The notes beneath the pieces were generated by a model. That model did not search any database, was not told the DNA's origin, and saw nothing but the letters and a program-made list of their open reading frames with translations. Made by a program: the position numbers and the translations under genes. Below, in pieces: positions 1-64,000 of a stretch of 64,000 bases of DNA; the first letter of the stretch is position 1, and every line of letters starts with the position of its first letter. The DNA is from Marasmius tenuissimus (taxonomy: Eukaryota > Basidiomycota > Agaricomycetes > Agaricales > Marasmiaceae): positions 620,001 to 684,000 of the forward strand of contig JAQOTA010000061.1 in assembly GCA_029532415.1 (NCBI GenBank). Direction: 5' to 3'.

Positions 1-1800
1 GGTGATCCGGGACATCATTGTCACCTAGAAGTGATAGCTCATACTGAGGATGGGAAAATTTTCCGGGCAGGAAGGTTCGCACCGTGAAGCTGTTAAGGCC
101 CACCAAAATCATTTGAGTCTTGGCGTCAAAAATTCTCTGGTAGAGAGAAAAAGAGAGTCTTACAGCAATCCAAGCCTGAGAACAGATGGTCATCACTTGG
201 GGTTCAGCCACGATCACTGTCGAGGAAATACCTACACTCACTGAGAGATAACCTTCTTCAACCCATCCGGCGCAAATATAATCATCAGCGTCGATGTCAT
301 CGTCACTGAGAATATCACCCTACAAGCCGCCACCAACCCAGTTCAATAAGCAAAAGTTGAGCTTCACGAGAGTGTATCATCACTTACAAATAATACAATA
401 GACCATCTTTCAACAATTTCTTCGCAATCGCCGAATGACTCTGTCCCCGGACAGACGGGTACGTCCGATAAAACGTTAGCCAGAACACGACCGTCTCGTG
501 TACGGGGGGCAGCCAATATATTGAGGATGCAAAGACGCTCTCGGTAGTGTTTCTTGCGTCGTATATCATTGTGCAAGCTAGATTTGGGAAGTCAGCGAAT
601 CCCCAGAGGAAATTAGGGCAATTGTCGGAGAGACTATAGAATTACCGTTCATGTTTCGATTAGTATGGGCAACCGCTGTAGGAAAACAGGAAGTATTCCA
701 GAGAATCCAGGTTTAAGGTTACACATACGGATTCCCTTCGTTAACATCCACGTGTTTATCCCAAACTGTAGAGCCAGGAGCAACGCAACGCCCAGCACGA
801 CTTTGATTTGGTTCTTGTAAAGCGCGTAGATCCTGGATCAAAGGAGGAAACGTTAACTCCTTCCTCGGTCTGTGCTCTTGCTCATGAAAGACTTGCCGTA
901 TAAGCATCATAATTCCGACAGTATTGAGCCCAATCATCTTCAAAGCGCCCTCATAACGGATGAAATGGCGACATCTAAGTGGACTTGATTATGGTTGAAT
1001 GAGTTAGGAGAGGCGGAATGCGAACGTCTGAAGATGGGAACTCGGAGGTCAGTGGTACAAATACGACGATCACAGACTGAGTTCATCTACCTCGGTGTCC
1101 CAGACAGGGGATAAATAAGCTGCACATAGAAGAAGACACAGCTATTCGAAGAGTTCCACGCGGCTGGTTGGCAACATACCAAAAAGATTGACAATAAACC
1201 CCAATGGTATTAGATATCGATTCTAGCGAGGCATTTAGTCCACAGGCAAGACGATCGAGACGGTTCTGTTGTAAGGAAGCCCGAACTAACCAGTAGGAAC
1301 AAATATGCGACTGGGTGGTAGGTCAGATATCCGTCTCTCTTCAATTGATTGAGCGCTTACTTGATCCCTTGGGGCCCAGCCAAATGTATTTGACCTAAAA
1401 GCGCAGTGGTTGAGAGCATGAGGAGATGTCCTGAATCCAGATGCCCGCTCCTGCCTCCGTCGGCCCTCAACACTCCGACGAACCCGGCCACCGGGAGTGG
1501 TAATCTCCTCTCCGAACGAAAACCAAAACTATGAAATTCAACTCACTTCCGTAGCAAATGTATCAACATGATCCCAAACAAGTACTGTAAACCCAGCAAA
1601 CCCGACGCACTGGGCCAACCAAATTCAAGAGTCTTGAAGCTGATGCAGTATGTAAGCTCACGTTGGTTAAGAAGCTGTGCACAGTATCAATCGACGCCGG
1701 GAGAGAAGGTAGCAGGTACTTACTACAGTCGGAAATCTTCAACAGGATCTACAAGATCTTCACTGCTAGGCATCGTGTACGGGCTTGTGTTGAGCTTGCA
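1..1800 (-). CDS. DUF6533-type seven-helix membrane protein, copy A (partial, runs off window)
   Basis: Fragmented minus-strand gene with short introns. The N-terminal DUF6533-like block is visible: GFAGFTVLVWDHVDTFAT near 1555-1610, an intron starting GTGAGT, then VKYIWLGPKG near 1365-1395. Further on come YWLPPVHETVVFWLTFYRT near 475-525, IAKKLLKDGLLYYL near 384-430, and a hydrophobic segment ending FAPDGLKK near 250-330. In the family this block (helix, D-H, then YIW) sits near the start of a seven-helix protein of unknown function, often expanded in agaricomycetes. The final exon begins MSRIT at about 1-17 and leaves the window, so the tail is missing. The gene is collinear with copy B at 9.3-11.3 kb. 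I could not make exon 1 join in phase to the DUF6533 exon, so start and intactness are open. Confidence 0.7.
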
Positions 1801-1860
1801 GTGACAACAGGCTGTCGAAAGAAGGAACGGAATCCCGACGTTTGTGTACCATAGCGCGGC

Positions 1861-2983
1861 ATTATATAGTATTCTCGTCCTGAAACTCGTATCACAAATC
1901 AGGATCATATCACACTTTTGATCAGAAACTCGAGTTTCAGAATGGTACTATAGTATTCTAGACGCAACTAGGACGGGTTTAATGCCACACTCCTACCTTT
2001 GGATGATATCAAGAATCTATTTTTTGCGTGGCGCCGGGGCATACGAGAAAGAAATTTTGCCATTTATTCGCGCTGCGTGGGTTCGAGCAAATCTTCGGCG
2101 TCCCATAGTTTGGTTCCAAACCTCGGACAACAAAAGAAAATTCCACGATTGGGGGCAGCTGTAATCAAGTTCGTGGGCAACTTCATTCCGAGTGCTGCAG
2201 AAAGCTCACCGTGGAGCCGCGCCGAATCGCTATTGCACCCCTTTATCAATGCGGTTTGGTGGGAGCAATGAATAATCATCAGACTAAGCAGCGGGAAGCA
2301 AGATGGTGGTGGTGGTGGATTGCCTTTTCAGGGTTTCGAACCAGATATAGCGAATCGAGTCGTGGGTGAAAATAGCAGAGTCGGCCAGTGGTGATATATT
2401 CTTGATTCGCTGGTAATGACAAGGTCATAGAAATGTCCTTATGCAGATTTGAAGGTATGTGTTGGGATGACAGGGAAATGTGCGAGGATAGGGAGCACGG
2501 TTTTCCGCCAGAAAAACGATGAACGTGGTGGTTCAGTGCAAAGGTGCTTCTACGTGCACCGCCTCCACTTACCTAGATGATCCAACTCATGCTCCTAATC
2601 GGTTAGTAAACCGTATCCTCTGAGTCTCGTATCTCGAAACTGAGGTGAGTATGATACTGAGTACAACTCAAGTTCGTACGATCATAGATACGGTGAAACA
2701 CAGTCCAACTCGCGGTATCAGTATCATACGGATCCATCGATATGAAATACAAGGGCGGAAGTGAGAGACCACGGGAGTCTCATATGCTGGATGTGTGGAC
2801 CGAATCATGACACATCATCGTATATATGAGGTGGGACTGAGATCCTCTATGTTACTATCCTGTGTCATGTGGATATCGACTCTCGGTTCATAATGTGGTA
2901 TGGTTAGCATGAGAAGAGGCTAAAGGGGAATGGAAAAGACAGAAAAATAAATATAGAAAATCTCAACTTGTTACACATCTAAG
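1861..2983. other. Intergenic stretch between copy A and the glutaminase pseudogene
   Basis: Several short open frames overlap here, none with recognisable protein content. Parts of 1.9-2.5 kb resemble the upstream region of copy B (about 11.4-12.1 kb), for example the run that includes aataaatgatcatc-like sequence, as expected if the two DUF6533 genes were duplicated with their promoters. I see no gene. Confidence 0.5.
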
Positions 2984-5900
2984 TCATGTCATTGTGTACT
3001 GAGGTGGCGACTCGTACGTTGTCCTCGATTGCATCTCCGCGATGTCCCGTCTGAGATCCAATATTTCATGATGAAGGTAAGAAATATCCGAGGGTTCACC
3101 AACCAGTGTTGAGGTTGGTGGGGTATTGCGACCCGCAATGTTTTGTGTAGGAGGATTACCACGGAAATGTGAAGGACCGGACACCTGGAGCGGAGGAAGT
3201 GCTTGTTTGGCCATATGCATGCGGCCCAAATTGTGCAGTTGCAACGGTGGCATTACTCTTCTTTTTCGACCAGAGCTACTGGCTGAGTCACCCACGCCGC
3301 GGTCGCGATTCAAAGAAAATCGACTTTGTGACCCAATGAGGACTCAGTGAGAAGTAGAGTAGGACTTGACTGGGGGCGAGGCTGTGTGATTTTTCTGCGT
3401 CGGTAGCAGAACAACACCCCGAGCAGAACCAACGCAAGAACCGCGAGGCCACCGACAACTCCACCAACAATTGCTCCGATATTTGTTTCACGATCAGTAT
3501 ATCCAGATAGCCCCGGAAGTCTACTTTCCAGACTTCAATAACAGAAATATTTGAGTGCAAATGAAAGAAGAGTGATGAAAAACTTGCCTCGACGCGAGGA
3601 GACCATATACGGCTCCCTGTGCGGGACTAATACGGAGACATTCAGTGGGAAAGGTACAAGAACGAGAACGACTAGTACTCACCTGGCCCTTCCCGACCTC
3701 ACCTTCCCATCTTGCGAGTTATACGATGTAGCAAATGCGGCAGCATTGGGGATATCGATAGCCTTTTGATGAACGCTCTTGATGAGAGCATCTCTAACTC
3801 CAGCATTGTTCGTCGTAGCTGCGGTAAGCATTGTCCATTCTAGACAGCCAAATAATGACCGGCTCAGTATGTTAGTTGCGCGCCTTGAAGTGTAAAGACT
3901 GAGTCCTACTGACGAGATTTTACTTCGCCTCCAGCTTTACTATCAAAAGGAAACCCGAAATTGTCACCTGCGACCCATCAACGTTCAACCCGAATGAGTT
4001 CACGGAGTATAAGAGCTTTGCTCACTTGAAAGCGCCCGACCGGTATAGAACTCGTCTTGGGCATGATAAATCTGTACATAAAGTTAGCTTCTCACCTTGA
4101 GGGCTAAAAAGACACAGAAGCGGTACTACTTACATCGTCACTGACTAGATTCATCCCCAACAGCTTGTCAGCATAGAGATTATATATCAGACCCCAGGTC
4201 TCCGATGCCCCGTATGTTGAGGTAAGATGTCCGCTCGAGAAAGCCTGGGTTTTCCAGCTTCCTACCCATAACGAAGCTTGGTTCTGGAGGTACAGACAGG
4301 ATTCAATTCCCGAGGGTGTCCATTGATCAGCAAGGTCCACACCTGGTACTTGGAAGCATCGTCATCCTTGCCAATTGCATTGCTGATTTTGGCCATCGAG
4401 CGAAGCCCAATAATGGCTTTGATAGCAAGGTTCGTTGAGTTATTCATATCCACACTGGGGGCATTTTGATGTCAGATTCCACCTGTATATAACATGTCAT
4501 ATGTCAGTCAAGTATGATAGGGCCACTGTGACTGAACTGGACAGTTTTTGTAATAAACTGTAGTCATTCTGAGTGGGAGAAAAGCTAGGAAGTGGATCGC
4601 AGGCACAAGCATTGACTTATTGTTTGATTCGGGTTTGGTCTACTGTTGGGTGGCATTTTGGGCTGAAGAGGAATCAGAACGCGGTGTAACTATAGGACCA
4701 AGCATCGTCGGCATATCCCGGTGGACTGCATTTTCCTTGGCAGTGGCTTCAGCTTTTGAACTGGTCCAACCTCGCTCAGGACTAGCCGTTGTAGGCGATT
4801 GAGCTCATCTTCCTCGTAGCACTAACTAACTTAGTCGCAGGATGCTTGAAGGTGGTGCAATAATCAAGGTCAATCAGAGAATTGCAAAATCAAAAAGTTT
4901 GAACTTTGAAGGTACTAGAATTTTGTTTGTGAGCCCGGTGGTCCTGTACGGGATTATGTTGGGCATCAACGCCACCCGTTGGACCCAGCACTTCCAGCTT
5001 CCTTACATTTACATCAGTGCTCGTCCCACCTCCAACCCCGGACCGTTGTCATATATCAAACTACAGTTATGTGCAAAAAATAATCAGAAAGTTCTTATTT
5101 CATCCTTTTCTCAGTCACGGAGGTCCTACTGTATATGACTACAATATGACATGTTACATACAGGTGGAATCTGACATCAAAATGCCCCCAGTGCCAGTCC
5201 GTCAGCGGTTTGACTGAATTACAACGCCATTGATGCATCGACGATAAGCTGATCCTGTTGAGAAGTAGGCGAAACATCGGCAAACTCACGTTTCACTGGG
5301 ATTGACGGCGTTCGACGAAATTAGGTACTCGGCCCACTTTTGTAATGTTGGATACTAGAACAACGCGGGTTAAAGCCTCTCAGCAGCCCGTTGGGCCGAA
5401 AGTCGTCAAAAATGACATTACCTTGCTTGTCAAGGTCTCTCCCTGCATGAATTAGATTTTCCCATGCATTTTACAAATAGGTCCAAACATACTCGATAAG
5501 ATTTGTGATAACTGGAGATGGTTTATCTCTTTGATCAGATAATTTTCTCCCCGCTCGTCGTCGGTCATCGTCGCCTGTTCGACGTTCAACGTCATTCGAC
5601 CCCATAGTATTGGATTGTCAGATTACTGGAATAAAAAGATTGTTCAATGTCACCATGATTTTCGTGACAAGCAAGGTGGCAGCCGCGGCACGCGCGCCTA
5701 ACGAGTACGTATGTAGATAGCAACCCTTGCTGACCGCTGAATCGAGCATGTGACCATGTCATGATGAGCATGGCAGACGTATCTAGAGCAACCTGAGAGA
5801 AGAAGCTACTTATCTTCTATGCGCGAGGATGTTTACCGTCAATGGACCGCGTATCATTAGCGCCTAGTTCTCCTCCAGTCACAGGGTATGAAGACCCTGC

Positions 5901-7617
5901 GACGCGGAGACATGTTTAAGCAGTGGCTTGACAAAATTCGGTCAATTGACAACATACCGAGATCCGACGCGGCGTAAGAGTTGTTGTAGCGAGATGACGA
6001 TTGGAAGGGGTTCCAGGAGATATCGACACCAGGTCGAGTTGATATACAGAAATGCGGGGAATGAGGCATAAAGGGTCTCGACAGGATTGACCCGACTAAT
6101 TGACAGTGAGAACCTTAGACAACAGCGGGTCGACAAAAACTCACGTCGAGGATCCTATATCCTTCATGAGCATGTAGATACTATCGGTGGGCGGCCCGAC
6201 CACCGTTTCCACTCCGGCAAATGTTTGACGCGTTGCGAGCGAGACCAGATCACTGTATAAGGGCGAGACCTGAAATGCTTTGGCTTGGATCCTTTCATCT
6301 AGCTCGATGGCTCGGGCTTTTGCATGATTTGCATCTGTCAAAAATGTTTGAAGCTAGAAAAGGTTTAGAAATTGGGGGGTAGACAGAAATTTTGAGCATA
6401 CACCATCATCCACCGACCTGTACCTTATGGTCCAGTACGGGCGAAGATAAGGGCCACTACCTCCGAGCACCGGTCCAGTGACGGGATCACGAGTCAAGCC
6501 GACAGCGTAGACAATGGACTTTGTGCCAGTGACAGGGCCTAGATCGTGCGAAAACGCAAACACAGGCCAGTCGCTGCAAGGATAGTTTAGTCAGCTCTCT
6601 ACATGCCAAAGTTGACTTGTATGTGTATGACGGACTCTCCGATGTTTCGAAATGCTGTATCCTTTGTGTTGTTGAGGGATCCGTGAGTCCAGAACCAATC
6701 ACGAAGAAGTTGTCCGGTCTGCCAGGTCACGCCATCGCCCTGACCGCAAGATATCGAATATGCGAGTGAAACAGATTTGAACAAAGCAATCCTTACTGGT
6801 ATCGTAGCGTAGTGGAGCACCGCATCATCCGGCATTTCATTGGACTCTTTTAGTGTACCTCTTGAGGACAATTGGGCAGTGTGGGTTATGATTGGGCTTG
6901 TTGAGGTATCCCATTGGATCCGGTTGTCACTCGAGGACGACAGCCACTCTAAAGGCGTGTTAGATTCATATCGCGAGAACCAGATATTACTATCCGTCTC
7001 ACCCCCAGTCATATCCGAGAACACCTGAACATGGGGAGCTGCCCCGTTGCTGGAAGCAACATCCACAAAAACATAACCGAATGGGAATGATTGGAGAACA
7101 ATATTGTCAGGCTGATATCCAGGTTCATTGTCGAATTCTCAAGGACAGCATGTGTATATCACTGACCTCGATAGGGCTTAAAAACGTGACATTGAACTGA
7201 ACAGTTCCCGCAGTCATGGTATAGACCGTGCGAGTGGGTGTAATGTAGACATCACTGAGAGTTGCACTGTCCCCCTTCTTTTCTGTTGTCAAGTTGTATT
7301 GATTATTTCTCAGTGACTCGCCGAACCATTCATAGACGTCGTCGTCTACACGAATAAACCCAGCCCATCCGATTACCTATACAAAGGTCAGCAGACAGTC
7401 CAAGCCACAAATTCAAAACGGTACATACGTGATCCCCAGTCCAGAAAGTTGGCCAGCGGTTGGGTTCCAGCTTTTCTAAAGCAAGGTTTGCCCATGTATT
7501 GAGATATGGCGAGCGAGCGATAATCGGTGGTACCGAGGGGCTAAATGCCTGAGAGGTAATCACAGATGTGAGGACCAAAACCAGAATGGAGGATGTCACC
7601 AGTTGCATATCATGCAA
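2984..7617 (-). pseudogene. GtaA-type glutaminase, broken by a transposon and apparent frameshifts
   Basis: A multi-exon gene for a secreted or surface glutaminase of the fungal GtaA family (the DUF4965/DUF1793 arrangement), which releases glutamate and ammonia from extracellular glutamine. Exon 1 encodes a hydrophobic signal peptide and then PIIARSPYLNTWANLALE. Later exons give GWAGFIRVDDDVYEWFGESL, TRTVYTMTAGTVQFNVTFLS, ALDTSAMLIMTWSHARFSG, LQKWAEYLISSNAVNPSE, NSTNLAIKAIIGLRSMAK, SETWGLIYNLYADKLLG, FGFPFDSKAGGE and MLTAATTNNAGVRDALIKSV. A C-terminal membrane anchor, GAIVGGVVGGLAVLALVLLG followed by CYRRRK, lies near 3390-3480, then a polar tail ending PPQYTMT. The homology is collinear throughout. 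Damage: the 4453-5193 transposon, plus likely indels near 6010 (before QSSSRYNNSYAASDLG), near 4345 (a GTGT run) and near 3330 (a short G run). The last three could be sequence errors; the insertion cannot. Confidence 0.88.
4453..5193. mobile_element. Non-autonomous CACTG-terminus DNA transposon inside the glutaminase
   Basis: The ends are inverted: CACTGGGGGCATTTTGATGT on the left, its complement ending at 5193 on the right. The first 49 or so bases match with one mismatch, and weaker similarity continues to about 85 bases. A 3-base target duplication, CCA, flanks it at 4450-4452 and 5194-5196. A CACT(A/G) terminus with a 3-base duplication points to the CACTA/CMC group. No transposase is encoded in the 741 bases, so it must have been moved by another element. 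With the insert and one CCA ignored, the glutaminase exon reads straight through as TADGLDMNNSTNLAIK, which proves where the element begins and ends. Confidence 0.9.
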
Positions 7618-9343
7618 GAAAACCTAAATAGAATGACAATGACGGTGGTCACAAACTTGTGCCTTGAGGGCGACAGGAAAAGGGGTGGTCGTTACTACCT
7701 GGTCGGGTGGGTGACAAAAGTGAACCCGTAAGAGAGTTCAAATGGAAAGCAAGAGGAAGCAGTCCTCTGGTTGTTGGGGTTTGGAGCCTGCATGGAAAGT
7801 TATATGATGGGCTGTATAAATGAGCTGTTCAAGTTCAAATCTTGCCATTCTGATCATCAGCGGAATCCTGTATATGTGGGATTAAAATACTGGCCAGAAG
7901 GTAGTAGGCCTTCAGATCTCTACTCTCATATTAATCAATAAAGTAAGTTTGTATCTCAGTTGTGAATGTCATTTTTGGCCATGACCGTTTTGCGCGAGCA
8001 GTATATTACCTCTGTGCGAGTACAGCTGTTCACCATGCCGTAGACCGACTTTGCCTTGCTTCAAAAGAAAGCGGCTGGACGAGAAGTGGTTCCAAAAACG
8101 CGTTCAGTATAAAATCAGTCTACATTGATAACAGCTGTCACTTGATATTTTATCATGGAGTGATTATAATAGGGCATATTCACAAGCACTCACCGAGCAG
8201 ACCGAAGCGCGGCCCGCGCAGCTCGGAGAAGTCGGAGAGGAGGTCTATGCCACGACCTGGCGTTTTTTTAGCGACGTCTTCCCTGTGGATTACATCTCCT
8301 ACATAACCCCCTCGGAAAGGTCCGAAAATTTGTTCTCATCTGCCTGGTAGCGTTTTGCGAATATGGCCTCATTATTGTCGCCGTAGAATGAACGGTCAAT
8401 TTTATAGATCCCCGGAGTGAGCCTTAGCCTCAGTCCACTGAGTCGCTCGTCTCAAGTGTTATGGGATAAGAATCAAGATTGGGTTCTGTCACAAACCTTG
8501 GGGAACAACTGCGATACCTATCAAAGAGGGGCTCACGGGACTCACTGTTGCAGGATTCGAGGCGGAATCTGGCCAAAGATCCGTGTTTCATACTTTCAGA
8601 GTTGACGGTCGAAGATAGTATGCCATAGCTAGATGAGGTATCTTGGTGTGAATTGTCGTACCGGTTCAAGATGTTGTTACTGAGTCTAAGGGGTGTCACC
8701 AAAGAAAATTTGATATATGATCTTCACATACGATCTTAAGGTCCTTCGGGACCCCCCCCCCCCCCCCCTCCCGGGCCTCCCCCCTTCCTCCTACCATTTT
8801 GGGAAGGTTATTTTCACAGTCACATGCTGGTCCCACCTATCAAACATATTCGGATATTTTCCCAGTCTGGGTAAGTGTTAATATACTATAACAAGTACTG
8901 AGAGCCTCTAAAGACCAGTAGAGCTCGAGTGGGTTGAGCTAGGGAACGGTTGGTCACTGTAGGTCCAATAGGAAGGTCCAGCCCCAGACTCTGAGCTCTG
9001 GCCTTCACGGGACATACCTTCCAAATGCAACCTTGCTGGCAAATCGGTGAGCATGACTATCAGTTGGGTGCAAAGATGCTTTGACCTGTACTGCATCAAC
9101 TCACTCACTAAATGATCATAATCACATTGCTCAAGTTCACTTGCGCCCGTGCGGGAATTTTTCAGTCTGGGGAATTCATCAGACCCAAGACCGCAGACCG
9201 AGTTGGCAGAACAGGCTCTTTTGAATTTAGTCCAAGTAAATCATAGTATATACTGTTTGCGGCATCAGGATCTTAATCCCCGCCCACTCTTTCCCCTTCC
9301 CCGTAATGAGCCATCCTGTGTCCAATCGTCGTCGTCATCAATT
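7618..9343. other. No confident gene; contains a C17 tract
   Basis: The 5' side (7618-7930) should hold the glutaminase promoter. Minus-strand open frames at 8430-8702 and 8908-9108 have a serine-rich, tail-like composition but no recognisable domain, and could be scraps of a decayed gene. A run of 17 C lies at 8752-8768. I cannot support a gene here. Confidence 0.45.
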
Positions 9344-11330
9344 TTAACGACCGGCATCGGTCACGATCGTAGCAGTAGTGCTTTTGGTGTCCGGCACACC
9401 TCTTCTTTCGGACTCCACTTCCCTCATTGTTGTCCTACCAGTTTCACAGGTAGCACCTCTGCCATTCTCTGTCACAAACTGGGGTATCAACCTGCTCGCT
9501 ACGGCCCAAGACAACGTTCTGTCTTCGCCACTGTGCTCATCAGTCCGGGAGAATTTTTTGAGGTTGAGTGTTATCCGAGACATCATAGTTACCTAGGCTG
9601 ATACTGAGCAAAGGGTGCTTCAACCGGCGAGAAAGTTCTAAGTCTGACATACCGTGATTCTGTGAGATGTTTCAAAAGCATTTGAACCTTTCATCATGGA
9701 AAGAGGGTAAGAGACTCACAACATCTGTAGTCTGGGAGCCGAGTTTGGTTACGGATCAGCCACAATCATGCCACGCATCTGTGAATCTATCTGAAACTCA
9801 CGGAGTTATAGTACTCTTCAACCCGTCCGGTGCAAATTTAAACATCAATATCGTTGCCATTGTCATCGAGAATATGACCCTGCATGCAAGCCACTGATTC
9901 AGTGGGAAACAAACCTCATAAAAAGGGCGGCAGCACTCACGAATAATAAATCAATTCATGCTCCAACAGTTTCTTCGCGATTGTTGATCGGGCCAGGGGA
10001 AGGCCAGTCAGTGTCCGGACAAACGGGTACGTGCGATAAACCGTTAGTCCGAGTACGATCGTCTCATGTAGGGGCAGTAACCAAATCGATGAGAACGCTA
10101 GGCCGTTTTCGGTGATATTTTGTGCGAATAGCGCTGTGCATGCTGTTTGTGGAGTGTTGACAAACTGCCAATAAGTACAAATCCCAGATGACAAGAAATC
10201 GGAGAGGTTAAGTACTTGCCGACGATGTTCCGATTAGTATGCACGACCGCTACAGCGAGTTAAGCTTTGATCCTTCGTAAAATTCTCTTGAGGAACATAC
10301 GCTTCAAGCTCGCCAACCACCACGAGTAAATCCCAATCCGCAGGGCCAGGAGCGCAGCCACGCCAAATACAATTTTGGTTTGGTCTTGGTAAAGCGCGTG
10401 AATCCTAGGTAAAGGGAAACATTGAGTCTTCACTTCTGGTAATGAAGAACTCAAAGTTCTCACCGTAGGAGCATCATAAACCCCGCGACACTGAGCCCAA
10501 CCAATTCCATAGAGCTTTCATACCGGATTAAGCCGTGACACCTAAGGCGATTCAACCATCGTGAGACAAGCGAAACGTGACGGTATACGAACGTCTATAA
10601 CCAGAGATCAGTGTAATTCTATGACGGCGGAGTGAGTGCACTGGCCTGAAGACCCCAGAAACGAGCTACACAAAGCGGAGATACCGCAGATCAGCATCTC
10701 AGAGAGTTGGGCCAACGGAATCTTTACATACCAAATATAATGACTATAAACCCCAGGGGTGTCAAATATCGATTCTGGCCCACCGTCAAAGGCTATCAGT
10801 CCAGGAACTAGAGACTGAACTGCGACTTTACAACCCAAACTGACCAAAAGAAATAGACACGGTACTGGACGGCAAGGCATGTCAGATCCCCCGCGGCAAG
10901 GACAAGATCCGGCGCTCACTGAGTCCCTTCGGGGCGAACCAGATGTGTTCCACCTACGGAGGGAAACTGATTGTCAGTAATAAACAACGTTGATGATACT
11001 CTATTCCCCTTTTCAGCTGTACACCCACATCCACGTTCGAGAATCGTTGCTCTCCTGAACAAAAGCTCGGAAACTGGACTTGCCTCCGTAGCAAAGGTTA
11101 AAACATGATCCCATATGAGTACTGTGAATCCAGCAAGCCCGATAAACTGGACGAATCAGATGGAGAGACTTAGACCCAATGCAAGGTCAATATCATTGGA
11201 AGACGAGTCTCACATTGCCTGCAAAGCTGCGAACGACGACCACATCAATACTACGATCAAAAGCGGGTAACAAGAACCTACTAAAGCCAGAAATCATCAA
11301 CAGGATCGACAAGTTGTTCACTGCTAGGCA
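9344..11330 (-). CDS. DUF6533-type seven-helix membrane protein, copy B
   Basis: Minus-strand multi-exon gene, collinear with copy A. The DUF6533-like block reads GLAGFTVLIWDHVLTFAT near 11095-11150, then VEHIWFAPKGL after an intron. A 55-base GTGAGC...CAG intron (10865-10919) joins this to CLFLLVSLGCKVAVQSLVPG. Next come ALYQDQTKIVFGVAALLAL near 10340-10400, WLLPLHETIVLGLTVYRTYP near 10020-10085, IAKKLLEHELIYYS and VIFSMTMATILMFKFAPDGL near 9820-9880. The cytoplasmic tail is SRITLNLKKFSRTDEHSGED and ends at the TAA at 9344. Function in the family is unknown; the proteins are predicted to sit in a membrane. The exon upstream of the DUF6533 block (a candidate beginning MPSSEQLVDPVDDF near 11335) did not join in phase, so the start is uncertain. 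Confidence 0.72.
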
Positions 11331-11539
11331 TCGTGTACGGCGTCGCGTCGGAGTTGGAGTTTGTAGGAAAGAAGAATTTTGAGACCCAATGTTCGTGTCA
11401 ACTGGCGCAGCTTCATATCTTGCTTCCTTCCCGCCGAAACATGATTCAGCGTTCAGCATCATATCGAATACTCGATCTGGAGCATCGTTAAAAAACAGGT
11501 ACGAGCTCCCAAAGAAGTGGAGCGAGTCCCGAATCATAA

Positions 11540-12207
11540 GAAGGGGGCCAGTGCGGATATCAAGGATATATTCATGCGTGAGGACGCGGGGTGGGGGCGT
11601 GACTCGCCTCCAGTGATATCTATCAGGTTCGAAATGATTTTCGTCATGCTGTCGCGGAGGAGTTCTTGATTCTGGAGAATGATCAACAATTGACCGTCGA
11701 GGGAGCTGGCTGAGTCAGGCTTGTGATCGAACACTGTGCGACCGTACCTTGAACCCGTCATCGGTCCCATTTATTACTGCGGTTTGTGCTGGAAGCAATA
11801 AATGATCATCAACAACACGAGAAACGAAAAGTAAGATCGCGATGGTGATGGCTTGGCTTTCCAAAGTACTCCAAAGTGCTCCTATCAGATGCGCACGGAC
11901 GGAGATGAGCAAGAACCACAGAGCGGCGATTGGTTTTGTGGTTCAGTTGCAATGTCAAGATTTGTGATACGGGCTTGAGAGGATGAATTGAGTAGAAAGG
12001 AAGGTCTGCATGGCTGGAGAGCACGAATTTGACTAGCAAAACGATGGACATGGTGGTTGTATGCAAAGGGCATTCTGCCATACATTCGGCGCAGCACTGC
12101 CCCCCCCCCCCCCCAAACGGCGGTCGAATTTCCCATGGCTCGTGATACGCTGGCTAGATGGCTTTCCCAGGAAATATTAATTATTCAACGTACAAAACCG
12201 TGATAGT
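11540..12207. other. Intergenic, with a C15 tract
   Basis: No protein-coding gene recognised. A run of 15 C lies at 12100-12114. The stretch separates the 5' end of DUF6533 copy B from the stop codon inferred for F-box copy 1, so it should contain the former's promoter and the latter's terminator. Confidence 0.5.
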
Positions 12208-12264
12208 TTACTCCGGTACAGTAGCCTCTCCCATCGACCTGACAAAATCAACACCATAGACATA

Positions 12265-13253
12265 CTGGTTTTTGCATGATAGCGTGAACACGCGAAGAAA
12301 ATATTTCGCCTTACGTGACCCGGTCCGACACTCCAGCCGCTGTGGCAACACGGAGATTTGACCTCCGTCGGGATATCCCGCAGTGGCTTTGACCTTCTCT
12401 GACTGGATTGTGTACCATTGAAGCCCACAAGTAGGATTATTTACCCTCTTTTGGAATGCGTCAACTGGCTCAGGCTTAGTGTTGCCAGTGGCTCGGCTCT
12501 AGCCGCAGCTTGAGCAGCTCGGAGCCGGACCGGGCCATAGCCGCTCCGGTAAAACGGCTCACCGAGAGCCATTTTACGAGAGCGGCTCAGAACCGGCTCA
12601 GCCAGCTGGAGCCGCCATGATTTCTTTTTTTTTTTTCATCCCCATCCTTAGACCAGCAGAGGCTCTGAGAAGTATATAGAATGTATATTAGCTCTCATAG
12701 ATCACAGAAAAAAATAAATTTTAGTACAAAAACAGTATTCATACCATTGGATACCCTGGCCTTGGCGTGGGAAAAGCGACCCACCAGTGGGTTGCCACGT
12801 GCAGAGACAGTTGGGCTGGCAACTGGACCCACAGTCACCTCCCAAAAACAATCCTTTCCATGAGAATTAGCCCAAATAAAGTTTATATACTTGTTTTTCA
12901 GTCCTTATAAGTCTTTCAATAAGATATTTTTTTGAACAGCTCGAGCCGCAGCTGAACCGGTCAAAGCGGCTCAAAGAGCCGAGCCGTTCCCTGTCAACGG
13001 CTCCCGGAGCCGCGGCTCGGTTTGAGCTGTGGCTCTTGAGCCGGAGCTGAGCCGAGCCGACCATTGGCAACACTACTCAGGCTTGCCTGGGGTCAGTATT
13101 GTGGATGGAAGTAAGAAAGCTCGCTCGAAGCTCAATCTTGCAGGTCTCTCAAACCAACGGCAGCCCATACTGCCCCACTGGCAGTATGAGCGCTCCAAGG
13201 AGCCCGACGTGAAATAAAAAAATTGCGTGTTCACGATATTATGCAAAACCCAG
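12265..13253. mobile_element. TA-flanked MITE (Tc1/mariner-like) in the last exon of F-box copy 1
   Basis: The left end is CTGGTTTTTGCATGATAGCG and the right end is the complement of CTGGGTTTTGCATAATATCG; both continue with GTGAACACGC and, a little further in, a (T)ACGTGACCCGG-like block on the left. TA flanks both ends (12263-12264 and 13254-13255), the usual Tc1/mariner target duplication. Its own length is about 380 bases, the rest being the nested hAT element. The ends match the element at 62733-63418, so both belong to one family. It has no transposase gene. Removing it together with one TA rejoins the F-box exon in frame. Confidence 0.8.
12477..13075. mobile_element. hAT-type MITE nested in the TA-flanked MITE
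   Basis: The termini are TAGTGTTGCCA and its complement, TGGCAACACTA, fitting the hAT pattern. An exact 8-base target duplication, CTCAGGCT, lies at 12469-12476 and 13076-13083. The subterminal regions are rich in GGCTC/GAGCC repeats able to form long hairpins. It has no transposase. A second family member sits at 39998-40537. Because it lies within the TA-flanked MITE, it is the younger of the two insertions. Its first three bases, read on the minus strand, supply a TAG that ends the open frame running in from the F-box exon. Confidence 0.92.
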
Positions 13254-15880
13254 TAAGTCGTAAAAGGATCAATCCCATGGTTAACCTCACCTTGCCCTTG
13301 TGCCCTGGCCGTATTTCCCTCCCATCTGTCCCACACGACACCATCAGCAGGCCATGCAAAGTGAACACCTGACTCGGTGACCTCACAAGCGTGCATGCGA
13401 AACACCCTTCTGAAAGCCGGAATCGAGAAAGCCTCGATTTGTCCCGCATTGTCGAGGAACTTGGAGATGTCGAAGATAAATGCACCGCTGTCCTATTAAA
13501 GTTCAGGCGGTGAGTTCTTTGACAATGAACTCCCTGGGTGGAGCCCACCTTTGCAACGAGAACCCGACAATGACCGTCGAACGCGAAGGTGGCATGTCTA
13601 GTCCTGAGCATGATTTGTATAGCCTGCTTCGCGAGAAGACTCGTCTTGCCCGGTGGAATCATGGTAAAGTTTCGAACAACGACGAGGGTGAGCTCGGAGT
13701 GTTCCGGGTTCGGTCTTATCGCTCTGACCGCACCAAGTGTCACAAAATGATTCCCACATCTCGATACCCTGACTAGAGGTGATAATAGTCAAACAAGATA
13801 AGTAAGAGTTCTATGAAGCAGGAGATTCGAGAGATACAAACGTTTTCTGGAGTTTGATAAGTTAGTACAAGTTGGGTCTGCAATAATGTCTTGTCTTGAC
13901 AATTCGAACATCTTCAGCCGAGAAATGACCACATCCGATTCGGGTGTAGGATTGCTTACACCGTACTGGGAGCACTTGACCGTCCTATGCGGGTTGTCGT
14001 GGTCATCCATGTTCAGTATGCACTGTCCGTTGGCCCTGTCAAATATACGCACTGATCCAGATTCCCCTGACGTGAGAAAGACATGGTTGGGACTCATGTC
14101 TATCGTCCAGATCTCGCCGAGAGGTGAAAGAGGTATGCTCTCGAGACTGGGATTGACTGTCGTCATGGTATTGGGGGAAAGTGGTAGCCTTTGGACAAGG
14201 TTTCGGGAGGGAATATTGTAGAAGCAGACCTCGTTCTCGTTCAACAAAGTCAGGAGGGTCGGAAACACCATGCGAAAGGCACGTGCTGAGGAGGGATAAG
14301 GAAAGGCTGCGTGGGGGATGAAGTGGCCTCTGGGATAGGTATCCTGGTACGACTTGAAGCACCTGTGCGAAACTTCGATTTGTTGAGGGTGGGGGTATGG
14401 GAATGATTCCTTCTGTACCGGTGAAGGGGGACAAGGGTCAGGTATTGTCGCTAGCTGCCAGACCTCCCTCCATCCAGGTGTGTTCAAAATGAGATATCCG
14501 GATTGGTATTCGATCACATAGGTTTGAGCAACATCCTGAGTGTCAGAGCATTCCGATTATCTGTATTGAATTCTGAGGGAAACACCCAAGTTTGTTTCCA
14601 GAGGACCTTCCCGTCAACCATGTCAATAACTACTAGCCCCGGGTCCTCGCCTCTCACATCTTTCAAACTGATGAGGAGTCCTTCTTTTTCATTGACACGT
14701 ATGCACACGGGCTTGACTCCAGCTGAAGGATAATGTGCGAGATCCAATGGACTGTGTCTACTCCAGTTATCGTTAAGTTGGAACATTCGTTGGCCTGTGT
14801 GGAACGGTAGAGTCAAGTTGGGGTCAGAGGAATAGATGTTATTGAGTAAGGCACTCACAGAAACCCTTCCACTCCCTTTTCATTCCCACCAAGATCTCCT
14901 TTCGCATCTATAACGTGTTCAACTGATCAATCTTGATGGTGTTGCATGGGATAAAACCATGCTGAAAGGCAGCAGAGCGATAGACAGTCGATTTGTTCTT
15001 GGTAATCAAATTCCGAAAGTATCTAGACACCAGTTGGAGGCGGTGAATAGAGGAGATAGGCAGGTAAATAGAGGAGATAGGCAGGTAGAGAAGGATAGAA
15101 AGCACTGTCTCTGCTGGCAGCTTGATGAACATGGGGGTTGACAATGAAGTGGCAACAATGAAACAAAGGAGTGGGCCTGGCCCTTTGCGCGTGAACTTGG
15201 TGTCCCGAATCATTACTCATGCCGTACTGACTTGAAAGCAGTGCACGCCCAAGCACCTTGCAATCCACCAACGTTCACTGATGTGCCAGTAGAAACCATG
15301 GTCTCATTACAGGGTTTCAAACTCAAATAATCTATCTATGGTCTTTTTGCCATTCGTGAATCACCGATATATCGCTCTACTGCTTCCTTTCAAATCTTTA
15401 TTCCGGCGTTTAAACCCTTCTCAGGTCGCACATTACCTGTCCCTTTCTCAAAAACCTTTCCCAACTCTTTCTCATTCACAAATCTCACCAGGGACGAAAA
15501 TGATATCTTGGTTAAGGAGAACCGGGAGTTGAAGGAGATGATGATGAAGTTGGAGGCTGAGATTACGAATTTAAAAGAGATCTGTCTTTTGACCTGTTTA
15601 TTTTCTTTCCACCTGACATCTTACAGGGCCAAAGTTCAATGGCAGGAGTAACATCATTGACAACGCAAGTGCCATCATCAGCGCTAATACTTCCTCGGAT
15701 CGTGAGAAGCAATCGAATACGACCTCTGTATGGCGCATCAACGATTCCACCCTTATCTTCAACGGGGTCCGGCTTGTCGGCTCCCATTCATTCTACTTCT
15801 ACCGCTACACCACCGCGAGCACCTATCTTCACGGGGATAACTTCGACGGGCCTATCTAAATTCACGTTCACGGACATTTT

Positions 15881-15957
15881 GCGGTACGTGAGGTACGTGA
15901 ATCGGTACGTGAATGTACGTGAATTTGGCACTTTGATACGCGAGGTACGTGAATTGA
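15881..15957 (+). repeat. GTACGTGA repeat cluster 1
   Basis: Five or more copies of (G)GTACGTGA(AT), some with one change, in about 75 bases and all in the same orientation. The core contains ACGTGA, an E-box/ABRE-like half, but no role can be read from sequence alone. Confidence 0.85.
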
Positions 15958-16401
15958 TGGCATAGCATAGCCACACTTTCTGTGGGCCAGGAGACAAAGC
16001 CACATTCACTTGATAGCTTGCATATCTGCTTGAATGCAGAGTTCTGCCTCACCTGGGCCGAGCTATATGTAAAGTGCATTGAATTGAATGATTTGCATTG
16101 ACTTCTCGGCATTGTGAAATTCTGGTGCGGCCTTCCTCCCAATACGGAGACATAGGCCAAGCAGTTATGCCAATGATCGTCTTCCCAGCCTGTTTCTACA
16201 ACAGTTATTACAATATGATAAGTGATCTGAGTCTGTCATATGGGCAGAAATAGCGAAGGAGAACAGGGGACATGTCCAAGACCATAACCACAAATCATCA
16301 AGCCCAGTTACGCAAAAGAGTCGCCGGTCGAGGAATGAGTGGCTTTCGCAGTCACTCGGTACTTATAGAGGTCAAGGTTGTCAATAAGTACATCTGAGGG
16401 T

Positions 16402-16558
16402 ATGAACGTGAGTGAACGTGAGGTACGTGAAAGTGTACACGACGAACGTGAAAATGAACGCAAGGTATGTGAATGTGCACGTGAGGTACGTGAATCCGAA
16501 CACGAGGTACGTGAATTCAGCCATTAGGTACGTGACTCAGAATGTGAAGTACGTGAGT
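16402..16558 (+). repeat. GTACGTGA repeat cluster 2
   Basis: About a dozen imperfect copies of the 8-base unit (GAACGTGA, GTACGTGA, GCACGTGA, GTATGTGA) at irregular 10-18 base spacing, in the same orientation as cluster 1, which lies 450 bases upstream. A third cluster lies at 45.66 kb. Confidence 0.85.
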
Positions 16559-17189
16559 CCCAATGGGACTTAAGTGAACTCTAGTGCAAGGAGAGTAACA
16601 GTAATAGGTCACAACTCCCACAAATGTGAGACCGGTAGGTGGCTGACTCGACACTTGTGCGACATGAAGCGGGTGTTGGTCCACAAATACTGTCAAATCA
16701 TTCACAGATCTTGAGGAAGGCTCCCACACCAGGGTTGACGAAGGTGGGGCTAAACCGGGCAGAGGGATTGAGTGAACTTGGGATTCTCGGTCTTTGCTGC
16801 TATACCGCGAGGCCCATGATAAGAGTGGTGAGTTTCCGCTCGACAAACAGCTGGACTGAGTGCCAAAGTACCCTTATAAAACACAGGGACTCAAATGCTG
16901 ACTGGTGAAAATGAGGAGTTCATGTAGTTCCAATATTATAGGGCACAGGAAGTTCACCCCTCCCCGTTATTATGGACTCTTTCTGCGGGGCTCTCGCTTC
17001 TACCCTGTAGCCGCCCCTCCTTTGCGGGCTCCCTTTGGTGGTCTGTTTCTTCCCCGCAGTTGTACATTGACGTGTAGCTCTTCTGTGGGAAGCCTCCATT
17101 TAGTCTCCTGTTTCCAGATATAACATATATATTATACTAATGCTCGGGACAGGACAAACGAGCCCGGGATATGGTGTTGAGAAACACTG

Positions 17190-17900
17190 GTACCAGCCAA
17201 TAATTATTGGGCATATTCTCACCTGTCGTCCAGGTCCTGGGATCCATTGCGCCAATAATTATTGGGCAGGGGATTTGAATTTTCATGTGGGGCAGGCAAT
17301 CCTCTACCCTCGCTCGTCTCGCTCAATACTATTGAATAATCCTCCATATTGTAAAGACCTACACATTCCTGCGTAGCGGAAAGAAAAAAGAGATCATTGT
17401 AAGTGCTAGGGCAAGCGGAATAGCAGGACCGACGGATAGGCGTTCAAGCAACGATGCCCAATCGTAACGGGACACTGGGTCCTATAATTATTGGCCCTCA
17501 TTCTGAAACCTCGCGCCTTTGGGCCAATAATTATTGGGCCCTCAATTTTGGATCCTTGTGCCTTCGGGCCAATAGTTATTGGGCTTCATATCCAAATCCT
17601 TGCGCTCTGGACAATTATCATTTGCCCGGTATACTTACCATCCGAGCTTGTGGATACCGTCAGTATGTCAAGGGCTATCCCCACGCAGCGCGGAGAAAAA
17701 AGCAGAATTCACGGATGGGATTTCTTGCAGCAATGCCCAATTATTATGGAGTGTTGTTCATCTGTCGGCCCCGTCGCCACAAAATTATTGGGCAGTCTGG
17801 CAGTCCCCTACGCTTTCCATTGGGGACTGCCCAATACTTATTGGGTGGCTGGTCATTTTCCTTTGCTTTCTGGTTACTCGCGCCCAATAACTATTGGGAA
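17190..17900 (+). repeat. Palindrome cluster I: CCCAATAATTATTGGGC family
   Basis: Around ten copies of an AT-centred palindrome, near 17197, 17251, 17483, 17523, 17568, 17612 (degenerate), 17736, 17782, 17829 and 17882. Several are spaced by about 45 bases, and the spacers share a second motif, ATCCTTG(T/C)GC. A GC-rich hairpin-like motif followed by an A-tract recurs nearby (about 17370 and 17685). The cluster lies directly upstream of the gene starting at 18101. Confidence 0.9.
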
Positions 17901-18100
17901 GGCTTCCTCAGCCATGGAGCGTGGGCCACCTTAGATTTCGGGTTCCTTCTCGTCTCTCTCCCACGGTTCGTCTTTTCCTCCTCAACCACCAACATCCCTC
18001 GTTGTGCACCGGTGAGCTGCTGTTTCCCATATGTCATCCTGCTTGATTTTGGTCTGTATTCTCTAGTGACTAACCTCACATCTCTCAGAGGTCAATCAAC

Positions 18101-18583
18101 ATGAACATTATCTCCCGATCTAATCTTTTGGGCGGTGTTAACGAATCTGGTGCGTATTCAGCCGTTCCTTTTTACCTTTGGCTCTCAATTGAACTCAATT
18201 GCAAAACCCATAGGTGCCAATCAGACCCCAATGAAACCAGGAAGGCTTACTATCAGTTGGAAAGGAGGAAATACCGACCGCTTGACTGGGGAACCATATA
18301 TCCATGGTATGCTATTGCTTTCTTGTTTTTCATCGCTCCCTTCTGATCCACCTCAGCACTTGTACTGTTGGCTGCTCTTCAAAAGCACTCGGTTGACATA
18401 ACACCCACGTTGAACTACGACTGGACAGCTGCTGCTCTCTATGTGCTCTGTGTTCCCAAATTGCACATTCGTGCCCATTGGCAATTCGCGTACCTTAGAC
18501 ACGTCCAGCCGGACACAAAGGGCTTAGACGGGGAGCAAGTTGAACGAGAATGGTGTAGAGTTAAGGTTTTAGCCAAACTTTAA
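18101..18583 (+). CDS. Uncharacterised small protein, SANT/trihelix-like C-terminal half
   Basis: Three exons join in phase. Exon 1 is MNIISRSNLLGGVNES; after a GTGCGT...CATAG intron the second exon begins ANQTPMKPGRLTISWKGG and continues NTDRLTGEPYIH; after a GTATGC...CTCAG intron the third is LVLLAALQKHSVDITPTLNY, then DWTAAALYVL, ending EQVEREWCRVKVLAKL. The last part, a helix with DW near its middle and a later REW..VK helix, resembles small Myb/SANT-like modules in fungal proteins, but the match is weak. The product is about 120 residues. Palindrome clusters lie on both sides (17.2-17.9 and 18.7-18.9 kb) in opposite orientation. The function is not known. Confidence 0.55.
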
Positions 18584-18710
18584 CCTTACTAGTAGCCTCT
18601 CTCTCATACTGTACACTCACAATCAACCTTTTCGAGCCATTGAATCTCAGACTCTGCATGTGGGTTGGGGTATATGATAGTATCCGGCAAGAATAGAGAA
18701 CTGACTGCCC

Positions 18711-18870
18711 TATTATTATTGGTATGAAGGTGTGACTCTAAGAACAATTCACAGTTGATCGCCCAATAATAATTGGCCCAAAGGTGCGAGGACTCCGAGC
18801 TGAAGGCCCAATAATTATGGGATTGGGTGAGAGGTGAACTGTGATGTAGTCATCCCATAATTTTTGGCCC
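18711..18870 (-). repeat. Palindrome cluster II
   Basis: Four copies of the AT-centred palindrome near 18712, 18762, 18808 and 18853, with the spacer motif GCGAGGACT in the orientation opposite to cluster I. The block CCCAATAATTATGGGATT, then GAGAGGTG, recurs at about 44246-44290 in cluster IV, so the two clusters share ancestry beyond the palindrome itself. It lies between the 3' ends of the genes at 18101-18583 and 19134-22064. Confidence 0.85.
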
Positions 18871-19133
18871 GGGCTAGCTTCTCTTGGCACTATCATTGCT
18901 GTGTCGTCAGTCTCCCACTTGCTTTGACTCAGAACTGAAGGCACAACTGAATCATGGGACACATGCGATATGTGTACAGTACTTTCGAAAGCAGTGGCTG
19001 ATCGTGGCCGGGGAACAATATATACAATTGCAGATCAGATAAAGTTCAAGATGGTGACACAAGGCCGGAAGATAACAAGTGAGATAACGAATGAACAAAA
19101 TGACAAAAGAATTTGAGATACTTCGCTGACAGA

Positions 19134-22064
19134 CTACTTATTCTTCGATCCACCTTTGCTTTTTGGTTTTGCTTCCGAACCCCGGGCCTTTGTTCCTGAG
19201 CCTGCACCCCTCTTTTGACCATTTCCTTTCTTCTCCTTATCTTTCCCTGTCCCTGCACTGTGCTCCTTGATAAAACGAATGGGGGCTCTGGTAGAGCGCT
19301 CTGGCTTACGTGCCGCAATGGTTTCGGTTTCCGGGACCGAAGTCAATACAGAGGTGCATGTCCTGGATGTTGCTGTTTTTGTCTTCTTCGCTTTAACCTC
19401 CTTGCCCTCCTCATCATTGACTTCTACATGACGTTTCCAACTTGTAGCTTTGGTGATCAAGACAGCCGCTTCTGAGGATACCGCAGTTGCCGGGAGAGGT
19501 GGGTTCTCGAGCCTATTCTCCTTGCTGTCGGCAACTGGCTTCAGAACGATGTTCGATGTCTGTAGTGGCAATTCTTCCATAACTGGCAGGGAAGACGGAG
19601 CTGATGAGGGTAAGGGAGCCATTGAGGATAGGGAGGCCGTCGGTGGAGATACAAAATTCGATGTAGGACATGACGCTGCTGCTGGAGATGTCAACGAGGA
19701 GGGAGAGAAGGCTGTTGGCAGAGGAGGTGTGATTGCCATAGACATCGGGACAAGAGAGGTTGCGGTAGGGAACGAAGCCATAGATGGAGCTGACGTAGGG
19801 CAAAAGGCCGATGGCACCGGATTCACAGGGGTAGAACCTAACAGAGCGGAAGATGTGACAGGTGGGGTGACAGGTGGGAAAGTCCATTGATTCCACGACG
19901 AAGACTGTGGGTACGACTGTGATGTGTTGCCGAAGCCGTCACCTGTTACACCTAAATGAATGGTGAATCAGTACTGTCTGAGGTGTGTCTATGCAGACAG
20001 CCCCGAAACACACCAGCAGATTGGAAATTTGGCAGGTCATTGTTCATCGGCGTCATCTGATGAGCTCCAGGTTCAGAGTTGATATACATTGGATTGTCAT
20101 AGGGTAAAGCTGAACGTTTATTAGACTAAGAAAGGATGGGAGTGAATGTGAACTGACCATTTCCAGCGCCAAGATGATACTGGTGGTAGGAGTGCTGTGC
20201 GAGCATATTGGATTCCTGCAGAGAAGCTGTCAATGAAGGCTATCAGTTGGGCCGCAAACAAATTTGACGGTAAGGCACGCACCATTGACATGAGAGCCAT
20301 CTCCCCCACCCATATCTCCAAACATACTGAAGTTGTATGATTGCATCCATGAGTCGTCCCCCTCATTGGTAGGAAGTTGAAGTTCTGGTTGTGGGAAAAC
20401 CGGTGCTGAAGTCGGAATAGACAGATTCATCAAGTCCAATTGGTTTGTAGGTTTGGACCACGATGAAGATGGGTCCTGAGAAGTTGAGCCTAGTGAGGAA
20501 GGTAAAGTTGTGGTTGCTGCTGGGCCAGTGCTGATTGTGCTAGTACCATCTGGAGATGTTGATAGAGGCGTTGTTACTGGTGAGAGAGTTGTTGTAGATT
20601 GAGGTTGACATTGAGCAGGGAATAACGTCAACGTGGCAACGGAGGGATTGGAGGATGCCATAATTGATTTGTTGTCACCTTGAGCGCTTGCTGGTGCCAG
20701 GTCTGACGGTCCAGAGGCTGTGGTGCTGTCCCCATGAGCCGTGTCACCTCCACCTTGGTTCTCGTTCTCAGACTTCTCCATCAATGCAAAAGCCAAGTCA
20801 GCAAGCTGCTCTTTTGAGACCACCCGGGACTTGCGATACTCTCGAGCTAAAATCATGTAAGTTAGACTGAGCTTCACGATCAAGGAATAGTTGGAGAGGC
20901 TCACAGAATGCAGCTTCGCCGTATTGAACACACAAATTAGCAGTGACATCATATGCTACTGGATCAAAGTCACGGATATCGGCCTTCATAACTTGTGTGT
21001 TAGGTATTATCCCGGTGCAGCTGTAGGGGGCTCAAATTCTGACCAAAGATAGTCCATCACACATGACTCACCTCTTCACAGAAAGCTCACCATCACTCAT
21101 CTCGGCATTGGGAGCAAAGATGAAGAGAAGCGCACCACTTCCAAAAAGCTTCACAATGGTGTCTGTAAAACTGGGTAGGATGTCCTTCGCATTCTTCCAG
21201 AGTCTAGTATTGGAAATTGATCAATATCGAGCGGATCAGAAACTTTTGTCGCAAGAACTTACTTGAAGTATGAAAGGGCTGTCCCATTCCAATCGCCACC
21301 TTGTCAGTACTGGTCCAACGCCTCTTGGTGGTCCTCTTCTAGCTCGTTCAGCACCCTCTGCTTGAACCCGTCTGTCTCTGTGTTCCACCTTTCCGCACAG
21401 AACTTGTTTTTACCTGCTATGTTTTCCTTCATGCTGCCTTCACCCGAACCATTTTGATCCGCTTCGCACTTTGCCTTGAAATCATCTCGAAGCTGGGTTT
21501 GGTAGTACTTGTGCTGATAGTACTGGAGTACTGAAGGCTTCCGGGGGGCAGTCGTGGTCATCTTCTTAATCTGGGCGATGAGAGTACTGAGCCCAGTTGG
21601 GTCTTTCTTCTTTGTTGTCCACTGGTTGCGTGTCCAAAACCCGAGTCTCTGAAGGTGACTGGTCAAAATCATAACTTTGACCCTCGAACTGATGCATGTA
21701 CCTTGCGTAAGTCGTGCTTGAACTGCGCCTGGGCCATGATTTCCTTATTCCTTTCATCCATGTCCTCGATTGAGTTCACGTCTCGGAGCACAAACACACT
21801 AGGGTCATCAACCGTCGCAGGGTCCGAGTCTAGATCGAAGGTGCCCCATCGCTCGACAAACTCGTCAACCATCTTGTTGTATGCAGCCTTTGTACATTTT
21901 TCCCACATCGGCCGATACTCTATCATGTGGGATGGTGAGTGATCTAGGCTTGATGCTGTGGTGTGAATAGGAACTAAAGTACTCACTGTTGATGAGCTCG
22001 AGGCGCTCCCCTCCGGGTTGCACCCAGCTTGGTCGTCCGACAGGTTTACCGGTACGCTTTCCCA
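19134..22064 (-). CDS. Uncharacterised multi-exon protein with AT-hook start and basic tail
   Basis: Exon 1 is MGKRTGKPVGRPSWVQPGGE; KPVGRPSWV resembles an AT-hook, suggesting DNA contact. Later exons read YRPMWEKCTKAAYNKMVDEF, VERWGTFDLDSDPATVDD, RKPSVLQYYQHKYYQTQLRD, CAERWNTETDGFKQRVLNEL, then after further introns KLWKNAKDILPSFTDTIVKL, MKADIRDFDPVAYDVTANLC and REYRKSRVVSKEQLADLAFA. A long low-complexity Ser/Thr/Pro region follows (exons about 20230-20860 and 19137-19880). The tail is lysine-rich, with RSTRAPIRFIKE and GQKRGAGSGTKARGSE, ending SKNK at 19134. The overall plan (GRP(P/S)W start, central helical part, disordered basic tail) recurs among unnamed agaricomycete proteins; I know of no function. 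Palindromes lie just upstream of its start (22.12-22.22 kb) and beyond its 3' end. Exon joins in the middle are not all verified. Confidence 0.65.
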
Positions 22065-22117
22065 TGTTTTACTGATTGTGTCTTTGCTGGTAGAGGGTGC
22101 AGTCAATCAAGGAGGAG

Positions 22118-22220
22118 TGGGACCAATAATAATGGGAATAGTAACGAGCCCAATAATATTGGAGAGCACCGATAGTATCCCACTACCAGAATTTGCCATC
22201 AGTTTACTGACCAATAATGG
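22118..22220. repeat. Palindrome cluster III, upstream of the AT-hook gene
   Basis: Three degenerate copies, CCAATAATAATGGG near 22122, CCCAATAATATTGG near 22150 and CCAATAATGG near 22211, lie 55-160 bases upstream of the start codon at 22064. The position fits a promoter, but nothing shows binding. Confidence 0.75.
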
Positions 22221-22279
22221 TTTGTAGGACTCGATCGGCCCTTATGCACAGGCAAAGTTTTCCTTTTGAATCTCAATTT

Positions 22280-23250
22280 TCAATTGATTTTGCCTGATAA
22301 GTCCACTCAGAGCAACGTGACGGGGCTCCATCAAAAGTTTTAATGTCAGGTTCCCTCGTAAAATTGAGATTGCCTGATAAAGTTGCATTCAGGTGAGTAA
22401 TCCACCATTTTTTACCCGATTTCCTAAGTTTGCACTCCAAGACCCAAGTTGACTTCGACTCGGCACATTGCCAGGGTAATGCCGCTTCTAGAGCTTGTTC
22501 ACATCATCCACATTCAACTTACGGCATATTCGGGAAGTCGGACTTGTTTCCAAGAAGTCGTATCCCCGGAGTGAGGTGCATCAAGCCGAACTTGCTTTCA
22601 TTGCTCACAGTGTCACCCAAGGTTTTCTCACATTGCTCCACAAGCAAAGCTCAGAGCTCAATGACAATCCATTGACCCATCAATGTTGAGGGGACTGGTT
22701 TCAAAAACAATCTGTACAGCGAGAATCATCAAGAAGTCGGACAATCTCGAGGAATTTAGTTCAAAGAAGTCGGACTGAGGCGAGTAAGTCCAACTCTTAG
22801 AATGGTCGGTTACTGACAAGCTGATTGCCCGCGATTTTTGAGGGAACTAACCTCAAAGAGATGGTCCATGCCAGCGAATCACAAAGAAGTCGGACCATTC
22901 CCAAGTAATTTAGTTCAAAGAAGTCAGACTGAGGCGAGTAAGTCCGACTCTTTGCAACGAATTCACAGATGCATTGATGTCCGGCAGGTTGTGAGAAGTT
23001 GGTTTCTGACCGACTGAGGGCCTCAGTGCCATCGTATTGTCAGTATTTTGTATTATAGCACAAGACCTCACCACCAGACAAATGAAAAATCAATTTTCAT
23101 AGATGAAAGGGAACTCAGCTCGGGCTGAAGGAATCAGGATCAATCCACGAGGTGTCATCTTCTAAAAAGGCGGACTCGGGATTAGTCCGCAAGGTGTTAT
23201 CTTCCAAGAAGTCGGGCTGCAGGCGGGTAGGTTGACGACCATTACCCTGA
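22280..23250. repeat. Interspersed AAGAAGTCGGAC repeats; no gene
   Basis: A unit containing (C/A)AAAGAAGTCGGAC and GAGGCGAGTAAGTCC recurs at about 22547, 22730-22800, 22885-22950, 23165 and 23205, in part as a roughly 155-base tandem duplication. A second motif, TTGCCTGATAA(G/A), occurs at about 22290 and 22370. No coding potential is evident. The copia element starts at the right edge. Confidence 0.7.
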
Positions 23251-23254
23251 ATAT

Positions 23255-23764
23255 TGATGAGCCAGCATAGTTAAAGTGCACAGTGGGTATAACGAAGTAA
23301 ACCTCACATGGGTAATACACAGAGTGGTCTTGAGATGCTTGAGAAGAGATGATAATTGAGTAGATTGTCCTAAGGCTTAAGGCCTTTTGTCCAGTCTTTT
23401 ATACATAAGTTTCTGGTACATGTAATGAGTATTACACTAACTGAAACTTCTACTAGAAGTAGGTATTCGGCCCTAAAGGCGTAAAAGACATTAGTACTGT
23501 GTAAGTACTTCTACCATGAATGGTAGTATGCTTGGTGAGCATAGTCGTGTTTGCCTCATGTATTGAAGGCTCTACTTATGCTATTGGATAGCGACTGTCT
23601 ATAGTGTCATATATGATGAAACTAGATGTACGTAGTAAGGTACGTAGACAGAGACGTAGTACTTGCATGAGAACGCAAGTGTTCTAGAGGCGTAGCTCTA
23701 TAAATAGTGTGACGCGTAAACAACACGTCAACAGTGTATCACATGATTTCCATCATGTTCAACA
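23255..23764 (-). repeat. 3' LTR of copia 1
   Basis: A 510-base copy. It lacks an 8-base stretch present in the other LTR (near 31968) but is otherwise nearly identical. Solo LTRs of the same or a sister family lie at 38216-38740 and 41438-41893. Confidence 0.95.
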
Positions 23765-23798
23765 CTCCCCTCACTAAGTTCATCATGCGATCATGGAA

Positions 23799-26700
23799 CT
23801 AGTGAAATGTTAATCCTAAAGATTGCCTGAACAATTCGAACTTTGTTCTGCCAAGATTCTTTGAAAGAAGATCAGCAGGTTGTTTAGCAGTTTCAACGAA
23901 ATAGATTTGAGTCTTTCCGTATTCCACTGCTTCCCTGATGAAGTGGTATTGATTGTCGATGTGCTTTGTTCTTTTATCAGTAGCTTCATTGCTGCTGAGA
24001 AAAATAGCGCCTTGGTTGTCGCTAACACATGGAACTGATCGAATAGGGAAGTTCAATTCGTTCAATAACGACTTCATCCAGCAAGCCTGACGTGTACAGT
24101 CAGATAGAGCCATATACTCTGCTTCCGTGGATGATAATGCAACCATTTTCTGTTTCTGAGAGACCCAGCAAACTGGTGCATTGGCAAGCTTTACGATATA
24201 TCCAGTCTGTGATTGACGATCATCTTTATCAGTTGCCCAATCAGAGTCAGCAAAGGCAAGTAGTCCTTGGTTGGATCTACCATCGTAAATGAGTTTGTAC
24301 TTTGCAGTGTGAACAAGGTATTTCACGATGTAAAGTGCCTTCTGGAGGTGTTCCTGATTAGGATTAGCTCCATACTGTGACATCTTGATTACAGCAAAGG
24401 ATATGTCTGGTCTCGTTCCGAGAGCCAAGTAAAGTAATGATCCGATAACCGATTGGAATCTATGCCTAATCTCGGGATTAACCTCCCCCTGGTTTTGGGT
24501 TGGATTATAGCCTTCTGGCAAAGGCGTATATGCCGTTTTGGCGTTCAGAACTCCGAATTTACGAATTATCTTTTCAAGATAGTCTCGCTGATCAAGGATC
24601 AGTCTGCGATTCTTCCGATCTCGAGTAATTCACATTCGCAGAAATTCTGTTGGCTCGCCTAGATCTCGGCATTCCCAGATTTTCATGAATTCGCTTTTTA
24701 GTCTGTTGACAAGGTTGCGATCAGGACCCATAAATAAAGCATTGTCGACATAGACGACGGCAATGACCATATTGCCATTCTTGTTGAAGACATATGCGCC
24801 AGCATCGGATAAGCATCGTTTGAATCCCAGACGTTTCATGGATTCAGTACATTGACGCCACCAGGCACGAGAAGCCTGTTTTAATCCGTACAATGCTTTG
24901 CGTAACCTCCAAACCTTGCTGGAGTCCGTAATGAAGCCTTCAGGTTGTTCCATGTAAATCTCCTCGTCTAAGGCACCATAAAGGAATGCTGTTTTAACGT
25001 CTAGCGCAGAGATCTCCCAATCTTCAAGCGCTGCTAGTGCCAATAGAAGTCGTACAGTTTCGAATCGTACTACAGGAGAGAACAACTCGTTATAGTCTAT
25101 CCCTTGTTTCTGCGAAAATCCTTTCGCAACAAGCCTTGCCTTCTTACGGCCATCAGACTTGATGTCAAATACCCAGCGGGATTTCACTGCTTTTCGGCCT
25201 TTGGGTAGTGTGACCACATCAAAGATGTTTCTATCCTTGAGTGATTGTAATTCCAGTCTGCATGCTGCTTCCCAAGATGGTCGTTCATCTTTAGGACGCT
25301 TCTGGACTTGTTTGTATGTCCATTCACGAACGTTATCATAACTACTGGCTTGAAAACCATATAGTTGATATCTGTCATTCAGCAAGTAAACCAAGTAATT
25401 TTCTCCCCCTTGCTGAGCAAGATCGCTCATATTGTCATCTGTGTCCATAGGAGCGGCTGGATCAGGAACCCTATTTGGTATTGTTTCAGGTTTATTTGTC
25501 AGATTAATCTGACTTTGCCAGCGTGCTTGAGATTCAATATTGCGTTCGATTTCAGTGGGATGTCGATTTCCATAAACATTAAACAGACGGTTGGGAGTTA
25601 CTCTACTTCTTGGAGGGTTTCTTCTGACAGCTGCTGGTGGAGGAGCTCGTAAGTTCTCCCACTCATCATAGTCAGCTTGGCAAAATCCAAATGGATTTGT
25701 CCACCCAGAAGAACCAGCAGACCATGGATCCAGACCATACTGATTAGGATTGTGATCAGAGCCTTTCGGTGATCTGAATCCATCAGTATTTGAATGATTG
25801 CTGTTGTGCACATCATCGCTTTTATCATCCGGCATAGGATCCAAGGGAGGATCTCCCCCAGGCTGATGATCTTCACCATCTGATCCTGGTGGAGGTGGAG
25901 GATTGAAGAAATCATCATCATTGTGATGATCTTCATGGCCATCATACGGGTACGTTGGAAAGGGTATAGACCGGACAGGTTTGTCGGTTTTATCAAACTC
26001 TATGGATCCGGGCACTTCTTTTTGACATTTAGGAAACCAGTTCTCATTGAAAACTGCTTGTGGAGTAATGTATACAGAATTGTTGGTTGTTCGAAAGAAT
26101 CGATAAGCTTTTGATCCACTCTCGTAACCAATGAAAATCATTGCTTCAGAGTGTGGAGCAAGCTTATTTCTACATTTCGGTATGTATGCATATGCGCCAC
26201 ATCCGAACGTCCTGAAGTATGAAACATCAGGCTTCTTATTCTCAAACAACTCAACTGGAGTTCTGTATTTCCTTGAACGAATAGGAGTTCTATTGTAGAT
26301 ATGGACGGCTGTGAGAATTGCAAATTCCCACCAGTTTTCAGGCGCACAAGCCTGAAAGCGCATAGCTTCAGATTTTTCTCGTAGTGTACGATTAAATCTT
26401 TCTGCTCGTCCATTCTGTTCATGCACGTTGGGAGAACCTCTTTGTGGAAATATTCCTAGAGAGTTATACCAGTCCCATTGTTCATTTGAAAAGAATTCTC
26501 CCCCTCAATCGAAATGCACACTTTTGACCTTTTTATTAGTCTGGCACTCTACAAGAGCTAGCCAATTGCGCAATTTCTGATCTGTATCGCTCTTTTTACG
26601 AATTGGATATACCCATCCGTATGATGTTGCATCATCAAATAAGGTTAAAACATATTCGTTTTGATAGTAAGAGCGAGTTGGATATTCTATCAAATCACCG

Positions 26701-28667
26701 TGCACGAGCTCAAGAGGCTCCTGAGCTCGTTTAGAGGATAAAGGGTACGATTTGGCAACCATTTTGCCTTTGGCGCAGCCTCGGCATGGTTTTGTTTCTC
26801 CCTTCGAAGTAACCAACTTCGTTGGAAGCCCTTTAACATTATCCATTAATTTTCCTAAGACTCTGGGATCACAGTGTCCCATACGTCTGTGCCATAATTC
26901 AGAAGTATTGAAAGATACAACAGATGTGAAGGAAGTTTCTCCCACAAGAACCTTCGCGCTCATCCATCGTAAAGGATCATCTTTATGGCTTTGGTAAAAG
27001 CTCATTAAAAGAGAATCATCTTTCTTGCTCCGGATCGAAGTCTCTGGAGAGTCCAGTATAGTATAGTAACCTATACTCCGGAACTTCCCACTAGAGATTA
27101 AACGATGTGGGCTGTCGGGATTATACATCACTGGGTATAACTTTGTGACTTGCGTCACTCCTGCGCTATTGGTGTGTCGAATGAGGACAGTACCATAGCC
27201 TACTATTTGCACATTTGCTTTATCACCTGCTGATGTAGTAAGACCTATTGGCATTTCCAAAGTCTGATAGTCTGAGAAATCCGTTTTATACAGAGTCATA
27301 TGCACTGATGCCCCACTATCAAGTAGCCAAGCATTTTGCGTATCTCTCATTTCACAATCACTCAAAAATGCAGCAGAAAACGACTTATATTTTGTTGTTG
27401 CATATACAGAAGAAATACTACATTTCCTTGGTACTGAGTTCCTTAGGATATGATAGTTCTGCATCGAGGATTTAGTAAAAGTTTGACTATTAGAACTTTG
27501 AAACACTTGCCAGTCTCCACGATCATTGCTTTCAGCCCAATTGTTATCAACTCCTTCAAGGCCATCTCCATAGTCACAATCATCAAAGTACCGTTCATGC
27601 CATTGAAGCGGTTCTTGATTCTGACTTTGGAATCCTTGGCGAACAAGGAGCTCTCGACGCTCCCTTGTTCTGAGTTCTTCTTGATAACGTTGATTAGCGG
27701 CGTCTTCAACAGCTATCCAAGCTTCCAATTGGCATTTATAGTTTTGCCATTGAACGAATCTCGTGGCTTGATATGGTTGATTGTTATTAACAACCATAGT
27801 GATATTGCCAATACTTGTGCCATTAGCAACGTGTAAGGGTATTCCATTGGTCCTTTCTCCAATTACTGCAGGTCCGTAATTCTCGAATTGAGAGTTTCGG
27901 GGATCACTTGGAGATGTAACCCAGGGGTCAACCTCAGGTTGTTCATCTACCGGACTAAGTCTTTCTGGCTGATCCGGTGGAGCAGTGGTTGGTCGAGAAG
28001 GTACTTCAATGTAATCATCCTCTAAGGATTGTATGCCATAAAAAGATTCAGGAGAGCTTGGAGGTGTGTGGATGACTTGGTCCTGCCATTGTCGTACTCG
28101 AGGTGGTGTAGTTGCGGGGCGGTTTATGTATTCATGGGTAGGAAGGACTGGAGATTGGGAACAATTCATTGCCTCAGCTAATTCCATGAAATCTCCAGGG
28201 TATGTTCTTGATCGCTCACTGAAGCGACCACCCTTGAGTTCTCTTCGAGGAATATCAGCCTGAGTCATGGGAACAGACATTCTGATGTTGTTCATCCATT
28301 TGTACAAGTGCGTGTGCCAGTTACGAACATCTGGAAGACTAATGTGAGGGATGTAGCGAACCCAGTGCCTATTAAACCTTGGTTGTCTCCATTGGGATGC
28401 TCTAAATGGACTCGCTCTTATGTCTGTCGTTCCAAACAACCATTTTCCTTCAAGACCAAGTTTGACTAACGGATGCCAGAAGATAGGATTCAACACTTGT
28501 ACAGGAAGTGTGACATTCCTCTTGTTGACTCGGAAGGCTTCATCCACCGAAGTTGAACAAGGATTTCTAACTCGTTGAACAAATTCTTCAACGGTGCTGA
28601 TCCAATTTTTATTATTGATTTCAGCTATAACCGTTGATAGGTGTTGGAGGTTCCAGGTTGGTATCCG
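23799..28667 (-). pseudogene. Copia 1 pol: protease, integrase, reverse transcriptase, RNase H
   Basis: One reading frame with two stops. Upstream comes a proline-rich linker, then protease with the active site WLLDSGASVHMT (about 27310-27345), the gag-pre-integrase part ELWHRRMGHCDPRVLG and CRGCAKGKM, and the integrase core LFDDATSYGWVYPIRKKS. A TGA at 26505-26507 falls in HFD-stop-GGEF, where an arginine or similar is usual; the frame resumes with NGRAERFNRTLREKSEAM. Reverse transcriptase shows RWVFDIKSDGRKKARLVAKG, ALDVKTAFLYGALDEEIYME and YGLKQASRAWW. The catalytic YVDD is YVDN here (about 24745), which should abolish polymerisation. A second TGA lies at 24630-24632 (FLRM-stop-ITRD). RNase H keeps ADSDWATDKDDRQS, ALSSTEAEYMALSD and DNQGAIFLSSN. 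Read as a dead copy whose protein order is complete. Confidence 0.95.
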
Positions 28668-28927
28668 TATTCAAACGTGAACTTGTTATCTTCTACTGTT
28701 TCCATATGTAATATCCTTTGTTGTATGCATAATTCATGAAGAGCTTGACGAGGTGTCATATTATGCACTGCATCTCTTCTGATAGCATACATAACAACAT
28801 ATTTTCTGGTCCTGATCAGAATCCAGATCCAAAATTTATGGTCTGATGAGTTGCGTATTAGTTTGCAACGCATTCTGATCATGGATTCCTTCAATGCTAT
28901 GTCGTTAATCGTCTGATTTCCGAAGTC

Positions 28928-30880
28928 TCAGAATATTTCGACAACAGGAAGTAGGAGTTTAATCCCATTTATTACATGTGGTCTAGTATTCCTAAGGTTA
29001 ACTCGTCGCATCAAATTGTCATATTGTTCTTTGTATTCTTGTAAGAATCGCCATTCAACTTTTCTATTGATGAGAGGTGGCTTTGTAATGTCATCTCCAT
29101 CTTGAGAATAGTTTTCTGGTCTGAACAAATGAACAAGATCAACGTGGTTCCTAGGAAACATAGAATCTGCCCATGGTCCATAATTGTCAGGAGGTGTTGA
29201 GACTGTTACACGAATGTCTTTTTGTGTAGGCGGTGTCATTTTGAGATTCTCACCTTGGTCAACTTCGTCCGCAGGCGAAGTATGATTAGGTGTCGCCTCT
29301 CGTCGTGGCATCGTGAAGATAATTTCTTCATTACTATGCGCGCCATAAGAGTGTTCAGAACATGTATGACTATCATTTGATGAATGATCAGATGAAGAGT
29401 CACTATCAGGTTCTGTTGGAGTATCAGAGATGTACACCAAAGGTGGTATCTCGTCTCCATCGCTGTCTGTGTTTGAAATGGAAGTAGTAGCTGAAGCGAT
29501 AGCTTCATCTACTTGTTGAACCTGTTCTTCTAGTTGAACAGTTCGTCTATTGTTCCATTCTTGAACAGAAATGTGTCGTTCAGGGCGACTTTCTCTGTTA
29601 GCAGCGATTCTCTCTTCTAGGCGTGCCTGTTGAAGATCATACGTGTTTTGGAATGGGTTTGGTGCAGATGTGCTACCAGTGGGGTAGTGGTAGGACATAT
29701 GAACGTTTACTGGCCCAGCCATTTCGCGTTCAAAAACTGAGCTGATTTGCTCGTTTACTGCATTAATTTGTTTCTGGTATTCAGAAGGTTTCTCAGAAGG
29801 TTCAAGTACCGCAGTGTGCAATTGTTGTCCCCCTTTTTGAGTATCCTTCTTCTTTCCTTTGCCTTTTCCTTTGCCCTTTCCTCCTTTCTTCTTCCCTTTC
29901 TTGGGAGAAGATCCACCTTGGTTCTGATTGTTCTGGTTCTGGTTATTTTTATTATTATTCTTCTTTTGATTCGCAGAAGTACCAGAACGAGACTGATCAG
30001 ACCATTTGGGAGGAGAGTTAAATTTATTAACACCAGAAATTTTGGCGTTATGGGCGGTGTAGGCTGCAGGACCAGAATGAATCCCATTCCTTCTATTCCA
30101 TTCATTCGTAATTGCAGCAATCAAATTGGTAGGTTTTAGTTCTTCCTTCTTCATACGGGATACTTGCTGCTTGAAAAGCTGCCAACGCTTTTCATTAAGC
30201 TTAGCTGTGATCATTAAGCACAGCAAATCGTCCAAAATATCTACTCCATGATCCTTAAGTTGGTCCCGAACAGTCAACATGTAACTGATTCCCGGGACTG
30301 GGTTAAGGTGTTCAGGGAGTTGGACGTTATGCAAGTCCATATATAGATTCATCATCTTTGAAGAAGATTGAACTCCAAACGTAGATTTGAAGTTAGATAT
30401 GGTTGTGATTACCGAAGTTTTTTCAACATGCACGTCGTGAGCACGACGAGTTCGCATTTTGATAATACCAATTACTTTGTTACACCTAGCAGTCCACTCA
30501 GTTAGAGCGGTAGCTTCTCCTGAAGTAGCAGGAGAAGATATTTCAGGCATTACTTCATCCAAGACTTGAGGTATGCCTTGGGTATAGAGGTAACCCTCAA
30601 GTAATCAGTACCATTCTTCAAAATTTGAACCATCATCTAGCAAAACTGGAATGATACTGATTCCTCCTGACCCAGCAGGAAAGTTGCTGTCTGCAACCTG
30701 AGAGTACAACGGTTCTGTATTATAAACTTCTACAGAATTTTCTACTTCCGTTCCTAGAGTATATCCCGGTGTATTTCGGACAAACGTCGTTGGGGGATTA
30801 CTTGGGGAATGAGAAGCAGACCTAAATCCAGTTTGAGACATATTGAGGTCTGCCAAAAGTCCCATGAGCATACTCTTCAA
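28928..30880 (-). pseudogene. Copia 1 gag-like protein with one in-frame stop
   Basis: The frame begins MKSMLMGLLADLNMSQTGFR (or at the inner MSQTGF). It is broken by a TGA at 30605-30607 (FEEWY-stop-LLEGYLYTQG) and resumes in the same frame. The middle part, LNLYMDLHNV-like and LMITAKLNEKRWQLFKQQVS, is helical and resembles the UBN2/copia gag region. A lysine- and glycine-rich stretch (about 29830-29910) replaces an obvious zinc knuckle and may bind RNA. The C-terminal part is acidic and serine-rich. The region between it and pol (28625-28894) is open in another frame, so a frameshift or loss may have separated gag and pol. Confidence 0.8.
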
Positions 30881-31879
30881 ATATAGAAGGGTGGAGCCAA
30901 GAGAGTGTCAATTGACGAAGGCTTCTAAGAAGCACCCATAAATAAATAGGGTTCGATGCACACCGAGAAATGCTCCAAAGGTCTAGGACTTCTAACAGGC
31001 TGTATGCGTCAAACAGATCATGGGGTGTACCACGTGCAGGTAGTGCAGGGGAGTTAATCTGGTAACGAAGCCCTGCCCAATTGCTAGGGTCTTACAATGT
31101 TCCCAGTGTGTATCGGTGTCTGGTGTCCCAACGTGCTATCTGGTCTCAACCCCAGACTAGCAAAAGTATGAGTGATCAGCTCATACTGTCTGAATGACCC
31201 ATAGAAAGTTATTATTAAACCTAGTCATCCTTATGAATTGAGTTCATGCACCCTCTGCCTTAGGCATGTCAGTGTCCAGAAAGCAATCATAGGTGAGTTT
31301 AGAGTTTAACAATAACGTGGAAGAGAGGGGACATTGGGAGGGGAGTCCCTGTACATACTAAAATGGCCATGTGATACCGTAAAATTGTATAGTATCAAAA
31401 CCTAGTTGTAAGGAGATCAAATCTCCCAGCATGTATATCATGCCCGGTCTTTCGACCGTCAGGAATCATGGCGAGTTGGTTTATAAGCACAACCCCATAG
31501 ACCCCTAAACAATGCCTCATAATGAGGATCATCGCCAACCATTGGTTTTCATCGGCATTAGGCAGTGATAATATAAGATCAAAGCCCAATCCGGGTTATC
31601 AGCAGGGAGACAGAGCCGCTTACGTGGATAGGTCTATGCCGAAGAAGATGAAGCCAAGACAGTATGTACATGCGTTTGTGCAACATGCAACAGTACAGGG
31701 ACATAGTGGATAGGTGTAAAGGGAACTAACAACCCTTGACCTCGACACCAGACGATGACAAGCCCGACATCGCTAGAGACTTCCATAACCCATGTAGGTT
31801 ACAGGTCGTCCGCTAGGATGGTGGCGACACACGGGAGCTAGGCTACTCCGATCATAACATCGACCTGACCACCGCTTGC

Positions 31880-31892
31880 GGGGCCCATAACC
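31880..31892 (-). other. Primer-binding site of copia 1
   Basis: GGGCCCATAACC on the plus strand abuts the 5' LTR. It resembles the anticodon-loop part of initiator tRNA-Met (CAT anticodon flanked by C's), the half-tRNA primer known for copia elements. Copia 2 has the same site. Confidence 0.7.
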
Positions 31893-32410
31893 TGATGAGC
31901 CAGCATAGTTAAAGTGCACAGTGGGTATAACAAAGTAAACCTCACATGGGTAATACACAGAGTGTTCTTGTAGTCTTGAGATGCTTGAGAAGAGGTGATA
32001 ATTGAGTAGATTGTCCTAAGGCTTAAGGCCTTTTGTCCAGTCTTTTATACATAAGTTTCTGGTACATGTAATGAGTATTACACTAACTGAAACTTCTACT
32101 AGAAGTAGGTATTCGGCCCTAAAGGCGTAAAAGACATTAGTACTGTGTAAGTACTTCTACCATGAATGGTAGTATGCTTGGTGAGCATAGTCGTGTTTGC
32201 CTCATGTATTGAAGGCTCTACTTATGCTATTGGATAGCGACTGTCTATAGTGTCATATATGATGAAACTAGATGTACGTAGTAAGGTACGTAGACAGAGA
32301 TGTAGTACTTGCATGAGAACGCAAGTGTTCTAGAGGCGTAGCTCTATAAATAGTGTGACGCGTAAACAACACGTCAACAGTGTATCACATGATTTCCATC
32401 ATGTTCAACA
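31893..32410 (-). repeat. 5' LTR of copia 1
   Basis: A 518-base copy that should carry the element's promoter. It ends at the TSD AATAT (32411-32415), followed by host sequence. Confidence 0.95.
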
Positions 32411-32699
32411 AATATTTCCTTGATTGGTTAGTATTCATGGCCCCACCTGCCCGAATGCCCTTCTCTTGCTTCCCGATTCTTTGGGAGTCCAGACAGGGAC
32501 CTGGCAGGACTTGAAACTTGTCGCTGCATCATGTAAATATTTATGGTTCCGATTTTTTTACCCAATTAAGTGGGGGATTTATTCACCTCAATCTGGCGTA
32601 GATTTTGTGTACAACAAAAATAGATACTCAGCAACAAAGACTAGATACTTGGAATACTTGGAATACTGAGGGCGCATCATATGAATAAGCTAGTAAGCA

Positions 32700-33500
32700 T
32701 CGTAATCTGGCTGGAAGGGAGTAAGAGGCAATGCCCTGAGGTAGAAACACTTTTGGTTTGCAGCGTAACAAATGCGTCAGGAGTGGATTCCTGTTGGAGC
32801 ACAGACCATGATTGTCCCCTCTGCATTGCCCTTAGACAGGTATTCGTTCCTTGGAATGTCGCCATTCCGAAATCACCAGTGCATGGAGTGGGTCTCAGCA
32901 GTGATGTAGTCCTTGAGTGATATCTGCTTCTCAAGGTTGAGCACTTGAATCAGCGCAAATGGCTTCCAAACTCCGTCTGGATAGGTAAACGCGTCGTGCA
33001 GCTCCTTGTATATCACCACATGGATATCCTAATCATGAATGCCAATGAGGGAAAATTTACAGCGTGATGACAGGTGAAACTGACCTCTTTCCTAACACGA
33101 TTGATCTTTTGGACTTCTGCCATGCTACCAGACGCATACAGAGCAAATTTGGGGAGGTGACACTGTAGCTGATAAAACATCCAATCGATGCCCTCGGGGA
33201 CCATATCGTTGTGGAAGAACTCATAAAGGTCTGTGAAGAGTAGGGCCTTAATGTGCATTCGGTGCTCGGGGAGAAGAGACAGGACAAATACACGTGTCTG
33301 AGTGCACAATATTGGTCAACAACACATAAAAAAGATTTAGTGAACGTGTCGGCACGTACCCTGATACTCTTCTTGGGCTTGGATTTTGTTTTTGTGGGAA
33401 TGTCAGCTCGATGCATCTAGTGAAGGATAGGTGAGTGTTGTGAATAAAAAAGTAAACATGAAGAGCTTACGGTTAGCCTTTCTTCTACAACCCGAGGCAT
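32700..33500 (-). pseudogene. Uncharacterised basidiomycete protein, probable in-frame stop
   Basis: Exon 1 is MPRVVEERLT, with ATG at 33500 and a GTAAGC donor. The next is MHRADIPTKTKSKPKKSIR, then FVLSLLPEHRMHIKALLFTD, LYEFFHNDMVPEGIDWMFYQ, LQCHLPKFALYASGSMAEVQ and KINRVRKE. The following exon is DIHVVIYKELHDAFTYPDGV, WKPFALIQVLNLEKQISL, KDYITAETHSMHW. A TGA follows (HW-stop-FRNGDIPRNEYLSKGN) where a tryptophan or arginine codon would keep the frame. The protein looks soluble and helical. I do not recognise a domain. It may end naturally at that TGA, so 'pseudogene' is a judgement rather than proof. The neighbours on the same strand are similarly small. Confidence 0.55.
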
Positions 33501-33618
33501 TTCAGGGGCTGGGAGATTTGTCGTTGTCAAGAGTTTGGGAGGGAATTGGGCAGAGAAGAGCTGGAACGTGAATTTGATACTTATATACTTTTTTTTCGAT
33601 AGTCACGGTTCCGGCAGA

Positions 33619-34412
33619 TTATCTTCTTGAGTCCCAAAAGATCACCTCTTCCAACAGTTTGAGCTTGTACTTGGTGAATAGCCTTGTATAGCCCTCCATA
33701 GCTGTATGTGCGGAGTCAAAAGGTTTGTGATATGCCATCTCGCCGTCTGACGTCTCCTTGTATTCTGCGAGGTAGCGACGGTATAAATCATCACAATAAC
33801 CGTGATGCATGTCATGCTTTCCATATATCTTACAAATCTTCTCTTGAACTTTCTGAGCTTTTCCCTCCCATTTGCGTGCAGCTAGAACCCAAGGTCTGTA
33901 GAGGTGTGGATGTTCTGGCAATGAGTAAGAGTCAAATGCTTAGGGTTTAGAGACTGACTGCTCGGGTAGGACAAGCTCTACTCGCTGCAATGGATTGTTC
34001 AATTTCGAGGTACCTGGAGTGTTTCTGTCGAGGATAGTCAGGTCTTTTAGAACGTGAAATAAGCCAATGGATTCAGTAACACCCACAAAGATTCTCCCTG
34101 CCTTCCCAACTCCTGTTTCCCATGTCTAGAGCCCATACGAGTGCCTTGCTGCTTGCATATCCTTACAAATTGACGACAGGGAGACTATGAGCCAAAAGAG
34201 GCAGGGGAAGAGCAAGCCTTAACTCACCTTTTCTCTGCACGCTTATACTGTATTTCGGATTTATGTCTGGTAAAACACAATAATTAGCGACTAAACACTG
34301 AAATTATAGACAGATAATGAATGAAAACATACCTTTGATAGTACTTTGCATGTTTTCTCTTGGTAGCTTCTCGTTTTTCATCTGCTGTGATGTGTAGTGG
34401 AGGATGAGGCAT
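33619..34412 (-). CDS. Uncharacterised basic helical protein
   Basis: Starts MPHPPLHITADEKREATKRK, continues HAKYYQR, and joins over an intron to HKSEIQYKRAEKR. This lysine-rich opening with K(Y/H)YxR repeats is common in small unnamed agaricomycete proteins and may bind nucleic acid. After a longer intron comes HLYRPWVLAARKWEGKAQKV, then KICKIYGKHDMHHGYCDDLY, FDSAHTAMEGYTRLFTKYKL and VIFWDSRR at the stop. The open frame extends upstream to 34544, so an earlier start is possible. Function unknown. Confidence 0.5.
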
Positions 34413-34627
34413 GAGTGTTGAGAAGAACGTAGGAATTAAGTGCTTGACAAAGGTGGATTCAGGGTACCCTCCGTCCGACTTTTTCATTTGGCAAGATATT
34501 GAGCCCATCTGTTGGTTGTTGGTGGAAAATAAGTTTCCGAGCACATCTCAGACATTTTGATTACCAGGCAACGATGATGAGGGTTGGTATTCAAAAAAAA
34601 AGTGCGCCGGAATGTCACCCAGATCCA

Positions 34628-34850
34628 TTTCAGAGTTCAAGCGCCCGTCATTACGGTTTAAACGCCCGTTAATATGGCTTAAACGCCCAACAATAGCTCC
34701 GGGCTGTAGTTCGACAGAGTCTTCAAGAATCCATGAAGTTAATCTCAAATATGGCTACTCTTCATCCATAGACCTCAATTGTCATTCTGTAGACCTCAAT
34801 TGTCATTCCGTAGACCTCAATTGTCATTCCAAAAAACTCAAAAAGGTCAT
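34628..34850 (+). repeat. Two short tandem repeat arrays
   Basis: About three copies of an ACGCCC(G/A)..AT.GG(T/C)TTAA unit at 34640-34695, and three copies of TAGACCTCAATTGTCATTC at about 34770-34835 (19-21 base period). The second array sits just downstream of the small gene at 34934-35224. Confidence 0.8.
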
Positions 34851-34933
34851 TCCATGATTCTGATTTACTAAATTCAACACTAGTATTTGTCAAGATCAAC
34901 CTCAAGCTCCCTATATACACTCGTCACTCGTGC

Positions 34934-35224
34934 CTATGGAACTGGACCATTCTTAGGAAGCTTAGGAGCTCTTCCCCTGCCTGTCATTCTTCCAGGTGGA
35001 TAAGTGACGCCACCGACTCTGAAGGGCTTATAAAATCTATGGAAGAGAGGTGAGCTTGAGCTGAGACTCTCGAGCAATGGTACATACGTTGTCTGGTGGG
35101 GTGGCGCATATGGCTTCCAAGATTTATCCTGCTCGACGCACTTTCTGACTCTTCTCTTCTTTGGTGTGGCATATACTGCGGGTTTTTCATCATGGCAGGC
35201 ACGGCGGGGGTTCTGTCGAGGCAT
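34934..35224 (-). CDS. Small arginine- and proline-rich protein, one intron
   Basis: ATG at 35222-35224. Exon 1 is MPRQNPRRACHDEKPAVYAT, PKKRRVRKCVEQDKSWKPYA, PPHQTT. A 49-base GTATGT...CATAG intron gives FYKPFRVGGVTYPPGRMTGR and GRAPKLPKNGPVP. The total is about 80 residues, basic, with a PKKRRVRK stretch that looks like a nuclear localisation signal. No known domain. The intron and its clean reading support a real gene, but its small size keeps confidence modest. Confidence 0.5.
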   Translation of the reverse strand: MPRQNPRRACHDEKPAVYATPKKRRVRKCVEQDKSWKPYAPPHQTTYVPLLESLSSSSPLFHRFYKPFRVGGVTYPPGRMTGRGRAPKLPKNGPVP

Positions 35225-35619
35225 CGGATTTGCAGCGCTATTCCTGTGGCTTTGAGGAGATGAAGTTGAATAGGGATAGCGAAGAATGTACTCACAGGTA
35301 TTCACGTTGGTTCAGTTATAGTACCTCTTTGCGGAAGTTCAGGTTTATATTTGATTTGAATGAGATCTGGACTTTCACAAATGGCTTTTTTCGGGATCTC
35401 AGTTCTTCTCGAAGGTTGCGAACCACAGATAGATTAGGCAGCTTCATTCCCAATCTAGTTTAGACAGAACACCACAAGGTGAGAATCACATAAGGGAATC
35501 CAGAGCGGTGGTTGCTCAATTTGGGTCACTCGAAGTTTGGTTGAAAGATCACATTGGGATTTCAGGCCCCGGTACATAGATTCTTACATATACACGCAAA
35601 AAAAGTGACTACTAATTGC

Positions 35620-36482
35620 TCAAGAGAAGAGAACACCCTGTTGGTACGTGTACTGGAACTGGCCAGAAGTACCATCCGAAACAGTGTGCACTTGGCCAGT
35701 GAGCTGACGCTTGTGAAACATCTCGCGTGCCATCTGCTCGTTAGAGCAGTGCATCTTCAGGCCTCCAGAGAGATTGGCGGTCAACTTGTTGGCGAATCCC
35801 CTGTGTGAATCCAACAATCAGTCAAGCAATCACAACTGCATCATGTAATTGCCACTTACCACCCTTGAATCCAGCCGACCTTGTGCCCAATAATAATGGC
35901 GTACCATCTGTCCAATGGCTTCTGGGGTGCTGGAATGAGGACATTGCAGTTCATACAGATTTGACCCATCATGGGAGCGCCGGAAAGGGTAGACGTATCT
36001 CCAGTTGCTGCGGGACCTTTAAGAGTAGAAAGGCAGATGGGTTGATCAATTGAGGTGGATGATGACAGTGACAGAAGGACTTACCGTCATTGTTTCTTTC
36101 CATAGCTGCCTGGTTTGCGAATGCCAGACCTGTGGTTCTGAGTTAGCCAAGTGTAAGAAAGAATAGATGGCAACAAACTGCACTCACGATCGTCAAGCAT
36201 AGTAGTAAGGGATGCTTCCACCACAGCGGGGACACCTATAATGAAGCATCAAGCAAATTCATTGAGGTGTAGACAGGGAACAAACTTACGATTAGCAACA
36301 GCAGTATTGATCATTGCCACAAGCTGATCGATGTCAGTCATTGCTGCAAAAAAAATCAACATGGTTGAATCTCGACGGTGGCGAAGGGGAGACTTACCAA
36401 AGGAAGTACCCATAGGGTTTTGGTTGTTGTTGGTGTCAACAGAGGAGGCAGAATTGTTGGCAGAATTGTTGGAGGAAGACAT
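35620..36482 (-). CDS. RNase H1 N-terminal (viroplasmin-like) domain protein
   Basis: Five or six exons: MSSSNNSANNSASSVDTNNN, then MTDIDQLVAMINTAVANR, GVPAVVEASLTTMLDD, GLAFANQAAMERNN, and PAATGDTSTLSGAPMMGQIC with MNCNVLIPAPQKPLDRWYAI. The core RWYAIIIGHKVGWIQGW, followed after an intron by GFANKLTANLSGGLKMHCSN and AREMFHKRQ, matches the small domain found at the N-terminus of RNase H1 (a W-Y-V-x-x-x-G-R start, a central W, a helical end), known to bind RNA/DNA hybrids. Such domains are scattered through unrelated agaricomycete proteins. The codons for AIIIGH on this strand form one of the CCCAATAATAATGG palindromes (about 35887). The C-terminus ends QGVLFS at 35620. No catalytic RNase H is attached. 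Confidence 0.65.
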
Positions 36483-38215
36483 GATGTGCAGTAGTTCGGG
36501 GGTAGAACAAGGAAAAGATGCTCTGGATGGCGCAAGAGGATGAATTTGGCTTTTTATAGTTCACGAGGCAAGAAGTTTGGCAATGCCCGAAAAAAAACGT
36601 GATTGTCCTCGTAAATAATCATCAACAAAATTGATGTGTGTCCGTCAAACACGTGCTTTGGTGTACGCAACAGTTCCAGATATGCCAAAAGCAAAGAAGA
36701 AACCAGATCGCTGCCACGAAACAACAGCTTCGGATCTACAAAACACTACTTTCCATGAGGTCCTCTCCCAGTCAAAATGTCGTGTCTACTCTAGCCATGT
36801 CAATCTCCATACGACCAAAGCACCGGCCACAGCTGTTTACCCTCCAGTGGACCACTCAATGCATATTCCGGACGATGAAATGGTGGATTCAGGGATGGGG
36901 CTGAATGATATCACGATGGAAATGCTAGATGAACAAGGGGAAGCTCAACCAGTCAGTGAACCAGGGAATCTGAAAGTCAATCTCAAGACCAGAGAAAAGG
37001 CAAAACGGTACCCCGACTCAGTGAGTGTCATTACAGGACACATTATATCAGCTTGTTGACACTCCTGTTCTTATAATCTAGGATGTGCTATTGGTAACAT
37101 GGCAGGAATCTCATTGAGATACCTATCTAGACTGGCAGATCGTAACTGAAGGGCGAGGTCGTCATTTTGATGGGTGTTGCTTGCGCTGCAGAGGCCCTGA
37201 TGCTCAGTTTTGGTGTCTCATCTGTGACGGTCTTCAAGTGGTCTGTAAAGACTACATCATCCGCTCTCATATTGATGAGCCCCTTCATCGCATCCAGGTG
37301 GGTCTTCAACTATATTCCTATGGAATCCGGTGACACATTGCATACATAGATCTGGCAAGCTGACTATTTCCAGCCAATTACCCTAAAAGACCTTGGCCTT
37401 CGCTATCAAGCTGGACACCACCCTAATACTCAATGTCCTTGCCCTGTTGTTTCTAGTCAGGACTTTGTTGTTCTTGACTGGACAGGAATTCATTCCATCA
37501 CTCTTGACTTCTGTAGCTGCAATTTAGTGATACATGGGTGTCTAATCTCTTTAGTTATTCTGATTCACTGTCTCATATTTTGATTAGCCCAACATCTTCA
37601 GCTAATGGAACGGGGCTGGTGGCCATCCTCATACAAAGAACCTCGCACGGCGGCTACCTTCAATCTTCTTAGAAACTACCACTTGACGAATCTTCAATGT
37701 CAGACCCCACCTACCAACTTTTATAAGGTCTTGGAGCAGATGGCAGACGGGCATGGTGTGCTTAAGCTACCGGTACGTAGAGGCCTGAATGTTTGGCAGC
37801 GTGATACTTACATTCAGAAATAGGCCCGAGAGGCACAGTGGTTGCTCATGCTACGGGAATATCGGCATATCAAGACAGCAAAGCAAATCGGTCAAGCACA
37901 TGATCCAACTGGAATTTTGGGAACTGCTTATGGCTCAGGTACCATGCCATGTAGAGCCTGCCCTCATCCTAAACAAAATCTCCCTGAAAACTGGCAACAA
38001 GCACCCGCTGATGATCGGTAAGCTCTGCAATTGTTTACATTCAATGAAACTCACAGTGCACTTTTGCCAGATTTCTCTATACTCTCTTTCTGTCCGAGGA
38101 CGCGAACTTCAAACAGAAAGCCCGATCACGTCCAAACAACCGCCGTGATCCAGCACTCGAACCAGGATGGGGATCTTTTGTGCCTAACAATATCTACATG
38201 GCTGAAGTGGGAAAG

Positions 38216-38740
38216 TATTGAGCCAGCATAGTTAAATGCACAGTGAGATGAAACTAAAACCTCACATATTGACTATAAGAGAATTCTTGTGTTCTTGTAG
38301 ATGCTTGCTAGAGGTGATAATCGAGTAGATTGTCCTAAAGCTTTGAGACGCAAAGTCTCCAGCTTTTATACAAGAGTCCTTGTCTATCTACAAGTCATAG
38401 AACATAGGTAAGTGAGAACATAGCATATGGTACATATTGCATATCAGTAAGCATAAGTGCTCGAAGAGCAGAGTGAGTAAGTATGCATAGTCATACTAGC
38501 TTTCTATCTAAGTAATCTAGAGAGAAAGCTCAGTCAGCTTTGAACGCTATTGGGTGCAAAGCTGAACCTTGTTATAAACCATAGAGATAAGGTGTGAGTA
38601 CTGACTAACTACAGAGTCCGTCTGAGTAAGTACAGGATCTTTCATACAAGTGCAAGTGTCATAGTGAAAGAGTCTATAAATAATAGACGCGTAAACAACA
38701 CGTCAATAAAGTGTATCACATGGTAACCACATGTTCAACA
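38216..38740. mobile_element. Solo LTR (copia family) in the KDZ gene
   Basis: Begins TATTGAGCCAGCATAG and ends ATGTTCAACA. A 5-base duplication, GAAAG, lies at 38211-38215 and 38741-38745. It shares the first and last blocks with the copia 1 LTR but is diverged in the middle, so it is a sister family or an older copy. The KDZ frame reads MAEVGKQTDQTE across it once the insert and one GAAAG are ignored. Confidence 0.88.
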
Positions 38741-39997
38741 GAAAGCAGACTGATCAGACCGAGGTAAGTTCTTTTCATGATGATTGGACCCCCGATGACT
38801 GTCTAAAAAGCCTTGTGTTGTAGATCAGCCACTGTGCTGGCTTTGCTGCAATATCTAGTGCCAACACAAAGAATGCAAAGGGATTACGTGCCACTGGGAT
38901 AGGCTCGGTCAGCTGCTCACACCATGAAAGTTTTTGACCCAACGGAATGGGTGATCTGCAGATTGGTGAAAGGTGCGTCTCCGTCGTATTTACTTCAATA
39001 TACATGCCTAACAGATTTTTTCTCAAGATATAGCATCATGGACTTCTTGGCCTTCTACAATCTCATGGCTTGTGGTCTACTCTACGTGGTGTTCTCCTAT
39101 GATATCGCGTGTCAATGGATGCAGAATTTCTACAGGTGCATGATGGAGTACCCAGCATCCATGCAGCTCCCCGCAAAGTTATCCATGAAGTTCAAGGTCC
39201 CAAAATTCTATCTCCCAGCTCATGAATTGTCATGTCTCACAAAGTTTTCGTTCAACTACACTGAGGGAGTGGGAAAAACGGATGGTGAAGGTGTCGAGCG
39301 CACATGGTCATGGCTGAATGGCTGTGCATGCTCACTGTCAATGATGACAGCCGGCGCTTGATGGGACACAATGGATGATCTCACGAATTTCTGGAATTGG
39401 AGGAAAACTATTGGTTTAGGTGAGTTGAACAGTCAGTTCATTATCTACCCAAACTAATGCTTTGCTTTGCAACTTTGACAGAAGTTACCCTGCTGAAAAA
39501 GGTGGTCGCTGCAATTCCAGAAGCAGTTGTGAACGCTGGTGCATATGTGGCGTTCACTGACGCTCTGATACCTGACTATGGGTCAGAGGTCGCAAAATGG
39601 CAGGAAATGGTGGTGTGATGGGAGCAGGGGGTCTCTGAGGACTGTCCATACACTGTCACAGAGCCAGGTATGTCTTTTGTTTTCGCCTCTCCGTTCATTA
39701 CTCACTCAGTCATCAGATATCACGATCACAAAAGTCAAGAAGAGCTTAGCCGAAGAAGATCATAAATGGGAAATGGCAGGAGTAGTACTTTTCTGTCGAC
39801 TGCAAGTAGTGTCATCATCAAGGGACTTGACATCGAGGACTCCCAGTAAGTCACACATGTCTTCATAGACCTTTCGGACTTGACAAATAGCTTTATAGAC
39901 AACATCTCCTTGCGATGGTCAGTCTCAAGAGCCTGACGGAGCTCAAAGCGATTTCGATCCAAAAAAAGAGAACGGCACTTCTTCAGCACATTCAGAA

Positions 39998-40537
39998 TAG
40001 TGTTGCCAGCAGCTCGGCTCTAGCTGCGGCTTGAGTGGTTCAGAACCAGTTCTGAGCCGGCTTAGCCAGTTGGAGCCGCCATAATATTTATTTTTCTCAA
40101 TCCCCCATCCTTAGCCGACCAGAGACTCTGAGGAGTACATAGAAGGTTTATTAGCTCTCCCAGAATACAGAAGAACATTCATTTTGGTACAAATACAGGA
40201 AATGTACCATTGGATGTCCTGGCCTTGGCATGGGAAAAGCTACCCACCCCTGGGTTGCCACGTGCAGGGACAGTTGGGCTGACAACTGGACCCACAGTCA
40301 CCTCCCAAAAACTGTACTTTTGATGCAAACTAGCCCGAATGAAGTTGACACTTAGTTTTTTAGTGCTTAGATGTTTTGTAATAATATATTTTTTTGAACA
40401 GCTCGAGCTGCAGCTGAACCGGTCAAAGCGGCTTGAGGAGCCAAGCTGATCCCTGTTAACAGCTCCTGGAGCCGCGGCTTGGTTTGAGCTGCGGCTCTAG
40501 AGCTGGAGCTGAGCCGAGCTGACCATTGGCAACACTA
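39998..40537. mobile_element. hAT-type MITE, second copy, in the KDZ gene
   Basis: Termini TAGTGTTGCCA and TGGCAACACTA with GGCTC/GAGCC-rich subterminal regions, as in 12477-13075. The 8-base flanks are ATTCAGAA (39990-39997) and ATTCGGAA (40538-40545), differing at one base. The coding sense QHI(R)KYY on the right flank suggests the left copy has mutated. This insertion is therefore probably older than the one in F-box copy 1, whose flanks are exact. Confidence 0.9.
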
Positions 40538-41437
40538 ATTCGGAAGTATTACAGCAATCTCGTACAGCACATGCCAGGAGCTCAGCACCTTATCGACGCT
40601 GAACCATCTCTGACACAAGCAACCCAACCCGAAACCCTGAAAATATTCCTTCCAAGCTCACTCCTGCCTTCTCTCCCGCAATCGAATCCCTTGCCCTGCC
40701 CCTCTGCAGACTCCACGGAACTCACCACCAAGGTTGTTTGTCCCTCAGAGCTAATATCCCTAGAAGACTGCCTACGCTTTGCTCAGGCACATGAGGCTCT
40801 TAGCAGGCTTCGAGCACAACTCCGGGCACGGACCGTTGCATACAAGAATTCCTCACATGTTGCGGCTTCTCAGAAGATGTTCCTCAAGGTCCACGCACTC
40901 CAGGACCAGATCGAGGCAAAGGTCAAAGCCTTGAGTGAGACCTACTGCCAAGCACATGCGGCTCTACTTGTGCTGCGTGGCCAAGGGGAGTGGTGCAGCA
41001 CGCTTAGGGAGCTGCACCCTGATGATGTCCGAGGCATCAGTGAGCAGCTATTGTGAACTGCTGAGAAGGAGCAATTCATACAGGATCGAGAACGTGCTGG
41101 ATATAGCGCTGAGGACCTCAGCTCGTTGTGTGGTGGTAACGTTGCTATTGCTCGTGTCAACTCTACGCTTGCCACAGGTCAGACCAAGAACCACCTTTCC
41201 TGGATTTGGTTTACTCATCAAGCAGTTGTTGATGGAGGTGAAGGTGCAGACACAATCTCAACAGAGGCTGGGATTGACTTAGTTTCGGTAGGTCTACGTT
41301 CAGAATGGTGTAAGGCTCATGCACGGGCTCGGCGTTCCCGAGAGGAGATTCGATTAGTCAAAGAAGAAATGCGGCGGGCACTTGAGTTCTGCCAATCTCA
41401 GTCGGTATGGTGGAGGGACCAGATCGGCCGGCGTGAG

Positions 41438-41893
41438 TGTTGAGCCAGCATAGTTAAAGTGCACAGTGGGTATAACGAAGTAAACCTCACATGGGTAATA
41501 CGCAGAGTGTTCTTGTAGACTTGAGATGCTTATGAAGAGGTGATAATTGAGTAGATTGTCCTAAGGCTTAAGGCCTTGGAATACCAGCTTTTATACACAA
41601 GTTTCTGTACATGTAATAGTAATTACAATACTATGAAACTACTACTAGAAGTAGGTATTTAGCCAATACTAATGAGTCTTTCGTCCGTTGTGCCTCACAC
41701 TTTGGACTATGAGCATCATACTTGATGCAACTACATATGTAGTAGATATCTACAGTGTCATTTGTGAAGCAATAACTATGTAGATACATTCTTGCATGAG
41801 AGCGCAAGTGTTCCTAGAGGCATAGCTCTATAAATAGTGTGACGCATAAACAACATGTCAATATGTATCACATGATCTCCATCATGTTCAACA
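41438..41893. mobile_element. Solo LTR (copia 1 family) in the KDZ gene
   Basis: Begins TGTTGAGCCAGCATAG and ends CATGTTCAACA (inverted TGTTGA/TCAACA). The duplication GTGAG lies at 41433-41437 and 41894-41898. It is close to the copia 1 LTR but about 60 bases shorter through internal deletions. The KDZ frame rejoins as RREGVSTWFQEGLTAYAK. Confidence 0.92.
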
Positions 41894-42299
41894 GTGAGGG
41901 TGTCTCAACTTGGTTTCAGGAGGGTCTAACGGCGTACGCCAAAGAACATGCAGAGATTGAGCTAGTTCGGGCGGCAAAATGGGAGCATGCATGGAAGCCA
42001 ATCCACAAGCATGCAGCGGCCATTCTTCAAGACCTTTCGGATCCCAAGAGCTCTGGCGACATCCGGGATAATCTTCCCGAGTTAGAGGTCAAAATTGAGA
42101 TGGAGGAGGAGATGGAGGATTGCGTAGTGGACAATTAGTCGGGGAAAACTAAGTGTATACTATATGACATTGAAGTGAATGACAAACTTGTGTTGCAACC
42201 TTTGATCCGGTAGGACTATGTTGTGTGTCATGGAGAATGTTGGACATCAACCATTGAAGAGATCTTTCAGCCGATTTAGGCAACGGACCGGTTCCCTTG

Positions 42300-42400
42300 C
42301 AATCCCAATAATTATTGGGAATTATTTCAGAGATTCCGGTGACACTCTTCCCAAACTAGAGGTCGACATCTCACGAATTTCCAATCCCAGTAATTATAGG
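42300..42400. repeat. Two copies of the AT-centred palindrome
   Basis: CCCAATAATTATTGGGAATT near 42305 and CCCAGTAATTATAGGAT near 42383, between the KDZ pseudogene and the 3' side of the unknown gene at 42507-43518. Confidence 0.8.
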
Positions 42401-42506
42401 ATGGTGACACATATTTGGGAGGCAACAAGAGTATCAACTGAAAGCACAGTCCAATTTTTATTGTCCAAAAAGATACATTGGCAAAAAGATATGGCGGGAT
42501 CAGGAG

Positions 42507-43518
42507 CTATCTAGTAGTCGTATGGCCTCCATTGCAGCATGTACACGTCAGGTACACTGCAGGTGTGGGTATGATTACGGTATCGGATGCAGAACCGAAT
42601 TTGATATACAAGTTATCGACCCAGTGCTCCCGGATGTCCTTCCTCATCTTGACGGACCCACGTGAGAACTTTGGAGGAAATCTCAGGCAATGAGGGGAGC
42701 TGACAAAAATCAGAGCGTACCAGAGTGCTGTTGAGCAAAAGGTGTCCAGCTTCGTATTCTGCTCTGACTGCCTTGAAAATTTTCCTGAGCGAACGTAGGG
42801 TTGGGCATCAAAACATGACCAGCTCGACGCGAGAGACATTCATGCCGGGAACGGACATGAGCATGCGAGCGTATGTACTGGTGATTTTGATTTCATTGTT
42901 TGCGGAATCCTCTCTGGAAATAAGTAGGATGAGTGTGTGCAGGCTAATGGGAATTGAAATGATCACATACAGGAAAGCAAACAACTCTAGAAGAAAGAAA
43001 CAATGATTGAGGTTTTGGTCGTCAACGGAGGGCTTCAATCACGTACCTTTGGTGAGTTTTACAATACATTGAGCCGCCTCTTTCATATTCTCAACGCAAT
43101 GGACCTGTGTATGCATCTGCACACGCAGAGCTTTCACATACAATGTCACCACCTGTAGACTCTCGGCACTGAGTGTGCTAGTGTTGAACAGGATGACATG
43201 GATGTCAGAATAAATCGTTAATCTGTTGATCTGCCTGTACTCAGTCATAGTACTGTGAACGAGACCATTGTTGATCCACTGCAAGAAGTCCTCAGCATCG
43301 GCCCACAAAATACCTGCCCGACTTTCACACCCAATCCAAGTGATCATTCGCAAGGTCAAAGAATCGTTGCAGGGGTACTGAATTTCACAGTGTTCTCTGG
43401 TCTGAGATGTGGCCTCAATGTTTGCTTCATCTGTGAGTGCTGCAATGAGGGTAGGATGAGCGTCTCGGAGGGAAGTAGATATGCCAATGATGAGTTCATC
43501 TTTGCCAGGAGGGTACAT
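42507..43518 (-). CDS. Uncharacterised protein, possibly decayed
   Basis: The largest exon starts MYPPGKDELIIGISTSLRDA and includes MITWIGCESRAGILWADAED, FLQWINNGLVHSTMTEYRQI, NRLTIYSDIHVILFNTSTLS and LQVVTLYVKALRVQMHTQVH, ending KEAAQCIVKLTKG. A 60-base GTACGT...TCTAG intron leads to ELFAFLYVIISIPISLHTLI, possibly a membrane segment, and EDSANNEIKITSTYARMLMS, PGMNVSRVELVMF. A TGA follows at the end of that exon, yet the frame stays open beyond it (CPTLRSLRKIFKAVRAEYEA), so either the gene ends there or a stop has arisen. I do not recognise the family. Palindromes bracket it at 42.3-42.4 and from 43.58 kb. Confidence 0.45.
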
Positions 43519-43579
43519 GATGGGGGGAACGGATCAGAAAAATGACCAACAGCAGATGGAATATATGAAAGAATCAAGG

Positions 43580-44580
43580 CCAGGAGGCCCCATAATTATT
43601 GGGCAGGAAAGACTGAAGTGAACAGAGGAAGGAAGCAAGCCTGCCACCCAATAATTATCGGGCAACTGCCAACTGAGAGATAGCCATGATGTTATTGCTG
43701 TTTGTGAACCTGCACCTGATAGCCCTGTCCTTTCCGCTTTTTTTCCCTGCTTCGCGGGAATGGATAATGATTTGGTGAGTAGATACCCGCAGAGGGTTGG
43801 GTACTGAGACCAGATATCAGTGACTGAGGAGGGTTTGATGTCCCATAATTATTGGCCTGAAACTGCAAGGATCTGAAACCGACTCGGAGAACCCAATAAT
43901 TATTGGGCCCAAGGAGCAAGGATTTGAATTCGACTCGGAGAGCATATAATTATTGGACCGAGGGAGCAAGGATTCGAAATCGAGGGCCCAATTATTATGG
44001 GACCCAGATGCAGGGTGAGGGGTGAGATTGGATGTCGCTGCATGTGATCCCAATTCTGCTGCTCCACTTTCTCTAGTACTTGAATCCCTTTTTTTTCCCT
44101 CCCACTTTGTGGGAATGTGTAGCGCGTTCCCTGAGGAGGATCCAATAGTATTACGCAAGTGTATATGGCCACGAAGGCGAACGGAGGGTTGAAATTCATC
44201 ACCCAATAATTATTGGGCCGAAGGCACAAAAATTCCAAATTGAAAGCCCAATAATTATGGGATTCAGACCCTGGACGAGAGGTGGAATTGTAATCAATAA
44301 TTATTGGCCCCTGCCAGTGTCTTTCAGCACCATAGCAAGCTGGTGAATGGTCTCTCGCTACTTCCGTCCCGGCTATCGCATCATACTATACTGGACAGAG
44401 AGACAGTGTTATTATACAGAGGTCTTGAAGTCACAGGACAAAGTCATAGGAGCTACACATGGGTGTACATCTGCAACCAAAATGAGGCAGAGGAGGGATG
44501 CCTATAGGGTAGCCCTATGGAAAGGGACCATAATAACGGGGAAGGGTGATCTTCTTGTCTATAATAATTATGGGGCTACA
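43580..44580 (-). repeat. Palindrome cluster IV
   Basis: About eleven copies, near 43588, 43648, 43842, 43891, 43946, 43988, 44201, 44247, 44296, 44528 and 44561. Between 43842 and 43990 the period is 45-55 bases, with the shared spacer GAGCAAGGATT(T/C)GAA, the reverse complement of the cluster I spacer. The hairpin-plus-A-tract motif appears twice, inverted, near 43735 and 44090. The cluster starts about 65 bases upstream of the start of the unknown gene at 43518. Confidence 0.9.
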
Positions 44581-44599
44581 CTGTCTGTTGTGAAAATAA

Positions 44600-45655
44600 A
44601 CATGTAGAATGCGAACCTGGATGTGGTTTTTGAAAGTAAGTGAATTACAATTTAAGTTGCAATCTAGCAGCCACCAAACAACATCAAGTTCAATAAGTAT
44701 GGCACCCAGATAACTATTTACAGTAGAGTCTAATTATCTATACAGTCAATTGGCCGTCCGTGAGACAGAAGATTGAGTTTTGTATCCCAAAGTCGTAAAA
44801 CACAAAAATTCACTTACCAGTCATTTTTGCCGTATTGCTAGACATATTATCTAGTTGTACACCACATATAAACATCAGTCATTGAGCAAGGTGTTGTGAA
44901 ATAAATAAAATCTCGAGAGGACCTGAATGTCACGCCATCGGGCTCCTTGAGACAGATGTGACACTGTATCATTTGGCGCATCAAATGTGCGCACGTGTCA
45001 CCGCTTTGAGACTTCAGACCCTGTAAATAATCCTTGTGGTTGCTCTACCCCATTGCACACTCTTGGAAAGATGGTAATATTTGTGCTATATACCAGATCT
45101 ATAATGCCAGAGAAATTCTAGGGCCCAGTACATCCATTGGAGGTCAGGAAGGCCAAGCTGGGAATTTTGCGTGTCTCACTAAAACATATGTTTCCTCTAC
45201 CAAGTATCATAGACATGTTGGGTTGGCCCAAAAATTTCCGGGCATACTTATTGAGCATGTCTTCATGATTTAGAACACTATTATAGACAGAACTGAGGTA
45301 GTAGCAAGTGGTAGAAGCAAAATATAGCCCGTGTCTCATGGAGTCCGACTGTCTCAAGGACGGCCAATTGACTGTATTCCCCTTGGGCCCAAATACTTCC
45401 TTTTCAAATGTCAGAACATTACTTAGGTACTTAATACGGGTAGATGAGCATGCCCTCGGGAGGAAAATGGACATGGACATCACTACCAACCTATCATGAT
45501 CATTGATCAATAATGACTGAGAGTTAATCAGAATCCAAGCTGCAGGGGAGGCTTATATTTTCATATGCCAATGAGGAGCGTCCGATATAGTCCAAGGGTT
45601 CTATTGAGCACGGTTAAGTTCTACAGCATGATATGTGAGGACTGTGGCTGTGCTT
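44600..45655. other. No gene recognised
   Basis: Overlapping short open frames on both strands (for example 45118-45510) show no consistent codon pattern or known motif. I see no transposon ends with target duplications. Confidence 0.5.
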
Positions 45656-45730
45656 GTCATGAACGTGAATTGGTACGTGACGGTATGTGAATTGTACGTG
45701 ACTGTACACGACACTGTACGTGAGTTTAGC
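45655..45730 (+). repeat. GTACGTGA repeat cluster 3
   Basis: Six or so copies (GAACGTGA, GTACGTGA, GTATGTGA, GTACACGA) in about 70 bases, in the same orientation as the clusters at 15.88 and 16.40 kb. It lies immediately upstream of the frame at 45742. Confidence 0.85.
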
Positions 45731-45741
45731 ATGCCCCAACT

Positions 45742-46131
45742 TTGATGCTACTGTTACACCGGCTTAAGTGTAGACAGCTCAATCCTACGTTCCATATCTC
45801 ATCAGCACCTCTGCCTCTGCTTTCATCAGCACCCTTTACTCCAGTAGTGATTCCTATAGAATTACCGGCGGACACACCGTTACCACCCCAGCTTCGGTTT
45901 ATGAAGCGGAAGTGGGTGGATTCCTTGATCTCTGAGGCTCCAGATTCAGGTCCAACCTTGTACCCGCCCCCATTTGAAGGGCAAACTGGCGGAGAAGATG
46001 GGGATGAGGAGGCCGTGTATAAGACAAAGAAGAGGAGGGTGACTGAGTCTCGGGAGGTAGAGGAGGAGGAGGAGGAGTGCATTACACGGCATGGTCCACG
46101 TACTGAGCACCGGGTCCGGGGCTTATCCTAG
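45742..46131 (+). CDS. Open frame of 129 codons, acidic and proline-rich, doubtful
   Basis: Encodes a proline-rich first half (LPADTPLPPQLRFMKRKWVD) and a Glu/Lys-rich end (EEAVYKTKKRRVTESREVEE), with a possible nuclear signal, KTKKRRV. No homolog comes to mind. It could be a piece of a transposon-carried gene, as the upstream GTACGTGA cluster recurs at 15.9 kb beside another proline/serine-rich frame (15639-15965). An upstream exon is possible. Confidence 0.3.
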   Translation: MMLLLHRLKCRQLNPTFHISSAPLPLLSSAPFTPVVIPIELPADTPLPPQLRFMKRKWVDSLISEAPDSGPTLYPPPFEGQTGGEDGDEEAVYKTKKRRVTESREVEEEEEECITRHGPRTEHRVRGLS

Positions 46132-46509
46132 CATACACGCAGCTAACTACGCCTTTGACCCCGGGACAGTTCCCACACTGTCTGGACGAGCTCACGGCAC
46201 ATGCAGTCCGCAGTAGATCCAAACCGTGAGGGTCCGCCTTTTGACCTGCCTATACCCACTTTCTAGCCCATCCTCTAACATACTCTAGCTACGAGATTGG
46301 TTTGTCCGCTGATACGCTGGGGGAATATGTAGCGGTGATCGGTTGAAGATTTGCAGAACTTCATAAATATGGAGGAGGAGGTTAGGAGGATTGTTGAGGG
46401 GCTGGAGGTAGAAGGGATGTAACGTGTGAGTGGCGGGGGTTTTGCTGGGTGTGTGGTTAGTCATACCTTATTTTATTGTGATCTTGTGAGCCTCTTTCAT
46501 GCGCATGTT

Positions 46510-46878
46510 GACTTTATTTATTGAAATTAGACCTGTGACATGCCCGTCAATGAGCAAGCGTTGATTGACAGACCTGGAATCTGAGTTTGAATTGGCTGGT
46601 GACTTTTCCACTACCATATATAGGTCTGGTCAAAGTGATAGGACAGTCTATGATCGAAAACAAACGTGGCAAATATTTTCTTCAAGCTTGCTTGTTCGCA
46701 TCCACCCGCCTTTTCACACGAATTCCCCCCTCCAAACTCAGGCAAATGGCTTGGGAGATCAGAAAATCCTTATGTTCACAACATTAAGACGCAAGAACTT
46801 GAGTTTTATCTCTCAAATACAGCGAGAAAGCGATTGGGACCACGGTAAGCTACTCACACTGCTCAATTATCTTGGGAG
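46510..46878. mobile_element. Left part of an inverted-repeat element split by copia 2
   Basis: The segment 46567-46680 (GAATTGGCTGGTGACTTTTC, then ACCATATATAGGT) is repeated in reverse complement at about 53820-53935; weaker similarity extends outward to about 46510 and 53970. With copia 2 ignored, the whole is about 600 bases, with inverted ends of roughly 115-170 bases and no coding content: a MITE-like element. Outer ends and target duplication could not be fixed. Confidence 0.65.
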
Positions 46879-47200
46879 TGATGAGCCGGCATGACACCTA
46901 GCGCAGAGGACTACAACATGGCTACACTACTACTTACCAGAGAGAAGTTTAGAGAGGTAGAGGTGAGACGTAGAAGCTCAAGCACACTGTAGATTCAGGT
47001 AGAGAACTACAAGCTTATATACATGAAGATACAATAGAGTTACCATATAGAGATGACAATAGAAATTGTACATATGATCATAGTGAACAAATGAAGAATA
47101 GAACAATAGTGAATGCATTGTCCCGCATAATACAATGGCGGGAAGTATGAACCGGGACTTCGGATATACCAGGATCTAATAATATTCCATGGATTCAACA
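46879..47200 (-). repeat. 3' LTR of copia 2
   Basis: A 322-base copy, starting GATGAGCCGGCATGACACC after the first T on the plus strand and ending GGATTCAACA. Confidence 0.95.
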
Positions 47201-47244
47201 CACCCCCTTGCTAAGTGCAGCTGAAAAGCGCATCTGAGCGAATC

Positions 47245-50200
47245 AAGTGGACAAATAGAATTCAAGTCCAAGGTGATCTCTGAACCGTAAGAACTTCTCA
47301 TGACCGAGATTCTTCGTAAACATGTCTGCGGGATTATAGACTCCTTCGATAAAGAACAACTCGACTTTGCCATCTTCAACACACAATCAAATGTAGTGAT
47401 ATCGAATATCGATGTGCTTGGTTCGGCGTTCTTGAACCGGATTAGATGCAATGAAGATAGAGCCTTGATTATCTCCGCGGATTGGAATAGGACCCAAGTC
47501 GATTCCAAGTTCAGAGAGTAGTGATCTTATCCAGAAAGCTTGACGACTGCAATCTGACAGTGCCATATACTCAGCCTCAGTGGAAGAAAGAGCTACAGTC
47601 TTTTGGGCGTGTGATTGCCACGAGAAGATGCTGCCTGCTAACTTGAAGAAGTAGCCAGTAATCGAACGGTGTTTGATAGGATTGGCAGCCCAATCCAAGT
47701 CTGTGAATGCAAGAAGACCTCCATCAGAGTCACCATTGTAGACAAGTGAATAATCTGATGTGCCAGCTAGATAGCGGCAGATGTAAAGTGCTTTATTGAG
47801 ATGTTCCTTCGTTGGATTAGAAGAGAACTGGGAAAGCTTCGTAACTGCATAGGCAATATCAGGACGTGTGCCCAGCATAATGTACAGAAGCAACCCAATC
47901 ACAGACTGGAACTTGGAGCAAATGGCAAGATTGACTGGACCTTTGTTGGGAGTTTGCATATAGCCAGCAGGTAAGGGTGTTGGAGCACCTTTGGCATTCT
48001 GCATCCCGAAACATTCAAGGACTTTCTTCAGATAATCCTTCTGGTCAATCATGATTTTATTGCCTTTGCGACAAATGCTCATGCGGAGAAACTCACTAGC
48101 ATTGCCCATATCGTGGCATTCCCATTGAGCCATGAACTCGGCTTTCTTCTTGTCAACAAAAGCTTTGTTAGGACCCATGAAGAGTGCATCGTCAACATAG
48201 ATGATCGCATACACAACTTCACCACTCTTCGGATCTTTGCAGATGAAGAGTCCAGCATCAGAGGTCAAGCGTTTGAAGCCTAGTACTTCCATGGACAAGC
48301 TGAGGGTTCGCCACCACTCAAGGGCAGCTTGCTTCAGTCCATATAATGCACGACGCAGGCGTAGTACCTTACGTTCTTGGCCCTTGACTTTGAAGCCTTC
48401 AGGTTGTTCCATGTAAATCTCCTCAACAAGATCGCCATAAAGAAAGGCGTTCTTTACATCAATGGAAGTGATGTACCAGTTTTTGAGAGCTGCGAGAGCA
48501 AGCATCAAACAAACAGTCTCATAACAAACAACTGGTGAGAAGATCTCATCAAAGTCAACACCTTCGACCTGAGAGAAACCTTTGGCAACAAGTCTAGCTT
48601 TCTTGCAACCATTCGACTTAACGTCAAAGACCCATCTATTTCTGATGGCTTTGCAACCTTTAGGCAGGTCACAGAGTTTGAAGACCTTGCGCTTACAAAG
48701 TGCCTCAAGTTCTTCATGGCAAGCGATCTTCCATTCCTTCTGTTGCTCAACAGGCAACTTTAGAATATTGCGGAGTGTCCACTCTCTGATGTTAGAGAAA
48801 TCAGGAGTATCAGACGTTGGAAGCAAATCATGAACTGGAACGGCATTGTTCAGCAGGTAAATCACGAATCCTACTCCCCTTTCTTGGGTTAGTCTTTCGA
48901 CTACGCTTTCTTCCTCATGCAACTCAGTGCTTCCACTGGGTTCTGGAGCAGGCGGAGGCAGAAGTGGACCAGGAATCCCCTTTTTACCACCTTTGCCTTT
49001 CCTAGATCGCGAAGAGCTAGGACGATAAACTGGATGTGAAGGTTCTTTATCTCCAGTGATGTTTCTCCAAGTATTTTTATTCTCTAAGTCGCGAATAAGA
49101 TCTGAGGGTTTATTTGGGTTCCGCTCTTCCCCAAAAATATTACCAGGTTGTGTTGTACCCTTCTGCTGCCTCGAAGACCGGCATGGACCATTCGCTGCTG
49201 GTGCAGGCGGTGGAACAGCGGGTTCACCTGGAGGCGTCAGAGGACCAGATTGAGGGAGTGGCACATCCCCTGGCGCAGGGCCACCTGCAGGTTCGTCAAC
49301 CTGAGGTTCTGATCTCTTAGAAGGTTCGGAGCAATGTCTGAGATCTGGGAACGGAGTATCATCCCAGTTGTCATCAGAGTCTTCATCTTCCAAAGGAATG
49401 TTGGGATTTTCACCCAAAGTAAATGGTTCACTACTGACAGGTGTAAAACCACGAGTTTTGGCATCAGGACACTTGTTATACAGCGTCTCATCGAATAGTG
49501 CAGTGCTACCTTTGAATACGGAATTATTGCTTCACATGAACAGGAAGCCTTTCATCCCATCTTGGTAACCGATGAAGGTCATTAACTCACTGCGAGGAGC
49601 AAGCTTATTCTTCCTATGATCTTCAGGAATGAAGACGTAGGCTGCACAACCCATAACTCAGAGATGTGAAACATCAGGTGCTTCACCATAAAGCATTTCA
49701 AATGGAGTTCGCCAGCTCAATCGTTGCACAGGAGTGCGATTGTAGAGGTAGACGGCGTGCACATGGCAGAATTCCCACCAGGACTGAGACATACAAGCTT
49801 CAAAGCGAAGTGCTTCAGCCTTCTCATGAATAGTCCTGTTGAATCATTCAGCACAACTGTTTTGTTGTGGTGTATACAGTATGCTTTGATCCCTTTGGAT
49901 CCCATATTCTTTCAGTACTGCATTGAACTTATCTCCTTTGTACTCTCGCCCTTCATCAGACATCCAGGTCTTGACAACAGCATTGAACTGCATCTTGACC
50001 ATAGTAAGGAAGTCCCTTAAAGCAGGTACTGCCTCATCTTTTGTCTTGAGCTTGGAGGTCCAAATCGAGAAAAGAGATGTAGTACTTGTACTGACGATAT
50101 GATTCAGCCGGGTACAACCTCAAATCCAAATGTATACGTTCAAACAGTTTAGAAGCTCTTGTAGTAGAGTTGGGGAACAATTTCTCATGCATCTTGCCTT

Positions 50201-51619
50201 CAGCGCAACCACGACACAGAGGTGTCTTTTTGGTAGGCATCTTAAGGTCAAGTGGGAAACCTTGCGTATGTTTCAAGCTTTATTCAGGGCTTTATCTGAC
50301 GGATGCCCAAAGCGTCTGCGCTCAATATCGTAGTCAATGTTGTAAACAACTGACTTGGCCATTAAAACCTCAGCAGATGCTTTCCACGAGTGTACCCAAT
50401 AAATGGTTTGACCAGGCATATGAGGGTAGGAAACAAGCAACTGTCGTCGCTGTGAAGAGTAGAAGGCTAACTTTTTCGCGTTTCCACAAATTGATAGACC
50501 ATCTTGAAGGAACTCTCCCATGGATAGTAAGTGTATATCCAATTGCAGTATGTAATAGACAGGATAGAGTCGCGAAACGCGCTCAGTAAGTTTCCCGTCA
50601 TGTCCTTCAACATCATGCTTAATGAAGACTGTGCCTTTACCGTTGATCTGTATAGGGTTGCCCTTATTTGCAGTATTTATGATAGGACCATCAAGCAATT
50701 CATAGTCAGCGAAATCATTCAAATCATTCGTGAAATGAGAGGAGGCACCAGAATCAAGGAGCCAACCTTGTGCGTTGTTCACACTTTTCTTTCCCTTGCA
50801 CTGAGTACAACCCACAAAGTGGGTGGAGATAGCATTGCAATATGATACAAGTGATGCCAGATCACTACGACTACAGCGCGAACTACTGATACCAACTAGT
50901 TGTGAGCATCGCTGTAAGGTTGCATCAGATTGGGAAAGCAGGTCAAGGTATGGTACTTGCCTGTCATCGTGGAACGATCCAAGAGAGATGTCATCCGGGA
51001 CGTCCTCTACTCCTGCAGCTTCGGCAATGTCGTTGTCAACATCATTACCGAATAGAGAAGTCATATCGTCCATACCATCGTCAGATCCCCAGTCCATCTC
51101 TACATCAGAATCAGAATCAGTGCTGCGAGCACGTTTAGAAGAAGTAGAAGAAGGACATCCGGTTCCTTCGTCTTCCAAATTGTCCTCCAGAACTCGCTTG
51201 GACGAGGAACCAGGCTTCGAGATACAATCCTAGAGCGAACGATTGGCGGCGGATGTGATGATCTGTTTGAACGGTTTGAGATGCCGCGCCATCTTAGGGA
51301 CACCAAGTCTGTCAGCAAGTGAACGTGCTTCATGTACATCATCAAATACTGACTCAGATGGCTTGAAGCCAGTGAAGGACTGCATGGCAGCCGGATTCTT
51401 CTTGACAGTGGGAGCAACGGTGCTGTCACAATACTTGTCCCAGTGACCAGTGAAGTGTGCTGGGGGTGGTGATCCCCTAGCACAGCTAGGAGGGGCGCTG
51501 GTGATCTCGGCACGCAAGGAGTTGTTAACTGCATTCAACGCAATATGTTCCCTGCGGTCAGTGATCGAAGAGTAAGGACAAACAGGAGGAGGGGAAGCGA
51601 CAACGGATGTGTGGGACAC
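47245..51619 (-). pseudogene. Copia 2 pol: protease, integrase, reverse transcriptase, RNase H
   Basis: Protease active site GWLLDSGASSHFTNDLND near 50725-50780; gag-pre-integrase ERRRFGHPSDKALNKA, then CRGCAEGKMHEKLFPNST; integrase C-terminal half FNRTIHEKAEALRFEACMSQ. Reverse transcriptase has RWVFDVKSNGCKKARLVAKG, SIDVKNAFLYGDLVEEIYME, YGLKQAALEWW and an intact IIYVDDALFMG. RNase H has LDWAANPIKHRSITGY, ALSSTEAEYMALSDCSRQAF and DNQGSIFIASN, then a stop at 47387-47389 and a tail ending LGLEFYLST near 47245. Stops at 51230 (TAG), 49844, 49658, 49532 and 47387 (TGA) look like former CAG or CGA codons. Frameshifts lie near 50275 (one base) and near 50060, where part of the integrase core is missing. 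Confidence 0.94.
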
Positions 51620-51754
51620 AAGATGGGAGTGACCATGAGACCGATTGTTACCGCTGTTGCTACCACCAGCGTTGCCAGGACCCTGGTGCTGGTTGATACC
51701 ACCTGATATGGTAGGGCACGGCTAGTGTCCTCTCAAGTCACTCCTTCAAGCCAG

Positions 51755-51830
51755 GGCAAGGTTCGAAGGTCGAGAATCAAGGGTCAAGTGTCGAGGGTCA
51801 AAGGTCAAGTGTCGAAGGTCGAGGGTTACG
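51755..51830 (+). repeat. Short GGTCAAGTGTCGA-type tandem repeat
   Basis: Several imperfect copies of a 10-18 base unit (GTCGAGGGTCAA, GGTCAAGTGTCGA) in the spacer between gag and the protease part of copia 2. It may be slippage within the element. Confidence 0.75.
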
Positions 51831-52189
51831 ATGGGCTTTCACTGGTGTATTAACCAAGTTGTTAAGCTAAGGAAAGATTGTATGTACATTGGGTTTATAT
51901 ACTGGAATCTGTCTAGGTCCAGAGTCGCTCTGAGTTGTGCTGAGTCGCAGGTGTGTGAGTCGCTTGTAGTTGGACTGAGTTGTCGTGGGAGTGGCTGTGA
52001 CTGTCGTGTGAGTCATTGCGGCTGTTCGTGTATTATGACTCAGGGTGGCATGTGGAGATGTCTGCTGGGCATGGTCTGGAGCTGTGGTCTGGATGCATAG
52101 CTCCACTTACTCCGCGGAGTCGTCTATAGAGATGTTTTGAATGAGTGGGAAAGGTGGGAAGGGATAGGTGAGTTGGGTAGGGAGAGGCG

Positions 52190-53093
52190 TCTATATGGGC
52201 GCTTGTTGATGAGAATAGAGGTGAATCGTAACACCACCGCGAGTACCATGCTGCTGCTTCTTCTTCTTACCCTGGTTCTGGTTCAAAGAGGGGCATTGCT
52301 GCTGCTGCTGTGGTGGGCGAGTGTTGGTCTGCTGCTGATACCCACGCTGCTGGCGTTGCTGCTGCTGGCCGAACGATGGTTCTCAATTACCAGCACGCTT
52401 CACTGCAGAGAGGCGGTTGGCGAGCTGTGGGTTCTGGCGTTCGTACTCGACCATGATAGCATCATGGACTTTAGAAACGGTGATGCAATCTTCATCCTCA
52501 GGATCCCTAACATAGTCATGGAGGGATTTGGATGAGGCGGTGTCCCATTCGGGAGGAATAGCAGTGATGAGCAAGAGGGATTTGATCAACCTGGGGAGAA
52601 CCACTCCTACCTCAGAGAGTTGCTCGATGTAGGACTTGAACTTGGCGATGCCGGCTTGGGGATGAGAGGTGGTAAGCCTGAAAGAGACGAGTTTAACAAA
52701 GTCGCCATAGATGGCAGACAAAGTGGGCTCGCCGTAAGTGAGGTTCAGCTGTTCCCAAGCTTTTTCGGTGTTCATGTCCTTGATCGGATCAAAGACCTCC
52801 TTGGTGGTGGTGATCTGGATGATTCCCATGAGCTGGAGATCTTCCTTGTCCCAAGCAAGACTTTCCTTGACCCAGGCAGCATGCTCTTCAGGAGGAACGA
52901 TTGCGCGGGTAACAGGAGTAACCCCTGTGGGGCTAGTCACAGTGCCAAGGGGCATGAAGGGACGTGGTTCTTGGCCAGTGAGATGACCATAAAGACCTTG
53001 GGTCTTGCACACAGCTTCCATCTCGCCGTAGTAGGTCTGTTTGAAGTTGGTGCTGTCAAAGCGACCGAAGAAGTATTTCTTAACATCAAACAT
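52190..53093 (-). pseudogene. Copia 2 gag
   Basis: Starts MFDVKKYFFGRFDSTNFKQT, then YYGEMEAVCKTQGLYGHLTG, AAWVKESLAWDKEDLQLMGI, KAWEQLNLTYGEPTLSAIYG, IKSLLLITAIPPEWDTASSK and AIMVEYERQNPQLANRLSAV. This is the typical copia gag (UBN2-like) region that forms the particle. A TGA at 52383-52385 (AGN-stop-EPSFGQ) breaks it; the frame resumes in a glutamine-rich stretch with runs of three to five Q (about 52260-52370) and KKKK, probably the RNA-binding end. No CCHC knuckle is seen. The upstream in-frame ATG at 53162 is less likely as the start. Confidence 0.9.
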
Positions 53094-53351
53094 GGTAGTA
53101 AGAGGTTGAGAGTTTGGTGTTGGATCTAGAAAAGACAGCATCAGCATGTGTCTAATCAACACAGGGAGCAGCCATCAAGGCACTATGCTCAACGAGGAGC
53201 ATTGGATCCTTTAGATCCAATGTCGTCGAAGGACGTACATCAATGCCATGGATCGAGCACTCAATTAAGAGGTTGATGGCAACATGCAGGTCTAGCCTAG
53301 CTAGCCGATGACAGCAGCCTAGGGGTGCTCGTTATTGTAGTCGGGCTAACC

Positions 53352-53364
53352 GGGGCCCATAACC
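53352..53364 (-). other. Primer-binding site of copia 2
   Basis: GGGGCCCATAACC on the plus strand, next to the 5' LTR: the same half tRNA-iMet match as in copia 1. Confidence 0.7.
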
Positions 53365-53686
53365 TGATGAGCTGGCATGACACCTAGCGCAGAGGACTAC
53401 AACATGGCTACACTACTACTTACCAGAGAGAAGTTTAGAGAGGTAGAGGTGAGACGTAGAAGCTCAAGCACACTGTAGATTCAGGTAGAGAACTATGAGC
53501 TTATATACATGAAGATACAATAGAGTTACCATATAGAGATGACAATAGAAATTTTACATATGATCATAGTGAACAAATGAAGAATAGAACAATAGTGAAT
53601 GCATTGTCCCGCATAATACAATGGCGGGAAGTATGAACCGGGACTTCAGATATACTGGGATCTAATAATAGTCCACGGATTCAACA
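53365..53686 (-). repeat. 5' LTR of copia 2
   Basis: A 322-base partner of 46879-47200, ending at the GGGAG target duplication. Confidence 0.95.
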
Positions 53687-53691
53687 GGGAG

Positions 53692-53970
53692 GCGGTCAAC
53701 TAGCTTGTTACAAGTCTTTGTGACTCTCTGTGCTACTTCTGGTCAGGCCTGGAGGCTCTTACCAAACTGGAGACTGGAATTCAAAACAATAATGCAAGCA
53801 ACGCGACACGAAGGAAATACTCGCCACGTTTATTTTCGATCATAAACTGTCCGATTACTTTGGCCAAACCTATATATGGTAATGGAAAAGTCACCAGCCA
53901 ATTCAAACTCAGATCTCCAGGTCCCTCACAACGACGTTTCTTGTGAGGGGTCAGTTACAGGCCTATCTTG
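53692..53970. mobile_element. Right part of the inverted-repeat element split by copia 2
   Basis: Carries the reverse complement of 46567-46680 at about 53820-53935 (ACCTATATATGGTAATGGAA, then CACCAGCCAATTCAAACTC). See the left part for the whole. Confidence 0.65.
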
Positions 53971-54565
53971 AAATCATAATCCTTTCTCGTTACCGCATTG
54001 TAGCTTTCTTGTTCTTAAACCGCATCTGCGGTCAATTCCCGTTCCAACTCGTCCGTTACGCATTTCATTTCACGGCACGATACACATAGCCGTGGCGCCT
54101 CGTCTCGCTAAGCACTCCATAGAGATTCAATATCCAATACTTGTAACGTTCATGGGCTAATTTCAGAATTGTTGCTTGATGCGTTATCAGCATCACTCTT
54201 TTTATACCACTGGGTGTACACCCCGTTTTGTGTTCGTTTCCCCTGACCATTGACAGTGGGTAATGTTGAGCTGAAACCAAGGGCAAGCAATAATAACTGA
54301 AGACACGGAGCAGTCTCCAAACTCGACCATGGTACTGTCGTTCGTTGAAGTAATACTTTATGTGGTCCAAGCCATGGCCTTCTTACTTACCGTTTATGGA
54401 GAGTACTCACATGACTCATGTATTCGGTGGCTTGCTAGCTCCCACGGTGATAACCTGGCTGCGACAACAAACTTTCTTTTTTCAAGCAGAGGGACACCTC
54501 AGTTGACGTCTACCACAACTGAGGCAAGCCCCATCTCGTTCCTAATTTACTTACATTTACTTGGT
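53971..54565. other. No confident gene
   Basis: A plus-strand frame at 54329-54586 (MVLSFVEVILYVVQAMAFLL) is hydrophobic at its start and could be the first helix of a membrane protein, but it runs into the Harbinger terminus and has no recognisable continuation. Left as unexplained. Confidence 0.4.
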
Positions 54566-54863
54566 ATTAGTTACGGTCAGAGTTGAGTTGACCGCGCGGT
54601 CAAGTGGCCAATCAAAATTTCGAGCAAAAAGTCGGTCAAGTCTTGATCGACTTTTGATCGCGCCTTTTTTTGCTCGACTCTGGAGTCGAGCAAACGCTCT
54701 TGACCGCGATCAAACAGAGGCGATCAAGCTGAGCTCAGGCTGTTGAGTATTTAATTATTTAATTAATTTCCTCTATTTTCATGAATAACATAACTTTTCC
54801 TAATCAATCTCTCGTGCCTCCGAGCCTCACACCGTCTGTCCTCTGCAAGTATATCTTCCTCAT

Positions 54864-56492
54864 GACTGGAACAAAGAGCACCGCAAAGAAAAAACAAAAA
54901 ACGGCAGCATCCGATGGCAAGGACTCGAAACCAAAACAGAAATCCACAACCAAACGAGGCAAGACTGTAGAGCCCGAGGGGCTATCCGACAATGAGGTAG
55001 ATGTAAGCGAGGGGGAAGTGGAAGGAAAAAACAAGAAAACCGACGGCAAAAAGGCTAAGAATACACGTATAAAGTGAGCATAACTCATGTTAACTTCACT
55101 GGAAAGACTCACCTCCTTCTGGTTGGGATGTCAGTCTTCAGGAAGCGATTGTAACCACTATCGAGGACCACAAAGAAATCAAACAGAAGTTGTATCCACC
55201 ACCGGGTGCTAACCTCTCTACTGCAGATGGAGGAGGAAACAAGAAAACAGTTGCCCACTGGCAGATATGCGAGGAGGTTTTTTCCGAACATCCTGTATAC
55301 AAGGATGCCTTCAAGGCTGCTCTCGACGCAAATCCATCAACCCCCAGTGGCAAGAAAATACGGGACTCGTGGAGTGGAGGTGTAAAAGCACAGCTACGAA
55401 GGTGAGCCTTCCTATGTCAGTGGCTTTAATTCACTAATCACGCTGGCTTAGAATGGAGATCAAGACCAACGAAATCCGTAATGCCATGGGACAGACTGGT
55501 ATGGGCCTGACGTCTGCGGATGATATCGACATGAATATTGATAGCTCAATCACCAATGCCTGGCGTGCGTACCTGTTTCAATTCAACCAAATAAGTCTGA
55601 CGTGCAGAATAGAAATGTATGGCGAGAAGTACCCCTGGTTCTTCAGGTTCCGTGATATCATTGGAGAGCGCCCAAACCTCGTCCTTACCGGAGTTGGCAA
55701 CAGTTCTACCCCCATCAACCTGGATGGAGAGTCAGCACTGGACGATGTGGACTTGTCATTACCTGCTACCTCCGACTATGACGCGGATATGGCTGAAGAC
55801 GTCAAGGAGAGTGTGAACGATGAGATGGAAGAAGATGGGCCCGGCGATGGTAGGGGGGGGTAAAGAAGTCCTGGGATGTTGAGTACGGCGACAAGTCTGA
55901 GAAAGTTGATGCAGAGGTTTCCATATCCAAGTCCACGGGCGACGGTCAGAAAAGCAAAAAGAGGAAGGCTGATGAAGTCATCACCCCCAGTACTGCCAAA
56001 AAGACTGCACCACGTAAAGGAGACTCCAAACCAGCCGCACCAGTGAAAGTCAACTCTGGGAAGAAATCAAGGATGGACGAGTTCTCGGAAATAGCGAAGG
56101 CTGAGGAGGCTACCCGACAGGCGGAACTCCAAGTTGAAAGCAAGAAGATGGATGGGGAGAACCAGAAGTACAGGGTATTCGAGAGTGTGTCGAAGATGAA
56201 GCACGAGGGGAAGATGAAACGGTTTGAGATGAAGATGGAATTGAGGAGGCAGGAGTTGGAGTATAAGAAGATGAAGCTTGCAGGAGGACCCGGACGAGTT
56301 ACGGAAAGGGCAATGGGCTTCTCTATTCAAACTACTCCGGCCCATTCTCAGATGTTGTCGGCCCTGATGCCTGGTGTGGGAGAACCTCCCAAAGTGTCAT
56401 CTTCATCTTCCTTGCGTCTCGATGATGACAACGACTGCCCAAACCATGCAGAGTTTGATTACGGCTCTCACTGGGGAGTAGGCACAAACTAG
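54864..56492 (+). CDS. Harbinger accessory SANT/Myb-like protein, one apparent frameshift
   Basis: In Harbinger elements a second protein of Myb/SANT type binds the ends and brings the transposase to the nucleus. Exon 1 starts MTGTKSTAKKKQKTAASDGK, lysine-rich. Later exons give VAHWQICEEVFSEHPVYKDA, FKAALDANPSTPSGKKIRDS, WSGGVKAQLRR (tryptophan-containing helices), then YGEKYPWFFRFRDIIGERPN and an acidic stretch. A run of eight G at 55852-55859 leads straight to TAA; nine G would keep the frame into VKKSWDVEYGDKSEKVDAEV. The last part is a charged coiled coil, FEMKMELRRQELEYKKMKLA, ending WGVGTN at 56492. A homopolymer sequencing error is as likely as a real mutation. Confidence 0.75.
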
Positions 56493-56663
56493 ATAGTAAT
56501 AACTTATGTCTTATACGTATGTATTATGGTACTACACCTGAAACAGATAGAATACAGATTGAAATCTAGCCCGACTCATCAAACTCAAAACCCTCTGCCC
56601 TACAGTGTCGATGAGCCCTTTCCTCAAGAAACTCCTGTAGCTGCTCCTTCAAGCTCTCTCTCT

Positions 56664-58422
56664 TCAACTTTCCGGAGCCTGCAGATGCATGATTCTGACG
56701 ATGTTCACGCTGTGGACGTCCCTCCTCTCCTCCAACCCCTCCTCAATGAATGGGTCATTCTCTACATCACTGCTCTGTGCACGTTCATCTTCCATAGCAA
56801 AGTTGTGTACAGCGATACAGGCAGCAACCCAGTAGCCCGTGAACTTGTGTGACCGAGCGCTGTCGATATGTACCCGGAGTCCTTTCAAAGATGAAAAGCG
56901 GCCCTTCAGAAATCCAATACAGTGTTCAGAACGAACACGAACACGTGAGACAAAGTTGTTGAACTGCGCATTCTCAGGAATATTCTTGAGTGGTGCCTTG
57001 TACGGGGCAACAACCCAGTCTTCAATCTGTAGTATCCATGGAAAACAACGATGAGATGATGAGATAAAGATATGCAGTAAAAAACACACGAAAACATACT
57101 GGATAGGCCGAATCTGCCCATACCCATTCACCGTTCTCCATGATAGAGTCGTGCTCTTTCTGGAGACGGGTGTATTCCCATGCTGTGGAGTCGTGGGTGC
57201 TTCCAGTGAAACCATATGTGAAGTCGATGATCCGTAGGTTTGGTAGGGATACAACCTAGTAATTATATTAGTACGAGAGTAGGCAAAAAAAGCACGAGCT
57301 GACCTGTATGTTCAACGAGTAGTTGCACTTGCGATCAAAATAGCTTTCCCCATACCAATGCGGGCGCTCTGCGAGAGGTATAAGGGTACCATCAACAAGG
57401 CACCATCCATCGCGCCATGCCTCGCATGAATGCTCTTCAACCCATGCCTTTGCCTCTTCTTTCTCCGCAGGTGTTGGCATACGGACATACTCATTCAGAA
57501 ATGACGACCGCAGAATGGCTGTTATGACCCTCCTCGTACACAACTGCACAGTACCCTTTCCAAGCCCAGCCCAGTCTGCAACCTCCTTCAAACTCGCAGC
57601 ATTCCCAAAATGACCAAAGCGATAGAGCATGACTGCGACTTGTGTTTCGACATCTAATTGGGCGTTATTCGAGTTGTTGCAAAAAACAGGGTTGGTTTCG
57701 AGAATGGCCACAAGACTGTCGAAGGTGGTGGGTAATAGGCGCAATGCCTCTCGGAATCTATCTGGGTAGAGGTGTTTGTCAACTCTGAGAATATGTGGAA
57801 GGTCTGGTGGAGGTTTCTGAAGCCGGACTCGGGGAGATTCGTACCGGCTGCTGTACATCTTTTGTATGGAGTCTTGTACCCACTTCCGATAGCGGCAGTG
57901 ATATCTTCTACCAAATTGGTGTTGTACTGGATCTGACGGCGGGCTCAAGGGAGTTTCGGTGTCACTGTCATCCGAGGATTCTGAAGTTGACGAAAGGTAG
58001 GATGAACTGGATGAATTGGAGGAGGAACTTGAGTCAGATGAGGGATCCATATTGGATGTTGTATCTGAACTTCCGCTGCTACTATCAGACAAGCTTGATG
58101 TGTCTTCATCATCAGAGTCCAGTCCAAGTCCAAACCTATCCATCTCAAGCTTCATTTCCATTTCCTTCATCTGCATTTCCATCTCCACCTCCATCTCAAT
58201 CTTCTCCATGTCGTATTCCGTTGGTTCTGCCTCGACATAACTCTGCTGCTTGGTCTTGAGGTTGGCCTTTAGTAGGCGTTGTCTTCTTCGTATACGTTGG
58301 TGTCTTTTACGCTCAAAGCGGATGAAGTCGTTTAAGAGCCTTGAGCTGCGTTGTTTTCGGGTTGGTTTGGGCATAATTGAGCCCTTCCTGTCTGCGACAC
58401 GACGTGCAGAACTTGACAGCAC
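56664..58422 (-). CDS. Harbinger DDE transposase (HARBI1-like)
   Basis: Three exons. Exon 1 (58422 to about 57305) starts MLSSSARRVADRKGSIMPKP, or at the inner MPKPTRKQR, and has an acidic/serine-rich linker, then a helix-turn-helix-like LKEVADWAGLGKGTVQLCTR. The catalytic region follows: WCLVDGTLIPLAERPHWYGE (first D), exon 2 FTYGFTGSTHDSTAWEYTR (second D), exon 3 VRVRSEHCIGFLKGRFSSLK (E), then TGYWVAACIAVHNFAME. The DDE triad is complete and I see no internal stop, so it may still encode active enzyme. Introns have GT-AG borders. It ends LQAPES at 56664 and is transcribed toward its partner gene. Confidence 0.88.
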
Positions 58423-58807
58423 GTGATTCTTCCATATTTGGCCTACTTACTATGTACAGATGACTCGTATCTACGGTAATTCCAGTGGCGAGGAACAGAT
58501 GTACAGTGAGTGAATTCCCCGGGGTGGTCAGAGTTGAACACGATCAAGCCGAGATCAAATGGATTTGACCAGAAATTTGATCTCATCTTGATCGCGAGTT
58601 GACCGCGCGGTCAACTCAACTCTGACCGTAACTATTGACTAGAGTTGTTAGCTCTTACTCTGCAGAATCAAAAGTTCCCGCTGGTAGATGAACAGTTGGC
58701 TCAGATACTATCCCGTTGGTCTGGGGCATCATGACATGGCAAAAGTATTTCCCTTATAGAGCGTCAAGTTTTACATTGACTCGCATTTGATCCCCAGTTT
58801 TCTTACC

Positions 58808-60325
58808 ATGAATTCGACAACCCCTTCAAAGCCTCTGGATATCCGTCTCACTGAGTATCGATTCAGATTCGGGATCCTCCTGCCAATCATTATCTCTTCG
58901 GTGAGCCCAAATTCCTTGACACTGTCCCTATATCTTTCTGAAGAACCGTATCCCCTAGGTCCATTTGTTTCTCTACGGCATAAACGTACTTCTCTTCCGA
59001 ATCGGCCTCGTGGTATTGAGAAAAAGGGAGCGAGAGAAAGATGGCGGAAATTGGCTGTTCCGGTTCCCCCTCTTCTCACTCTTCGTTATATCTTCGGTCA
59101 GCGTCCCGATAGGCTTGGCGTCGGATATTTTGGATGCAAGGCAAGCATTTTGTCTCACTTCAGGTTTGGATATATCGGCCAGGGTACTGAACGGCCAGAA
59201 CTCTTTACAGTAAGTTAAGTTCCCTCCAAGTGAATAGTAGATCTGATTCTATCGTCCTGCTTACGCGCATACTACATAGAATCTGTCGATTTGTGATTAT
59301 ATGGATGATGGGGTGAGATCCTCTGCGAGCTAGCTCAACCTCATCTTGATGATTGACGGGTAACTTCACAGCATCATCGTAGATACCGTCTTGGTTAGTT
59401 CTATCAGGAACGCTTTTTATCGCGACTGAAGTGACTCACGGTCGGCAGGTGTTTCGGACATTCGTCATCTGTGGGTGGCCAAGGAGAAGTCGTGCTGCGG
59501 CGCTAGCATCACTGTGCTATGTCTTGGATAGTAAGTTGAATTTCACTTGAGAGAGAATAGAGTCTTGCTCACCTCAATGTCAGCTTTGTCCGTTATCTTT
59601 GGAATTTGGTCCGCAGAGGAACATTGGTTTCCCGAACATGATCGTTACTCATTCTCGCTGATTTCGTCGGCCCCTCATTGGAAGACAATCATGACCTCGG
59701 CCTCCGTCCTCCTCCACCTACTGATCAACCTGGGTTTAACGATCCTCATTGGTAAAAGCTTGTGGGTCTGACACCGTTCAAACAATATTTGAATACTTGT
59801 TGTGTGCAGCTCGCAAGATTCTCCGGGCAACGAATGGAGGGTCAATAGGTACACCGAAGCGATTGAGAAACATCACTGCGTTCATGTGAGTTGTCATGAT
59901 TTCCTCGCTTTCGTCTTCCCTGTTTCTCAGTCATCAACAATAATCATTGAGCAGAGTCGAGTCATGTTTACTTTATATCGTCACCTGGCTCGCTTTGATA
60001 GCATGGGTTATCGCCTGGCTGCCCGAACCACTGCTATTCGGGTCCATCTTGATCCAAGTCGCGGTAAGTCTCATCTAATACGGATTATCCCTTGCACTGC
60101 AAATGGCATTCACCAAGAACTAATCCCTACTGTCTACACATTTCCTTTCAGGGGATTGCCCCAACTCTCTTGATCGTACGAGCCAATACTCAAAGAGAAG
60201 ACACGAGAATAAGTCAACTCATACAGCCCACCCGAGCTAATTCTCAGGCTGGTGCAACGGCATCTGTTGAAGAAGACATCGTACTGGACACAGTCGGGCA
60301 CCGCGATGAGTTCAAGGCCCCTTGA
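58808..60325 (+). CDS. Seven-helix membrane protein of a common agaricomycete family
   Basis: Multi-exon gene with clean joins. MNSTTPSKPLDIRLTEYRFR, then a first helix; FVFLYGINVLLFRIGLVVLR; WLFRFPLFSLFVISSVSVPI; a short exon IIVDTVL joins VFRTFVICGWPRRSRAAAL, matching the family's 'AD.xL.YRCY..W' helix; then VLLHLLINLGLTILIARKIL; and WVIAWLPEPLLFGSILIQVA joining GIAPTLLIVRANTQRED. The tail is polar and ends DEFKAP. Family members are unnamed and their role is unknown; by layout they are integral membrane proteins with an extracellular N-terminus and a cytoplasmic tail. I saw no stop or frameshift, making it one of the healthiest genes here. It starts only 175 bases right of the Harbinger element, which may have replaced part of its promoter. 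Confidence 0.75.
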
Positions 60326-60689
60326 AGATATAGTTCACACTGTGAGAACTGAATAGACACACAGCAGTCAACTTAACTGTTATTTGTACATTCATAACTC
60401 ACAGACCGTAGAATAAAGGCTTCTAGATCTGAGTGACTGTCGCCCCCCCCTCCCTAATTCACGATAATACCAAGATCGCGCTCGCGTTGATCACTAATAC
60501 TACCTGTGAACGGGTACGGAAGCTCAGGTTCAGATCTCGTCAAGCCTCTGAGACAAGTGAAACGTGAAATGACAGACTACCAACTCCCTACCTCGCTATC
60601 GTCGGGCCTTATGTCGTGAGGATCCCTGGGTACTGTGAGTTTTACGCTGCATGATTCAATGTAGAATTGTGACACATTAAGCAAGGAGC
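60326..60689. other. Convergent intergenic gap
   Basis: Lies between two 3' ends (the membrane protein gene and F-box copy 2). No gene. A short C-run near 60446. Confidence 0.6.
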
Positions 60690-62660
60690 TTAAGAGCCCT
60701 CCCAGATCGCAAAATCAACTCCACAAATGGAAGTCTCGGTCCAGCGTCTTCTCCTTGAATTCCTCTGCCCTTTACCCCACGCGACCCCATCGGCAGGCCA
60801 TTCAAAATAGATACCCGACTCGGTCAGCTCGCAAGTGTGCACATACTCCGTCCGTCTGAAAGCTGGAATTGAAAAAGCCTCGACTTCACCCGTGCTTTCA
60901 AGGAACTTAGAAATGTCGAAAATGATCACTTTGCTTCGCTATTCGGACGTGGCTTGTCAATTGGCCGCATCCAGTAAGGCTGAAGGGCTTACTTTTGCAA
61001 CGAGAACGCGACGGTGCCCATCGAAAGCAAAAGTGGCGTGCTGTGCTCCGAGCATGATCTGTATAGCATGCCTTGCGAAAAGGCTCGTCTCGCCTGGTGG
61101 AATCTTGGTAAAGTTCCGCACTATGACGAGGGCGAGCTCGAAGCCCGAGCCCAAATTTGTCCTCCTTGAACTAAACGTCACAAAGTGGTTTCCACATATT
61201 GACATTCTAACTGAAGATGATGATGGAACAAGATGAGTACGACTTCTAGAATTGAGCGGAGAGTTGTGTGATACGAACGTTTCTTGGAGCTTGATACATC
61301 GCGAAACCGTCCAAACGAGTTTTGCGACGGTGTGTCAGTTATTTTTAAGGGTTGCCATCTTAGCTTGCTAGGATTACTGCGCCGGGGATAGTAGACCACA
61401 TACTGGGGATCGTCATCCTCTATCTCGATCGTTTTGCACGGCGCGCAGTCGTTGGGCATGTCCAATAAGCACTGTCCGCTGGCCCTATCGAATACACGCA
61501 CCGATCCAGACTCCCCTGACGTGAGTATAATGTGATTAGGACTCATGTCTATCGTCCAAATCGCTCCAAGAGAAGGAAGAGGTATGCTCTCGAGACCGGG
61601 TTTGGCCGTCATCATGGTATCGGGACAAAGTAACAGAGTCTGGGTGAGACGTCGCGAGGGAATATCATAGAAGAGTACCTCGTTTTCGTTGAGCAAAGTA
61701 AGAAGGGTTGGGAATATCATGCGAAACGGGCGTGCGGAAGAAGGATAAGGAAAGGCTGCATGGGGGACGAAATGGCCTTTGGGATATGTATTCCGGTGCG
61801 CTTCGTAGCACTTTCGTGAGATTTCGACTTGTTGAGGGTGGGGATATGGGAAGGATCCCTCCTGTGCCGGTGAAGGAGGACAAAGGTCAGGTATCGTCGC
61901 TAACCGCCAGACCTCTCGCCATTCAGGCATGTTCAAGATGAGATATCCGGATTGATATTCGATCACAAAGGTTTGAGCAACAGCCTGGGTGTCAAAAACG
62001 TGCTCAATTTCAATTATTCATGTTCATTGTGAGGACATACCCAGGATTGTTCCCAGAGGACTGTCCCATTGACCTTGTCAATAACTACCAGCCCCGGCCT
62101 TTCTCCTCTCACATCTTTCAAACTGATTAGAAGTCCCTCCTTTTCATCCACACGTATATAGGCGGGGTGTTCTCCAGCTGAAGGGTAATGAGCAAGGGTA
62201 GATGGACCGCGTCCTCTCCAGCGGTCATCAAGTTGGAACATTCGCTGACCTAGAAGTAGTAGAGTCAAAGCGGGATACGGACGGGAAACATATAGTATAC
62301 CGACAAAAAGATTTCCACTCTCTGTTCATCCCCACGAAAATTTCTCGACGCATTCTCAGCGCGTCCAACTGATCGATCTTGACGGTGATGGACGGGATGA
62401 AATGATGATGAAAGGCAGCGAAGCGATAGATAGTCGGTTCGTTATCAGTGATGAGAAGCTGAAAATGTTTGGAAGCCAGCTGCAGGCAGTGTATAGCCGG
62501 AATAGGGAGGTACGAAAGGATAGAGAGCACGGTCTCTGCTGGTAACTCGGTGATCATGGAGGTTGGACGTCGAAACAAAGGTTGCAGTGCACGTGAACGT
62601 ACAATCCTCGTGTACGCCTCCGGAACGGTGGCCCGGAATATGCCGTACTGACGCCGTACT
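60690..62660 (-). CDS. F-box / beta-propeller-like protein, copy 2
   Basis: Paralog of the gene at 12.2-15.2 kb, same strand. The F-box is MITELPAETVLSILSYLPIP and AIHCLQLASKHFQLLITDNE, then LDALRMRREIFVGMNREWKS. A propeller-like part follows: YIRVDEKEGLLISLKDVRGE, GLVVIDKVNGTVLWEQSW, VIEYQSGYLILNMPEWREVW, FPTLLTLLNENEVLFYDIPS, WTIDMSPNHIILTSGESGSV and RVFDRASGQCLLDM (WD-like). The last exons read RHAIQIMLGAQHATFAFDGH and CELTESGIYFEWPADGVAW, ending CGVDFAIWEGS at 60690. It would act as substrate receptor of an SCF ubiquitin ligase; the target is unknown. The start is either the MITELP methionine (about 62560) or an upstream one. I saw no stop in the F-box region, unlike copy 1, but a TGA-containing stretch near 60940 must be intronic for the model to hold. 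Confidence 0.72.
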
Positions 62661-62732
62661 GACGTCCTTGGCGTCACAGCTATCAGACTCATCCTGATTG
62701 CTTACCATCATCACCTCCATTCGTAACACTTA

Positions 62733-63418
62733 CTGCCTTTTGCATAATTCCGTGAAAATGGGAAAAAAGTTTTTTGCCTTACGTGACCCGGTCCGGTACT
62801 TCCAGCCGCAGCGGCAGAGACATTTTGAAGCTCCGCAGTCATGATCAGTCCAGTGAGTGGGTAGCTAGCACGTCGATACACCCAACACGACTTCTCCTTC
62901 AATGTCATCAGTACAGGATGTTGAAGTATTTGATGAGCTTTACAGCCTCATGGCCACCTGGGGCTTTGAAGGCGACCACTGCTACCGTAACTGTCCAGAT
63001 GAACACAACTTACAAGACTCATTCAGTGACTGATTCCTGAAGCATGAATAACACCATTGCTTTATTGCCTCAAACCCTGCGGTTGCGGTCAATTTCTATC
63101 ACCAGTTAGGGAAACAGTCGGAGTGTGATGTATCAATAAGCTGCAACATAACTGGGAAGTACAAATGGGCACCCCACATGATTATCTACTACAATGACTC
63201 CGGAAATGTTTACAAGTCTCAAGATTATTGTTGCTGATCATCCTATTCAGCATAGGACTTCATAGCCCGTGGCCAATACGCCCTGCATTGCTCACGCCAC
63301 TAAGTACCCTCCAGTTCCTCTCGGAAAATCCCGCCTGCCGCTGCGGCTGGAAGTACCGGACCGGGTCACGTAAGGCAAAAACTTTTTTCCCATTTTCACG
63401 GAATTATGCAAAAGGCAG
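62733..63418. mobile_element. TA-flanked MITE upstream of F-box copy 2
   Basis: Inverted ends of about 88 bases with at most a few mismatches: CTGCCTTTTGCATAATTCCG, then GTGAAAATGGGAAAAAAG and CTTACGTGACCCGGTCCGG. TA lies at 62731-62732 and 63419-63420. No transposase in 686 bases. It belongs to the same family as the element in the last exon of F-box copy 1. It lies 70-170 bases upstream of the F-box start and so probably within the promoter. Confidence 0.85.
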
Positions 63419-63420
63419 TA

Positions 63421-64000
63421 GAGCGCGGCCGGGGAAGGTTAGGGAACTTGAGGGGCGTTCTTGCTAGGATTGACATGCTTACTGGTACACTTCCAAGCCT
63501 CTGTTCATAAGTTCTTATCGATCCTATTGAATTGCTATCAAGGCCCACTGAGCGTTGTAGGCCGTTTCCAATCTAACGTTACGGATCCCTTCAAGGTTAA
63601 GCCTAGCTCGACTCAAAGTACTCTCCGTGCTCACTTCCCGCAGATGCTTGGGCTTGCTCGCCTTCCGTGCATGCCACTTTTATTTAGGCAACTCCAGGTT
63701 GAAAGCTGACGTGACTTGGCCCGCCGTCTCATCCATTGCAAGCTCCTCCGTCAAAGGCCGCGCACGCAAGACCTGCATGAAGCGAACACAACTCGTCGAT
63801 TCATTCTAAACGTCAAGAAGAAGGATCAAAGCCAAATTTAGCGACGAAACACCAATGATTGTCACGATAATGATCGATACCGACCTCCATCTTGAATGAT
63901 AGCGATCTGGGGCTCAGGTTGTAGCCCTCGCTAGCCCAGCTCTCTTACATACTTGAAATCTCTCTCTGCAGGTATAAAGATCCCAATCTCTGCTCTCCAC
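63421..64000. other. No gene recognised
   Basis: Short open frames only. The last 200 bases have TATAAAGATCCC-like sequence near 63974, possibly a promoter for a gene beyond the window, but this is weak. Confidence 0.45.

Follow-up and report, generated by a model that had tools for sequence, protein, structure and literature searches.

A dispersed palindrome of Marasmius tenuissimus forms the subterminal arrays of a single, broken KDZ DNA transposon

In the window, as we call the whole stretch of 64,000 nucleotides analysed here, positions 16913-44589 are one KDZ DNA transposon that is no longer intact, and the clusters of a dispersed palindrome found there are its subterminal arrays. We hold with good confidence that the palindromes of these arrays are putative dimer sites for an element-encoded protein; more generally, proteins of the element itself probably dock there. 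The first-pass annotation had left two readings side by side, sites for a host factor or subterminal sites of a gene-carrying mobile unit. The latter is right, and it is supported by a target duplication, shared termini, a KDZ transposase and similarly laid-out relatives. The remark that no named element has this layout has to be corrected, since the unit is a member of the KDZ superfamily. Its boundaries, arms and arrays are as follows.

16913..44589, plus strand: KDZ DNA transposon, 27,677 bp long when later insertions are counted, recognised by its termini, 8-bp duplication and KDZ transposase
16905..16912, no strand: left target duplication GTGAAAAT (in a shorter reading, the 7 bp TGAAAAT)
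44590..44597, no strand: right target duplication GTGAAAAT
16923..17621, plus strand: left of two degenerate inverted arms; aligned with reversed 43845-44580 it shows 60.9% identity across 770 columns
43845..44580, minus strand: right arm of the repeat, pairing with the left arm
17196..17898, no strand: palindrome array I, comprising 9 sites at up to 4 mismatches
18708..18868, no strand: palindrome array II with 4 sites, running in the right-arm direction
22122..22164, no strand: two degenerate palindromes with 4 mismatches each, directly 5' of gene B
42304..42401, no strand: two palindromes, one exact, between the transposase and gene C
43588..44575, no strand: palindrome array V, 10 sites, 2 of them exact

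The left terminus reads GAGGAG... and the right terminus (C)AACAG... on the other strand, both being common to a related element of the same genome, C44. Target duplications, which the first-pass annotation had suggested looking for at the cluster edges, are present as the 8-bp pair flanking 16913-44589; the pair was recognised on inspection of the aligned ends and then verified by pattern, an automatic search having yielded spurious pairs only. The clusters first described are real, but the edges of the element are 16913 and 44589, the left one about 280 bp further out. Cluster I does run opposite to clusters II and IV/V, and 18755-18893 is 68.7% identical to 44195-44333 on the same strand.

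Allowing up to 4 mismatches in 16 to CCCAATAATTATTGGG, the window contains 31 sites, 3 outside the element and 28 within it, in agreement with the roughly 30 clustered copies reported initially. At up to 3 mismatches all 23 window sites lie within the element. In 20 runs of random chains that keep the dinucleotide transitions of the window, 0.05, 0.4 and 2.2 sites occur at exactly 2, 3 and 4 mismatches, respectively. The copy at 35.89 kb, with 3 mismatches, lies within an ORF conserved in relatives and could be a chance occurrence. In the dense parts neighbouring sites are mostly 41-59 bp apart, much as the earlier estimate of 45-55 bases had it. A second motif thought to be shared by the spacers, CAAGGATTYGAA, does occur in both arms, with exact copies at 43917 and 43967, yet it shows barely any enrichment over the window, where 18 sites at up to 2 mismatches compare with 13 in random chains, which makes it a weak candidate for an independent array; it provides one ATT-N2-AAT dyad per arm, not above random chains.

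Repeats of this kind could in principle be functionless copies that duplication and slippage had produced locally within the arms, and two stretches do look tandem-like (17484-17584, period 45; 43865-43983, period 50). We nevertheless regard this origin as extremely improbable: spacing is irregular, the same design recurs with other words in relatives, and the flanks of the 28 sites have a mean pairwise identity of 0.28, which is near random, against 0.78 for the cores, a figure inflated because the sites were picked by similarity.

In the 71 Mb Marasmius tenuissimus genome the exact palindrome occurs at 3 places, all at this locus, so that a genome-wide regulatory motif or repeat family is rejected. 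The window also accounts for 10 of the 11 genome places with up to 1 mismatch and for 14 of the 30 with up to 2, the reversed control giving 5. Beyond the locus, besides C58:114337, there are 15 places with exactly 2 mismatches (control, 5). A genome-wide count no higher than expected from base composition, named beforehand as an outcome that would tell against the motif, did not occur; the count is above chance.

These numbers bear on the proposal that the palindromes are host-factor sites recruited for transcription, be it back-to-back CCAAT boxes (NF-Y/HAP), an extended CArG box or a homeodomain site. CCAATAATTATTGG does hold two CCAAT boxes, and isolated CCAAT, counted with the palindromes masked, reaches 3.8 per kb in the arms (11 in 2,879 bp) versus 2.2 per kb in 45-64 kb. 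However, the word is hardly used elsewhere in the genome, the words of relatives lack CCAAT, and the TAATTA-like centre is conserved as strongly as the CCAAT part. The homeodomain or extended-CArG reading offered initially thus finds little support, the word being nearly locus-confined and relatives' words being different, and we judge host-factor sites as a whole to be very unlikely.

The genes of the transposon are listed here.

37118..42135, plus strand: KDZ transposase with KDZ domain, split by three insertions, its pieces collinear with C44, C21 and C69
18101..18580, plus strand: gene A, small ORFs similar to the C-terminal portion of the KDZ transposase domain (Pfam KDZ E 0.011, below the cut-off)
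19137..22068, minus strand: gene B, an accessory gene with relatives at C69, C44, C21 and C58
34287..36080, minus strand: gene D, second accessory ORFs with relatives in C44, C21 and C69
42510..43518, minus strand: gene C, whose single relative, C4:99847, is distant (23% identity, E 3.8e-6)

The KDZ profile PF18758 matches the window at 39026-39397 (E 2.8e-28) and 38707-38988 (E 8.3e-8), and the C44 relative at E 5.2e-31. The zinc cluster CxC2 (PF18803) was found by profile scan in C44 (E 6.9e-15), and sequence comparison shows the window piece 37350-37580 to be 53% identical to that region. A Foldseek search for the transposase fold returned no match at E <= 0.001. Gene A does not qualify as a conserved element gene, having no relative at E <= 1e-3 in the other fetched loci. 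Gene B, whose NCBI record PM082_022123 (213 aa) spans the 5' exons, has no Pfam match above the cut-off and was rejected as a member of a known DNA-binding family; its structure model, built from two sequences, is poor (mean pLDDT 40.7), and the single match in a protein search is the window's own record. The same search with its C44 relative gave one match, another M. tenuissimus record. No tRNA was found in the window, nor any structured RNA reaching the Rfam gathering score. Two solo LTRs and a MITE-like insert interrupt the transposase gene, and a retrotransposon is nested elsewhere in the element.

23255..32410, minus strand: nested Copia LTR retrotransposon, LTRs 23255-23764 and 31893-32410 (97.9% identical), with the 5-bp insertion duplication AATAT
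38216..38740, no strand: solo LTR in the transposase gene, duplication GAAAG
41438..41893, no strand: solo LTR in the transposase gene, duplication GTGAG
39998..40537, no strand: MITE-like insert in the transposase gene, ends TAGTGTTGCCA / TGGCAACACTA, flanks ATTCAGAA / ATTCGGAA

The genome has at least 167 KDZ matches, and one transposase has 644 homologues at E <= 1e-30. Related elements were compared as three with the same gene order as the window element (C44, C21 and C69), one partial and two as a single arm. The GAGGAG left end is present in 5 of 5 elements and target duplications in all three with both ends found, the 8 identical flanking bases being GTGAAAAT in the window, GTTTCTCA in C44 and GGGACTCC in C21; the right end of C69 was not found within 31.5-35.3 kb. 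Each element's ends bear their own word class, and the arrays of relatives consist of other, mostly two-fold symmetric words. All 8 non-window arms tested show enrichment of ATT-N2-AAT, a core chosen after the motifs were seen, and its flanks are lineage-specific; the two window arms, whose word is CCAATA-AT-TATTGG, show none. All 12 places in the genome that match the C44 word at up to 2 mismatches fall within the C44 element. C69, C21 and C58 have one common word class; the code is therefore one per class, not per element.

The position of the arrays is relevant to a further possibility, that the palindromes are operators or enhancers of the element's genes, or serve escape from silencing, with no direct role in the movement of its ends. 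Consistent with this are the internal clusters: one at 22.1 kb lies on the 5' side of gene B, another at 42.3 kb lies between the transposase and gene C, and C44 has one at 405.5-405.9 kb between accessory genes and transposase. Yet 23 of the 28 window sites lie in the outermost parts of the element (16913-18900 and 43550-44589), and where both ends could be read the arrays begin no more than a few hundred bases inside both termini. We therefore consider a purely regulatory role unlikely, and favour subterminal sites involved in end recognition.

Judging from sequence and predicted sites, an element-encoded protein would bind the palindromes as a dimer. Candidate readers are the accessory gene B protein or the transposase, perhaps via its CxC2 zinc cluster; the transposase itself is a candidate only. 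By coating about 1 kb per end the reader could pair the two ends and position the transposase at their termini, and the clusters beside genes B and C might additionally regulate element genes. Since the word differs between lineages, we propose that each reader recognises mainly its own element; differing words may be a way for crowded transposons to tell themselves apart. A bolder version, which we put forward tentatively and at somewhat less than even chances, is a private end-code of lineage-specific dyad words sharing the ATT-N2-AAT core and co-diversifying with their reader, from which the window lineage would have jumped to CCAATA-AT-TATTGG. If true, word switching would be a route to non-cross-mobilising transposon species inside one genome.

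Mushrooms harbour KDZ elements that are large and numerous, and no description of how their ends are recognised was found in the accessible parts of the literature searched. The arrays are concrete candidate sites for this step. What looks new is that related KDZ elements of one genome carry arrays of different words, a natural experiment on the divergence of transposon specificity.

The window element belongs to the KDZ superfamily, with a KDZ domain, a CxC cluster recognised through its C44 relative and a 7-8 bp duplication. As far as the available portions of the respective reports go, KDZ1-KDZ3 of Cryptococcus neoformans have CxC1, TIRs of 139-241 bp, a size of about 9-11 kb and target duplications of 8 bp (KDZ1) or 4-8 bp (KDZ2 and KDZ3) (PMC12810828). 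Features in common with the window type are the KDZ transposase carrying a CxC zinc cluster, the large size, inverted ends and 8-bp duplications, whereas CxC2 (seen in C44), genes B and D, degenerate arms and dyad-site arrays set the latter apart; the word "subterminal" is absent from the KDZ1-KDZ3 text. Kyakuja of Laccaria bicolor and other Agaricomycotina is described with 7-bp duplications, CA..TG termini and a TET/JBP gene (PMC12730594). It is likewise a mushroom KDZ superfamily element without perfect TIRs, but differs from the elements studied here, in which the left end reads GAGGAG and three elements are flanked by 8 identical bases. Membership in Kyakuja (CA..TG, no TIRs, 7-bp duplication) does not apply, given GAGGAG in all five left ends and arms that are inverted and related. 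A Kyakuja-like ...TG is seen at the right end only, in the 7-bp duplication reading.

Diverging subterminal repeats, with TnpA binding reported, are described for the CACTA elements En/Spm and Tgmt* in the part of the source consulted (PMC2613891), and this precedent was counted for the explanation of the KDZ arrays. En/Spm and Tgmt* differ in their CACTA termini, 3-bp duplication and tnp2-type transposase, and the GAGGAG.../(C)AACAG... termini and 8-bp duplication place the window element outside CACTA. The likeness would lie in arrays of short sites at both ends, in a word differing between subfamilies of the same genome and in large size and a separate DNA-binding protein, the reader here being a candidate. 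By this analogy, the window arrays may work like the TnpA/subterminal repeat system of En/Spm.

The palindromic word of the window element, CCCAATAATTATTGGG, is nearly restricted to one locus. All three exact copies found in the 71 Mb genome lie in the window. Allowing one mismatch gives 11 places, 10 of them in the window and one on another contig, at C58:114337; allowing two gives 30, of which 14 are in the window, and the reversed control gives 5 at this level. In the window itself, 31 sites are found at up to four mismatches, 28 of them within 16913-44589; random sequences generated from the dinucleotide transitions of the window yield 0.4 sites at exactly three mismatches and 2.2 at exactly four. 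The clusters into which these copies fall had been mapped and oriented in the first-pass annotation, and both map and orientations proved correct when checked against the window sequence. The outer clusters are carried by two inverted arms, 16923-17621 and 43845-44580, which are 61 % identical over 770 columns.

Judged by its domain, duplication and ends, the element that spans 16913-44589 is a KDZ transposon. The KDZ domain of its transposase lies at 39026-39397 (E 2.8e-28), and the transposase of a related element on contig C44 carries the same domain (E 5.2e-31) together with a CxC2 zinc cluster (E 6.9e-15). A genome search with gene B (19.1-22.1 kb) located relatives at C69, C44, C21 and C58; the C58 data cover the gene B end only, KDZ matches at C58:130-132 kb falling outside the stretch examined. 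The window, C44, C21 and C69 elements share three genes in the same order and orientation, namely gene B, another accessory gene called D and one for a transposase of some 1,000 residues, and comparison of the elements revealed no equivalent in the window element of the extra accessory ORF of the other three. Compared piecewise, the C44 transposase is about 52 % identical to that of the window and 44-45 % to those of C69 and C21, values that are approximate because the automatic C44 gene model shows only 93 % agreement with the DNA it derives from. Gene A (18101-18580) lies between palindrome clusters I and II, which are inverted to each other. It resembles a solitary C-terminal fragment of a KDZ-type transposase (E 0.011 in Pfam) and is possibly a captured or nested remnant.

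Eight identical bases stand immediately outside both termini in each of the three elements with both ends located.

Target duplications
Window element, 16905-16912 and 44590-44597: GTGAAAAT
C44 element: GTTTCTCA
C21 element: GGGACTCC, with no other such 8-mer within the searched 3.6 kb

Assigning the first G only to the flank would shorten the duplication to 7 bp, but since all three begin with G we favour 8 bp. Five of five elements have the left terminus GAGGAG...TGTA, as a pattern that also matches unrelated places; at up to three mismatches it occurs at 30 places in the genome (control, 0), and the left end of the window element has drifted beyond this limit. The right terminus, followed inward from outside, reads (C)AACAG or (C)AACAC wherever it was located (three elements); that of C69 was looked for and not found. 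The arms of the window element were probably already unlike at the time of insertion, because the duplication is still perfect while they are 61 % identical. DNA searches with these arms matched only each other and cluster II, at a low sensitivity that missed a relic arm on C58.

One main word per element emerged from a motif search that covered the ends of five elements.

Main array words
Window element: GCCCAATAATTATTGGG
C44 element: CCCGAATTATAATTC, full dyad CCCGAATTATAATTCGGG
C69 element: GAATTAGAATAC
C21 element: GAATTAGAATCC
C58 element: GAATTCTAATTCC

In a cross-scan with matrices built from the retained sites, so that self-matches hold by construction, the window word has 31 matches in the ends of its own element (4.4 kb), 2 in C44, none in C69 or C21 and 4 in C58, all four stemming from the relic arm. 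This relic, a second window-type right arm at C58:113.9-114.65 kb with the end CAACAG...TGTAGCCC and the one-mismatch palindrome at 114337, sits within another KDZ element. The C44 word has 26 matches in C44, one each in the window and C69 and none in C21 or C58, and the words of C69, C21 and C58 cross-match as one class. Genome-wide, the C44 word at up to two mismatches falls inside the C44 element at 12 of 12 places; at up to three there are 55 places vs 21 for the control. Five C44-type palindromes about 100 bp apart (C44:405494-405902) lie in the interior of that element rather than at its ends, close to the start of the transposase gene. Two more left arms, on C10 at 1,964 kb and on C54 at 503 kb, carry CATTRYAATG-like and GATTGTAATC-like dyads. 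The core ATT-N2-AAT, formulated after the motifs had been seen, exceeds all 500 random chains in seven of ten arms (both from C44, both from C21, and the left arms on C69, C58 and C10). In the C54 arm it surpasses 499 of the 500, whereas in the window arms the observed count was reached by 193 and 60 of 500. With the core enriched in the other arms tested and not in its own, the window element is the one with a different word.

The window element measures 27,677 bp, the C44 element 16,433 bp and the C21 element 19,820 bp. It is probably immobile on its own now, and contains the following inserts.

Insertions in the window element
23255-32410: Copia retrotransposon in the interior, LTRs 97.9 % identical, 5-bp duplication
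38216-38740: solo LTR splitting the transposase
39998-40537: MITE-like insert splitting the transposase
41438-41893: solo LTR splitting the transposase

Directly to its right lies a second Copia-type LTR retrotransposon (46879-53686), with 97.2 % identity between its LTRs, a GGGAG duplication of 5 bp, and domains of the gag and RVT_2 families. A 29-bp inverted repeat just beyond the right end (44740-44768 / 45349-45377, 97 % complementary) is perhaps a short MITE, and a dispersed and tandem GGTACGTGAAT unit with a period of about 21 flanks the element on both sides (15858-16560, 45665-45716). Long diverged direct repeats also occur outside it (2-2551 / 9570-12076, 59 % identical; 13313-15140 / 60759-62565, 70 %). 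Elsewhere, an inverted duplication of about 3.4 kb (C58:100001-103396 / 115465-118851, 70 % identical) directly borders the C58 element at its left end, and a tandem array of ~160-bp units with AGCTGACGTCAG palindromes (C4:100377-101681) lies beside the sole relative found of gene C (42510-43518).

Gene B of the window element corresponds to Marasmius tenuissimus record PM082_022123, its single match in the protein search, whereas a second annotation of the species, AAF712, contains close relatives of the transposase and gene B of C44 (records 003196 and 003201, on one contig of 635,793 bases). This difference hints at a polymorphism of the window element between strains.

Private end words in KDZ elements were not described in the literature searched; the paper of Iyer et al. 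(2014, PNAS), reportedly the founding one on KDZ, may say more. Cryptococcus KDZ1 has TIRs of 241 bp and duplications of 8 bp (PMC12810828), and the window element differs from Kyakuja as characterised by Kojima (PMC12730594). The notion of private end words already exists for CACTA elements, because their subterminal repeats, recognised by TNPA in the En/Spm type, vary among subfamilies within one genome (PMC2613891). By analogy, the window element would work like an En/Spm-type CACTA element so described (PMC2613891).
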